Positions 1 to 64,000 of a stretch of DNA of 64,000 nucleotides are shown here, piece by piece. The notes under the pieces were generated by a model, which saw nothing but the letters and a program-made list of their open reading frames with translations, was not told the DNA's origin and did not search any database. This stretch comes from Owenia fusiformis (lineage: Eukaryota; Annelida; Polychaeta; Sabellida; Oweniidae): positions 12,713,375-12,777,374 of the forward strand of contig CAIIXF020000005.1 in the NCBI GenBank assembly GCA_903813345.2. The letters run 5' to 3'. A program made the position numbers and the translations under genes. Numbering within the stretch: position 1 is the stretch's first letter; every line of letters starts with the position of its first letter.

Positions 1-3000
1 CTATACACCTCCCTACAGTAGGATGTGTTTGTGAAATAGATAAGCAGGGAGGGGTGGGGGGGGGGTCACAGCCTTGAAGCAAGACAAGGTAACCACTTAT
101 ACATGTACTTTTGATTTGACCTACCAGTTATGATAAAGTTTGTTACACAATTTAATTCTTTGAAATAATCTACATAATATATCATAACAAAGATAGTTAG
201 TATTCATTAGTATTATAATGGTAGATTGACTCTCTTTTAAAAAAGCACAATCAAATTAAAGCAAAGTTGAAAGGGTACATATAATAAACAAAGAGATTTT
301 TTGGAATTACAAAAAGTCGTCTTAACCTGTCTAAATTGTCTAGGTGTATCTTTCCAAAGATCACTCAAAGTTCACTTTACAAGTAAATACTCTCCAGATA
401 AACAAAAACAATATCATATTAGCTAGATAAACACCTGTAACAGGTACGATACCTCAATAGGTATTACATTATGACAGAAAAACGTCATAGTATTGTTATG
501 TAAACAATAACACGAGCATGTGTATTGCTGTGTGATAAATACGAGAACAAGTTAGTTCTGGTAAAATGTTATTAAGATGTTTTCAGGTATGATTCAGAAA
601 TAAAGAGCACCCGGTATTATAACCCTGAGCACCAAGCATTCTCAAGAGGTATGAGGAGGGGGGTTGGTTATTCAGATTTTTTGGAGTAAGAGACCTTGAG
701 AAAAAGTGTTGAAGCTTCGAACGCCCTACAAGACTAAAACCCATTTTCTTTCATAAGTAATTATGAAATCAAAGACAAGAAGCACCCTGGAGTTCCTAAT
801 GAGAAGCTAATTAAAACTCAACAAGGACAACAGCCAGGGTATGAGAAAATGATATAATTTCTGTTATTATTATTAGTATATGTAATTATACATGGGCTGC
901 CTTTAAGGGGGGTATATATAAGGATTGTGAGGTCCAGCAATCTCCCAGGCCCTTCAGACATTTTCCCAACAGGGTGCGGTTTCATAATTTTTTTACCTGA
1001 GTTGTATGACGTCAGAAATGCACATTTTTCATGTTGAATGTGATTGTTTAATTTACCTTTAAATTTATTGCAATGCATAATGACTTCTATGTTAGTAATA
1101 CTTTTAGAAATGATGTCACAAATGAACAAGATTTTGGTTACCCTGGAATGAGGAAAATACTCCCATATTATGACCATCATAAGTAGCTTCAACCTTTCTG
1201 AGCACATAATGACCCCCCTCCCATCTGATACCCCTGTCCCCCTCCAAAGAACAATCTAAAATACGGTAAATTGATATGTTGTGCATTAAAAGTATTTAGT
1301 GATAAGTATTTTACAAACATTTCAAGTGTTATCCTATACAGTACAATGCTATTACATTTGTTTAACGATTAATAATACTTCAAAGAATGAAAAAATCCCC
1401 TATGTGTAAAAACAAAATGTTTATGATAAGGATTAACCAATCAAAAGTTTTAATGACATGACTGAAACCAATCAAATGAAATAAATAAAAGTGTAGTTAA
1501 GAATGTATACGTAATAAATATTTGTTTCCTTGTCATTGTTTGTTGACAATGAAAAAGTGAAATAAAAGAAAATGTCCCCCTCCCTTTTAAAACTCTTCTC
1601 CATATGAGAGTTTACTCACTTTAAAATTGAAAAATAGAGTGGAATTAGCAAGGAAAACAGTAAGCAAACATGAAGTCAACACTCTACAACTAAATTTTGA
1701 AAAGATAAGGCCCATATTCTTGATAATTTGGCCTAAAATTAAAAATAAGGCCCAAAAAGCCCAGTAATTAGGGCCTCAAAATCCTTTTGGGCCCAAAATC
1801 AAATCATTTTTCATAGCGTCCAACAGTCTAAGCAAGACCAGAAAATTATTTAAAACAATGCATTAAACATAAAAAAATGATCTACTTTTTAATATCTCAA
1901 GGTGAGAGGTTACCATAACAATTGAATTAATTTGACATAAACATAGTTACCGAATATATACACCAGCAATAAATCTTATTTACTTCATGCGTGTAAACAA
2001 ACACATTATCCAATGTTTACGCATAATTTTCTGGAATTTGGTTGCTATAACTTGAAGGAGGGGGATGAAAAGAAAGGTATTTGTCATTCAAGGAAATGTG
2101 AAACATGCAAGTCTACACGAACATTATCAAATGATAACGTCATGAGGAAGGTACTACTTTCATGATAAAATCGTTTTTTAGATGCACAGAAAGGAAAGTA
2201 ACCACAAATTATGCAAAAAATGACACATAGAAGTCACAATGTACCTTTGAGAATAAATCAGGCTGCTTATATAATGAGAATGGGTTACCGGTAATATAAC
2301 CTTGATAACTCAAATGAGAATGATAAGGACCTTGAAAGACTTGAATAAAACAAAGATAAAACAGAATGCATGCTAATATAGACTCTAATAAACTAGAAAA
2401 TAGAACCCCACAGAATGGCAAGTCTCAAGGAACAATATATAATTTCTCAAACATTCAAGTTTATGTAGCTCTGAATTGATCACAAAAAGTAAATATCAAT
2501 CATGAGATTTATGTTGTTTTGTTTTTCAAATGTTGCTATTTGTGCTTTTTAATGTACAATAAATACGTCCTTCAATTTACATAATGGCGATCATTTTGTG
2601 TTCCCTATAAAGGATTTTGATGAATGTAATGTGAGAGATGTCATAATATGATATTTGCATAAAGGCATATAGTCGATATCTCAAGATTTTTGCAATTTTC
2701 CATATTTGGGCGACCTCTATGGACTTTTTTGAAAAATAAAACACAAGGCTTTAGCATGCACCACCTGCCATTTGTTACAGATGTTGACCGCCAACCACAT
2801 AAGACCATCTATTCCATTTTACATTTCCTACGAGTATAACAAAACTGTACATTGGAGATTAATCAATTAATTAAAAATTAATAGAAATTCCCATCTTCTC
2901 AATGTCTCAAATTCACCCCCTTGGGAGTAAGATTACATTATCAACCACTCATTACCTAAATATGAATGATTTTTCGCAAAATTTCCGCTATTTATAAAGT

Positions 3001-3170
3001 ATGACCATTTTGAGATTTTTTTTCGTAAAACGACCGATCATTATTCATCCTTCAACCAAATTTGAAGGAAATTGGTCAACATATATTTCAGTTATGTTAC
3101 GGACAGATGGACTGAGATGGTACATCGAAGGATTCACTACATCCCATTAAAACTTCTTTTGTTGGGATAA
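1..3170. other. DCPS intron/downstream DNA, no gene seen
   Basis: AT-rich DNA with no convincing exon on either strand. A hairpin-like end at about 3142-3170 (TCCCATTAAAACTTC / TTTTGTTGGGA) preceded by an ACGGACAGATGGAC stretch resembles the 3' end of the Helentron-like families elsewhere in the window. The matching 5' end was not found, so it is probably truncated. Confidence 0.4.
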
Positions 3171-3171
3171 T

Positions 3172-3357
3172 TGAAGCTTGCGAATGCAAGTAGTGGCTAG
3201 CGACTACCGGATTAACCAACTATTTTTGACCAACTCATTTAAATATGAATGGAATAGTGGTAGGTGCTATTTATATTTAAATGAGTTGCCCATAAAAAGT
3301 AGGTTAATCATAATCTGGTAGCAGACAGTCGAAATTTGCACTCGTGAATACAAGCTT
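3172..3357. mobile_element. Foldback MITE
   Basis: Imperfect inverted repeats: AGCTTGCGAATGCAAGTAG... and its complement ...TTTGCACTCGTGAATACAAGCT, with inner arms sharing AACTCATTTAAATAT. About 185 bp, noncoding. Confidence 0.6.
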
Positions 3358-4436
3358 AGTAACATTGAGGCACCATATAATTTCACACATACATACATAG
3401 GAATAATCAAATGATATATCGGTCATATTATATTTACAAGCTCGAGGTTATCACGTTTTACGGAACGACTTGCAATGTCCATATATCACGATAATAGCAT
3501 ACTCGCTTTCCATACGATTTTCATCCAATCAATTCTATTTTATTTCATTTGCATATCAAAACAATGATCGTCATGACATTTTTCTCATGCAGTGTCATGG
3601 TAACCAGGGGCCCTTGATTTAAACAAATTAATCAAACAATAAAACAAGCGCAAGGTTAATAACGACTTAAATCATTTTCAGATTTGTTCGTTTGCGTTCA
3701 CTGTCATTTTGAACTTCTTGATAGCGAAGACACACTTACAGTCATGTACGCCATGGTGTATGATGTCATTTACCTGCAACAAGCTACTTAACCTAGTTTC
3801 CTTATTATCATTCTTAATTTATAAAACAGTAATTGCCTATCATTCAAAAAAAAAGAAAAATTTACCTCGAAAAATATGCATTATTCTACTGTTTGATCTC
3901 AAAAATCAAAAACACCTAAATAAATTAATCAAATAATCAATATCTCAGCATTTTTTATTCCATACCATATGACCAAATATTGTGTTAAAATCTTTAATCA
4001 ACCAGGCATAGGAAGGAGAGTACCAAGGCAACTTTTACTAGAATCATTGTGAGAAAGGCATATTTTATTGATATGGTTTATGGTGCTGCCACCTTTTAAT
4101 AAATAAGAAGTTAATAATCACAAATAGGAAAAATCTATCCTGACCATACTTATTCTGGTATATACTGATGAAAATATCATCCAATGTTTTGAAAATGAAA
4201 TGCATGTTTAACATTAATAAGGGATTCCACATATTAACTAATCATGATTCGAACATGACTGTATTCATGCCTTCTATAAACTGTAAACAAAGTCAGCATT
4301 TCGCCCGGTGTATATTCACGAAGAATACCCCTGGTAATGCTGTAATGTGTGACGTCATAACAGCGGGTCGCAGTAATGGCGGACCATAATGAATATTCAA
4401 AACATTTTGGTGAGTTTTCATGCTCGAATCGTAATA

Positions 4437-4562
4437 TAGACCTCAGAGCAGGGGTAATATCGTCCAATACACTCATTAGGGCTAGGCACAAAAGCTTACA
4501 GAAAACGTTTGTGCCTAGCCCTGCGGGGTATATTCGACAATATTACCCCTGCTCTTTGGTCT
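4437..4562. mobile_element. Hairpin MITE
   Basis: Near-palindrome: left arm AGAGCAGGGGTAATAT...GGGCTAGGCACAAA, right arm TTTGTGCCTAGCCCTGC...ATATTACCCCTGCTCT. About 125 bp. Confidence 0.65.
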
Positions 4563-4678
4563 ACAATTATTGATGGAATGGTGGTGAAATTTAATATGAA
4601 AGTCAAAGGGATGTTAAAATCATTTTGGAGTTTAATAGTCAGTAGAATTTTAATCTGTTTTCTTCAATATTACTAAAT

Positions 4679-5971
4679 CACGGTGTATAACCCAAACGCT
4701 CCTACATGCACGACGGAGCGTTTCATTACTGAAATTAAACAAAGAAACGCTCCGGAGTAGGAAAACTGTCTGGCGGGAATGATGAGCCGTCTGACAATTT
4801 CCCCAATAATGGGTATAAGAGGTATGAGTTACATATTTCGAGTATACCATTCGATGGGTGTGATATTCATGTTGTACGTGGCTGGCTGTTGACGTTTGAA
4901 GCAATTAGGAAGAGCTGTACGAAGCAGTATAGTTATCAAAATTCAAAAACGTATTTGTCATTCTATCGGTCAAAACCCCTTTTGTCGATACATGTGATTA
5001 GTTGAGCCAAGATTAGAGCACCAACGTATATTTTAGTCAAATTCCAATGCTTCAACGCACCATACATTATCGTAATAGTGATTTGATGACCGAAAATCCA
5101 GTCTTAAAAATGATGACATTCTCATATTCAAGAAACGCTCCGATCTGGTTAACACAGTGAATTGGAAACGCTCCGGTAGTCTAGATCAGTTAAGAAATAT
5201 ATAGCTTGCCTTTCCTTTTCAGGAAGAGGAAGAAAAGATATAGTATACCCCTTGGCACCATTAGAAGAAAGATTAATTCACATATAACTTTTCGTTTTTT
5301 TCTATAGTTTTATGATTTAGCACATATGTAGGCATGACATCATCTAATGTATAGGCTTTAATCAGCTAGTTGCACGTTTAGCACCACCAGGTTCAGATGT
5401 TTCAATTTGCCTAACAAGTACAACACGTTTTTGAGAGATAGATTCGATTCGGAACTCTTCTCTAATTAGCTGAAAATGATATCAAAACAAAATGGTAAGA
5501 GCGTTTCTAAAATTGTGGTCTAAATCGACGGAGCGTTTCGAGGAAAACAAGCGATTTCTCGAGAACAAGTAATGGATTTGGACTTGGATTTTAGGAAATG
5601 AGAATATACGAGTTTGTGATCTACTACTTAAACAGAAAGATTAACGTTTTCATAGAAATACTAGTTTAATTCGTAATTTGTGGTCAAATCGTCATCTTCA
5701 GATTCGTTCGGTCTACACTACGGAGCTTTGATCAAGCAAATAACAGTTTACCACCAGAAGTTGAATAAATAAGATCTTTGCTCACGGTATTGTTCATCGA
5801 ATGGTACATAATATTTCACCATGACATATGATATGTAAGAGAAACGAGAGAAACAATACTTACGGTCATAGTAGAATCTTCATTAGCCGCCATTTTATTT
5901 CGCTCCGGAGCGTTTCCGCGTAAATGTAACGCTCCGTCGTGCATGTAGGAGCGTTTGGGTTATACACCGTG
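4679..5971. mobile_element. Non-autonomous DNA transposon, CACGGTG termini, 5-bp TSD (Transib/RAG-like signature)
   Basis: The 44-bp terminal inverted repeats begin CACGGTGTATAACCC and run to ...GACGGAGCGTT. They are flanked on both sides by TAAAT (4674-4678 and 5972-5976), a 5-bp target duplication. The 1293-bp element has no transposase frame. An 11-bp motif GAAACGCTCCG recurs inside in both orientations (for example 4744, 5132, 5165, 5529, 5901) and partly in the termini, as expected for transposase binding sites. The terminal heptamer differs by one base from the RAG heptamer CACAGTG. Superfamily assignment is inference. Confidence 0.85.
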
Positions 5972-6295
5972 TAAATATATCAGCAGTGGGAACACTGAAT
6001 ATTTGAAGAATACAATGTGGAAGTTTCAGGTTTTATCCCAACCAGGGATGATTTTTCTATGCAATCTTCAATTCCTTGTCAAAATATCACATGGCTGGTC
6101 TTACTTTTCTCAAGTGGGTGCAAAATTCTTATTTTCACAATTTTGGCCAAATTTGGTCAAAATACGCCTATTTTTCATAATTTTTCAAAGGTTTTCAAGT
6201 GGATGCAAATGTATTCAAAGGTGGGTACAAGCTTTTTATTAACTAAAATCTCAAGAAAATGAAAATGAGAATTTTGCACCCACTTTAGAACAAGA

Positions 6296-7768
6296 CACAC
6301 AGTGATAAATATCGCACTTTGAAGAGCAAACTGGCCACCATGCAATTTACCCAGCATGGCCAAAACCTAATCAGACCTTGGCACTAGTCTGCTCTTGCAT
6401 CTGTAAACATTTCAAGTTGACAAGGTTAGCGGTTTTCCTGCAATTTTGATGACAAGAATTTATTTGTAGTCTTGAACTTTGGGAAAAATTAGATAACATT
6501 GTTTGTGACCTAATTTGATGACCTTCGACCTTGAAAATTTCACTTTTTCAGACCTCAGTAGGTGTTTTGTAATTAAGCTGACCTAAATTTAAATCCAAAA
6601 TATCAATTTAGAAAATCAAATTTTTGACCTTGTCAAGGTCACTGAAGGTCAACGAAAGGTCAAATCTGAAATCTAAGGTCAGATTTGAACTTCTGAGAAC
6701 TTGTAGATGTTTTTAAGAAAAAAATTTGGTCAATTTGGAGCATGTTGAAAAATTCAAAATGGCCACCAAATTGAAAAATTCAAAATGGCCACCATGAAAT
6801 TCAGCCAGCATACCCAAAACCTAATCAGATCTTGGCAATAGTCTGCTCTTGCATCTGTAAAAATTTCAAGTTGAACGGATAAGTGGTTTTCCTGGAATTT
6901 TGATGACAAGATTTGTTGAAAAATTCAAAATGGCCACCACGTAGTTTACCCAGCATGCCCTTAACCTAATCAGATCTTGGCACTAGTCTGCTATTGCATG
7001 TGTAAAAATTTCAAGTTGAACAGGTTAGCGGTTTTCTTGGAATTTTGATGACAAGAATTGATTTGTAGTCTCAAACTTTGAGAAACTTGGATAACATCAT
7101 TTGTGACCTAGTTTAATGACCTTGACCTTAGACCTTGAAAATTTCACTTTTTCAGACCTCAGTAGGTGTTTTGTAATTAAGCTGACCTAAATTTAAATCC
7201 AAAATATCAATTCAGAAAATCAACTTTTTTGACCTTTTCAAGGTCACTGAAGGTGAATGAAAGGTCAAATCTGAAATCTAAGGTCAGATTTGAACTTCTG
7301 AGAACTTGTAGATGTTTTAAAAAAAAATTTGGTCAATTTGGAGCAAGTTGAAAAATTCAAAATGGCCGCCAAATTGAAAAATTTCAAAATGGCCACCATG
7401 TAATTCAGCCAGCATACCCAAAACCTAATCAGATCTTGGCAATAGACTGCTCTTGCATCTGTAAAAATTTCAAGTTGAACGGATAAGTGGTTTTCCTGGA
7501 ATTTTGATGACAAGATTTGTTGAAAAATTCAAAATGGCCACCACGTAGTTTACCCAGCATGCCCTTAACCTAATCAGATCTTGGTACTAGTCTGCTGTTA
7601 CATCTGTAAAAATTTCAAGTTGAACAGGTAAGCAGTTATCCTGGAAATTTGATGACAAGATTTGGTTTATGTCCCGCCCGCCCGCACGCCCGCACACCCG
7701 CCCGCCCGCCCGCCCAACAGCACAAGACGACGACAATATAGCACTTTTTCAAAGTGCGATAAAAAACT
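6296..7768. mobile_element. Helentron/HINE-like element, family B
   Basis: The left end carries TATCGCACTTTGAAG. The right end is the hairpin GCACTTTTTCAAAGTGCGATA, whose right arm is the complement of the left end. The interior is a dimer of a unit of about 602 bp (compare 6408 with 7011, and 6782 with 7384) rich in AAGGTCA and CAAAATGGCC repeats. A CCCGCCCGCACG microsatellite at 7674-7714 precedes the hairpin. Noncoding. Confidence 0.7.
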
Positions 7769-7809
7769 GTGTGGGTTTCTATAAAGAACCATAAAAGAAA
7801 ACATCCTAC

Positions 7810-7960
7810 CTTTCCTCTGGTGAGAATGTTCCTCAGGAGAGGCAGGTGGGAAGAATTGAGATCACGTAGAGATTTGATGCCACGTTTATGACATATCGCT
7901 ATCAGGTAGAGATTGTCAGTCTGTTTCTGATCCCACTTCATATCTGGTAGTAAAATGAAC
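7810..7960 (-). CDS. DCPS: DCPS exon 4
   Basis: Codes [35 protein letters not shown] and [12 protein letters not shown]; very close to the vertebrate segment. The donor GTAGGA is followed by more than 7.8 kb with no further recognisable DCPS exon. Confidence 0.95.
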
Positions 7961-10900
7961 CTAAAATAAAATCATTTTCAAAAAATCATTATGTTATTTG
8001 TATAATAACAGCCATCATATTTCTGATATTATAGAAATCTGTGTGATATCTCTACTAAAATCCTATATATCAGATGCATAAGTGAAAGATATCAACAAAT
8101 GTATCACTCTCGAATCTTATTTGTATTTTTTATTTGATATTAACTTGATATTGAGTCAAATGTTCTGTTATTCTATCTTTTTTATGTGATTAACAAAATT
8201 TTTCAAACAATAAGTTAGTATATGTAAGAAACCTGTGGTAACATGAAGCAAGAATTACATAGGCATATCACTTTTCCTAAAAGTATATCACTTTTTCTAA
8301 AGGTATATCACATTTTCTTAAAGCATATCACTTTACACGACTGCATTCACCAGTGCTCAAAATATCTTAATGACTCAAGAAATGACAATGTTTTTGAACA
8401 CTTTGAAATAAATAAATATACTATAAATAAATGTCCATAAAATATTTTTTCTAAACCATATCATTTTTTGAAGGAATACCAATTGACATATCACAATTAT
8501 TTCAAAATTATACAACAAAACTGACAAAAAATAAATAAATATTATAAATAAATAAACATTATAGATTGAATCTTAACCTTAAGGTACTGGTGGACCGAAA
8601 ACATTTTGAAAATACATGTATTCCCATACCTGCACATGTTATTTTCTGGTACAAAATAAAATATGAAAGCATGTGTGTATTTCCTTGTTTTTTCAGGAAA
8701 GTATCATTACATTGTCTTCTTTTAGTAAACATGGAAACAGGCCAAAGGTAACTCCAGTGTTGTCCATAAACTTTGAAAAATAATTTGGAAAGTTAGAAAG
8801 CATGAAATATCAGCATTTACTGGACTTACCATTGAGCTCTTACCAGGCTTACTAAAAGAAGACAGTGTAATGATGCTTTCCTGAAAAAAAAGCAAATACA
8901 CACATGCTTTATTTTGTACCAGAAAATGTGCAGGTATAGGATTTTTAAAAAATGTTTTGTTACAAAAGTACCTTATAAGGTTTCAAAATAAGATTTTATT
9001 ATTTTGTTAACTATCAGTATATGACATATTGAATGTGTGTCGATAATATAAATAAATGTGGGAATCAAAATATTTTCATTTATATTTCTTTATACAAAAA
9101 GTTATTTATTCAAATCAATCATTTATCTAGTATGCTTATCTCCCTTTATTGGATATTGACCTGTTATTAATAAAATAAGTTGATGGTTTTGGTTTAACAA
9201 GATGATTATAGTTTTAAGGGTTATAAGGATTGTTTTGAACTCTAATTTTCTATGTTGAACCCCATCTTCATTTTCCCAGTTTTAGAGTCCAAGAACAATT
9301 TTTCAGAAATATTCCAGTCACGCTATAGAAAGGGCACTAGGTGATTGTATATTCCTTTTTTTGATTTGAATTTGATTTGAAAAATATATTTATTCTGGGT
9401 ATCGATTCCTGTTTGAAATTTCATGTGCCGTAAAAGACATACTGCAGTAAAACCTGTGACAGTAAATCACCTTTTTGTGCCAAGGACATGTGCTTGAGAT
9501 ATTGATTCTGGGTGAGAAAGCAGAAAAATTTTAAGTATCTTTTTCCTATAAATAATATTTACTTAGAATATTATAAATTTTACATATTATTTTCACATAT
9601 TATTTTAAGTGAGAAATATCATAATGGCTCATTAAAATGTTTAATTTGGCCTACATTTTAGCTGTATAAATATTTGTGATTCCCTTCAACATACGAGGGT
9701 TGATCATAAAGTTCTTGTAATATCTCTCTAATTTCTCTATTTTTCAATATATTCTAATGAAATTTTCACAGAATGTGCAGCATAGAATGTCTTATTAATG
9801 CAGCAAAATAATAATAAACATAATAAACTCTAATAAATTACCAAACACGTTAAAATTTGAACTTGAATATGTTGTTAAATGCTTTTACTATTAAAAAAAA
9901 TTTATCATGTGGATTGTGTGATGTCATAGGGGATGCTTTCATGCTTCATTAGATGTGATACCAGAGTCTGAGACTCAAAGCTAATGATTAAAAATGACTG
10001 AGTAAGAGAATGCACTCGTAGATGTAGAGATCTTCAGAAAAATAAAATTCATACTGACAAAATGTTATGTTAAGCATAAAGATCCTTTGGTCAGACTAAA
10101 CATGATCTAAAACAAATATATTGCTAAGATATAAACTAAATTACACCCTCTGTGTGGTCTGAACATGTTAAAAATGAACTAAAGGGGCAAATAAATTTTC
10201 CTCGGAATATTTGACAAAACAGTCATAGGGTCTAACCATCCTCCTAAGCAGGTGTCCAGAATCCGTACCTCCTTCTTCCCCCTGCTATAAGCAGTTAGCA
10301 TTTCCCTGATTAAGAACTCGCAATTTGATTGGCTGTCGCAACACTGCGACAGAAATCATGTATACGCCATCGGCGCATAATAAGATCACGTGATTCAGTT
10401 TAATCGGGCGCGTCCAACTTGGTTATAGCAGGGGGTAAAAAGAAAGAAGATATTCTGGATTTTGAAGCCCTGTGATCGGAGGATGGGTCTAACAGTCACT
10501 TCTAATGAAGCATAACAATCATCCATTATGAGATAATTTACTTCACATGACCATTAAAATAGTTCACAACAGTCAAGAGCACACATTATTTGACAATTTA
10601 ATGTGTTTGATAGCTTATTTGACATTTTATTATGTATTTAAACATGGTTAATGAGGGCTATTTTAGCTAGTTTTTTATTTGCCCCAGGTGCCTTGATTTC
10701 AAGTTACTATGGCGATGTTTTCTTACCTAATGTTTCTGTTATTCTTAATATTTTTATGCTGCACATTCTGTGAAAATTTCATAAGAAAATATTGAAAAAT
10801 AAAGAAATTAGAGATATTATGAGAATTTTATGATCAACCCTCGTACATTATCTATAACACCTTAACAAAGGCTTGGTTTGTTTTTATTATTACCTTACTC

Positions 10901-13900
10901 CTCAGATCCCTAATAAAAAAGCTTTGTGACATATATAAAACATACTATTATCAAAATGATAAACAGTTTATAATATCTAATGAAAAATGAACAAAATTCT
11001 AAATAATAAATTTATTTATTTTGCATTCACATTGCACACAGAAATGAAAGAAAAAGAATGAATAAAATTTAGCACTGAAACTGCATCTAAGGGTAGGATA
11101 CTGGAATGTATAAATATTCTATATTTCCTCATTTTTGACATTTGGGTATTCACATCAAAGTGCTTGCATTGAAGATTGAAATATTCAGTTCATTTGAAGG
11201 TAAGTAAATATTACATTATAATTAAAGGCAGAATGAGATTCTATTTAGAGGGCTAAAGAAACCTCCATATATAAGGGTTATGTACTGGAAGGTTTTGGAT
11301 ATAGTGATCTTCCATAGATGTGCATATCTCACAAGGGATAAAACCAATATCCATACTGACTGTACATAACTGCTTTATCCTATACCCAGTGGAGTTTTAA
11401 AAAAAAGAAAATTAAAATTCTAAATTATTTCAATTTTTTCTGATGTTTTCTTTACAAAGCATTTTTACACATTATGTGAAGATTTCATGAGAAAATCTCA
11501 AAAATCTTTGAAATGAGAGCATTCTCCGTGAATATATTGAACGACCTGGTATATGATATACTCGTAGTTATACAAGGAAAGTTATAGGTGATTTAGAAGA
11601 AGTAACTAAAAATTACTCAAAAAATATATAACCTTAGTATACACAGATTATATATTTCTAAAATACATGCACTTTTTTAAATCAACCTAACTTTCAATTT
11701 TGTGAAGTTATGGCTACTGCTTGGCCATCACAAGACAACAAAAGAGCAATGTGACTGAGGCTTTATGAAAGAATAAATTGATATTTCAGAAGCCAAATTA
11801 ATAAAATCAGATCTTTTCTTTAAATGAAGAATATGTTTTACATAGACAACATGAGAATGAAGCTTTTTTTGATGAGTCAAGCAATGGCACATCCACCTTA
11901 GATGATACCCTTTTCTTTTTTCAGGTGCAATCTATTCTATTCACCCTACTTTAACTCTTAAAACTATATCTGCGACTGCGTGCATATTATTCTAGAAGTA
12001 TTTAGTTATTTTAGAAGTATTTGGATTTGTTTCATGCCTTTTCTGGCAAAGAATAGCCTTTTTCTTATAAAAATTGTTCTCTAATTTTTAGGTCCATCAT
12101 GAGACTTTTCATACTTGTGTCAATATGTGTGGTGACCGTTTCCTTTGCTAAACCAACTAAGTTAAACAACAGAGTCAAAGAAGATGAGGCTAATAAGGTA
12201 ACTTCATGAAGTATTCTGAATCTAAGACAGATGTATATTGTAAATCTATCTTTTATCTTGTAGAAAAATAATAGTTGATGAGTTAGTTGCTTCTAGTCAA
12301 CAGCTTTAAGTGATGTAATTTAATAAAGTTATCTTTCATTTTGTCATTCTAGAATGAGGGACTGGCCTTGGGAAAGTTGACCAATGAAGAACGGCAGATG
12401 GTTCAGATGGAACGAAACCAAATGAAAGCAGAAGAGGCCAGTAATAAAGCAAAAGGGAAGGCTGGAAAATCAAGCCAAGTTGATGCTGACCAAGCCCTTG
12501 AAGAAAACAAGGCTGGAGGCAAAGGGAAAGGAAAAGATGAACAAGCAAGCAAATCAAAAGGTAAAGATAATAAAGGACTGAAACTAGGTCAGTTGAGCAA
12601 AGAAGATAAAGAGAGAGTTCTTGAAGAGCATAAAGAGAGGGCAAAAGAAAATAAAGGATTGAAACTGGGTCAGGAAAATAAAGAGAAATTATTTGAAGAA
12701 CATGAACCAGAGGTAAAAGATAAAGAAAATGAAGGACTGAAACTGGGTCAACTGAGCCAGGAAGATAAAGAGAGAGTTCTTGAAGAACACAAAGAAGAGG
12801 CCAAAGGTAAAGAAAATGAAGGATTAAAACTAGGTCAGGAAAATAAAGAGAAAGAACTTGACGAACACAAACCAGAAGTAAAAGGTAAAGAAAATAAAGG
12901 ACTGAAACTAGGTCAACTGAGCCAGGAAGATAAAGAGAGAGTTATTGAAGAGCACAGAGAAGAGGCCAAAGGTGAAGAAAATAAAGGATTGAAACTAGGT
13001 CAATTGAGCCAGGAAGATAAAGAGAGAGTTATTGAAGAACACAAAGAAGAGGCCAAAGGTAAAGAAAATGAAGGACTAAAACTAGGTCAGGAAAATAAAG
13101 AGAAAGAACTTGACGAACACAAACCAGAGGTAAAAGGTAAAGAAAATAAAGGACTGAAACTGGGTCAATTGAGCCAAGAAGATAAAGAGAGAGTTATTGA
13201 AGAACACAAAGAAGAGGCCAAAGGTAAAGAAAATAAAGGATTGAAACTAGGTCAATTGAGCCAGGAAGATAAAGAGAGAGTCCTTGAAGAACACAAAGAA
13301 GAGGCCAAAGGTAAAGAAAATAAAGGATTGAAACTAGGTCAGGAAAATAAAGAGAAAGAGCATGAAGAACATGAACGAGAGGTAAATGATAAAGAAAATA
13401 AAGGACTGAAACTAGGTCAATTGAGCAAAGAAGATAAAGAGAGAGTTCTTGAAGAGCACAGAGAAGAGGCCAAAGGTAAAGAAAATAAAGGATTGAAACT
13501 AGGTCAATTGAGCCAGGAAGATAAAGAGAGAGTCCTTGAAGAACACAAAGAAGAGGCCAAAGGTAAAGAAAATAATGGACTGAAACTAGGACAATTGAGC
13601 CAGGAAGATAAAGAGAGAGTTCTTGAAGAACACAAAGAAGAGGCCAAAGGTAAAGGAAATGAAGGATTAAAACTAGGTCAGGGAAATAAAGAGAAAAAAC
13701 TTGAAGAACATGAACGAGAGGTAAAAGATAAAGAAAATAAAGGACTGAAACTAGGTCAACTGAGCGAAGAAAATAAAGAGAGAGTTCTTGAAGAACACAA
13801 AGAAGAGGCCAAAGGTAAAGAAAATAAAGGATTGAAACTAGGTCAATTGAGCCAGGAAGATAAAGAGAGAGTTATTGAAGAACACAAAGAAGAGGCCAAA

Positions 13901-16900
13901 GGTAAAGGAAATGAAGGATTAAAACTAGGTCAGGAAAATAAAGAGAAAGAGCATGAAGAACATGAACGAGAGGTAAATGATAAAGAAAATAAAGGACTGA
14001 AACTAGGTCAATTGAGCAAAGAAGATAAAGAGAGAGTTCTTGAAGAGCACAGAGAAGAGGCCAAAGGTAAAGAAAATAAAGGATTGAAACTAGGTCAACT
14101 GAGCCAGGAAGATAAAGGGAGAGTTCTTGAAGAACACAAAGAGGCCAAAGGTAAAGAAAATAAAGTAAAGGAAAATAAAGAGGATAAAGAGAAAAATCGT
14201 GAGGACAACCTACCAGAAGCTAAAATGAAAAAAAGAAGTTTAGACATTGTCGATGAAGACGAGGAACGATTTAAACCAAGAAGACAACCACTTAAAGATG
14301 GCAAGGAGAAAGAAAGAAAAACATTGGCAGAACTTGAGGAGAAATTGGCAGAACGTATGGAAGCTCAAAGGTTAAGACAGGAAGAACGCGAGGAAAAAAC
14401 AGCAGAACTAAAAGAAGATCAAATGTTGAGACAAGAAGAACGCGAGGAGAAAATAGCAGAACTTAGAGAAGAAAAAAGGTTAGGACAAGAAGAACGTGAA
14501 CAGAAAATGGCAGAACTTAGAGAAGAACAAAGATTGAGACAAGAAGAACGCGAAAAGAAAATTGCAGAACTTAAAGAAGAACAGAGTTTAAGACAAGAAG
14601 AACGCAAACAGAAAATTGCAGAACTTAAAGAAGAACAAGGGTTAAGACAAGAAGAACTTGAGGAAAGAATTGCAGAACATAAGGAATTCGAAGCAAGCAA
14701 GCCAGATAAAACTCCTGAAGAAATGGAAAAACTCAGAGAAGAACAAAGGCTGAGACAAGAAGAACGCGAAGAGAAAATTGCAGAACTTAGAGAAGAACAA
14801 AAATTGAGACAAGAAGAACGCGAAGAGAAAATGGCAAAACTCAGAGAAGAACAAAGGTTGAGACAAGAAGAACGTGAGCAGAAAATGGCAGAACTCAAGG
14901 AAGCCAAAATGTTGAGACAAATAGAACGCGAGGAGAAAATGGCAGAACTCAAGGAAGCCAAAATGTTGAGACAAATAGAACGCGAGGAGAAAATTGCAGA
15001 ACTTAAGGAAGTCAAAAGGTTGAGACAAGAAGAACGTAAGAACACAGGAATAGATTACGCAGGAAAAAATTTGGAATGAATCAAATATGAATTTTGATAC
15101 ATCAATTGAAAGAACTTAGAAATAGAACCAATATATACTAGAGCTATCGAATATAAACCTCGAACATATATAATTTCTAATGTACATCAAATATGAATAA
15201 ACATGATGTGATTATACTGAAAAAAGCTTATATCATTTTTCAAGGACAAGCAAAGGCAATGACATTTTAATGTCACCATTGTTTTACTGATTTCATATGT
15301 ATTCAAACACATATTTACTCCACAACATATAACATTCATACAGAATATCAGATAATTTTGATTGATATCATTTTTATCGATAAGTTGATTCATACCAAAT
15401 ATCAACACTAGTGAGCGAAGCAAATGAGTGTTGATATATGAAAAGATATCACAAAAATGATCTGATATTGGGTTAATCCCATAATTACAATCAAAAATTT
15501 AAAAAATCTATTTTTATTTGTTTATCATACAGATATGAGACTGATAGATGTAGATGTGGACCCATGTGTAGATATCAGGCACATATGGGGATGCTAGCGA
15601 TTTTCTGAAAAACATCACACAGATCTCAAGATTTGCAATATTATTGGCTGTTCTTATACAGATAACAAAATGATCTTGATATAAAAGTACATATACACTT
15701 GTACATATATCATTCAGGCACATACAGTATACACTTGTACATATATAATTCAGACACATATACACCTGTACATATATCATTCAGGCACATATGCACATGT
15801 ACATATATCATTCAGGCACATACAGTATACACTTGTACATATATAATTCAGACACATATACACCTGTACATATATCATTCAGGCACATATGGACATGTTT
15901 CATTCAGGCACATACACACTTGTACATATATCATTCAGGCACATTTGCACATGTACATATTTCATTCAGACACATATACACCTGTACATATATCATTCAG
16001 GCACATATGGACATGTTTCATTCAGGCACATACACACTTGTACATATATCATTCAGGCACATATGCACATGTACATATTTCATTCAGGCACATATATACT
16101 TGTACATATTTCATTCAGGCACTTAATTCTACACTTAATTGTATATTTAATTATCCTTACCCAGTTTCAGGGTGTGAATCCTCGTAGATAATCCTTTCTG
16201 ATTCTTTCTTTTTCTCCAATATGTTATAGACCCACTGAAATAAAAAAAATGCAGTCTTTCATGTTATAGCCTCTTTCTTATAAATAGAGAATATAAAAAG
16301 GATGAATGAGACTTAAACAGAAGTCACGAAATCAACTGCAGACGATCAGCTGACGATTTAACTGCTATTTTAAGGCCACTCAATTATGAATTATACCTGG
16401 CATGCATATTATTAGCTGCCAGCTATTGAGTCAAACCCAAACGCTGACCTACATAATGGTTTTTTCTGCCTATTTAAGCCGCAACTAACAGTGACAAGCG
16501 ATCTGTTCGCTATATTTCAAGAAGTGGCTTTTTCACTATCAATTATGTTACAGTGGCATAAAAATTAAAGTAAAAGCTTGATCGATATTTACTTCAAAAT
16601 GACGAGTTTACTTTATTCAGATTACCTATGAGTTGATCATAAAATAGCAAATTGAATCGTCAGCCAACAGCCGGCAGTTGAATTCGTGAATGCTAGCTTA
16701 GTATTAGAATAATATGTGAATTAAGGCTCCAATAAATTAATTATCTGTTTGTATAATTTAAAGAAAATAAAATGCATTATTCTAATCCCATCTCCCCATC
16801 ATGATAAACCATGATATCTCATTTATTCTCAGCCTTGAGCTGTTTCTAGTGAAACAGAAAGTGGCTATGAGTATCAAAATGTCATCTCGTATGATGCTTT

Positions 16901-19365
16901 AGACTTTTCCATTTAGAAACGAATTGAAGGAGGCATAATGACAAAATATAACTATGTACATGCTAAATTGACACAAATAGTTGCAAATGTGAAACATATT
17001 TTTTGAGACACCAACTGCTGAATGCCAATCTTTGATAACAATGGCAGCTATAACAATATGTCATCACTATAAAGTGAGCATTTAAGTATTAATGCTCAAA
17101 AGTTTGGAGAATTTGAAAATATAGATAATGCCAGGGGACAGCAAATCCCACTGAATGTCTTGTAAAGTAAGAAAAGTATATGATAACAGAATGGGTACAT
17201 ACTGTATAAGTGGTATTTAATCCGAGTGGTTAATTTTCCGAATGGTCAAATTTCATCATTTTCCTAATTTTATTTTTCCTAATGACAAGAAACTTCCCAT
17301 TGGATAACATTATAAAGACAATATTTCCGACATTTAATTTTCCGAACCTGGCAAAAATTAGGAAATAGGAAAATTAAATGATTAGGCAAAATAACCACTT
17401 ATACAGTATATTGAATCCCCTTAGTACTTTTCAAAAATGCCATATTGGCTGAACCATCACAAAATTAAGTATTGTGCTTCAATGAATATATATTTAAACA
17501 GCCACAAAATTGTCACCAAGACACATGCAATCAATGATAATCTTTTTTTCACAAAACATTACTAAAACTAAGTTCTAGGAAATTCCGAAAAAATATGTTG
17601 CAACCACAAAAACAGTGAGGTCAATAGAATATTAAAGGAACATTCCTGGCCAGACCATTTCTCTTCTTATATGGTAGCTATAACCATATATATACTTTCC
17701 ATATTTAGCAAAACAGGGAAAAGTGTTTTATATAGTCAATATTGATCACTTGAAAATAAAGTGCTGAATTCCAGTAGGCTGCCATCTTTTAGTATTTCAC
17801 TCAGGAAGTGATGTCATCGACTCTCAACTTTGCATATAACATTATAAGGAGCTATTAAGAATTACAAAAACCAGCTGTGCATTCTTTTTCAATTTTGTCT
17901 ATGATTTAATCCTTCTATAAGTCTCTTCTATTATTCTAAGCTGACAAACTCTGAAAATATTTTTGCACATAAAGTAAGAACCACTTGTCAAGAAGTGATT
18001 TTGTGCTACTTCCCTATACTGTTATATGCAAGGTCATGGAAGTTGAGAGTCGATGACATCACTTCCTGAGTAAAATCTTAAAAGATGGCAGCTTACTGGA
18101 AATGAGCACTACATTTTTAAATTATCAATATTGACTATATTAAACATTTCCTGGTGTTTTGCTAAATATGGAAAGTATAAATATGATTATAGCTATCACA
18201 TCAGGATAGAAAAGGTTTGGCCAGGAATGTTCCTTTAAAGAAATACAGCTGAAAAATAATATAACTTTTCACAACAAAGCAGAGAAATAATAGAAATTAT
18301 AGAAAGCCCATAAATAAACTGAGGAGAAATTATTCACTCTCTTATGTCATAACAATTACGTATTGGTCACGAGTGTGCAATATACAAAACTTAACTAGAA
18401 AACAACAACTCCATGGAGTAGGACATCCCACTGAATGAAACGTAACATTGCTGAACCATTCTTCATTTTGAGCATTTTATGACAGAAACAACCAGATGAC
18501 ATTAAGATACCTGTATACTAAAGTTCTCTGCATTTAAATAAGGTAGTGTGATGTCACTGTATAACTCAGGAGTCTCCTGGACCATGTATACAGGCTGCCC
18601 AGTATATTTGGCAATGTGCTTTTCTGTGGCAGGATAGATAACAGTTGTCTTTATTTCTGAAATAGAGAAAAAATGAGTGTATAATATGCAAGGAGGGGTG
18701 TATGGACGATTTTGACGGTTGTAATAAGTTAAATAAAACATAAAGATTGCTGAAAATTTCCTTGTTATGCCTAATGACCCATAGGATTGGGGATTCAACT
18801 GCGTAAAAATAAATTCCTGAGTATTTCAGAATTCTTTTTATTCAGTTGAATCCTCAATCGTATGGTGCCATTGGTACATCTGAGCCTTGCAGCAGAACTG
18901 CAAAAGAATCCTAAAATATTTAGCAATGTATTGAGGTAGGTATTTAAGCGTGGGAGACGTGGAATATTCACCCATGTTGAAATCATTAACCTATTACTGA
19001 GACGTTCTCGGGACTATAAACCTGCATAAGTTATTACCATTGAACTCGGGTTTGGGATAAACTTCATATGTTCCATAGATGTCATTCTTCAGGGTATTCT
19101 TCATGGTTGTATCGCCTGACAGTACACCTCTTATACTCTTCTCACTGAAAGCTGTCTTCTCAACAATAACAACGGCATTGTCTTCAGAATTTTCAAATTT
19201 TCCATGTACAAACATTGTTTTCGTTTGAGCATTTTCGTTGAGTATTTTCTCAACTTTGAAGCCTTGTAAGCTCTCCAGGATATCAGATTCATGACTGTTA
19301 ATGTTGGATTGGTCCATCCTCATTTTCTTTTGAGGAATTTCATCTTTTGTTCCAGAATTTGACAT
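7810..19365 (-). CDS. DCPS: DCPS scavenger mRNA-decapping enzyme, first four coding exons (3' end off window)
   Basis: DcpS hydrolyses the m7GpppN cap left after 3'-5' mRNA decay. Exons 19038-19365, 18511-18656, 16161-16234 and 7810-7960 join in phase to 699 nt (233 codons). Markers in order: DAVVILEKT-like block ([20 protein letters not shown]), [71 protein letters not shown] and LPLLRNIL. The Trp in DMKW corresponds to the cap-stacking Trp of human DCPS. The remaining ~100 residues, including the histidine triad, were not found within 1-7809 and should lie left of the window. The start Met precedes a basic KKMRM patch, as expected for a partly nuclear enzyme. A secreted-protein gene is nested antisense in the 8.2-kb intron. 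Confidence 0.95.
8243..8345. repeat. Short tandem repeat, CATATCACTTTTTCTAAAG type
   Basis: Four imperfect copies of a unit of about 21-23 bp around TATATCACTTTTTCTAAAG. Confidence 0.5.
8580..8979. mobile_element. Large foldback element
   Basis: Inverted arms of about 130-150 bp: GTTATTTTCTGGTACAAAAT... and its complement ...ATTTTGTACCAGAAAATGTG, with TTACTAAAAGAAGACA near the loop. The loop is about 120 bp. Confidence 0.7.
9694..10843. mobile_element. Mariner-like non-autonomous element
   Basis: Terminal inverted repeats of about 95 bp starting CGAGGGTTGATCATAAA and flanked by TA on both sides (9692-9693, 10844-10845), the Tc1/mariner target. There is no transposase frame. A second element is inserted at 10226-10490. 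Confidence 0.82.
10226..10490. mobile_element. hAT-like MITE nested in the mariner-like element
   Basis: Bounded by the perfect 8-bp direct repeat AACAGTCA (10218-10225, 10491-10498). The ends share ACC/CCCATCCTCC inverted motifs, with inner arms CCCCCTGCTATAA / TTATAGCAGGGGG. More GC-rich than its surroundings. Confidence 0.75.
12099..12197 (+). CDS. Secreted repeat protein exon 1: signal peptide
   Basis: Encodes [19 protein letters not shown] followed by a polar segment ending EDEANK, in exactly 33 codons up to AAG|GTAACT. The n-, h- and c-regions with cleavage after SFA are clear. Confidence 0.85.
12099..15079 (+). CDS. Secreted, highly charged two-domain repeat protein (941 aa), novel
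   Basis: Two exons, 12099-12197 and 12353-15079, join in phase 0. I do not recognise the family. Exon 1 gives a signal peptide; exon 2 gives 19 Lys/Glu-rich repeats containing GLKLGQ, then a linker with the basic sequence KMKKRS that could be a furin-type site, then twelve 18-residue heptad-like repeats around [18 protein letters not shown]. There are no cysteines in the repeats and almost no aromatics. The protein should be extended or helical and secreted. Extracellular matrix, shell matrix or mucous secretion are possible roles, but no function is shown. The gene lies antisense within DCPS intron 3. A poly(A) signal follows at 15196. The exon 1 leader is preceded by a TTTTTAG acceptor-like site at 12091, so a 5' UTR exon may lie upstream. 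Confidence 0.82.
12353..15079 (+). CDS. Secreted repeat protein exon 2: two repeat arrays
   Basis: Acceptor TTCTAG; 908 codons. The first residues, [18 protein letters not shown], are already a degenerate copy of the repeat. Units 1-19 (about 12568-14160) come as a long form of about 29 residues ([15 protein letters not shown] then [12 protein letters not shown]) and a short form of about 26 ([12 protein letters not shown]). From 14299 to 15040 the repeat changes to an 18-residue coiled-coil type with one interruption ([14 protein letters not shown]). Terminates AGKNLE then TGA. Near-identical DNA between units indicates recent unequal exchange. Confidence 0.85.
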   Translation, partial: NEGLALGKLTNEERQMVQMERNQMKAEEASNKAKGKAGKSSQVDADQALEENKAGGKGKGKDEQASKSKGKDNKGLKLGQLSKEDKERVLEEHKERAKENKGLKLGQENKEKLFEEHEPEVKDKENEGLKLGQLSQEDKERVLEEHKEEAKGKENEGLKLGQENKEKELDEHKPEVKGKENKGLKLGQLSQEDKERVIEEHREEAKGEENKGLKLGQLSQEDKERVIEEHKEEAKGKENEGLKLGQENKEKELDEHKPEVKGKENKGLKLGQLSQEDKERVIEEHKEEAKGKENKGLKLGQLSQEDKERVLEEHKEEAKGKENKGLKLGQENKEKEHEEHEREVNDKENKGLKLGQLSKEDKERVLEEHREEAKGKENKGLKLGQLSQEDKERVLEEHKEEAKGKENNGLKLGQLSQEDKERVLEEHKEEAKGKGNEGLKLGQGNKEKKLEEHEREVKDKENKGLKLGQLSEENKERVLEEHKEEAKGKENKGLKLGQLSQEDKERVIEEHKEEAKGKGNEGLKLGQENKEKEHEEHEREVNDKENKGLKLGQLSKEDKERVLEEHREEAKGKENKGLKLGQLSQEDKGRVLEEHKEAKGKENKVKENKEDKEKNREDNLPEAKMKKRSLDIVDEDEERFKPRRQPLKDGKEKERKTLAELEEKLAERMEAQRLRQEEREEKTAELKEDQMLRQEEREEKIAELREEKRLGQEEREQKMAELREEQRLRQEEREKKIAELKEEQSLRQEERKQKIAELKEEQGLRQEELEERIAEHKEFEASKPDKTPEEMEKLREEQRLRQEEREEKIAELREEQKLRQEEREEKMAKLREEQRLRQEEREQKMAELKEAKMLRQIEREEKMAELKEAKMLRQIEREEKIAELKEVKRLRQEERKNTGIDYAGKNLE
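15196..15201 (+). terminator. Poly(A) signal AATAAA, secreted repeat protein gene
   Basis: AATAAA 117 bp after the stop codon, followed by a TG-containing stretch (ACATGATGTGATTA). Confidence 0.55.
15700..16125. repeat. 31-bp minisatellite beside DCPS exon 3
   Basis: About 14 copies of a unit reading TACATATATCATTCAGGCAC plus a variable ATATGCACATG-like part. It produces spurious open frames in all three plus frames. It ends about 40 bp from the DCPS exon 3 donor. Confidence 0.85.
16161..16234 (-). CDS. DCPS: DCPS exon 3
   Basis: A short 74-nt exon encoding [19 protein letters not shown] then SHPETG, matching the DcpS WVYNILDKK segment. Acceptor TTTCAG, donor GG|GTAAGG. It is followed within about 40 nt by a 31-bp minisatellite. 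Confidence 0.93.
16324..16689. mobile_element. TIR element (MITE)
   Basis: Ends TCACGAAATCAACTGC...CAGCTGACGATT and the complementary AATCGTCAGCC...GCAGTTGAATTCGTGA, about 35 bp each. 366 bp, noncoding. Confidence 0.65.
16787..16890. repeat. Dispersed repeat, second copy at 61910-62010
   Basis: CCATCATGATAAACCATGAT...AGTGAAACAGAAAG is matched with some divergence by CCATCATGATACACCATGAC...GGTGAAACAGAAAG near 61920. Family unknown. Confidence 0.5.
17210..17408. mobile_element. Short TIR element (MITE)
   Basis: Ends TACTGTATAAGTGG and CCACTTATACAGTA. 199 bp, with CCGAATGG / ATTTTCCGAA internal motifs. Confidence 0.65.
17636..18234. mobile_element. TTAA-flanked foldback element, type a
   Basis: Flanked by TTAA (17632-17635, 18235-18238). 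Ends AGGAACATTCCTGGCCA / TGGCCAGGAATGTTCCT. The arms continue inward for over 200 bp (GGAAGTGATGTCATCGACTC on one side and its complement on the other). TTAA targeting suggests a piggyBac-type transposase; this is inference. Confidence 0.75.
18511..18656 (-). CDS. DCPS: DCPS exon 2
   Basis: Codes [18 protein letters not shown] through [15 protein letters not shown]. Acceptor TTTCAG, donor CAG|GTATCT, ends in phase 0. Confidence 0.95.
19038..19365 (-). CDS. DCPS: DCPS exon 1
   Basis: Codes from [17 protein letters not shown] through [20 protein letters not shown] to VYPKPEFN, the N-terminal swapped domain of DcpS. Donor G|GTAATA. Confidence 0.95.
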
Positions 19366-20039
19366 TTTTAAAACTCCCGGAAATGAAATATTAAAAATAG
19401 AGAAGTTGAATACTCGTTAGATAAAAGATAAAATTGATTTCCATGTCCTTGTATTTACGCTAATTTAGTGCATATAGGAGAACAGTAATATACATTCAAC
19501 TTGTTAGGTATGTTTCATAATATGCCATTATGTAATTATCATCTAAAAGCCATATAACTTGTCATTCAATTACTAGGTCAAAGTAGTGACCTACTTAAAA
19601 AGTTTTACTTTTGGTTTCACTTTCACTATTTGTTTCAGCTTTTGGTACAACTTCCCACTATCCGTTGAACCTGGGTATGCAATTTGATAGATTGGTATGG
19701 GATGGGGACATACTGATGGAACTGGTATCTGAGTGTTAGCCTAAGATTTTCACCAAAGTTTGTATATACAGATACAGTGAACCCCCTGGGAAAAGAAATC
19801 AATTTCATATTGACATAAGTCAATGAATATAAAGAGGAGAGGGGTTCAATCTGAAACACAATTAATTTTGTTTTGATGCTCCATAGAAACATTGACCAAG
19901 TACATTCCATCACGCACTGTTGTTGTTTGGCTCATGGTAATTTTCCTGTAAACAAGACAGTCACCCCAGTGTTGACTCTTATAATGATTGTGCACACAAC
20001 ATCATTCTAATTTAAGATAACAAGATACTTAAATGAGGT
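19366..20039. other. Contactin-DCPS intergenic region / DCPS upstream region
   Basis: About 0.67 kb separating the contactin poly(A) signal from the DCPS start codon on the same strand. No TATA box is obvious. A minus-strand segment at 19635-19913 is open, but it has no recognisable domain and is most simply DCPS 5' flank. Confidence 0.4.
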
Positions 20040-20052
20040 AAAAATTGAATTC

Positions 20053-20058
20053 TTTATT
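20053..20058 (-). terminator. Poly(A) signal AATAAA, contactin
   Basis: Minus-strand GTAAATAAAGAATTC, the first clean AATAAA placed to end the contactin mRNA before the DCPS start region at 19365. Confidence 0.5.
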
Positions 20059-20199
20059 TACAAAAATCATACAATCAATATATTATTTACAACACTGGCA
20101 AGAAATTACAATACATTTCAGCAGCTGATATCTTTACAAAAACTTAACACCTTCATGTACTAGCCTACGTTTGTATTTCTGTTATAAGTCATAAATGGT

Positions 20200-20480
20200 A
20201 CACATGTTTTATCATTGCCTTATATGGTACACATACCTTATATGGTACTCATTATTACCATCATTGCCTTATATGGTACTCATTGTTACCATCATTGCCT
20301 TATATGGTGAAAATCTTTAATCACTGCCAAAGATGGCACATCTTATATTATTACCTAATGTGGACATGTTTCATCATAATGTTGCCTTATATGGTACACA
20401 TAGCTTATATAATTATATAATGTCATAAATGTACACATTCATGTTTTATCATTGCCTTATATGGTACACATACCTTACAT
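20200..20480. repeat. Irregular tandem repeat in contactin 3' UTR
   Basis: Repeated CATTGCCTTATATGGTACACA and CATTGCCTTATATGGTACTC units in irregular spacing. Confidence 0.55.
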
Positions 20481-21695
20481 GTTTTTATTTAATTATATTC
20501 AGATATTTGAGCAGTTATATCTTATATGCATCTAATGATATATTTACAAATTTTACATGTTGATATTTATGTGATTGAACATTTGGGAAAACAATTCTAA
20601 CTGAGCAAATTACTTGAAATGGGATTGAAAACAATTACCAAACCTACAAAATTAGATTTTCCTACAATCTAAGCTGATCAATTATTTTGTTGGGCTTAAA
20701 AGCTACAGCAAGAAAGTTTAATTATTGGAAACAACCTGATAAAGCATGCCACTGTTTTTTATAAAGTTGTTTAAGATAACAAAAATGTCTAAATTCATTA
20801 AAATTGAGATTACTTCTAAATTACCAAAATCAAAATCGGATGAAATCGAATAATCTGAGCAAGTTCAAATCATCGTTATTGTTCCTCCTTTAATATACCT
20901 GATTCTGGGAACTGAATGAAATGATGAGACTAAACTGATCTCATACTTTAACAGTGTACCTCTACTTCCAGTAAAACACAAGTATGAACACATGCTCTAA
21001 CTATCAGCAATATTACTATCAGTACATGGGATGTGTAGTGAGTTATTCATACATTTTTATATTTTATCTACAACTGTACATTTATGCACAAAAATCCAAT
21101 TGGTTAATATTTTGATAAAAAATAGATGGCATCCATCTTTTAGTTAATAAAGCACATAAGTCTGACAGGGGCATAGCCGGTTTGACAAAGGTTTGACATG
21201 GGGGTTCACCTCTGGAAATTTACAAAATATTTATTTTTCTTTTTTGTTTTGACAACTAGTTTTAACAAGACAGAAAGTTGTAGTGAGAAAATAAAATGTT
21301 AATGCATGCATGGTTCTAAAAAATACAAATTACATCTCACACTGTTTATTCATTAGTACATGGTATTTTCAGGGTACTATACTCTTCTATTTAGATAGAA
21401 TTCTTGAAAGGGTATCCGATTGGTCATTTTTTCATGCCTTGGCTATTAGGCTGGAACCAATTTTCAATGTACATGATTGATGAAAAAGAATTCTATCCAA
21501 ACAAACTAATCTTATTAGTCAATATTCTAAAGTCAAACCTTGATATTGCAACCACTTTTCTTACACAATTTACAAACTATGATGTCACAATAAAACATTT
21601 TTCTTTTAATTGTAAGTCCAGTTAGTCCATTGCAGCTGGTCTTAATGTTTACGTATCGCTGAATTTTTGTTTTTTCTCAAGCCTGCTTAGCAGTC

Positions 21696-21778
21696 CTAAA
21701 GATGTCGCCACAGTGTTGATAATATTGTTGCTATAGTGATGATGATGCTTGATGGATGGAATATAGTACTTGATGAAA
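21696..21778 (-). CDS. CONT: Contactin exon 26: C-terminal hydrophobic tail and stop
   Basis: Encodes VSSSTIFHPSSIIITIATIL, then STLWRHL and TAG. A Ser-rich possible omega site, a short spacer and a hydrophobic stretch fit a GPI-attachment signal as in other contactins. The tail ends in basic WRHL and is modestly hydrophobic, so anchoring is inferred rather than certain. Confidence 0.85.
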
Positions 21779-24700
21779 CTGAAATACAAAAATATGTAAT
21801 GCAGTTAAAACGAACTTCTGAAATGAATGTTCAGAGTTGGCACTTGGTTGGTTGATTGTGAACAATTAACAAACAAACAAACAAATAGAAAATACAAAAG
21901 AAGATAAGATTTAAAGATTTTAATTCAAACTGAACTAAATAATTACGATCCATCAAAATATTTCATAGACAGCTGTAAGGAATACACTTGTAGAAAAGTA
22001 TGGAAAATGCTAAATTATTGCAAACAACAGTACATTTATATCTGTATTGTATGTGGAAAATTTCCCGATATTTTCTTTATGAATTTTCATTAAAAATAAT
22101 AATCTGAGATGGAATATATCATCTAATTATTGCCATTACTGTACTTCCTCTATTTTTTCGCAAGCTATTTCGCACAAACTTATGATACAGTCAGTACTAT
22201 AATTCTGGGGCAATAAATCTGCTTGCATAAAATTCAGAGTGTGCAATTCTACTGTGAGCACATTCAAGGGGATTCCTGCATGTCAGGATCCAAAATGATC
22301 CTCTTCATGACATTGAGTAGCCCTGAGCACTACACTGTACATTACTGAACCATTGTTTGTGCCATTAGGTGATATTTCACTGAACATTACTGAACCATTC
22401 CTTGTGCCATGGGGTGATATTTTCAAAACTTCATGGGCTTGAGGGTACATTAAGGCTACAAAGCATGAGGATGTAGAGAAAGGTGAAATTTCAACTTGTG
22501 AAATCCCCGAAACTTAATAGTAGCAACTGTGATTTTTCAAAATTCGCGAAAATTAATAGCGCCGAAACATACCAGGAGTACAGTATTTCAATCTATATTT
22601 ATAGTGGATCAACTCAATCTTACCCATTGAGAAAGTAATTTCTGGCCAACTCTTGGCCCCATCCCCTCCCCTACTGTAGCCTAATACACGCAGTATGTAT
22701 ATGACCTCTGGCTCCAGCTTGTGTATGCGAACCATAGTGTTTCTCCCTGCGTCAGCCTCCATTGCGTTCTTCATGGTCTCCCCCTGTTTCCAGTACACTA
22801 CCTGAAATAAGTTAAAGAAATTGTTATGATTGCATTCTTTATGGTCTACCCCTACACTACCTAAAATATGTAAAGAAATTGTTATGATTGCATAACTTCA
22901 TGGTTTTCCCCTTCACAACCTAAAATAAGTAAAGAAATTGTTATGATTGCATTACTTCATGGTTTTTCCCTGTTTCCAGTACACTACCTGAAATACATGT
23001 AGAAATTGTTCTGACAAATGACAATTGTTATTCGGGAGGCCAATTAGTATTAAATTTGATATACAATATATAGTACTGGGGTGGTAACAGAATTGTTCAA
23101 GGGTGACAAACTGTCTCAAACTTGTGTTCTTCAGTATCTGCAATGTGGGGGTGACAATACAGGCTCCTAAAGGGGCCTGCAGTGAGTGAAGTATTATTGA
23201 AATGAGAGATAGGTATGTATAAAAACTTTATTGTATTGTATTGTATATTAATATTGGGGATCCTAAATGGGGCCTGCAGAGAGTGAAGTATTATTCAACT
23301 GCATGTATAAATACCTTATATCCTTGTAAAGGTTCCTGTGTCTGGTCAGTAATGACTCCTCTCCATATCACCTCAATAGATGTAGTAGTCAGGGTTATAA
23401 CATTCACTTCTTCAGGAGCATTCACAGGGGCTGAATATAAATATAATAACAAAAACCTTATTCATGTTATCCAAATATGTTCTTGTTTTTTTTAATTTGT
23501 TATTGTTAATTGGGTGAAAATGGGTTTCATATAGTATTTTCTTTTGTAAAGGTGGAACACTAAACAGATTTTGCTGTTATTTAAAGTCCCCGTCTAGAGT
23601 TTGAAAATATTTTTTTTATCATTTATTTACTATTTGTCAGGATTGAACAAAAGACACACTATTTCAATAATCAAATGTCATATTTAATGGGCCACTTCAA
23701 TGTTTTAGCATATCAAAAATATTTTGAAACATTAGTGATGTCACTAAGGTAACAAAAACTTTTTGAAAAAAAATGAATTTTTTTTTTCGATGTCAATCTT
23801 TTCTAAATATGCTAGACTTTCATACAAGGCATTAACATGACAAAATGTCACCACCTAAAACAATTTGGTCAATTTAAAGCAAGTTGGAAAATACCTTTTG
23901 ACCTTGAGAAGGTCATTGAGGGTCAAAGGTCAAATCTAAAGTCAGATTTGAACTTCTGAGAACTTGTAAAGTCAAATTTGAACTTCTGAAAAGATGTAGA
24001 TGATTTTGAAAAAAAAATTTGGTCAATTTGAAGCAAGTTGAAAACAGACCTTTTTGACCTTTTTTGAACTTGAGAAGGTCATTAAAGGTCAAATGTCAAA
24101 TCTAAAGTCAGATTTGAATTTCTGAGAACATGTAGATGATTTTGAAAAAAAAAAAAATTAGTCAATTTGAAGCAAGTTGAAAAAAGACCTTTTTGACCTT
24201 TTTTGACCTTGAGAAGGTCATTGAAGGTCAAATGTCAAATCTAAAGTCATATTTGAATTTCTGAGAACATGTAGATGATTTTGAAAAAAAAATTTAGTCA
24301 ATTTGAAGCAAGATGAAAAAAGACCTTTTTGACCTTTTTTGACATTGAGAAGGTCATTGAAGGTCAAATGTCAAATCTAAAGTCAGATTTGAATTTCTGA
24401 GAACATGTAGATGATTTTGAAAAAAAATTTAGTCAATTTGAAGCAAGTTGAAAAAAGACCTTTTTGACCTTTTTTGACTTTGAGAAGGTCATTGAAGGTC
24501 AAATGTCAAATCTAAAGTCAGATTTGAATTTCTGAGAACATGTAGATGATTTTGAAAAAAAAATTTAGTCAATTTGAAGCAAGTTGAAAAAAGACCTTTT
24601 TGACCTTTTTTGACTTTGAGAAGGTCATTGAAGGTCAAATGTCAAATCTAAAGTCAGATTTGAATTTAGTCAATTTGAAGCAAGTTGAAAAAAGACCTTT

Positions 24701-27700
24701 TTGACTTTGAGAAGGTCATTGAAGGTCAAATGTCAAATCTAAAGTCAGATTTGAATTTCTGAGAACATGTAGATGATTTTGAAAATTTTTTTTAGTCAAT
24801 TTGAAGCAAGTTGAAAAAAGACCTTTTTGACCTTTTTTGACTTTGAGAAGGTCATTGAAGGTCAAATGTCAAATCTTAAGTCAAATCTTAAGTCAGATTT
24901 GAATTTCTGAGAACACGTAGATTATTTTGAAAATTTTTTTTAGTCAATTTGAAGAAGGGTTGAAAACAGACCTTTTTGACCTTTTTGACCTTGAGAAGGT
25001 CATTGAAGGTCAAATGTCAAATCTTAAGTCAGATTTGAATTTCTGAGAACACGTAGATGATTTTGAAAAAAAAATTTAGTCAATTTGAAGCAAGTTGAAA
25101 ACAGACCTTTTTGACCTTGAGAAGGTCATTGAAGGTCAAATGTCAAATCTAAAGTCAGATTTGAAGGTCAAATGTCAAATCTAAAGTCAAATCTAAAGTC
25201 AGATTTGAATTTCTGAGAACATGTAGATGATTTTGAAAAAAAATTTAGTCAATGTGAAGCAAGTTGAAAAAAGACCTTTTTGACCTTGAGAAGGTCATTG
25301 AAGGTCAAATGTCAAATCTAAAGTCTGATTTGAACTTCTGAGAACATGTAGATGATTTAGAAAAAAATCGAAGTCAGTCTAAACAGTATTTGTTAAGTTA
25401 TAGGAAGTTGTAAGAAATTGTTACAGACGCCGGACGCCGGACGCCAACCTCCAACCACCAACCTCCAACCACCAACCGCCGTCGCGAAAAAACTGAGACC
25501 ATAACAATATGTCACCACTTTTGGTGGTGACATAAAAAAACCAATGTTGATTGTCTAACCAGGTTAAAAGGAAGAATAAATTATGTTTTAGATATCATTG
25601 TACCATTGGTTTCTATGAGAACTAAAATTTTGAAATGCATTTTTCTCAGAACCATTTTCATGCACTGATAAGTTCATTTCTCGCTTGTTTATCAACCGAT
25701 TTTCTTAATTTTTTCGGCAAAAAACATGGGAGGATGTATGCTATGCATTGGTATGAATTGTGGCTAATTAGAAGATATTAATGACCTCTAAAAGTTGGTT
25801 TTAAATAAATTCACAAATTTTGGAACAAAAAGTCTATCAAAAAACACTTTTTGAAATTAAAAAAAAAGTTTCACATATCACACTTTGATAACATTGGGTA
25901 AGACTACAATATAAGCCAAAGTGGTTTAAACTTTACATGGGGCCTTTAAAGGAGAAACTGATACTAATTTTACCTATAATATAGCTCTCATGAATAATTA
26001 AAATCACTCATGAACAACAATCTAATCATAAAATGGTGTTCAACACTTTATACCAAATAGCCATTTGGATATAAATGTGCAATCGGGAAACAGTACAAAT
26101 ATTAGTTGCGGTAATGCTAACAATTCATTAAGTATCGGGAATTCCAGCAAGATGGAAAATATAACATTCAACCAAAGTTCAGTCACATTCATTAACAATG
26201 ATGAAAATATTAGCTTAAATGTCACAAATATTTCACAGTCAAAAAACACAACCAATAGCGATGAGGACAACTGGTTGAAAGTCTTTCAATTTGTACTGGA
26301 CAAAGTGTTATCATATATTGTAATAGGACTTGGACTTGTTGGGAATACATTGGCATTCTTGGTGCTTTCAAAGGAGAAAGTTTTGAACACAAGAGTATTT
26401 CTTCTAAAGACACTAGCCATAACAGAATCAACATTTCTGTTACTGATGCTTCCTTTAGTAATGCTCTATAATCACCAGAAAGAGTTTATAAAGTTGGGAG
26501 CTGTTGATGACCACATTGCCACATTTCTATATAATGTACAGCTACCAATTGTTTCAATAGCATCTACTCTCACATTTTGGATGGTTGTCTTAGTAACCGT
26601 TGACAGGTACATACATATAACAAACCCACTCCGTGCAACGACATTGCTAACCGTCAAAAGAATGAAATGGACGGTTGGATGCCTTATAGTTGGAGCATGT
26701 CTCTACAATATACCAAGATTCTTTGAAAGGTCTGGTGCTATTTGCTTATTACATTGTAATCCAAGCTATCGCATTATATATCATGTGATTTTAAATGCAG
26801 TTTTTAGATCCTGTGGACCTGTTGTAACAGTTTTTATCCTTAATGTAAGGCTAGTTCAGTCCATCTTAAGCTCTCAATCTAAACGTAAGGAACTGACTAA
26901 CAAAGAAATTGAGGAAAGAAATCATGTCATTACCATGATTGCAATCGTGTCATTATTTATTATATGTTCAATAACCCATATTATAACCAACATAATGATG
27001 ATGCTGATTTACAACCATGTCATTCCATTCCCCAATTTTTACTCTTTATTGGTGTCATTCTCAAATTTTTTTCTCATGTGTAATTCAGCGTTTAATTTTG
27101 TAATATACTTCATGATAGGAAAATCCTTTAGGAAAAGGTTAAAACAATTAATTATGAGGAAAAGAACAACAGGTCTAGAATAACAAATTATTAACATTTA
27201 TTATTACCACCTTGCCGGGCCAGTTCTAGGGGTTTTAGTGCTAGTTTAGAAGGCATTTATTTTACTATATCGACCTGAGAAATGTGTGACGTCATAGCGG
27301 TGGCCCATATGGACCGTTCTAGAATATATTCCGGACCGGCAAATTTTCCCCGGTAAATTAGATATCGTTCAGTGCATAAGATTTTCTTGCTTTTTCAGCC
27401 CTGGTCGTTAACGGTGGTAATAATACTAATAATAACGTCATTTCTGCGAGCAATATAGTGAAATATAGGACCTTGGGCCTTCAGCCCTCGGTCCAATATT
27501 TCACTATATTGCCCTTAGAAATGACGTTATTGTACTATTGTACTTGTATATGAAATACCATTATAGGCTGACCTTTCCTCATAACGCACTATTTAGACAT
27601 ATATTATTTTTACATTTTCAAACAACTGAGAAAATTATCAGGCTAATGCTTTATAAAGTTTTTTTCTGCAAAATATCAAAGCACAGCCATTGAGTAAAAA

Positions 27701-30700
27701 AAAGGAGCACGATGCTGGATTCAAACAACAGTCGACAGGCATTTTCAAAAATATGCAAGTTTATTATACAGATTTGCAAGATTATCATGGATTTTAAAAA
27801 TATACAAGATTATTATGCAGTTTGAAAATGTGCAAGTCTATTATGCAGATTCGCAAGATTATCATGGATTTTAAAATATATAAGAGTACAAGACTACAGT
27901 ATTATTCACAACTCGACTCACAAGACTGTATTGTGCGGTTTGAAAATATACATGACTTATATGCAGATTCGCAAGATTACTGTACATTTTGAAAATATAC
28001 ATGACTAATGGAGATTCGCAAGATTATTGTGCCATTAAGAATATGCAAGTCTATTATGCAGATTCGCAAGACCATTGTGCCAAGTCTATTATGCAAATTC
28101 GCAAGATTTTCATGCAGTTAGAAAATATGTATATAGTCTATATGCTTTGATATATTTCATTAAAGTCTATTTTAATATGTTTTTCTGATGTTTTGTGCAA
28201 GGTAATAAAATTGTATCAAATGTACATTTTGAACAGATTAATGTTTGAAATAACTACATGTACTTTTAATTTCAATAAAGGCATATAAATTATAACCGAT
28301 GAAACAGATAAAATTGTTATTAATCATTCCTCAATTCCTATTTCAAGCAGATCAAACACATCTTCAGATCATTGCCAACTATTCGTTGAACTGTTCCATA
28401 CCCCATGTTGTATACTCATCAAACTTTATTCATTGGAATAAATAGAACTAGCATCTTACCACTTCTTAAAGTCCTCTGGGGAAAGTCTTCACTCTTTGGG
28501 CTGTTCCCTGCGGAATTAAATGCCATCACATTGACAACGTAGAAAGTATTAGGGTTAAGTCCTATAATAAAACCACTGTCAACCTTCCCATTTACAGTCT
28601 GTCTGATACCCAACTCTTCTGTCTCGATGTCCCTCTTCCAGTATGTAATCTGTAAAATCAGAATGATTTAACAATATTATGTCAAAAATAATTGAATCCT
28701 TGTCAAAAGTTTTTGTTTACAATTTACATAAATGGCACCCTTATTTACCAGATCCCTTCTTATTTACACCCTAAGAAAGTCCCAATAAGGTAACTCAGTG
28801 ATCTCCCTAGCAGGCTTGCACCTACATGTATCTGAAAATCCATTTGCACCCACTTAAAAATGAGAATAATCATGAAAATTGACATATGACCAATTTCTGT
28901 CAGAATTGTGAAAATGAGAACTTTGCACCCACCTGAGAAAAAATCCTGGGGAGAACATTGTAACTACCTGTATCTCAACACGTCGGGGGGGGGGGGTGAG
29001 GCAATAGGTACAAGTAAAGATTAACATGGCAGGTATATTAGAAAGTTCCCTTAAACTTGAATATTCATCAGTTCTAGTGTAGGCTAAGTGGACCAATTTT
29101 CATGATATTTATACAAATGAAAAAATGTCCAGTATAGGAAAACATTATCTGTCCAATAAAAGGTATTTCACTTTTTGTGATTTTATAACATGGGGTGTAT
29201 GGGGATTCTCTCTGACGTAATAGTCACATTTTCAGAGAAAATTAAGTTTTCAAAGTTGATAAACAATTTTTGATTTTGCATGTAGATTTCAAACATGATA
29301 TCACTTTGACTGAATTTTGAATATTTAATGATGTAAATCAAGATTATTTCTATTCCCATCTAGTCTATTTATATCGAATCACAGATCTTTTGGGAGATGT
29401 TGTATTTGATATTATAAGAAATAGTTTGGTAGTGCAATTGTACATGTTGCTTGCACACTGTTCCACAACTGGAAGACTCTAACTGCAGTTAGCTTCATTC
29501 AAGATGGTTGCCGAAATTCTTTGTTTTTGACAAACATCCGAAATCAAAAGTTTAGCCATGCAAACTGATGAAATAAAAAAAAACAAATCGAAAGAAATTT
29601 GGCAACCATCTTGAATGAAGCTAGCTGCAGTTAAGAGTCATCCAGCAGTGTTGCAATTGTGTCACGATCACCCCAATAGATCTGATTCTTTTACAAGCTA
29701 TTACAGGTACTGAAATTCCGATATTCATTCTAGTTTATGGAAAAATATCATTACCAGGCTCATAAAAGCAGTTATTAACAAATTGCTTCATGCAATTGGT
29801 TTTAGTTTTATTTCCCAAATGAATCATATACTACATTTATTTTCTGACAAATAATTAGAGAGAGTGTTGATTACAGGTGTATGTTTATTGTTTATTCTAT
29901 TCCTTGCATGGTGACTCCACAAAATCACATTTGTATTTCAAAAGATGATAATGACTATGCGACTAGCATCATGTTATTTCACAGGTATTTAAGATCAAAA
30001 GTGAATTTTGGAGCAAATGTTATGTAACTTTCCTGTAACATTCCTGTTTGATGAGCTAGTCTGTAACAAAATTCATGGGACATTGAGTAATGGATTTGTG
30101 TTTTTAATCAACCCCCAAAGTAATGAATTTGTGCTTTTAATCAACCCCCAAAAGTAATGGATTTGTGTTTTTAATCAACTCCCAAAGTAATGGATTTGTG
30201 CTTTTAATCAACCCCTGAAAGTAATTCTACTTGGGTAATAAACCGTGGAATTAATTATTCCAATCTTTTCATGGGTAAAGCCAGGATATAAAATCAAAAG
30301 GCATATAACATAGAATGATAATGTAATACTACCATAAGACATCATTTTCACATTTCAATTGAGAAAATATCTGCATTAATATTTTTCTATTAAATGTTGG
30401 CAAGGCAGGAGCTTACCTTGTATTCATATAAAGGCCCCTTGGTTGTATTTCAAGCCTGACTTTGCCCATGCTTACCCTGTATTCATATAAACACCCCCTG
30501 GCTGTATTTCAAGCCTGACTTTGCCCACGCTTACCCTGTATTCATATAAACACCCCCTGGTAGTATTTCAAGCCTGACTTTGCCCATGCTTACCCTGTAT
30601 TCATATAAACGTGCTCTGGTTGTATTTCAAGCCTGACTTTGCCCATACTTACCCTGTATTCAGATAAAAGCCGCTGGTCGTATTTCATGCCACACTAGTC

Positions 30701-33700
30701 CATACTTACCCTGTATTCATATAAACGCCCCCTGGCTGTATTTCAAGCCTGACTTTAACCATGCTTACCCTGTATTCATATAAACGCCCCCTGGTTGCAT
30801 TTCAAGCCTGACTTTGCCAATGCTTACTCTGTATTCATATAAACACCGCCTGGCTGTATTTCAAACCTGACTTTGCCCATGCTTACCCTGTATTCATATA
30901 AATGCCCCCTGGTTGTATTTCATGTCTGACTTTGCCCATGCTTACCCTGTATTCATATAAACGCCCCCTAGTTGCATTTCAAGCCTGACTTTGCCAATGC
31001 TTACTCTGTATTCATATAAACACCGCCTGGCTGTATTTCAAACCTGACTTTGCCCATGCTTACCCTGTATTCATATAAATGCCCCCTGGTTGTATTTCAA
31101 GCCTGACTTTACCCATGCTTACCCTGTATTCATATAAACGTGCTCTGGTTGTATTTCAAGCCTGACTTTGCCCATACTTACCCTGTATTCAGATAAAAGC
31201 CGCTGGTCGTATTTCATGCCACACTATGTCCATACTTACCCTGTATTCATATAAATGCCCCCTGGTTGTATTTCAAGCCTGACTTTGCCCATGCTTACCC
31301 TGTGTTCATATAAATGCCCCCTGGTAGTATTTCAAGCCTGACTTTGCCCATGCTTACCCTGTATTCATATAAACGTGCTCTGGTTGTATTTCAAGCCTGA
31401 CTTTGCGCATACTTACCCTGTATTCAGATAAAAGCCGCTGGTCGTATTTCATGCCACACTATGTCCATGCTTACCCTGTATTCATATAAATGCCCCCTGG
31501 TTGTATTTCAAGCCTGACTTTGCCCATGCTTACCCTGTATTCATATAAACGTGCTCAGGTTGTATTTTAAGCCTGACTTTGCCCATACTTACCCTGTATT
31601 CAGATAAAAGCCGCTGGTCGTATTTCATGCCACACTATGTCCATACTTACCCTGTATTCATATAAATGCCCCCTGGTAGTATTTCAAGCCTGACTTTGCC
31701 CATGCTTAACCTGTATTCATATAAAAGCCCCCTGGTTGTATTTCATGTCTGACTTTGCCCATACTTACCCTGTATTCATATAAATGCCCCCTGGTAGTAT
31801 TTCAAGCCTGACTTTGCCCATGCTTACCCTGTATTCATATAAACGTGCTCTGGTTGTATTTCAAGCCTGACTTTGCCCATACTTACCCTGTATTCATATA
31901 AATGCCCCCTGGTTGTATTTCAAGCCTGACTTTGCCCATGCTTACCCTGTATTCATATAAATGCCCCCTGGTTGTATTTCATGCCTGACTTTGCCCACGC
32001 TTACCCTGTATCCATATAAAAAAAACCTGGCTGTATTTCAAGTCTGACTTTGCCCACGCTTACTCTGTATTCATATAAATGCCCCTTGGTTGTATTTCAA
32101 GCCTGACTTTGCCCACGCTTACCCTGTATTCATATAAACACCCCATGGCTGTATTTCAAGCCTGACTTTGCCCATGCTTACCCTGTATTCATATAAATGC
32201 CCCTTGGTTGTATTTCAAGCCTGACTTTGCCCATGCTTACCCTGTATTCATATAAAAGCTGCTGGTCGTATTTCATGCCACACTATGTCCATACTTACCC
32301 TGTATTCATATAAACACCCCCTGGTTGTATTTCATGTCTGACTTTGCCTATGCTTACCCTGTGTTCACATAAAAGCCCGACTTTGCCCATACTTACCCTG
32401 TATTCAGATAAAAGCCGCTGGTCGTATTTCATGCCACACTATGTCCATACTTACCCTGTATTCATATAAATGCCCCCTGGTAGTATTTCAAGCCACACTA
32501 GTCCATACTTACCCTGTATTCATATAAACGCCCCCTGGTTGTATCTCAAGCCTGACTTTGCCCACGCTTACCCTGTATTCATATAAACGCCCCCTGGCTG
32601 TATTTCAAGCCTGACTTTGACCATGCTTACCCTGTATTCATATAAAAGCCCCCTGGTTGTATTTCTTGTCTGACTTTGCCCATGCTTACCCTGTGTTCAT
32701 ATAAAAGCCCCCTGGTTGTATTTCATGTCTGACTTTGCCCATGCTTACCCTGTGTTCATATAAAAGCCCCCTGGTTGCATTTCATGTCTGACTTTGCCCA
32801 TGCTTACCCTGTATTCATATAAAAGCCCCCTGGTTGTATTTCATGTCTGACTTTGCCCATGCTTACCCTGTGTTCATATAAAAGCCCCCTGGTTGCATTT
32901 CAAGCCTGACTTTACCCATGCTTACCCTGTATTCATATAAATGTGCTCTGGTTGTATTTTATGTCTGACTTTGCCCATACTTACCCTGTATTCAGATAAA
33001 AGCCGCTGGTCGTATTTCATGCCACACTATGTCCATACTTACCCTGTATTCATATAAAAGCCCCCTGGTTGTATTTCAAGCCTGACTTTGCCCACGCTTA
33101 CCCTGTGTTTATATAAAAGCCCCCTTGTTGCATGTCCAATTATGCCCATGCTTACCCTGTATCCATATAAAAGGCCCCTTGTTGTCTCTCTGCCTTCCTC
33201 TATTTTATCCCAAGAGACTAGCAATGCTGTAGCATTGTACTGCTGGGCTCTCACATTGGTTGGCTGTCTCAGAGGAACTGAAAAAGGAAATACAATATTA
33301 ATGGCACAAACGTACTAATTTCAACAAATCATTTCAAAACAATGTAGCATTGTACTTTGTAATTACATTGCACCTAACATTGGCTAGCTGCCTCATGAGA
33401 ATGGAAAGCAAAAACTAATTTTACAATATATGCAATAATCTCATTATTTTCTACGGAATAAATTAGTAACAGTTTTACCATTGATCTAATGCACCATGAA
33501 ACCCTTATGAACAAACCCATTAAAACTTTTACGGCATTTCATTGAAGTATTAATAATATAATGGAGGTCACCAACGAATAGGTTTGAAAAAATGAGTAAA
33601 TGAAGGACTGTTACAACCGAAGATCGACTTACTATTCTCTGCACTCATGATCGTCTTGATTTCAGATGTAGGGCCAAGTCCTACATTGTTCATGGTTTGG

Positions 33701-36700
33701 ACCATAACTTCATAAGGTTTCCAGAAATTGTCCTCACCAACAGTATACACATACTGACTGTGTTGCCCGCCGATTAGCTCTCGCTGAAATGAATTGAATA
33801 TGGGTTCAAGAAAAAAAACCATCTGAAAAGATGTATGAAAACAAAAATAAAAACTTTCTAATCTGAACACAACTGTGGTCAGCAAAATTCATTTTGGTGA
33901 TACCTTTGCTATTAGATCTTTAAGTTAATACCAATATTTCAAACACATATTTTTTTTTTCATTATATATTTATTTCTTCATTATATATTTGTTTTATACT
34001 ACATTGATTTATTTTGGCGATACCTTTGCTATTAGATCTTTAAGATTAGCAGGTGTATACATTTCTTAATATGTCAGAATAAACTGGAGAATATAAAATT
34101 GGGACCCAGTATTTGTATTTTGATCTACTGGTTTCACTGCATTAAACTTAGTTCACGAACAAAACCTAGACCAGTATGAAATAACACATCCTCCAGATGC
34201 AGGGATTCAGTCGAAATCCACTCTGAATGATGAGTGGATGTCTGGAACCCTGCCTTTGGAGAATGCAAACAACAGGACATTAGGAGATTTTAACAAGGCA
34301 TTAACACACAAAATATCACCACTTGCCATTTGTTACAGACTCCAAATGCTGAATGCCGGACACAAACCGCCAAACACTGTCCACACACAAAAAAGTTAGA
34401 ATTACTATGACATTATGTTACCACTTGTGGTGGTTATTTGAAAATCATAATACAGTGAAACCTGTACAGTTGAACACATGCAGAAGTGGAACACATCTGT
34501 TAGTGGAACGCTTTTCAGCATCCCAAGACCAACTAACTTAATGTTAAATGAACCTCTACAAGTGGAATATCTCCCAAGTGGAACAGTTTGTAGAGAGGTT
34601 TTACTTTAAGTCAACAGCTATATTTTTTGTGTTTTACCTTGATCCAATCTTTGTCCGACTGTCCAGGTTCTCTCCATTGCACAATATAACCAAACCCTTG
34701 GCCATTGTGGAAGACTTCAGGTACAGACTAGGGTAAAGAATATAAAAAATGAGAGTAACTAGTATGCCACTAGACATATAAAAATTGTAATATCTTCACC
34801 ATATTTAATGATACATACATCTTATACTAAAGTGTTAATATTAGCAGGGTTGGCCAAAAAGTTTTCCATTGAGGGAATTTCTCTCTTGAGGAAATTTCTC
34901 CTTTGAGATCCCTACATAGATGAAATAGTTATTAAAGCAGCAACAAGGACTGCCGAGTTGTATCCAGTGATCCTGGGCCTAGCTATTTCCAGGTCTAAAT
35001 TTGAAAACTTTTATAAATGGGGATTGTATAAAATTAGGACTTCTAAACGATTTGTCAGTTCTACTAGTTGCAGAATTTGGCCACATCCATACATTTTTAT
35101 AAAATAGGAATAAGGAAGAAGATGTTTACCATACGCCGCCCTGATAGCTCAGAAAAGGTAATATTTGTCCATTTTTCTCTAAATGGTCCTTGTTACCTCT
35201 TTAACTATTAACTTAAGTCCCTAACAGATGCTAGTCTCTCTCCAGTAAAAAAGCTAATATGTTTGTGTACTTACATCCCAAGTGATGGTGAGATCTCCCA
35301 CTTTGCCCCCACCCCCTCCTACATTGCCCGCTGGGACAGTTGGCACAGCCTCATTGGTTGTGTACTCCGCTAGAATTAATATACATATTGGTAAGTTCTC
35401 ATGTACATTTAAGAATGTGACTGAACACAGTCCAAAACATATAATAACACATTCCAATATTTTAGTTGAAATTTCAGATATCAAAAATATGATTGGAGCA
35501 TATAATTATATGCATCCTTCAAATGTTTACCTGAGACCCCAAAATGCCCTAATGTGGAGAGGGTCCATAATTCAACACACATTATTGTTTCAGGGGGTGA
35601 AACTTTGACACCATACTTCTTCGCACAAGAAATATGGAATTCTGATATGAATTTTGACTTTTGATAAGCTGTTATTGCTACCAGGATGGGTAACTTGCCT
35701 AAATCAACTGCTCCCAGGATAGGGAATCTGACGGCCCGATTTTTATTTTGTCAAAATCCCCACCCCTTCCCATGTTGGAGGTCTCAAGTAAACCTTTGAA
35801 TGCTGGCAGTACATGTATATATGTGAACAGATGAAGGGAAATAGCACTAAATACAGACAGAATAGACATGCATTAATAGGTTTTTAAGCGCCCAATTTTT
35901 TATAAAACATATGCTTTTAAGCTTGGAGTTAATAGTCTATTTTGTTGACTTACGTGATGGAACACTGGAGGGACCAGTTCCAAGGTCATTCTCAGCTCGA
36001 ACCCTGAATCTATATGAACTCCATGGAGAGAGGTTAGTTAAATATGTATAGGGTCGCTCTGTATTAGATCCTATTCCCAGTGGTTTAATATCTGCAATAA
36101 ATAAATATATTTATAAATTGTCTAACAATGTACATGTACAACAGTTACAGTGAATAATGAATAAATAGTCATGAAAGAAAAACAAGATAAAAAGAGAAAC
36201 AATTAAAATGCAGGAGATGCAGAAATGGAGTGCAATAATGCGTCTATTTTATATTGTGTATTTTGTCCTAATATGGAGTTTTTGACTTCCACACAATGCT
36301 TTTTCAAACAAAAAATTATACCTGTTATCATATGTAGTAATGTACATAAAATGGTGTTACTGATTAACAAACGAGGCATTAACACACAAAATGTCACCAC
36401 TGGCCATTGGTTACAGACACCAAACACCGACTGCCGAATGCTGAACACTAACCGCCAATGCCACAAAAATGTTGGAGACTAACAATATGTCACCACTTCT
36501 GGTGGTGATACAAAAAACGAATGTGTTCTGAAAATATTAAGTGGTTCATCCTGGCATTCACGAAACACATACTTGTCTTCATGACAGCCCAGTAGCCAAT
36601 GTGGCGATTAAAGCCTTCCATGACGTAGGTGGTTACAGGACGCCCAAATCCAGCACCAGGTTGCCATCGTAATCTCATGCTTGTGTTGGTTATCTGATCA

Positions 36701-39700
36701 CCATAGAGACCACCAGGCTCACCAGGGGGACCTACAATAACAAGTTACAATAAACATTAATATATCACAGTTATATTCGTCACTCTCTGATTGGTCTATG
36801 TCCTACAACTGACTAAAGATGCGATGTTCAATGACTGCGCATGTGATTGGTGAATGGTATTTATCAGTCACAACCTAGTTCAGTGTAATTTTAATTCTAT
36901 ATATCTCCAGGACTACATTGCTATTGATGCCTAACAGAAAATAATAAAAGAAATATTTCATTCTATTTTCGATGAATACCTGTGGCACTTTCACAAGATA
37001 ATATTCCACTAACCCTTCAGGCGTGGACTATGGCTTGTGAGAGATGCAAAGGTATTCACCAAAAATAAAATAGAATATTTGTCTCCTCTTGCATTGATAA
37101 ATTTTTTTAGTTGAACAGGTATGCGATTTTCCTGGAACTTTTATTGACAGGGTTTACGTGGCAACCATCCACCCAGACAACAAACAGACACATGCACCCC
37201 ATCATCACAACATAATAACGACAGTCTGTACAATGAACTGTGTCACATACCTACAACAACAACATCAGCACTGCTCCCTTTCATATCCACCTGTGTCTCT
37301 ACATAACATGTGTACTGTCCCTCATGCCATAACTGAGCATTAACCAGGTACAGGTAGCCTACTGAATTCCAAGTCTCACCCTAATCACAAAAATAGAGAT
37401 AGTCTACATGTATTTAACATCAATGTGACACTAAAATGACAATATTTGATTGTTTTTTTTATACCAATCTTAGGAATACAAAAGAAAACATTTTCTTAAA
37501 ACATGAATTGTTAACGTTATTATGAACATATGCTCCCAATTAAATGATCTTTTCCACAAAGAAGTGGCATCCATAGGGAGCATACCGATACAGGTTAAAA
37601 GGAGCCATTATTCTTAGAGAATCTTCCTAACTAGACCAATACTAGAGATAAATCTAGAAAATGAAAACACAAAGTATAGACATACCCTTGCAAAATATTC
37701 ATTAACGATGTAATTCCCAGGAGAAATCTCCTTATAGAAGTCGATCTTGCGATTGTTGTGCTTCCATATATAGGTATAGTCAAGAACAGGGTTGACACTC
37801 GCTTGGCACATCAGCACAAGAGTTCTGTTGACACGAACTGTCGCTCCAATAGGACCCCTTGCAATTGTTGTGGAAGCTAAAAAACATATCATATTTGAAA
37901 TGACATTACACAGGGTGCGAACCTGGCCAAAAATTCTTTCATAATCATGCAGTTTTTCAACATTCTGAGTTCTTTTCTAGTGATTTTGGCCATTCTTGGG
38001 CCAAAATTGTCAAATGTGAACCCCCTTGGATTTTTTTGAAAAGTGAACCCTTAGCAAAACCTGGTTTTACTGTGCATGTATATGATGCAGTTTAGGATGT
38101 ATTTAATGTGAGACTTTTGCTACTTTGCAAATAGATATAGTCCACATTTGACAATTTTATCCCAAAATCAATTGAATGGTGAAAAACTGCATAATTTTGA
38201 AAGAATATTTGGCTACAGGGGGGGGGTGGCTAGGGACCTAGTTCTGACTTAATTTCAGGATAAAGCCCTCTCCAAATGTAGTAAAATCAACCACTTGAAA
38301 GGGTAACAATACCATTTAATAATCCCAGATCATTGTAAATATTAATATCACAATAAAAAGCAAAAAATCATTAAAATTAACATATGAAAACAATAAAAGT
38401 GTTGTAAAATCATAATGAGCTTAGGTCTTTCAGCGGGTTCATGTTGCGGTTTGAGGTCGTGTTTTGCAAACAAAACGGTTTTTGTAATCTCAGTTATTTA
38501 TCATGCATAATTGACAATATTGAGCATCTGTCAAAAGAACCTTGCAATAATATATCGATATAATAAATGACATAAAAATCTCTATAAAGAGCAGGTAGAT
38601 TTGCGATCTCTCTTATTTTATACAATACATTAAGAGTATATCAGACACTGGTATGCACGTTTTGCATAACACAAGGAAATTAATTTATATTAATGAATTA
38701 TTTTATAATATTTAAAGGGCAATATCAATAAAACTAATAACACAATAAAACCTTTTTATTATTTTGCAAAAATCAATGTTTGAAAAAAATATCTCAAATC
38801 AAATTATAATTCAAATAATTTCAATTGTGCCCATAAAGCATTTTTGATTCAAATACAATATGCTACACATCACTGTTTCGATTCCTTTCACAGAATTTAA
38901 TAATTTATGATATGTAAATATCCCTGGTTTTACTGTATGGACGTATATTAACCACAAAGCTGTGCAAAAAGCAAATATTTGTTCGATCAATGTGCTCTCA
39001 TTATGCACGAATTACTACAATGAAAACAGTTTTTTTTCTCATTAACATTTCAATGCAACGAAGTGTTGTAAAATCATAATGAGCAAAGGTCTTTCAGAAA
39101 GATCAGATTGTGGTTATAGGTCATAATTTGAACAAACAAAAGAAAATAGAAATTCGATATTGTCATTTGCCCTTATAATCACTAGGTTCTGAGTTTGATC
39201 GAAATCAAGATGTAAAATCATAATGAGCAAAGGTCTTTCAGAAAGATCAGATTGTGGCTTTAAGTCTTGCTTCAAACAAAATTAGTGGTTATGATGAATT
39301 ATTAATGGAATCTGATTGTTCTTTTAGTTAATCAATGTATCAACTGTAAAGATATTCAAGAGAAAATAAAATAAGAATTTTTATACATTTTAATCAAATT
39401 GGAACTATCTAAAGCAAAAAAGATGTCATGAATGCTAAGAGAGTATGTCAGGTGCAATAAAAAGAAAGATCAAAACAAATTTTGAATATGCTGAAATACA
39501 GAAGGTATCCTTTTTAATCATTTTATTTTATTTTATAGGTTATCTTAAAACCTTATTTAGATTTAAATTCAGTAAGTTTCTTGTAAGGATCTCTCAGAAC
39601 TGGAATTGTAAATTCAAAACTTCGTCTTAATGAAACATGAACTTTCATATCTTGTTTCTTAACATGTCTTATTGGCTTGTGTGACAAAACTTTTAGTGGC

Positions 39701-42700
39701 CACGCTTGCCTTCAATTAAAAAAATTCATATCCTCAACTCAAATCTGTCTGGCCCAGTATTAGACTGGTAGTCATAGTTACATGTTTTGTTCACAGTTAC
39801 ATGTTTGTATACAGATAAACTTACACACAACAGTGAGGTTTCCATAACTAATAGCCTTCCCCAGTTCATTGGTCGCCTCACAAGAGTAGCGTCCCATATC
39901 ACTGCTATCTACAGAGCTAATAAAGATGGCGTTACTAGGCAGAAGCCTTACTCTGGCTCCCTCATCAGGTGACGGGTTCATAATTTGATTATTTTTCCGC
40001 CATATTATTTCAGGTTTTGGGGCAGCCTCAGGATTACAGAGGATTGTGATGTTGCCCCCTCTGGTGGCATACTGGTTTGTTACCAACGGGTATTTGGCAA
40101 ATGTGGGTGCAAACGCTGCAATGCAGAAGAAAATGCAATGAAATGAAAATGAAGGATTGGAACTACACTAATACATATAAAATAGCATTACAATTGTATT
40201 CTAATTGTACACTACTAATGCTTATAGACAGACAATTTTGAAAATCATAAAGATCAGAATATTTCATCCTCCAACCACACGGCTCCAAGATCTAGAACAT
40301 CTTTCAAATTCTGTTGCCATGTTTTCTGGGGATGGAACATTCTGACCAGATATTTATTATCCGAGTATATTAAGAAACTTGCACAGCAATATTTTCCTTT
40401 TTCACTAAAAGGGCAACAGAAGGAGACACACCTAGCACTCTGAGCTGTCCCGTGCTAAACCTGGTGCCATACTGATTACTAGCAGCACACTGGTACATGC
40501 CCTTGTCCCTATCCTCAATAGTACTTATAGTCAACACATTGTTGCTGATGGTGATCCTGAAAACAAAATAAACAGATAAGAAGAATATTCCATCTTTTCT
40601 GCATATGAGTCAATCTCATACTGTCATACATAGGTGGACCAATTCTTAACGTAGACCTTTATTTATATAGCTGAGATTTTTATAGCCTCAAGTCAAAACT
40701 CAGATTGTCGAACTCATCTGAGTCGCAACACTTCTATCAATCTCATAAAGTTAAGCCTGTGTATCTAAACAGCTTTGTCAAGAAGCTACTTATTGTAATT
40801 ATGATCAAAAATGACCCTAAAATATCTTCAATTCATATTATATGTAACTTGCATAATAAGATATTTTGCTGTAATTATCAAAACTTCAAAATAGGTGCTC
40901 AGGTTATTCAAATGTAACGTTTAGGTTGCCACATATCCCATATTCTCTTAATGTTGCAGTGTCTGAATGAAAGAAATGACATGATTACTCAGACGAACAT
41001 TCCTGAGACCTCGAGTGATATGATAATATGCCAGAGAATTTTTCATTAAAATAGCTCTAATCAAATGCTCTGGTTTTTCAACCATATTAGAGTCTGAAAA
41101 TCCAGATGTTTATCTCCTAATACCCAAATGCCAACTGATAAGCGAGAGAACTAAACAATTATGAAACTGACCTTTGTCTATCTGCAGGAGGAATGGAATT
41201 GATATTCAAAATTTCAGCATTCTTGTACCAAGAATAGGTGGCTGCTGGTACACTGTTAGCCTCACATCTCCAGACCAATGAGCCACGGAGATCTACATGT
41301 TGGTCTCGTAAGGGGAGAGTGAAGTAAGGGTCAGCTATAAACACAAATATTGACTGCATGTATACATGTACAAATAATATTAAACAAGGTGTTACAATAA
41401 CTGGTTGGTGGGGCACTGGTGGGACACATCTCCAGACCAATGAGCCACGGAGATCTACATGTTGGTCTCGTAAGGGGAGAGTGAAGTAAGGGTCAGCTAT
41501 AAACACAAATATTGACTGCATGTATACATGTACAAATAATATTAAACAAGGTGTTACAATAACTGGTTGGTGGGGCACTGGTGGGACACATCTCCAGACC
41601 AATGAGCCACGGAGATCTACATGTTGGTCTCGTAAGGGGAGAGTGAAGTAAGGGTCAGCTATAAACACAAATATTGACTGCATGTATACATGTACAAATA
41701 ATATTAAACAAGGTGTTACAATAACTGGTTGGTGGGGCACTGGTGGGACACATCTCCAGACCAATGAGCCACGGAGATCTACATGTTGGTCTCGTAAGGG
41801 GAGAGTGAAGTAAGGGTCAGCTATAAACACAAATATTGACTGCATGTATACATGTACAAATAATATTAAACAAGGTGTTACAATAACTGGTTGGTGGGGC
41901 ACTGGTGGGACACATCTCCAGACCAATGAGCCACGGAGATCTACATGTTGGTCTCGTAAGGGGAGAGTGAAGTAAGGGTCAGCTATAAACACAAATATTG
42001 ACTGCATGTATACATGTACAAATAATATTAAACAAGGTGTTACAATAACTGGTTGGTGGGGCACTGGTGGGACACATCTCCAGACCAATGAGCCACGGAG
42101 ATCTACATGTTGGTCTCATAAGGGGAGAGTGAAGTAAGGGTCAGCTATAAACACAAATATTGACTGCATGTATACATGTACAAATAATGTTAAACAAGGT
42201 GTTACAATAACTGGTTGGTGGGGTACTCGCATCTCCTGATCAATAAGCCAAGGAGATCTACATGCTGGTTAGGGTCGGCTATACATAGAAATACATGTGA
42301 TATAAAACAAGGTGTGACAATACATGTAACTGGTTGGTGGGGCACTAATTGGCTCAAATATCCAGTACCATACAGACAAATGAGTCTCGGAGATCCACAC
42401 CCTGATTTCTTTTGAAGTAAGTGTGAGCTAAAACATGTTTTGCTGACAATGCTTAATTTCTTTCTAAAAATTAATAAAATCATCTGTTTCGATAAAATAT
42501 CAATAAAATTCATAATACATTAATATTGAGTCTATTTGCTTTTCTCTAACTTTTGATTGTCCTGGAATTTTTTCCAAAATACCTCAATATTCAGGCCCGT
42601 AGCCAGGGGGGGGGGGGGGGGGGGGGGGGGGTTGGGGAGTTTGGGCGAAATTTCTTTCAAAATCATGCAGTTTTTCACCATTCTGACTAGTTTTTGAGTG

Positions 42701-45700
42701 TTTTTTTGCCAAAATTGCCAAAGTGAGCCCCTTGAATTTTTTGGAAAAGTGAACCTCCCTTGGAAAATTCTGGCTACGGGCCTGATATTTCTAGTGCCTG
42801 TGTTTAAACTTACAATTGAGAGTTAATCTAACAGAGCCTGATGTTGAGAGACCTCCAACACGTTGCACTGAACACTTATACACGCCAGCATCTTCCATCT
42901 GTACATCTGGGATGATAATAACACGTTTGTGGTCATCTTCCAGATATGTAGCTCTCACTGGCATGTCAACAGGGTTTCCATTACCATCCTCTCTCACCCA
43001 GGAATACTCAAGGATTCCACTGGAAAAGATATCAGATATGACAACCTTGCTTATTCGAACAATAAGAATTTTTATCGTATATTCATCAAAATTTCAGAGA
43101 AATTACAACAAGATTTGATCAGTATATCTGAGAAGGGCAAGGAATATCTGTTTCTGTAATAAGGTCATGTTATGGAAGGATTTCGTCATGCTTTAGTCAT
43201 AATTAATGCATATATGATAATTAAGGTTTAAGTGAAGGAAGATTAGCTCCCAGAATGCAATTTCGATATTTTCCAACAATCTGTAATGAAAATGTGGTCG
43301 AAGTGGCATTTTTGAAAAATAAACAAAGATATACTACCATAGTATTTGGACAGAAATAATAATGCTGAACATAACATTGAACTACACTGGCCCAAAAAGG
43401 ACTTACGTTCCCCAAGCAAAGCACTCTAGCCGTATGTTGGTTCCACGTTTAACATCATTGGGGAAAGCTTGAGGGAAGCCTTGGGCAAGTCGGGGTTCCT
43501 GGGTTGTAGCGACTAAAAAATAAATTAGACAATCAGCAGGTTTTTTTCTTGGATTCAGTGAGCAAATATTCAAATCCACTTTGAGGCAAATATCCATCAT
43601 AAAAATGTTAATTATTTGAAAGGATCTTGGCCTCAAAGCATAAAAGTATCACAACAACAAAAAATAACAAAGAAAATATTTCAGAACATTATAATGAAGT
43701 ACAATTCAATAGTCTAGTTGTTTCGTATATAATGTGCAAAATTCATATTTGTATTTCCAATACTTCAGCATTCTCTTTGATCATCCCTAATTCGTCCCTT
43801 GTCTCTCAGGATGTCAGTTTACTGCCTAATACAAATTTTTCTTGCATTCCTATATAATTTAGGGTATTGGCTATGTGTTTATTTATTTTATTATTATATA
43901 ACTTATTTCTCTCTAAAATATGAATAAATTATCTGATTTTCTTACAATAATTGACTCAACTACATGTTTTTCACATATTCCTTGCTGGTTCTACTCGCTT
44001 TTACTCTAATATGCATTTGAAAATACTACCGTCAAAATGACTCATGGATACTTACTAGCCTCTTTGACGTTCATGAGTGTGGGCATACTCGATTTTCCCC
44101 CTTGTGCGTTCCTCTCTCGCTTAACCATACAATAGTAGTCACCATAATCATCTCTCGTAACAAATGAGAAGTAAAGGCGGCCATTGTTGGATATAAAGGC
44201 ATGGGGCTTGAGACGAGGTCGGATAAAGTTGTTCGTGTTATCCTTGTACCATTGAAATAATATTGCTGAAATTAGACCATTTAGGTTAATTTATTGTGAA
44301 TTTTATTGATTTTAAATGTATATTTCATCTAAAGTCAGACTTGTATGAAAATTTTTATTAAAATTCAATTATGCAATCAAATATTCTATGTATAGTATAA
44401 GTATTCTATGTACAAGGAACTTATGAGTTATATTGTTATCGGGTAATCGTTAGTACATACCATAGTTTGTAGAGGGAGGTTTACACTCAATGGATGTGCC
44501 AGTATAGGCATCCACATCAATTGGACTCCTCTTGGTCTTGGAGAAATCCTGCAAGACTGAAACATAACACAAATGGTAAAATTTTATTTTTACTTAATTA
44601 AGTATGCATAAAGTGGGGGTTCAACCTGGAAATTTAAAAATTTACATTGTACATGTAATGGTGCGTTCTAAGCATTTGAAACAATAATTTGTTAATGTTT
44701 TTTCAACAAATATAGCAAAATTGCTTTTTTCTTTTTTGTGGGGTCGGGGACTACACTCATGCAGTTCGTGTGTAAATAAGTTGATTATGAAATAAGTTCA
44801 CTTACAGCCAAATGTTAGCCTGACATCATTACTGAGTATGGAACCAAACTCATTCCTTGCGCTACATTGATAGGCCCCATTGTCGTTTGTCTCAACAGGA
44901 TCAGAGATGATAAAGTCTCCATTTGTGAACGTGTAACGACTGTTTGTGTTGGCATTGATCTCCACTTTGTTGTTTGTAACATCTTTATACCAGCTAAATT
45001 TAAAAAAATTCTTCTGTTAATTTTTTATTTTTTTTATCTAGATTGTCAATTTGATAATTTAAAATATAAGACATGCATATTATTGAGTAATGCATTTTTA
45101 AACATTTTTAATGCATTTTATGCAGATTAATTTTTCATTGATTGTTTTCATTGATTTTTCAATTAGTATTGAAAGTGACAATTTATTGTTTCTACTCCAT
45201 AATTGTTGCACAAATATACAGGGTGTCCACAGTCTCTTATCATTTAAAATCCAAAGTCTATAACCCTTGTAGAGAGACTTCATGGACACCCTGTATCCGA
45301 GTACCACTTACGTATAATCAGCTGGTGGATAGGCATCTGCATCACACATAAGCCGCACAACCTTCTCACTGCTGTCTGTATCATAGATGGTGCTCTCAGG
45401 TTCTGTCTGAAGAACTGGACCTCTGGGAATTGTGTTCGGATCAGGATTCTCAACGCCATAATCTGCAATGAAAAGTTTCACATTCTGATTCTCAGACCAC
45501 TCTGCCATGCAAAAGAAAGAGACTGAAAGGAGGGGCTATGATCATTCACAATTTTCAAGAGTCTGATCATCTAAGTTTTATGTTGTATTTATTTCTTCTA
45601 GTACTAAAAATAGATGTCGTACTAGTAGTATAGGGATTTCAAAGTGAGAATGGTATAAAATGTTATACAGGATTCAGTGTCTTTATTGTGGTATATTGGC

Positions 45701-48700
45701 TGATCGCTCAACTGAGGACAACTCGGGGATCAAAGCAGTCACAGCTAAATTAAATCTTAACTTCATTGAATGCTCTTACTACCAATCACACACCCAAGAC
45801 ACCATTTCTTGAATGTGACATGATAAAGAGGGTCATCCTGGGTCACTTACCAAAATCTCTCTCCCCCTCTAGAATCTTGTAAACATCAGACTTGCTGATC
45901 TCACAGATGAAGGGAAGCTGTTCTGATTGGTCAACCAGGTGCCACGCCCACTTATTGCCTATAAATACACAAAAGATACATTTTCTAATGATCCTGCATT
46001 AAGCCTATATTTGGATTTTATTGTTGCATTTTTAGGATATAAACTTTCTCAAAAGTCACATTTAGGAAATATAACATACAAAACAGGTTAAGTATCTGTG
46101 AACAAGATTTTCTGAATCCCAAAATTCTATTGGCAACTGGGTTATAAATTCAATTTTCCCTTCTAAGTAGTCTTTTCTATCTTCAACTTGCAATGTCTTA
46201 ATTTGGAGCAAGTTTATTCACAACATAACCTTTTGTTTGTGTACATTCCCAGTAACCACATTCTGATATCTATGAAAGACTTTTGCTCATTATGATTTTA
46301 CATGCAAATTTTTATCAAAATCAGAACCAAGTTTTTGTAAGGACAAATGGCACTATCAATTTATTCAATATTTCCAATTTCTTTTGTTTGTTCAAATCAC
46401 GACCTAAAACCACAATCTGATCTTTCTGAAAGACCTTTGCTCATTATGATTTTACAACACTTCGTTGCATTGAAATGTTAATGAGAAAAATAATGTGCTT
46501 TCAATTTCCCATTGAGCCAGCATGTGGAATGATTGATTGCGGTAAAACCATGTATACCCCAGCTTTTAATGTTGCCACAAACTCAAACCCTTATAAATGA
46601 CATATGTCATTTCAATCAGCTACGCAGTAATTAGATTTTTTACAGCTCAATCGATGGATTCATGTACATTCATAGCATTATGGTGGTCTCTTTATGCCTA
46701 CAGTCCTGTGGTTGATAATGGTTGACATTGGTTGAAATGTGGTTGTGCTGGTTGAACTGTGGTATGAACGGTAACCTTGCGTATGGCCTTTCGGCTCATT
46801 ATGAAAAAACAACTCATTTTTATGATAATTCCTTACTCAATTGGTTTTCAGAGTACATTTTCCAATCAAAGGAAGCTTCATTTGAATAGCACTTCCACTG
46901 AGGAAGAATTAAGGAAATTGAATGTTTCCCAGGTACTAGTTATAGGAATTTTTGACCAGTTATTATTGCTCCAATTCAATGGAATAAAATGCTCTATGGG
47001 GAGCATGGGTCACCATGGTTACAAAGCAACAAAATGACACATTCGTTGAAGCAAGCTATTTTTCTAAGTGTGACCACTTTCAAGCAACAATTTACCATTC
47101 ATAAGCAACAATGCCTCAATAAAATCATGTACATTTTAATTCTTTGAATAGTTTGAAAATCTAGGGAATGCATCAATGTTTTAAAATTAAAGACTGGCAC
47201 TCAGAGAATTTCCCTCTCCAGATATGAAAGTTATTTCATATTAATGGACCTGCTAATTGAACATGCAGAAAAGGCTCTGTGAGGACAAATATTGAGCCAG
47301 CTCTGCAAAGGGGATTACCTCTCTACACAACAGATGTAAAATATTATATTGTTGGGGCAAGCTCTGCAAGGGGATTGTTCTACAGGAAATGTCTTCTAGT
47401 GCAGGAGTTAACCACACCCCTCTGCATAGCTAAGTGTTGTAAGTTCATAATGAGCAAAGGTGTCAGAACCAATTTGCAGAACAAGCCATCAGGAACTCAA
47501 GTGGAAGATATTACTTTATTTAAGGCCAAGACAAATACGCATTAGGTTCCCTGATATAAACATTGATCTAATATTACAAAAATTTTGATAAACATAGGCA
47601 ACCCACAGTATAGAACCCTCAAAAATAATTACAGGGATTTCATTTTATCAATTATTGGAGAAACCCAGAGTATCTATTCTTATTCTTTTTCGATAAAAAC
47701 CCACATTAGACTACATGTACATGATGAAATCATATAATAACATTGAAGAATGTTATTCAAGAATGTTATTCAATGAGGTAATTAAGAAAATATTTTCTGA
47801 ATACTGTAGTTGACTCATCACTGAACAACTTATGTCTTTTATTTGCTTCAATAATTTTGTTCCATGTTTTTTTCTTTTATTTTTCATTTTATTCAGATAA
47901 AACTATGAATTTCTTTCTCATGGCCTTATATTAAGAGCCTCCTAACCACATTATTGGAAACTGACAAGCTGTGCACAGAGGCGAGGCTATCAAATTAGAA
48001 TGGCCAATATCCATCATACTTGCCAACATTTTCTCTGTGGTCATGCCTACCTCACTCAATATCTCTCTAAAATTTGAATGAAGTACTCAAGTTTCTTGCG
48101 TTTTTACATGATTCAAAGTGTTCAATACATCTGTTTGATTTATTTATTCCTTGGTGTTTTCATTCTTTTTCCATCTAATTTACATTGAAAAATGTCACTA
48201 AGTGACATTTTGCATGTTGTAAATAGATCTTCCATTAAAGTCCCCGTCTAAAGTTTGAAAATATTTTTTTATCATTCATTTACTATTTGTCAGGACTTAA
48301 AAAGTGATTTTAGAGATTTTTTTAGAGATTTTTGAACAAAAAAGTTTTTTCAAAAAAAGTTGTGAGCATTTCATTTCTCAAATATTCAAATTTCCCGCCA
48401 TTTTTCAAAAAAAGTTGAAATTTCTTAATCATCAAATATTTCTTAATGCATTTCAAAAAAGATTATCTTTTTAACACCAATGCAAAGATTGAACAAAGGA
48501 CACACTATTTCAATAATAAAATGCCATATTTAATGGGCCACTTCAATGTTTTAGCATATCAAAAATATTTTGAAACATTAGTGATGTCACTAAGGTAACA
48601 AAAACTTTTTGAAAAAAATTGAAATTTTTTTTTCGATGTCAATCTTTTCTAAATATGCTAGACTTTCATAAAAAACCAATGTTGATTGTCTAACCAGGTT

Positions 48701-51700
48701 AAAAGGAAGAATAAATTATGTTTTAGATATCATTGTACCATTGGTTTCTATGAGAACTAAAATTTTGAAATGCATTTTTCTCAGAACCATTTTCATGCAC
48801 TGATAAGTTCATTTCTCGCTTGTTTATCAACCGATTTTCTTAATTTTTTCGGCAAAAAACATGGGAGGATGAATGCTATGCATTGGTATGAATTGTGGCT
48901 AATTAGAAGATATGAGTGACCTCTAAAAGTTGGTTTTAAATAAATTCACAAATTTTGGAACAAAAAGTCTATCAAAAACCACTTTTTGAAATTTAAAAAA
49001 AAAGTTTCACATATCACACTTTGATAACATTGGGTAAGACTACAATATAAGCCAAAGTGGTTTAAACTTTACACGGGGCCTTTAAGGATGTTCCCTGGAC
49101 GAAGTTGAAAACGATGAACACCAACCCCTAATTTTTCTTTTCGAAATGTGAAGTACTTAGCATAACTAAGTGTTTCTGTGAGTTTAAGAAAAAGTTAAAT
49201 ATTCAAAAGTGTGTTTTGGGGTGAAAACCTGATTTTTAACATGGGTTTCAATGAGAAAGTGCCACGCCCACTTTTGTCAAATATTGACACTTTAGAGGCC
49301 TCTTGCTCAGAAAAAAGCACACTAACATATGGTTTTTAAAGTTTTAATATTCTTTGTTGCCCGTGAGAATCCCAGAAAACCATTTTTGAGAAAAAGTTAA
49401 ATACTATTGAATATTTTCCTATCTGACCAGGGAACATCCTTAAGTGCATCTGAACAATCAGAATGGTCTTGAATGACACTAATCAGACAATAGACTATTC
49501 TGCACTTAGTTACCCTATAAACTGGGATCCCAATTGTTCAAAATATCGATGGGTGATAATAGACTCAATATACATATCAAATAGCCCCAAGTACTGCTTT
49601 TTGACATATTTGACCTCTACATTTATTTTCTATTCAAAATCCCAGAGCGAAGAGCTCTTGAGTGTTGTTCAAACATATTGGTTTCCATTGAGATTCCTCA
49701 TTATGAATTTACAGGTAAAACCCCTTTAAGCTTCACTGATCAGGGTGTGCAGGGTTACATTCCTTATATGGTCATGAGCCCCTTATATGGCAAAGAGCCA
49801 TGTTGTATGTATTACCACTATACTTTGCATCTATATGTCAGAAAATTTCTATAGAGACCTATCATTAGTCTAGAAATGGTAAATATTAAAGTTCATTAAT
49901 TATAATTAAATTTTTAATGCATTAAAAGCAAAAATTTATTGACTAAGAATACCTAAATTTTTGGAGACTATGTACAAAAAGGTAACTTTGACTGACACTC
50001 GCCAAATTCTGGGTGCATCCAGGTGCAACTGGGGGCAAGGTTATTCTTGCACTCTCATCTTGGTGTAGTGTCAAATAGAATGCATAGATATCAAGAAGAA
50101 TCCATAGAGCTCCTCAGATCAGGGGTATCAAGATACATAAAGACGAAGGAACATAGATCTTTGTTACATCGATGCCCCTCTCTGTCAATGTGACTCGATA
50201 CAATGTAAAAATGAGATAATTGAGAATATTAAGCCTCCGTCCAATCAAACATAATATATTTCCCTCTCATGGAAGCCTCCGCCTTATTGGTCCACAGGAA
50301 TGTTTGAAAGATCATAATGAAGAAACCTGATACCCACACTATCACATTCCATTCTATTGTAATTCTAGACCCTTTCCATAGCAACCCTCTCAATTATCAC
50401 AATTCATCTCCATACCAACCATGAAACTCATTAACCTATTAATAGGTCAATGACCATGTACTGTATCAATGACCAATTTTTTATACCCGAATATTGTACA
50501 ATTGTTCAAAATTACAGAATGGTTACATATTAGAGGCCAAGAGTATTGTAATATGATACTCTCAGAGAGATATTGCAAATGTGTGGAATGTAGTAATATC
50601 CACGATGCAATTTGCAAAATTGCAAGTATTACACTAAGCTGCTGAATGTCATAATGCTAAAATTAATAGATTTTTCTTGGAATTTGAGATTCTGATAAAG
50701 TAAATGCCCTTTTTTACAGAAATGAAAAAATAGATTAAGTTTCACACTTCCAGAAAAATGTAAATGAAAATTTGAGAAATATTACATCATGATTTCAACA
50801 AAATATTTCGATTTTGAACCGTATTGATTTTACATGCAAATATCCTAATAAATTTTGAAATAAATTACCTTTTCATCAATTCCTTATTATAACCAGAACA
50901 ACGGCAACGCCAAAGCGTAGCGAATCCCATCGAACATTTTTCAAAACGGGCACCTTCTACCAAAAGTGTCATTAGACAGTGTGCCATGCTTATACGTATT
51001 CCAAATATGAACAAAATCGCTCCACTACTTTTCGAGTTATAGTAAAATACGTTAAAATGGCGGCCATTTTGAAAAATGACCGCCCTCTACCAAAAGTGTC
51101 ATTAGACAGTGTGCCATGCTTATACGTATTCACATACCAAATATGAACAAAATCGCTCCACTACTTTTCGAGTTTTAGTAAAATAAGTTAAAATGGCAGC
51201 CATTTTTCAAAATGTCCGCCATTTTTCAAAATGGCCGCCTTCTACCAAAAGTGTCATTAGACAGTGTGCCATGCTTATAGTATTCACATACCAAATATGA
51301 ACAAAATCGCTCCAATACTTTTCGAGTTACAGCAAAAATCGTAAAATAATGAGTAAAGGCAGCCATTTTTCAAGATGGCTGCCATGTGCTTTTTTAATAT
51401 CTACATTTCTAGCTTTATTAATGTCCTATATAATTTTTTTACATTTTAAACATATTGCTATTACAGTTTTACATATTGCACCTAAATTACTGTAAAATCG
51501 GCACTAAAATGGCCGCCATTTTTAAATGAGCGGCCATTTTGAAAATCGGCTTTCGAGCAGAACTTCTACCCCCATAGGGTATATGTGTACAAAATATGAA
51601 TAAAATCAGGCTAACGGTATTTGAGTTATTGCCCGGACAGACGGACGGACGGACGGACGTACGTACGGACGGACGGACGGACGGACGGAGGCGTTCCCTA

Positions 51701-54700
51701 TATCCCTCCGAACTTCGTTCGATGGGATAATAATCATGAATATTCAAGAAAATGAATATAATGAGTTTGTCCACAGGGCAAGAGCATCCATTATTAATAG
51801 TTGGGTCAATTTGTGGGACGTACCCATCTGGTGGAGAGTCCCACTTGTAAAATCATAATGAGGTAATTTGATACCAGCCCAAGAGCACCTCCAATCCATC
51901 ATCAATATAATATCCTCTAGTTCAATACTATAAGTGCTTGTAAAATCATAATGAGCGAATCTGATACCATCTAAATTAATTTTGGGTCACTATCAATGAC
52001 CTTTCCATTCATCCTTAATGTGTCAAGTGTCCTAAACACCCTCAAATCCAATAATTTCATCTATTGAGAAAACCTATGTAAAATCATAAGTAGGTAACCC
52101 GAGATCTCCTTAATTAATTTTTGGTCACTCGAGAAATAGAATTCTAAAGATCTTAAGATATTGTAAAGAATGGGCCACGCCCTTATTTCCAATTCATTTA
52201 TTCTGGTTAGCTTTGAGGCCCATTTACTGTGATACCTCTTCCCCCCTGCAAGGACTGAGTATTGATAGATGCATTCCAAAGCTGTCGTCCTATTATAATT
52301 TCTATAGAATTAATAATAACAGATCTATAAATTAACACCACATCGCTTCTGACCATACAAACTCTTTGAATAGTCCCAGTATCTTTTCATGTTACAATGG
52401 GTAGCTAAAGGTCACTAGAATGTATTTCAAAGGACTTCCTTAGTGAAATACCTTATATGGGCATGTGTCATCACATACAATGTTATAGATTTATGCCACC
52501 TAGCACTGAATGACCCAAATGATTGATCCATGAAAACACTTGTAAAATCATAATGAGGAAACCTAACACCTCTTGGATTGCATCTCTATACTTATTCAAA
52601 GGCATTCAATACCTACACAGTACAGTAAAACCTGTCTCATCCAAACAGCATAAAGACAAGCCACAAGTGTTCAGATTGGCAGGTCAGGCACGTAGCCAGG
52701 ATTTGCCAAGGGGGGGGGGTTAAGTTTTCAAAAATTTCCAGGGGGGGTTCACATTTGACAATTAAGGCCCAAATATGGCTAAAATCACTTGAGAAGTGCT
52801 CAAAATGGTGAAAAACTGCATGATTTTGAAAGAATTTTTGGCCGGGGGGGGGGGGGGGGGGGGTTCGCCCGAACCATGCGAACCCCCCCTGGCTACGGGC
52901 CTGCAGGTATCTGCATTTTGATATTCTTAAAATGGAAGCCAATCATTGATGGAAAAGTACACTTCTTGGATATTAAGCAAATTAGTACTTTTTTACCTCA
53001 GGAGAACAGGCCTACATACATTTGCATTTTATAGAACATTGGCATTCATTTTAATTGAAAGACAAGGACACTTTAACATAAAATTGCAGTTGTAAAGCAT
53101 TTTTTACTGTTTGGGCCTGTAAACTATATATTACAAAAACATTCATTGAATGAAATAAAATACAAACTCTAACATGTGCTTATCGCATTAATATGTCTTA
53201 CATCCTTAGTTATTGCGTGAAAATGAACGCAGATGGCACATAGTAAATTTTTAATAAAATCTTGCATGACACAATACAATTAATTTAAATACATAATAAG
53301 ATGATATATGTGACAATGTATTATGCCAATGAAAATCTATAATTGTTGAAGAACATATCATCATGAAAGAAATGAATGCAGTCCGTATTACTACACAGAT
53401 GGCAAAAAGGGCACAGAGTACAGTCTATCATCGATCATGCAAATAATCTAGTGACACGCAAGGAAGACTTGAGTGCTTAATATCAGTGGAGATCTATACA
53501 TTCCAGCAGCATTGATTTCCTGCCAGATGAAAAAAACAAGCGGCCATGTTTGCAAAATCATAATGAGCTAATTTGTTTGCTTTTCTGTACCACTTGGTTT
53601 TTAAGTCTCCTCCACGTTGAACCAATCCAAGGTATGAAGTTTCTATGGTTGAAAATGAACAAGTATGGAACCAATAGGCCTTTTCAATAAATCCTGACCC
53701 CTTTTGGTAAGCCAAAGAAACTGGTTATAATGATCAATAATTAATGATGGTTCATATTTTTTTTACATTTTATGCAGATATTTATAGATCATTGTAAAAT
53801 ACAAAGTGCAAAATCAAAATATTTTGATTATGGGATTGATACCGTATTTCCCCAATTTTTGTAACATTTGGAACTGTTAACTGTGCAAAAAAGGACAGAT
53901 GCAATGTCATGATGCCAAGGCTATAGATACCACAAGTAAGATTGTAGGATCTACACTTTCACAAGCTTTAGATAAAGAGAGACTCTGATAAATCATAATT
54001 ACTGAAAATAATTAAAATAAAAACTTAATAACAACAAATTGTAAATCAATCAATCAACCTCCAAAATGTAGGACTCTACACATCATCCTCTCTCTCTGCA
54101 AGCAAGAAGATATACGGAGACCTACATTTGGAGACTGCATCAGTCAATTCAGGGAAATGCAAAGAGACCAATCACAGGAAAGAATCAGCACAGAATTATT
54201 CCTAAAAAGCTTGAAAAATCATAATGAGATATCTGAATAGACCCTAATTTGTTTGCCATGTACTTGAGAGTGGATTCAAATGGAAGAAAACAAGCTCAAA
54301 ACACAATGGAAAGCTTTCCAATTTCGATACACCCCTGTATAAAATTATATATTTTCGCGCTGTTTTTCGCATTGAAATCACTTTGTTGCACCATTCTGCA
54401 TCGCCTGTATGTTATGTCGCACTTGTATGTTTATGTTACCATGGTGATAACAGTCAAAGGCTAAATAGTGAATTCTACTTGTACTTTGTAAATATACATG
54501 GGAAAAATCATCATTGTCTCCTTTCATATAAATAGTAGAGTACTCTATTCACACAGCAAGGTTGTTCAATACAATTTATTTATATATTTTCATAGGGCAT
54601 TAAGTACACTAAGATGTCAATTGTGGTGAAAAGTACTAAATCCCCATGGCAAACAGAAATTCTGACCAATCACAACATGCCCGATTTCGTTGAAAAATCA

Positions 54701-57700
54701 TAATGAGGAAAGCTGTGAAAATTTGATATGTTTATTCAGCACTTAACTGTTCACTAGTGTAGAAATTCACAATGAATCACACATGAGTGAATGAACGTGC
54801 GATGAAAAGAAGCTGAATAGAACGCAGAGTTGAAAGGCATGGATAGGAAATTCAATGGCAATTTATCATTTGTAATGCGGTTGCAGTCTTATTTGACTGA
54901 TTTATTCATTTTATTTATTTTCAAATTTAAATTGCATGTAATTTAGTGGATTTCAATGCTAGAAATAATATTTGGAGTATAGTTTTTTCATTGTAAAACA
55001 CCCACATAAATTGAGCCAAAATGTACATTAAATATTTAGGATATTTAAAATATGAATTCTATTACAAGCATTTAAAAGAGAGACACTGAAAAAACAGAAA
55101 GATATTTTCTGAAAAGAAAGAAATGTAACAACAGGAGTTGGTTTTCAGGATGCAACAGAAAAACTCATAAATCTCTATGAGGCTAGTTATCTGACAGATG
55201 TATCTGCATAATGAGTAGATAAGAGCACTAAGTAAACATTGGAAACAAACAGATCACACGCCTGCTTCTCTCTCTCATCTAGAAACAAATTATCAAAGCT
55301 AGCCACATGCCTTCACACTAGCCTACTGTAAATCAGAGATATGGGAAATCAGAGTAGTATCAGAGAACCAAGTAAAATATTGGAAGATGAAGCTCTCCTT
55401 TAGAGGAAGAAAAACTATTACAAAAGTAGAATTTCAGGATGGTGAGGGGGGTTAATCTTACACATACACCTTATAATCTGTCTTCGAGTTTTCATGATTA
55501 TTTCTTATCAAAATATATTATATCTATTTTTTATATCTATCATATTTGCATTCATAACCTACTATTGTATTTTACCATTGTAACCATCAAGGCCAATAAT
55601 ACTTCGGTGTAGGCCCTGTATTTATTTGTAGAATGGAATTATGAATAAATAAAACATTAACTAAAAAAACTGAATAATTTTTCACATGAGCAATCATGCC
55701 CAGAATTCCAAAATCACAATTACCCTTTTTATTCACTCAGGATACCACTAGTGATTCAGAATACATGAACAAATCATAAATAAAGGGGACCAGAAATTAT
55801 TACCAATGAAGTTCAGATTTAGCTCCCTATTTTTGGTCTGCTCCTTGGTGACTTCAGTCAGTGCAAAGCACGAGAGTTGAAAGGCAATACTTTCTTACCA
55901 CTTTCTTTTGTAGAAACAGTCAAAAAAAGTCAAATGTTAATTTTTTTTCATTCTAGAAAAACACTTTATTGAAATTTGAGTCTATTGAAAACCTACCCTT
56001 TGCATTCGTTTGACTTCACTTCTTAAAAGAGAGCTTCGTCTTCACTCTTTCAAACTAAAATAAACCTGTGAACTCACCGCGCCAATCAGTGTTTGTCGGC
56101 AAAATTTGACCGACGTTCTATATATGGTAATTCCTTCTGACATCATCGTTGAGCCCAATGACATGCGCCTATTTAATTAGAACGCTTTTGGCGTATGTTT
56201 CTTCAAGCTCGCTGATTGGTGGAAGAAAGGTCAGCGCGTAGGTCAAAAGCTTCTAAACTGTAATATGGTCTCTACTAGGCAGAGTGTAGTTTAACTAGAC
56301 TCTGCACGCAGGGTATTGAAAACCAGGACCCTCCATGTGTGAAATCTGTCAAGTGCTAAATTCTCAGATTACCCAGAAACCCCAGCTGCTCCAAACTCAT
56401 TTTACTTATCTTGCTTGCATCTGCATAATGACTGATAAGAAGGAAAAAATCAACAACAGCAGCTATTCCCAAAAGAAAAATGTCATCCAGGTCACATTTT
56501 TGAAATGTAAAATATTGTGAAAAGAGTGGAATCAGCAAGGAATAAAGTAAATAGGCATGTAGTCAATATTCTAAATCATATAGAAATTTAAGAATATCAG
56601 ATCCTTTATTCAAATTTTAGAGAGGAATGTAGAGAACTTAACATGGTGACCAATGGGAAATCTTTGGCACGGAAAGGTAACTACTAAATAGTGTCGAATA
56701 ACTAAGGCATTCATGGTTGGGAGTAGGCTACAAAAACAAGATTTCCAAACATGGAAAAATCTAAAATAGAAAGCCAATTTGGGTAAGATTTGGTTATCTG
56801 GATAATTGGGGTTACTGAATGCCAACAATTAATTGCAATAATTCTATTTTGTAACTTAACTTGTAAATATCCATGTAAAAATGTGAAAATTGAGAAGCAA
56901 AAATACATGAGAAGTTAGAAAAACTGAATATTCCGGATTTTGCTGGTAAGATCAGATCTAAATAACCTAAAAGCTATTTTGATTGGATATGGTTTACCAT
57001 AAGCTGATTTGGTAAGACAAGGTCAAAGGATTATCTCAAAACCATAAGCATCCATGAAGACCTAAAGACCAAAATCCACAATCTATTTCCACATTTCGTA
57101 AGCAACCATTAAAGATTTGGGAATGTTTTGAAACTTGTGGTTTGCTTATTTTGTTTTTTGCTTATCTTTTACTTGTATCTGCATAATGAGGTGATAAGAG
57201 CAGAAAAATCAACAGCACACATGTCTATACTTATGACTATCTAGTACCTTATCCCTCACATACAATACCAGGGGTTAATTTTTGTGAACAGAAAAGTGCA
57301 GGGGGTCATCTTTTTTAAGAAATTTATCTGTTTGTAAAAAGGGCCTCAAGTTTTTAAAAATTGCACCATTTGGTGGGCTCACATGGTGATTCCTTACACT
57401 AAATTTTGTGATATTTTGACCTTTCATGACGTTTCATTTTCAAATAGTAAGCCTGGTTTTTCAACAAGATGCACAGTGACAAATTACACACTTTTTTCCT
57501 TGTTGCACCAAAACAGCACTGGCTGCAAGATCATAATGAGACACCTGCTGTGAAACTGTTAACACCTAACTGGAAAGCACTGAGAAGTGCAAATCACCAT
57601 GAACTTTCCAAGATGTTCCCCTGTTTCTTGTTAAGTCTTTGATTTCTGATACTACACAGCCAGTAATATTCAGTATTTTAAATCTAAATACAATTTATTT

Positions 57701-60700
57701 CCAGCATAGGATAAAAATAATATCACATACTTGGCAATTTAAACTCTTGAAAGTAAATGAATACTCCATTATTATCACACATCCTAAATTGAGTAAAGAA
57801 TTACCTATACAGTGACATCTATAAATGACTATTGAAATCTATTTCACAGATGAACACAATCATAGTCGAAGATGCTGAGCTCTGAGTGAAGAGTCAAATG
57901 TACACTCAATAAAACCTGGACAAAAATTTGGCTACTCCAGAGAATGGACTATACAGATATTAAATATATGTTTCAAGGTATTGAAGCTTTTACTCCATCA
58001 GTAGAAATGTATCACTGAAATTTCTCCAGGGACAGATCTTAGTTCAAAATAAGTTTGTCGAGCTAGAAACCCTGTGACCCTCCTCCCCCTACTTGACAAC
58101 ACACCTTTACACTCTTGTGGGGAGGTGTGTAGTGGGGGATCACAAGGGCCTGTAGCTAGACTAAAAATAAGTTTAAAATGGCACTTACCATCCCAAGCAT
58201 ACATGATATTGTCTGGCGTTGGCTTCTCTTTTTCTGTATCATCCTTCCAAGCCTCGAATCTCTGAATATCTGTGCCATCCCCCTCCCAATAATACTGCCA
58301 GGGACGTGAAGGATTACGGCGCCCACTTGTGTACCAGCGTTGCCTGTATCATAAACATACTTTTTTTTGATGTAGACAGACAAGAAAAGTGAGTCACTGG
58401 CAATGTTAGCAAACAGGTTGACAATAATGTAAATTTTTTTTAGAGATTCAAAACAAAACTTGTTCACTGGTTAACATATAGCCTTGCCCAAGTCGGTCTC
58501 TTATACTATCTGATTTCTATTATGACCGCCTTGTACCAAAGAGAAAGCCACGTGCTTTACCGACTCAATGTTTATGTCGGTAAAATTTGACCAATCAACG
58601 ACGGCCCTGCAGCGTTAGCTCATTATTATGCATGGTCAAAAACAAGTACACTTTTCGTCTGGACTTTTCACGAACAAATCTTGCATGAATTCATCATGAA
58701 AATACAAATATTTTATCAGATAAATATCAATCAGAGTTAAGTGGATGCCAGACATCGATCGGTAACCGGAGGTTAGAAGATTTCAACAATAAACGTTGAA
58801 ACGATCGCTGAATTCAAATGAACATGTAGGCTGAGATTCAATCACTGATCGACGACTACATGACCCGCTACATTGGACTAGGACTAAGGTCTTGCATTTT
58901 CATCGCGAGATCAGTTTTAAATCTATTGCATGATTTAATTTAGATTAATGACTCTTACATTCCCTATGTACATTTAATTACATAATATATTGTAACTCTA
59001 AAGAAACGATCGATCAGATCATTGAATTTCAAGTCGTAGACGGGAAGATTGTTTTGCTGTGCAGCTCAACCTGATAACGTTTTGATTGGTCAATAAGCCT
59101 GAAGTCACACGTCGTGTCCACGCGTATATCTGTTAATCGATAAGGTTTCGCGATACCCCTGATAGCGTAGGTATTATGGAAATCTCGAAACCGTTGAATA
59201 TCTCAGCATAATAGCAGCGGAGATGTATTGGATTGTACAAGGCGGTAATAATTCAAGATCAGATAAGTAAAAAATACCGACTTGGGCAAGGCTAGTTAAC
59301 ATAAATAACTGTGATAATTTACCTGCCAGGTCCAGGGTCGATAGTATTGAACGTCTGCTCCACAAACCCATGTTCCCCATTGTCATTGACACTCAACAAA
59401 GTGGCTCCATTGTCCTGTAAGTAGAGAAACAAGGCATGAACATGCAAAATGTCACCACCCACCATTTGTTACAGATGCCGAAAGCCAGCTCTGAATGCCA
59501 AACACCAACCACAAAAAGGTTGGAGACTATAACAATATATCATTATTATCTCATATTATGATAGTGTGTTTGTATGGATTTTAAAAGGTCTAACCATAAA
59601 TTATGTAGTTCCCTGAATATTTCTACTAAATATGAAACTATAGACATTGATATGGGTTAAACCATAGGGACTAGATCAACAATACTACTACTGCCATCTT
59701 TCTGTTAGGCATAAGATTCATTGAATCCAGATGGATCAAAGTATCTATTACTTTTTTGGTACAGCTTGCCAAAGTTTCATCCCCTTTATAAAACTGATAA
59801 AATGTTTGAGCTCAGGACTAAATGGAAATGTGTTATGCACATGATGATTCAAACACATCTATCTCTACTAGAACTCCATGAAAATCTGACAGTGTATGTT
59901 ATACCATATAGGTTTCGAGAGAACACCATACAGTTTTGGCATCACAGATAACATGGTCTCAACACATAACAATCTAACTTACACTACATGATATTTTGGC
60001 ACCAGCCAGGTCAGAGTAAAGGAGCCTCTGGAAATGTGTCAGTGTATGTTTATAACATGGGTTTTCAAGAGAACACCATACATTTTTTGGTATAACGCAA
60101 AACATGGTCTCAACAAAATCTAACTTACACTACATGATATTTTGGCACCAGCCAGGTCAGAGTAAGGGAACCTCTGGAAATGTGTCAGTGTATGTTTATA
60201 ACATGGGTTTTCAAGAGAACACAATACATTTTTTGGTATAACGCAAAACATGGCCTCAACAAAATCTAACTTACACTACATGATATTTTGGCACCAGCCA
60301 GGTCAGAGTAAGGGAACCTCTGGAACCTATAGCACCTGTCCAAGTATTCCCGCCATCCAGGGGGACAATCTAAAACACAAGCAGAAATTGGGTGAAAAAC
60401 ACTCAAAAAAAATTATGTCTATCTATATTTAAAAATGAACAAAACTGATTGGGTTATAATTTTTTTAATTTAGAAAAGAAATACATAAAAGCATTTCAGC
60501 CTGTTCTGTTTCATTTACAATAATTTTGCACTGATTAGAGTTTTTATTCATTTTGTTCTGTATAGCATTTATTCATTTTGTATTGCCTGTAGTTTCTATT
60601 TGTTTTGCCCATCATATTTTTGTTTTGACTATAGCTTTTATTTGTTTTGCCTGTTGTTTTTAATTGTTTTGACTGTAGTTTTTATTTGTTTTGACTGTAG

Positions 60701-61577
60701 ATTTTATTTGTTTTGACTGAGGTTTTTATATTTGTTTTGACTGTAGTTTTTATTTCTTTTGACTGTTGTTTTTATCTGTTTTAATTCATGAATGCAACCC
60801 CTGATATACAATATAATTTTAGTTTTTTGATCTTGAACCAGCCGTTTAGCCAGCTTTTGCCAAGGGGGTGGTCAGTTTTTAAAAAACATTCCAGGGGGCG
60901 CAAATTGAAAATTTCGCCGGAAAATAACTAAATAAGTGCTCAAAATTGTGAAAAAAGTATGATTTTGAAGCCCCTGATGAATAAATTTAACAAAAAAACC
61001 TTGTGTTTCATCTATGATTCTCTTGAAATATATATTAGTTATCAGCATATAGTACTAGTAAATTGCCATCGAACTAATGAAAATACTATTTTGAACATAT
61101 TTATGTTGAAACAATTGTAACAAATGTAGAAACTATGCACTGAAAGTTATCTTAGTAGTTAATGATGAAAATGATATCACCTTTTAAAAATGTATTTATT
61201 TGAAGATAAAACATATAAGGTGAGCAATACTTATATAAAGATATAATACAAATTCTCATTAAATACAATTTTTACAAATCTAATCAGTAAAGTAGATTTC
61301 CCATATTTTTTGACTCAAACCCAAATAAATCTAACAAAGAGTTTATTCATAAGTGAAGATTGTTTTGAAAATAATGGTAAAAATAAAAAATGGTTTTATA
61401 CATAGCTTATGACACTGTACGATATAGGAAGTAAATGCTACTTAAGAATTTCATATCAATATACATAGAAGCGATATAGTTAAACAGCTACAAAATACAC
61501 AAAAACTTACCAAAAATTTGCCCGAGAGATTCTGGTATAAAAACTGCCGCAAATGCGACAAATTTCAAAATTAACAT
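21696..61577 (-). CDS. CONT: Contactin with N-terminal C-type lectin domain, complete, 26 coding exons
   Basis: Cell-surface adhesion protein of the contactin family. In insects the CTLD-bearing contactin is a septate-junction component, and in vertebrates contactins act at axon-glia contacts; neural or junctional adhesion here is inference. All 26 exons have GT-AG borders and consistent phase; lengths sum to 3696 nt, giving 1231 residues. Order: signal peptide (1-21), CTLD (23-165), Ig1 (173-285), Ig2 (286-387), Ig3 (388-491), Ig4 (492-587), Ig5 (588-684), Ig6 (685-791), FN3-1 (792-890), FN3-2 (891-1002), FN3-3 (1003-1106), FN3-4 (1107-1204), hydrophobic tail (1205-1231). Nearly all domain borders are phase 1, as usual for Ig and FN3 modules. 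The start is the first Met of a signal peptide. The intron between exons 4 and 5 is 12.2 kb. A GPCR gene is nested antisense in intron 23. Four introns carry tandem arrays derived from the neighbouring exon edge. The gene symbol is by family. Confidence 0.95.
21779..22623. other. Contactin intron 25
   Basis: Noncoding. Two close copies of a ~25-bp stretch (ACATTACTGAACCATT...GTGCCAT) lie at about 22340 and 22386. Nothing else recognisable. Confidence 0.5.
22624..22801 (-). CDS. CONT: Contactin exon 25: second half of FN3-4
   Basis: Starts VVYWKQGETMKNAM and contains HKLEPEVIYILRVLGYSRGG. The acceptor and first codons are partly copied in a short tandem array immediately upstream. Confidence 0.93.
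22779..23020. repeat. Tandem array derived from exon 25 acceptor edge
   Basis: Four copies, 58-68 bp apart, of AGAAATTGTTATGATTGCA plus sequence corresponding to the start of exon 25 (minus strand VVYWKQG). The most distal copy (22952-22995) keeps a full acceptor and encodes VVYWKQGKTMK before a stop; the two middle copies are eroded. Confidence 0.75.
23315..23430 (-). CDS. CONT: Contactin exon 24: first half of FN3-4
   Basis: Contains NAPEEVNVITLTTTSIEVIW and ends QEPLQGYK in phase 0. The donor is GTATTT, the weakest-looking in the gene. Confidence 0.91.
23585..25945. mobile_element. TTAA-flanked element, type b, copy 1 (interrupted)
   Basis: Flanked by TTAA (23581-23584, 25946-25949). Ends AGTCCCCGTCTAGAG / ATGGGGCCT. 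Homologous to 48239-49081 except for a 1.7-kb insertion at 23825-25533 and a deletion of about 190 bp near 23640. It lies within contactin intron 23. Confidence 0.75.
23825..25533. mobile_element. Helentron/HINE-like element, family A, with central satellite
   Basis: Left end CAAGGCATTAACATGACAAA then ATGTCACCACC. Right end is the hairpin TGTCACCACTTTTGGTGGTGACA, whose right arm is complementary to the left end. Between them are roughly eleven copies of a unit of about 140 bp (AATTTAGTCAATTTGAAGCA, AAGGTCATTGAAGGTCAAAT, GAGAACATGTAGATGATTTT), then GCCGGACGCCGGACGCC and CAACCTCCAACCACC runs. The insertion limits are set by the uninterrupted host repeat at 48660. Confidence 0.8.
26152..27183 (+). 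CDS. Rhodopsin-class GPCR, FMRFamide-receptor-like orphan, intronless
   Basis: A 343-residue seven-helix receptor. I chose the ATG at 26152. The frame extends upstream only to a stop at 26029 and has no earlier ATG, though a spliced upstream start is possible. The N-terminus is rich in N-glycosylation sites (NIT, NQS, NIS, NVT, NTT). TM1 carries GNTLAFLVL, TM3 ends VDRYIHITNPL (DRY motif), TM7 reads NSAFNFVIYFMIGKSFRKRL (NPxxY changed to NFxxY, as in FMRFamide-type receptors). In TM2 the usual LAxxD is LAITE, so the conserved sodium-site Asp appears to be Glu. It has a short basic C-tail ending TTGLE. A neuropeptide ligand is likely but unidentified. Nested antisense in contactin intron 23, without internal introns, suggesting a retrogene-like origin. 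Confidence 0.9.
   Translation: MENITFNQSSVTFINNDENISLNVTNISQSKNTTNSDEDNWLKVFQFVLDKVLSYIVIGLGLVGNTLAFLVLSKEKVLNTRVFLLKTLAITESTFLLLMLPLVMLYNHQKEFIKLGAVDDHIATFLYNVQLPIVSIASTLTFWMVVLVTVDRYIHITNPLRATTLLTVKRMKWTVGCLIVGACLYNIPRFFERSGAICLLHCNPSYRIIYHVILNAVFRSCGPVVTVFILNVRLVQSILSSQSKRKELTNKEIEERNHVITMIAIVSLFIICSITHIITNIMMMLIYNHVIPFPNFYSLLVSFSNFFLMCNSAFNFVIYFMIGKSFRKRLKQLIMRKRTTGLE
27198..27432. mobile_element. Small TIR element
   Basis: Ends TTATTATTACCACC and its complement GGTGGTAATAATA, with a TGTGACGTCATAGCGG motif inside that is also seen at 4350. Limits are approximate. Confidence 0.45.
27436..27535. mobile_element. Hairpin MITE
   Basis: AATAACGTCATTTCTGCGAG, CAATATAGTGAAATAT and their complements around a TTGGGCCTTCAGCCC loop. 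About 100 bp near-perfect hairpin. Confidence 0.7.
27730..28135. repeat. Irregular ~40-bp tandem repeat
   Basis: Repeating TATTATGCAGATTCGCAAGA and AAAATATGCAAG blocks with variable spacing, in contactin intron 23 downstream of the GPCR gene. Confidence 0.6.
28460..28649 (-). CDS. CONT: Contactin exon 23: second half of FN3-3
   Basis: Starts ITYWKRD, joining in phase 0 to YGYR of exon 22, and contains GLNPNTFYVVNVMAFNSAGN. Confidence 0.94.
29440..29665. mobile_element. Foldback MITE
   Basis: Inverted arms AACTGCAGTTAGCTTCATTC / GAATGAAGCTAGCTGCAGTT extended by AAGATGGTTGCC on one side and its complement on the other. In contactin intron 22. Confidence 0.65.
30085..30232. repeat. ~41-bp tandem repeat, four copies
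   Basis: AGTAATGGATTTGTG(T/C)TTTTAATCAACCCCCAA unit repeated four times. Confidence 0.75.
30411..33155. repeat. ~59-bp array, about 46 units, derived from exon 22 donor edge
   Basis: Unit on the plus strand: CTTACCCTGTATTCATATAA, then GCCCCCTGGTTGTATTTCAA, then GCCTGACTTTGCCCATG. On the coding strand every unit contains the end of exon 22 (ATATGAATACAGG) followed by the donor GTAAGC. At least three variant types occur (CCCCCTGG, TGCTCTGG and CCGCTGGTCG); the TGCTCTGG and CCGCTGGTCG types recur as an adjacent pair, which is higher-order structure. It abuts the real exon 22 donor at 33155/33156. Confidence 0.9.
33156..33277 (-). CDS. CONT: Contactin exon 22: first half of FN3-3
   Basis: Contains NATALLVSWDKIEEGR and ends GLLYGYR|GTAAGC in phase 0. 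Its last ~30 nt plus the donor are the seed of the roughly 46-unit array that fills the next 2.7 kb of intron. Confidence 0.93.
33633..33783 (-). CDS. CONT: Contactin exon 21: end of FN3-2
   Basis: Contains FWKPYEVMVQTMNNVGLGPT, the Y-x-V-x-V-x-x-x-N-x-x-G pattern closing FN3-2. Confidence 0.93.
33891..34048. repeat. Direct duplication, ~120 bp apart
   Basis: TGATACCTTTGCTATTAGAT followed by CTTTAAG occurs at about 33897 and again, with one change at the start, at about 34017. Confidence 0.55.
34290..34442. mobile_element. HINE-like family A, short copy without satellite
   Basis: CAAGGCATTAACACACAAAATATCACCACTTGCC at the left (written in two parts in family A also) and TTACCACTTGTGGTGGTTAT hairpin at the right, about 150 bp. 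The central satellite is absent. Confidence 0.65.
34454..34604. mobile_element. Pogo/Tigger-like MITE remnant
   Basis: Left end CAGTGAAACCTGTACAG and right end ...AGAGAGGTTTTACTTTA resemble pogo-type CAGT(A/G)(A/G)AACCT termini. A related left end occurs at 52622. Degenerate. Confidence 0.4.
34638..34727 (-). CDS. CONT: Contactin exon 20: middle of FN3-2
   Basis: Exactly 30 codons in phase 0 on both sides; encodes GFGYIVQWREPGQSDKDW, strand C of FN3-2. FN3-2 is the only FN3 domain here split over three exons. Confidence 0.92.
35275..35369 (-). CDS. CONT: Contactin exon 19: start of FN3-2
   Basis: Encodes NVGGGGGKVGDLTITWD. A glycine run before the FN3-2 Trp strand is also typical of contactins. 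Ends in phase 0. Confidence 0.93.
35954..36091 (-). CDS. CONT: Contactin exon 18: second half of FN3-1
   Basis: Contains LTNLSPWSSYRFRVRAENDL, the L-x-P-x-x-x-Y-x-F-R-V-x-A-x-N pattern of FN3 strands E-F, then GTGPSS. Confidence 0.94.
36370..36515. mobile_element. HINE-like family A, short copy
   Basis: GAGGCATTAACACACAAAAT, GTCACCACTGGCC, a CCGACTGCCGAATGC run and the final hairpin TGTCACCACTTCTGGTGGTGA. Ends about 60 bp from contactin exon 17. Confidence 0.65.
36573..36731 (-). CDS. CONT: Contactin exon 17: first half of FN3-1
   Basis: Starts GPPGEPGG, the Pro-rich hinge before FN3-1, and holds the strand-B Trp in MRLRWQPGAGFG, followed by TTYVMEGFNR. Confidence 0.93.
36955..37083. mobile_element. 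Foldback MITE
   Basis: Arms ATTCTATTTTCGATGAATAC and its near-complement GTATTCACCAAAAATAAAAT around a TTCAGGCGTGGAC centre. Confidence 0.6.
37251..37380 (-). CDS. CONT: Contactin exon 16: second half of Ig6
   Basis: Contains LYLVNAQLWHEGQYTCYVET with the second Ig6 cysteine and ends ADVVVVG. Acceptor GATTAG, donor G|GTATGT. Confidence 0.93.
37686..37876 (-). CDS. CONT: Contactin exon 15: first half of Ig6
   Basis: Contains VNRTLVLMCQASVNP and YTYIWKHNNRKIDFY. It ends in phase 0 (AGG|GTATGT). Confidence 0.93.
37900..38250. mobile_element. Degenerate CAGGC-family element
   Basis: Contains CATGCAGTTTTTCA, TTTTGGGCCAAAATTGTC and the opposite GTGAAAAACTGCATAATTTT, as in the intact copies at 42592 and 52685. 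Boundaries are lost. A short G run lies at 38220. Confidence 0.45.
38251..39824. other. Contactin intron 14: TAAAATCATAATGAG motif cluster
   Basis: Holds three plus-strand copies of TAAAATCATAATGAG (about 38405, 39070, 39213), two followed by CAAAGGTCTTTCAGAAAGAT. The segment 39040-39225 is an inverted copy of 46275-46500. Confidence 0.6.
39825..40115 (-). CDS. CONT: Contactin exon 14: complete Ig5
   Basis: The only Ig domain here encoded by one exon. It contains GGNITILCNPEAAPKPEIIW and SSDMGRYSCEATNELG, so both cysteines and the Trp are present. Confidence 0.95.
40432..40556 (-). CDS. CONT: Contactin exon 13: second half of Ig4
   Basis: Encodes NNVLTISTIEDRDKGMYQC with the second Ig4 cysteine, then GTRFSTGQLRVL. 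Donor G|GTGTGT. Confidence 0.93.
41172..41334 (-). CDS. CONT: Contactin exon 12: first half of Ig4
   Basis: Encodes DPYFTLPLRDQHVDLRGS, then LVWRCEANSVPAATYSWYKN with the first Cys and core Trp of Ig4. Acceptor TTTATAG; donor AG|GTCAGT, a slightly weak donor. The acceptor and about the first 70 nt of this exon are copied at least five more times upstream in a 162-bp array. Only this copy runs through the tryptophan to a donor, so it is taken as the functional exon. Confidence 0.92.
41265..42430. repeat. 162-bp array derived from exon 12 acceptor edge
   Basis: GACCAATGAGCCACGGAGAT recurs at 41273, 41435, 41597, 41759, 41921 and 42083, exactly 162 bp apart; two decayed copies follow to about 42430. 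Each unit holds the exon 12 acceptor (minus strand TTTATAG|CTGACC), the first ~70 nt of the exon and intron. Six units are almost identical. Confidence 0.92.
42592..42784. mobile_element. CAGGCCCGTAGCCAG-ended element, 5-bp TSD, copy 1
   Basis: TIRs CAGGCCCGTAGCCAG / CTGGCTACGGGCCTG flanked by ATATT on both sides (42587-42591, 42785-42789). Contains a run of over 20 G at 42608 and CATGCAGTTTTTCACC. 193 bp. Confidence 0.8.
42814..43019 (-). CDS. CONT: Contactin exon 11: second half of Ig3
   Basis: Contains EYSWVREDGNGNPVD and VQMEDAGVYKCSVQRVGG, the core Trp and second Cys of Ig3. A CAGGC-ended foldback element begins about 30 bp past the donor. Confidence 0.93.
43407..43512 (-). CDS. CONT: Contactin exon 10: first half of Ig3
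   Basis: Contains PNDVKRGTNIRLECFAWG with the first Ig3 cysteine. Acceptor TTTTAG, donor AC|GTAAGT. Confidence 0.93.
44056..44265 (-). CDS. CONT: Contactin exon 9: second half of Ig2
   Basis: Encodes FQWYKDNTNNFIRPR and the second cysteine in TRDDYGDYYCMVKRER, followed by a linker ending MNVKEA. Confidence 0.94.
44461..44556 (-). CDS. CONT: Contactin exon 8: first half of Ig2
   Basis: Encodes FLQDFSKTKRSPIDVDAY and the first Ig2 cysteine in TSIECKPPSTNYG. Phase-1 entry and exit. Confidence 0.94.
44806..44993 (-). CDS. CONT: Contactin exon 7: second half of Ig1
   Basis: Begins with the core tryptophan (TWYKDVTNNK) and holds the second cysteine in ETNDNGAYQCSARNEFG, the standard DxGxYxC signature. 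Confidence 0.94.
45217..45295. mobile_element. 79-bp MITE next to exon 6
   Basis: Ends TACAGGGTGTCCA / TGGACACCCTGTA in an intron of 318 bp; its right end lies 16 bp from the exon 6 boundary. Confidence 0.75.
45312..45462 (-). CDS. CONT: Contactin exon 6: first half of Ig1
   Basis: Contains PRGPVLQTEPEST and the first Ig1 cysteine in VVRLMCDADAYPPADY. The donor is AC|GTAAGT. A 79-bp foldback element sits 16 bp beyond the exon end in the following intron. Confidence 0.94.
45851..45958 (-). CDS. CONT: Contactin exon 5: end of C-type lectin domain
   Basis: Encodes NKWAWHLVDQSEQLPFICEI, the terminal CTLD strand with its last cysteine, then a linker into Ig1 ending GERDFG. It lies 12.2 kb downstream of exon 4; the phase (G|GC) joins correctly. 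Confidence 0.93.
45959..48234. other. Contactin intron 4, right of exon 5: no gene
   Basis: Noncoding. Minus-oriented copies of the TAAAATCATAATGAG motif lie at about 46287, 46440 and 46793, and a variant in plus orientation at 47440. 46275-46500 is the inverted copy of 39040-39225. Confidence 0.55.
48239..49081. mobile_element. TTAA-flanked element, type b, copy 2 (uninterrupted)
   Basis: Flanked by TTAA (48235-48238, 49082-49085). Ends AGTCCCCGTCTAAAG / CACGGGGCCT. At 48660-48685 it preserves the site that is occupied by a HINE-like element in copy 1. Confidence 0.78.
49086..49439. mobile_element. TTAA-flanked element, type c
   Basis: Ends GGATGTTCCCTGGACGA / CTGACCAGGGAACATCC, flanked by TTAA on both sides (49082-49085, 49440-49443). 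The left TTAA is shared with the type b element. 354 bp. Confidence 0.78.
49444..50919. other. Contactin intron 4 segment, no gene
   Basis: No exon or defined element. Variants of the CATAATGA motif at about 49695 (minus) and 50327 (plus). Confidence 0.45.
50920..51733. mobile_element. Helentron/HINE-like element, family C
   Basis: Left end GAATCCCATCGAACATTT. Right end hairpin TCCGAACTTCGTTCGATGGGA, with its right arm complementary to the left end. Three internal copies of CTACCAAAAGTGTCATTAGA (50957, 51087, 51242) with AAAATGGCGGCCATTTT blocks, then a GACGGACG/GTACG microsatellite at 51637-51689 just before the hairpin. Confidence 0.75.
51734..52620. other. Contactin intron 4: dense TAAAATCATAATGAG motif segment
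   Basis: Four copies in one orientation at about 51848, 51939, 52079 (variant) and 52541, several followed by GGTAATTTGATACC or GGAAACCTAACACC. No exon. Confidence 0.5.
52685..52903. mobile_element. CAGGC(A/C)CGTAGCCAGG-ended element, 5-bp TSD, copy 2
   Basis: TIRs CAGGCACGTAGCCAGG / CCTGGCTACGGGCCTG flanked by CAGGT on both sides (52680-52684, 52904-52908). Internal ATGGTGAAAAACTGCATG and a G run at about 52843-52863. Confidence 0.8.
52909..58188. other. Contactin intron 4, distal part: no gene
   Basis: More than 5 kb with no supported exon or RNA gene. Plus-oriented CATAATGAG motifs at about 53552, 54214, 54694 and 57530, and CTGCATAATGA variants at about 55205, 56420 and 57178. Confidence 0.5.
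58189..58343 (-). CDS. CONT: Contactin exon 4: C-type lectin domain long-loop region
   Basis: Encodes RWYTSGRR, YYWEGDGTDIQRFEAW and NIMYAWDG. The canonical calcium-dependent sugar-binding triplets (EPN or QPD, and WND) are not present, so classical mannose or galactose binding is not supported. Separated from exon 3 by an intron that is mostly one 816-bp Mutator-like element. Confidence 0.93.
58479..59294. mobile_element. Mutator-like MITE with 9-bp TSD
   Basis: Perfect 9-bp duplication GTTAACATA (58470-58478, 59295-59303). TIRs begin TAGCCTTGCCCAAGTCGGT and continue imperfectly for about 60 bp to ACCGCCTTGTAC. 816 bp with no transposase frame. It fills most of the intron between contactin exons 3 and 4. 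Confidence 0.85.
59323..59414 (-). CDS. CONT: Contactin exon 3: C-type lectin domain
   Basis: Encodes DNGATLLSVNDNGEH and ends DPGPGR. GATLLSVND is a hallmark of the CTLD segment after the first helix. Acceptor TTACAG, donor GTAAAT. Confidence 0.93.
59425..59545. mobile_element. HINE-like family A, short degenerate copy
   Basis: CAAGGCATGAACATGCAAAA, TGTCACCACCCACCATTTGT, then TTGGAGACTATAACAATATA; the final hairpin is lost. Adjacent to contactin exon 3. Confidence 0.55.
59878..60330. repeat. 146-bp array derived from exon 2 donor edge
   Basis: CTTACACTACATGATATTTT recurs at 59978, 60124 and 60270, each 146 bp apart; the last is the real exon 2 donor. Each copy carries about 57 nt of the exon 3' half and GTAAGT on the coding strand. 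A more diverged partial copy lies at 59878-59975. Confidence 0.88.
60275..60369 (-). CDS. CONT: Contactin exon 2: start of C-type lectin domain
   Basis: Opens with CPPGW and continues RCYRFQRF, the classic first-cysteine region of a C-type lectin-like domain, ending at AKISCS. Acceptor TTTTAG, donor GTAAGT. The last ~57 nt plus the donor are duplicated twice downstream in the intron at a 146-bp spacing; only this copy has the acceptor and the first two cysteines. Confidence 0.93.
60550..60790. repeat. ~20-bp tandem repeat
   Basis: About ten copies of TTTTATTTGTTTTGACTGTAG in contactin intron 1. Confidence 0.75.
60830..60975. mobile_element. Truncated CAGGC-family element
   Basis: CAGCCGTTTAGCCAG...GCCAAGGGGGTGG, AAGTGCTCAAAATTGTGAAA and GATTTTGAAGCCCC as in the intact copy at 52685. 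The right end is lost. Confidence 0.5.
61511..61577 (-). CDS. CONT: Contactin exon 1: start codon and signal peptide
   Basis: Encodes MLILKFVAFAAVFIPESLG and three further residues, a typical short signal peptide (one Lys, hydrophobic core, small residue before the likely cleavage near Gly-Gln). The donor is G|GTAAGT; the single leftover G completes a codon with exon 2. Any 5' UTR exon further right was not identified. Confidence 0.9.
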
Positions 61578-64000
61578 AGCTCAGTTTAAAATCTACATGA
61601 ATTTCTATACAAAATGGCGGTGTAATATAGAGAGTTTGAATTGAGAAAAGGGTTGAAAGTCCAGAGCTAGTTGATGAGTAATCCTGGTTTACCTGAGTTA
61701 TCAGCGAGTTGATTGTTGAAACAAATAAAACATGTTTGATAATGAACAGAAATATAAATTAATTATTAACTAGTATAAACTACACTGTTTATCATATTTA
61801 TTATTATTATGTGATGGCATCATTTTGGCAATTACTGCCAAAGTTAAAATATTATTTGATGTGAAACTTTCTATATTTCCACTTACAAGTTTTTTTTAAA
61901 AACTTTTACCCCATGAAACCCCATCATGATACACCATGACATCTCATTTCTTCCCAGCCCTGAGTTTCAGGTGAAACAGAAAGATGCTATTAGTATCAGA
62001 ATGATGAAACCCATTCTTGAACAGAATTGTCTATCAAAATTACTATTAGTGTATCAATTATTGAAATGTTTATTTCAGTTTGGTTTTTAACCTCTTGAAT
62101 CCCAGATTCTAAAATTGGCATGAAACCAGAGAATTTTTCATTTTTTGCCACCTTTTGACATTTTATTACATACCTATACAACTTTAGATGCTCAGCTTAG
62201 TAAAATTGGATGGCAGAGATCATTTCTACACGTTTTAAAACAATTTTTGTGTAAATTGGATGAAAATTGTTCAAATGAGAGCAATTTTTGTGAAAAATTT
62301 TGTGACGGATTTTCTCGTCCCTCTGGGCACCAGTCTTATTTCATTTGTGACGGATATATCCGTCACTCTGGGTATTCAAGAGAAATACCTACATGTAAAT
62401 GTAGATTTTTGTGAACAATTTCAATTTTATTTAAGAATTGAAATGCAAATATAGGGGTAAATTGTTTTTTAAATATTTTTAATTCAAACTGTCCACCACA
62501 TAAATAACACAGCATCTGTACGACTTAGTCCAGTTTTAGTTTATATACCAAACGAAAGCTTATTGCAAAGAAATAGAAAACATACGTTGGATTTGGGAGT
62601 TATTGTTTTTACACTAAAGGAAAAAATATTCTTGCAATATAAGGTGAATTGAGGGTAGGGACTGCTGTGAAATAATGAACATAAGTGACATCTATCTAAA
62701 ATTATATGTAGTTATTAGTGATTGATTGCACATCAGCAAAATAATTTAACTAATCAAATCGCTGGATTTAATGCGCATGGAACCTCGCACAGATGGCCCC
62801 TGTAGTATAAATTGATCTTGGCATGGCAATATACTGCAGTTTCCTGGAATTTGATGAAAAGATATACAGAAGAATAAAAAAATAATAATTTGGCACATTT
62901 TGCTAAAAATTGAACATTAAGTCGAAAAATATGAAATTTGTGTTTCCGTGTAAAGAAAATAGTTCCGATAAAAATGGCGGACTAAATGCAGAATTAACAA
63001 GTAAAATCACATCAAGATTTTTTGCCTATTATAGCAAAACTTTTGCTTTGTTTGTGCATTCTATCCTTGAGATAAGAGTCTTAGGCATATATAGGAAAAT
63101 CCGTTTCTGAAAGAACACTCTTTTGTTTGAAAACCCATCGACTGTGTGTGGCCCTGCCAGCCCTCCCAGATAAATGCATTTTTGAAGAGATAAACACAAA
63201 TTAGACTACCCAAACACGATCATACAAGCCCATCCAAAGGGGGTGGTGTTGGCACCCACTTTTTGAGAGATTTGTATTTAATGATACAAATATGATGGGT
63301 TTCAGATATGCTGAGAATGCACCAAAGAGGGCATATAAGAGAGGGTCTAAATTTCAAATTATTATTCTCAAACATATATTTTATAGTAAGCTTACATTCC
63401 AGATTCACAGTTCTTCCAGTTGAGATAGCGCCTCTGCAGGAGTGACAGACTGAGAGGCAAGACTGAATATAGGCCGTCCAACTGTCCCGCAATTTGCGTA
63501 TTTGTCACGCCTTTAATGAAGAAATTGAAGTCATGCAAGCTTTTTTTGCGTGACAGAATATGTTACGCAAATACGCATTTTACCTGATAATTGTCAAGCA
63601 AAAATATTTCTGTAGAAGAACTTCAAAAAAATGAATGTCGATACATAAAAAAAAACGAACACTGAAGAAAGACGAACGCATTTTGTTCGGAAAATTCGCG
63701 GGAATTCTGTATATGTCACGCATTTGCTTCGAAATTTTTTACCTCACAGGCGTAACCAGGGGGTGTCAGGCCTGTAGCCAGGATTTGCCAAGGGGGGTTC
63801 ACTTTTTGAATTTTTTTGGTGAAAAACTACATGATTTTGAAAGATTTTTTGGGTGCAATTGCATCCCCCCATAACCAATAAAAATAAAACCATGAGAAAG
63901 AAGAAGAAAAGAGCTATTAAAATGCTTTATTTTTGCAACAATCGCACACCCCCACAGGGGGGGTCGCAGGATTCAGGCGATTGAGGTGTCCAGTATTTTG
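61578..64000. other. Upstream flank of contactin / possible 5' UTR region
   Basis: No confident promoter or 5' exon identified. Contains the 62089 element, the second copy of the 16787 repeat at 61910, and a truncated CAGGC-family element at about 63768-63870 (CAGGCCTGTAGCCAGGATTT). Confidence 0.4.
62089..62383. mobile_element. Possible TTAA-type MITE
   Basis: Left TTAACCTCTTGAATCCCAGA and right TCTGGGTATTCAAGAG form a TIR. The interior has two GTGACGGAT...CGTC blocks. The right TTAA is not preserved. Confidence 0.5.

Follow-up and report, generated by a model that had tools for sequence, protein, structure and literature searches.

Tandem arrays over splice borders of contactin and myosin genes in the annelid Owenia fusiformis resemble lancelet mirages

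A contactin gene of Owenia fusiformis carries four minisatellite-like arrays that each lie over an exon-intron border, and arrays of the same kind are present in a paralogous contactin gene and in three of seven myosin loci. We think it probable that these arrays are mirages, i.e. border segments that were duplicated in tandem and grew into the intron while splicing remained unaffected. All four arrays are located within a single minus-strand gene of the window, the analyzed stretch of 64,000 nucleotides (C5:12713375-12777374 of assembly G000). They cover splice borders of exons 2, 12, 22 and 25, precisely as the preliminary description had placed and numbered them, and its assignment of two arrays to donors (A and C) and two to acceptors (B and D) was likewise confirmed.

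The gene was modeled as a splice-scored chain of exons, in which a few borders were then corrected. The coding part comprises 26 exons (21696..61577, minus strand; C-type lectin, Ig and FN3 domains), and its translation is identical to the deposited O. fusiformis contactin P0001 at 1231 of 1231 residues. Pfam detected Ig and FN3 domains as well as a C-type lectin match of borderline strength, and the solved proteins that it matches best are contactins. Intron 23 also houses a single-frame rhodopsin-type GPCR (7tm_1) on the opposite strand (26032-27183, plus), and the same dispersed sequence of ~200 bp occurs in this intron (25591-25777) and in intron 4 (48726-48945).

Array A (59882..60325, minus strand; TRF and copy alignment) consists of three copies of a 146-bp unit over the donor of exon 2 (60275..60369, minus; donor AGT/GTAAGT, the slash marking the border). 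The unit combines the last 50 nt of exon 2 with 96 nt of the intron, which yields decoy donors with the G of GT at 60128 and 59982. Array B (41263..42227 according to TRF, minus; copy alignment) contains seven copies of a 162-bp unit, made up of 91 nt of the intron and the first 71 nt of exon 12 (41172..41334, minus), over the acceptor of this exon. The authentic copy and four others show no difference over 162 bp, a further one is slightly diverged, and the last, residing beyond the TRF end in older sequence with approximate limits of 42228..42420 (minus; copy alignment), is strongly diverged. The first exonic bases of its decoy acceptors are at 41496, 41658, 41820, 41982 and 42144, and that of the older one is at 42278. 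Array C (30411..33185, minus; copy alignment) comprises 48 copies of a 59-bp unit over the donor of exon 22 (33156..33277, minus; donor AGG/GTAAGC), in which the end of the exon is joined to intron sequence. Its copies are spaced by 39-59 bp and therefore none was skipped. In array D (22787..22971 according to TRF, extending to ~23015 with an older copy; minus; copy alignment), four copies of a 59-bp unit lie over the acceptor of exon 25 (22624..22801, minus). This unit holds the end of the intron and about the first 33 nt of the exon, and decoy acceptors are at 22860, 22919 and 22987. Across the window, the units thus include approximately the last 30-50 or the first 33-71 nt of an exon. The arrays had been described as differing in unit length and in age. 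Differing lengths hold for 146, 162 and 59 bp, but C and D share the last of these; the difference in age stands, as five copies of B are identical whereas mean pairwise identity in C is 83%. For comparison, two arrays with 136-bp units are purely intronic and contain no junction (intron 23, 23967..25334, and intron 4, 50956..51339; both minus; TRF). A resemblance between unit ends (microhomology) was judged by eye and dropped as ambiguous.

The exonic parts of the units in B, C and D align to contactin-2, in the case of C to the FN3 segment GLLYGYR, and the exonic part of the A unit resembles the contactin paralogue. Since these parts encode conserved protein, the exons seeded the arrays and not the reverse. 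In an alignment with the paralogue, the introns at the four array borders (introns 2, 11, 22 and 24) occupy the same column and have the same phase. In total, 20 of the 25 introns match a paralogue position, intron 1 falling outside the comparison because mapping of the paralogue began at residue 30. The introns at the array borders are therefore older than the arrays, which arose at existing introns. Two related systems were considered. Intron gain by tandem duplication likewise involves copies carrying splice motifs, but in Owenia no new intron position was found, all four introns being at paralogue positions. Tandem exon duplication with mutually exclusive splicing also leaves coding copies inside a gene, but the window units hold an exon edge with one splice site and not whole exons. 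The copies in A and B are less diverged from the authentic copy in their exonic part; we did not read this as selection on the copies, as the authentic exon alone is constrained.

In all four arrays, P0001 matches splicing at the copy that adjoins the exon body, which is evidence at the protein level. The published Owenia annotation, to which P0001 may belong, is reported to have used RNA-seq hints (PMC9977687). Use of a decoy would be followed by a stop codon in 2/2 cases for A, 2/6 for B, 46/47 for C and 3/3 for D, leaving the frame open for four decoys in B (54 aa per unit) and the first decoy of C, which would lengthen exon 22 by 54 nt (18 aa). The arrays may have originated when a short segment over an exon-intron border was duplicated in tandem via slippage or unequal exchange, after which the array would have expanded into the intron. 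As the extra copies come to lie on the intron side, one intact edge would stay attached to the exon body, which would leave the protein as it was. Splicing would ignore the decoys because exon definition prefers the site closest across the exon, as has been reported for genes with large introns (PMC9225289). This preference would explain why the 47 decoy donors downstream of exon 22, most of which equal or surpass the authentic one, are ignored. The intron-borne copies would be homogenized and slowly decay. In Owenia, such duplications have been frequent and apparently independent events.

The preliminary description knew of no named class for such arrays, which proved wrong: they fit the mirages of lancelets (PMC3087553, PMC3902484). 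The term denotes minisatellite-like duplications of intron-exon borders reported in lancelet globins and Adh3, and regular splicing of the globin mirages is reported from RT-PCR (PMC3087553). TnC was added to this class, and PGBD5 was likened to it by its authors (PMC3902484). As reported for the mirages in lancelet Adh3, the globins BflGb6 and BflGb9, and TnC, 5' or 3' exon-intron borders are duplicated in tandem in Owenia, and both types are affected (two donors, two acceptors). The lancelet mirages are described as retaining AG or GT in many but not all copies. The same is seen here, as 57 of the 58 window decoys and 112 of the 118 decoys found in 13 arrays (two contactin genes and three myosin loci) retain GT or AG; the latter count used a mismatch limit that misses diverged copies and recovers 46 of the 47 decoys in C. 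Units of 10-160 bp are given for the Adh3 and globin mirages (PMC3087553). Length instability between alleles or somatic cells is a further property ascribed to mirages; the Owenia arrays are known from one assembly. The Owenia arrays differ from them in the annelid host, the presence of four in one gene, copy numbers of up to 48, and recurrence in a paralogue and in myosins. A literature search in a limited paper collection found the term applied to lancelets only; the present arrays would put mirages in another phylum, where they are seemingly common. Internal tandem repeats (minisatellites) at exon-intron boundaries are also described in human segmental duplications. Those repeats reportedly give rise to new introns and to alternative splicing (PMC2812944), whereas in Owenia the paralogue has introns at the same positions and the deposited contactin is normal. 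Minisatellites of an earthworm metallothionein gene are described as lying in an intron, and in the text available not as spanning a border (PMC12783039).

Next to an origin as mirages, we considered coincidence, meaning that a repeat-rich genome drops arrays everywhere and that some fall on splice borders which are in no way special. At a threshold of period >=20 and score >=50, the window gene has 11 arrays, four of which hold a junction. When seeds of unit length were placed at random, 0.89 such arrays were expected (P = 0.007), and with arrays collapsed and exon-interior seeds excluded the expectation was 1.04-1.23 (P = 0.012-0.023). When whole arrays were placed instead, 3.08 were expected (P = 0.36), which speaks for coincidence. 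The seed null suits array growth better, as arrays grow from a seed and their final length should not count. By either null, the P values for the window gene are post hoc, as the gene was picked for its pattern; a fairer test is offered by the paralogue and the myosin loci. Counted per base, there was no excess: only four of 50 junctions lie within repeats, although arrays make up 16.9% of this gene, and junction windows had a nearby copy less often (4/50) than did 1500 random gene positions (17.5-25%, depending on the threshold).

Homology served to retrieve the paralogue P0002 (C5:8927401-8945300, loci L023 and L024), whose repeats were not known beforehand. Three of its six arrays straddle a border, namely the acceptor of exon 20, the donor of exon 23 and the acceptor of exon 25 (the first mapped exon being exon 2). 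A fourth array begins at the donor of exon 12, and its units resemble the end of that exon. Here too, nearby copies were rarer at junction windows (3/50) than at random gene positions (18%). In addition, seven myosin clusters (55,407 bases) were picked for compactness from 92 PF00063 matches before their repeats were looked at. Relative to their approximate exon edges (132, of which 126 entered the nulls), five of 17 arrays straddle an edge, in three of the seven loci: one donor each in L025 and L028, and one donor and two acceptors in L030. Within L030, border arrays apparently lie at both ends of one myosin intron (2190-3989; 7 donor and 12 acceptor copies). Elsewhere, at G000:C9:37986009-37994334, twelve tandem matches cover approximately the same segment of the myosin motor (positions 18-84), as would be expected of a mutually exclusive exon array. 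Altogether, 13 border arrays were found (12 by the strict rule) in the two contactin genes and three of seven myosin loci.

In the paralogue and myosins taken together, 8 (strict) or 9 of 23 arrays straddle a border, where the seed null expects 2.9-3.7 (P = 0.0004-0.015). Omitting L030 leaves 5-6 (P = 0.006-0.09), and the myosins alone exceed the seed null more weakly (P = 0.026-0.076). Under the whole-array null, calculated for both contactin genes only, there is no excess (7-8 observed, 6.5-6.6 expected). We also inspected 22 loci picked by coordinate (220 kb), in which 3/46 predicted junctions lie in arrays, about as predicted by an array coverage of 7.8%, the exon predictions being unconfirmed. 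The predictor was crude, had been trained on the two contactin genes and gave 23 exons; as two of the three edges derive from one putative exon inside an array, this junction test was set aside as too weak. Coincidence would thus draw on the array coverage of the window gene and of these 22 loci, on the lack of an excess at the latter, and on a Poisson mean of 0.9 per gene, by which about 1% of genes would carry at least four such arrays. Against it, more arrays straddle borders than the seed nulls predict, both in the window gene and in the paralogue and, less clearly, in the myosins; we regard coincidence as a minority possibility. For the window gene taken alone, the claim that chance placement is unlikely is ambiguous; that of a recurring process is supported, as the paralogue and three of the myosin loci contain arrays of the same kind in modest excess over random seeds. 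In this genome, the excess is perhaps 2-3 fold; we consider it likely, but it is modest and varies with the null chosen.

Such an excess could also point to a process directed at junctions, by which border DNA would be duplicated more often, for example through breaks tied to co-transcriptional R-loops or through short proto-splice repeats. This would be compatible with an origin as mirages and would add a cause to it. It is backed by the ~2-3 fold excess in those samples whose choice took no account of repeats and by the position of window intron 22, where both paralogues have a donor array with different units (59 bp in C, 26 bp at exon 23 of P0002). However, with four of 50 borders occupied in each of two genes, a single coincidence of position would be no surprise, and a bias in the retention of arrays, rather than in their generation, could yield an equal excess. 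We therefore rate a junction-directed process as possible but doubtful. Whether by slippage, R-loops or selection of decoys, the border-acting mechanism that the preliminary description put forward is suggested but stays a hypothesis, as the excess depends on the null. If such a process operated, very many arrays of this kind would be expected genome-wide, by extrapolation from 13 arrays in 9 loci.

The decoys might themselves be under selection, as extra donors could recruit U1 snRNP and thereby aid the exon or block premature polyadenylation in a long intron. Binding of U1 downstream of a donor is reported to aid an exon (PMC5933811), and suppression of intronic polyadenylation by U1 has been described (PMC3826338). 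In array C, GT is kept in 46 of 47 decoys, and 16 decoys outscore the authentic donor in a simple matrix (15 with AGG/GTAAGT and one with AAG/GTAAGC). Using a tree inferred from the non-donor columns, we obtained 0.44 inferred changes per column for the nine donor columns versus 2.33 outside the donor (P = 0.0003 for random draws of nine columns; 2 of 59 for contiguous windows). However, the block of low change extends 12 bases past the donor core into the former exon, and singleton changes gave no clear difference (of 33 across the 59 columns, 2 are at the nine donor positions). Moreover, 5 of the 35 decoys found in the paralogue have lost GT or AG, which accounts for five of all six losses. 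The lower variation of the decoy donors in C is suggestive of constraint, but unequal mutation or conversion would fit as well, and we consider selection on decoys improbable. A broader proposal, that Owenia splice borders are preferred birthplaces of minisatellites and that some decoys, such as the 47 mostly strong ones after exon 22, are kept for helping splicing, is speculative and in our view rather unlikely.

An assembly artefact is very improbable. One lancelet mirage is reported to have been aberrantly assembled in a genome draft (PMC3087553), but the published Owenia assembly (505.8 Mb; possibly the same as G000, 498.3 Mb) is described as built from PacBio reads with an N50 of ~26-31 kb and polished with short reads (PMC9977687). 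This N50 exceeds the length of any array reported here, and the copies in array C differ from one another.

Should an origin as mirages hold genome-wide, mirages would recur in an annelid and would not be a lancelet oddity, and they may represent a general route of splice-border duplication. They would then offer, in a living species, duplicated splice sites on which intron gain and exon extension could be studied, as well as a system for asking how the spliceosome settles on one donor among 48 that are alike. Whether borders seed repeats is testable with one annotated assembly.

Outside the contactin gene, the window contains an open frame of 908 aa (12353-15079, plus) that consists largely of coding repeats of 87 bp and 54 bp and had no homologue at E 1e-10 among the candidates scored. 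A repeat block at 6289-7766 includes a 145-bp tandem that recurs in two of the 22 coordinate-picked loci (L012 and L008). Finally, contactin-like matches at G000:C260:992-8261 seemingly continue past exon borders of the window gene; this sequence appears to be either a third, intron-poorer contactin copy or a contaminant.
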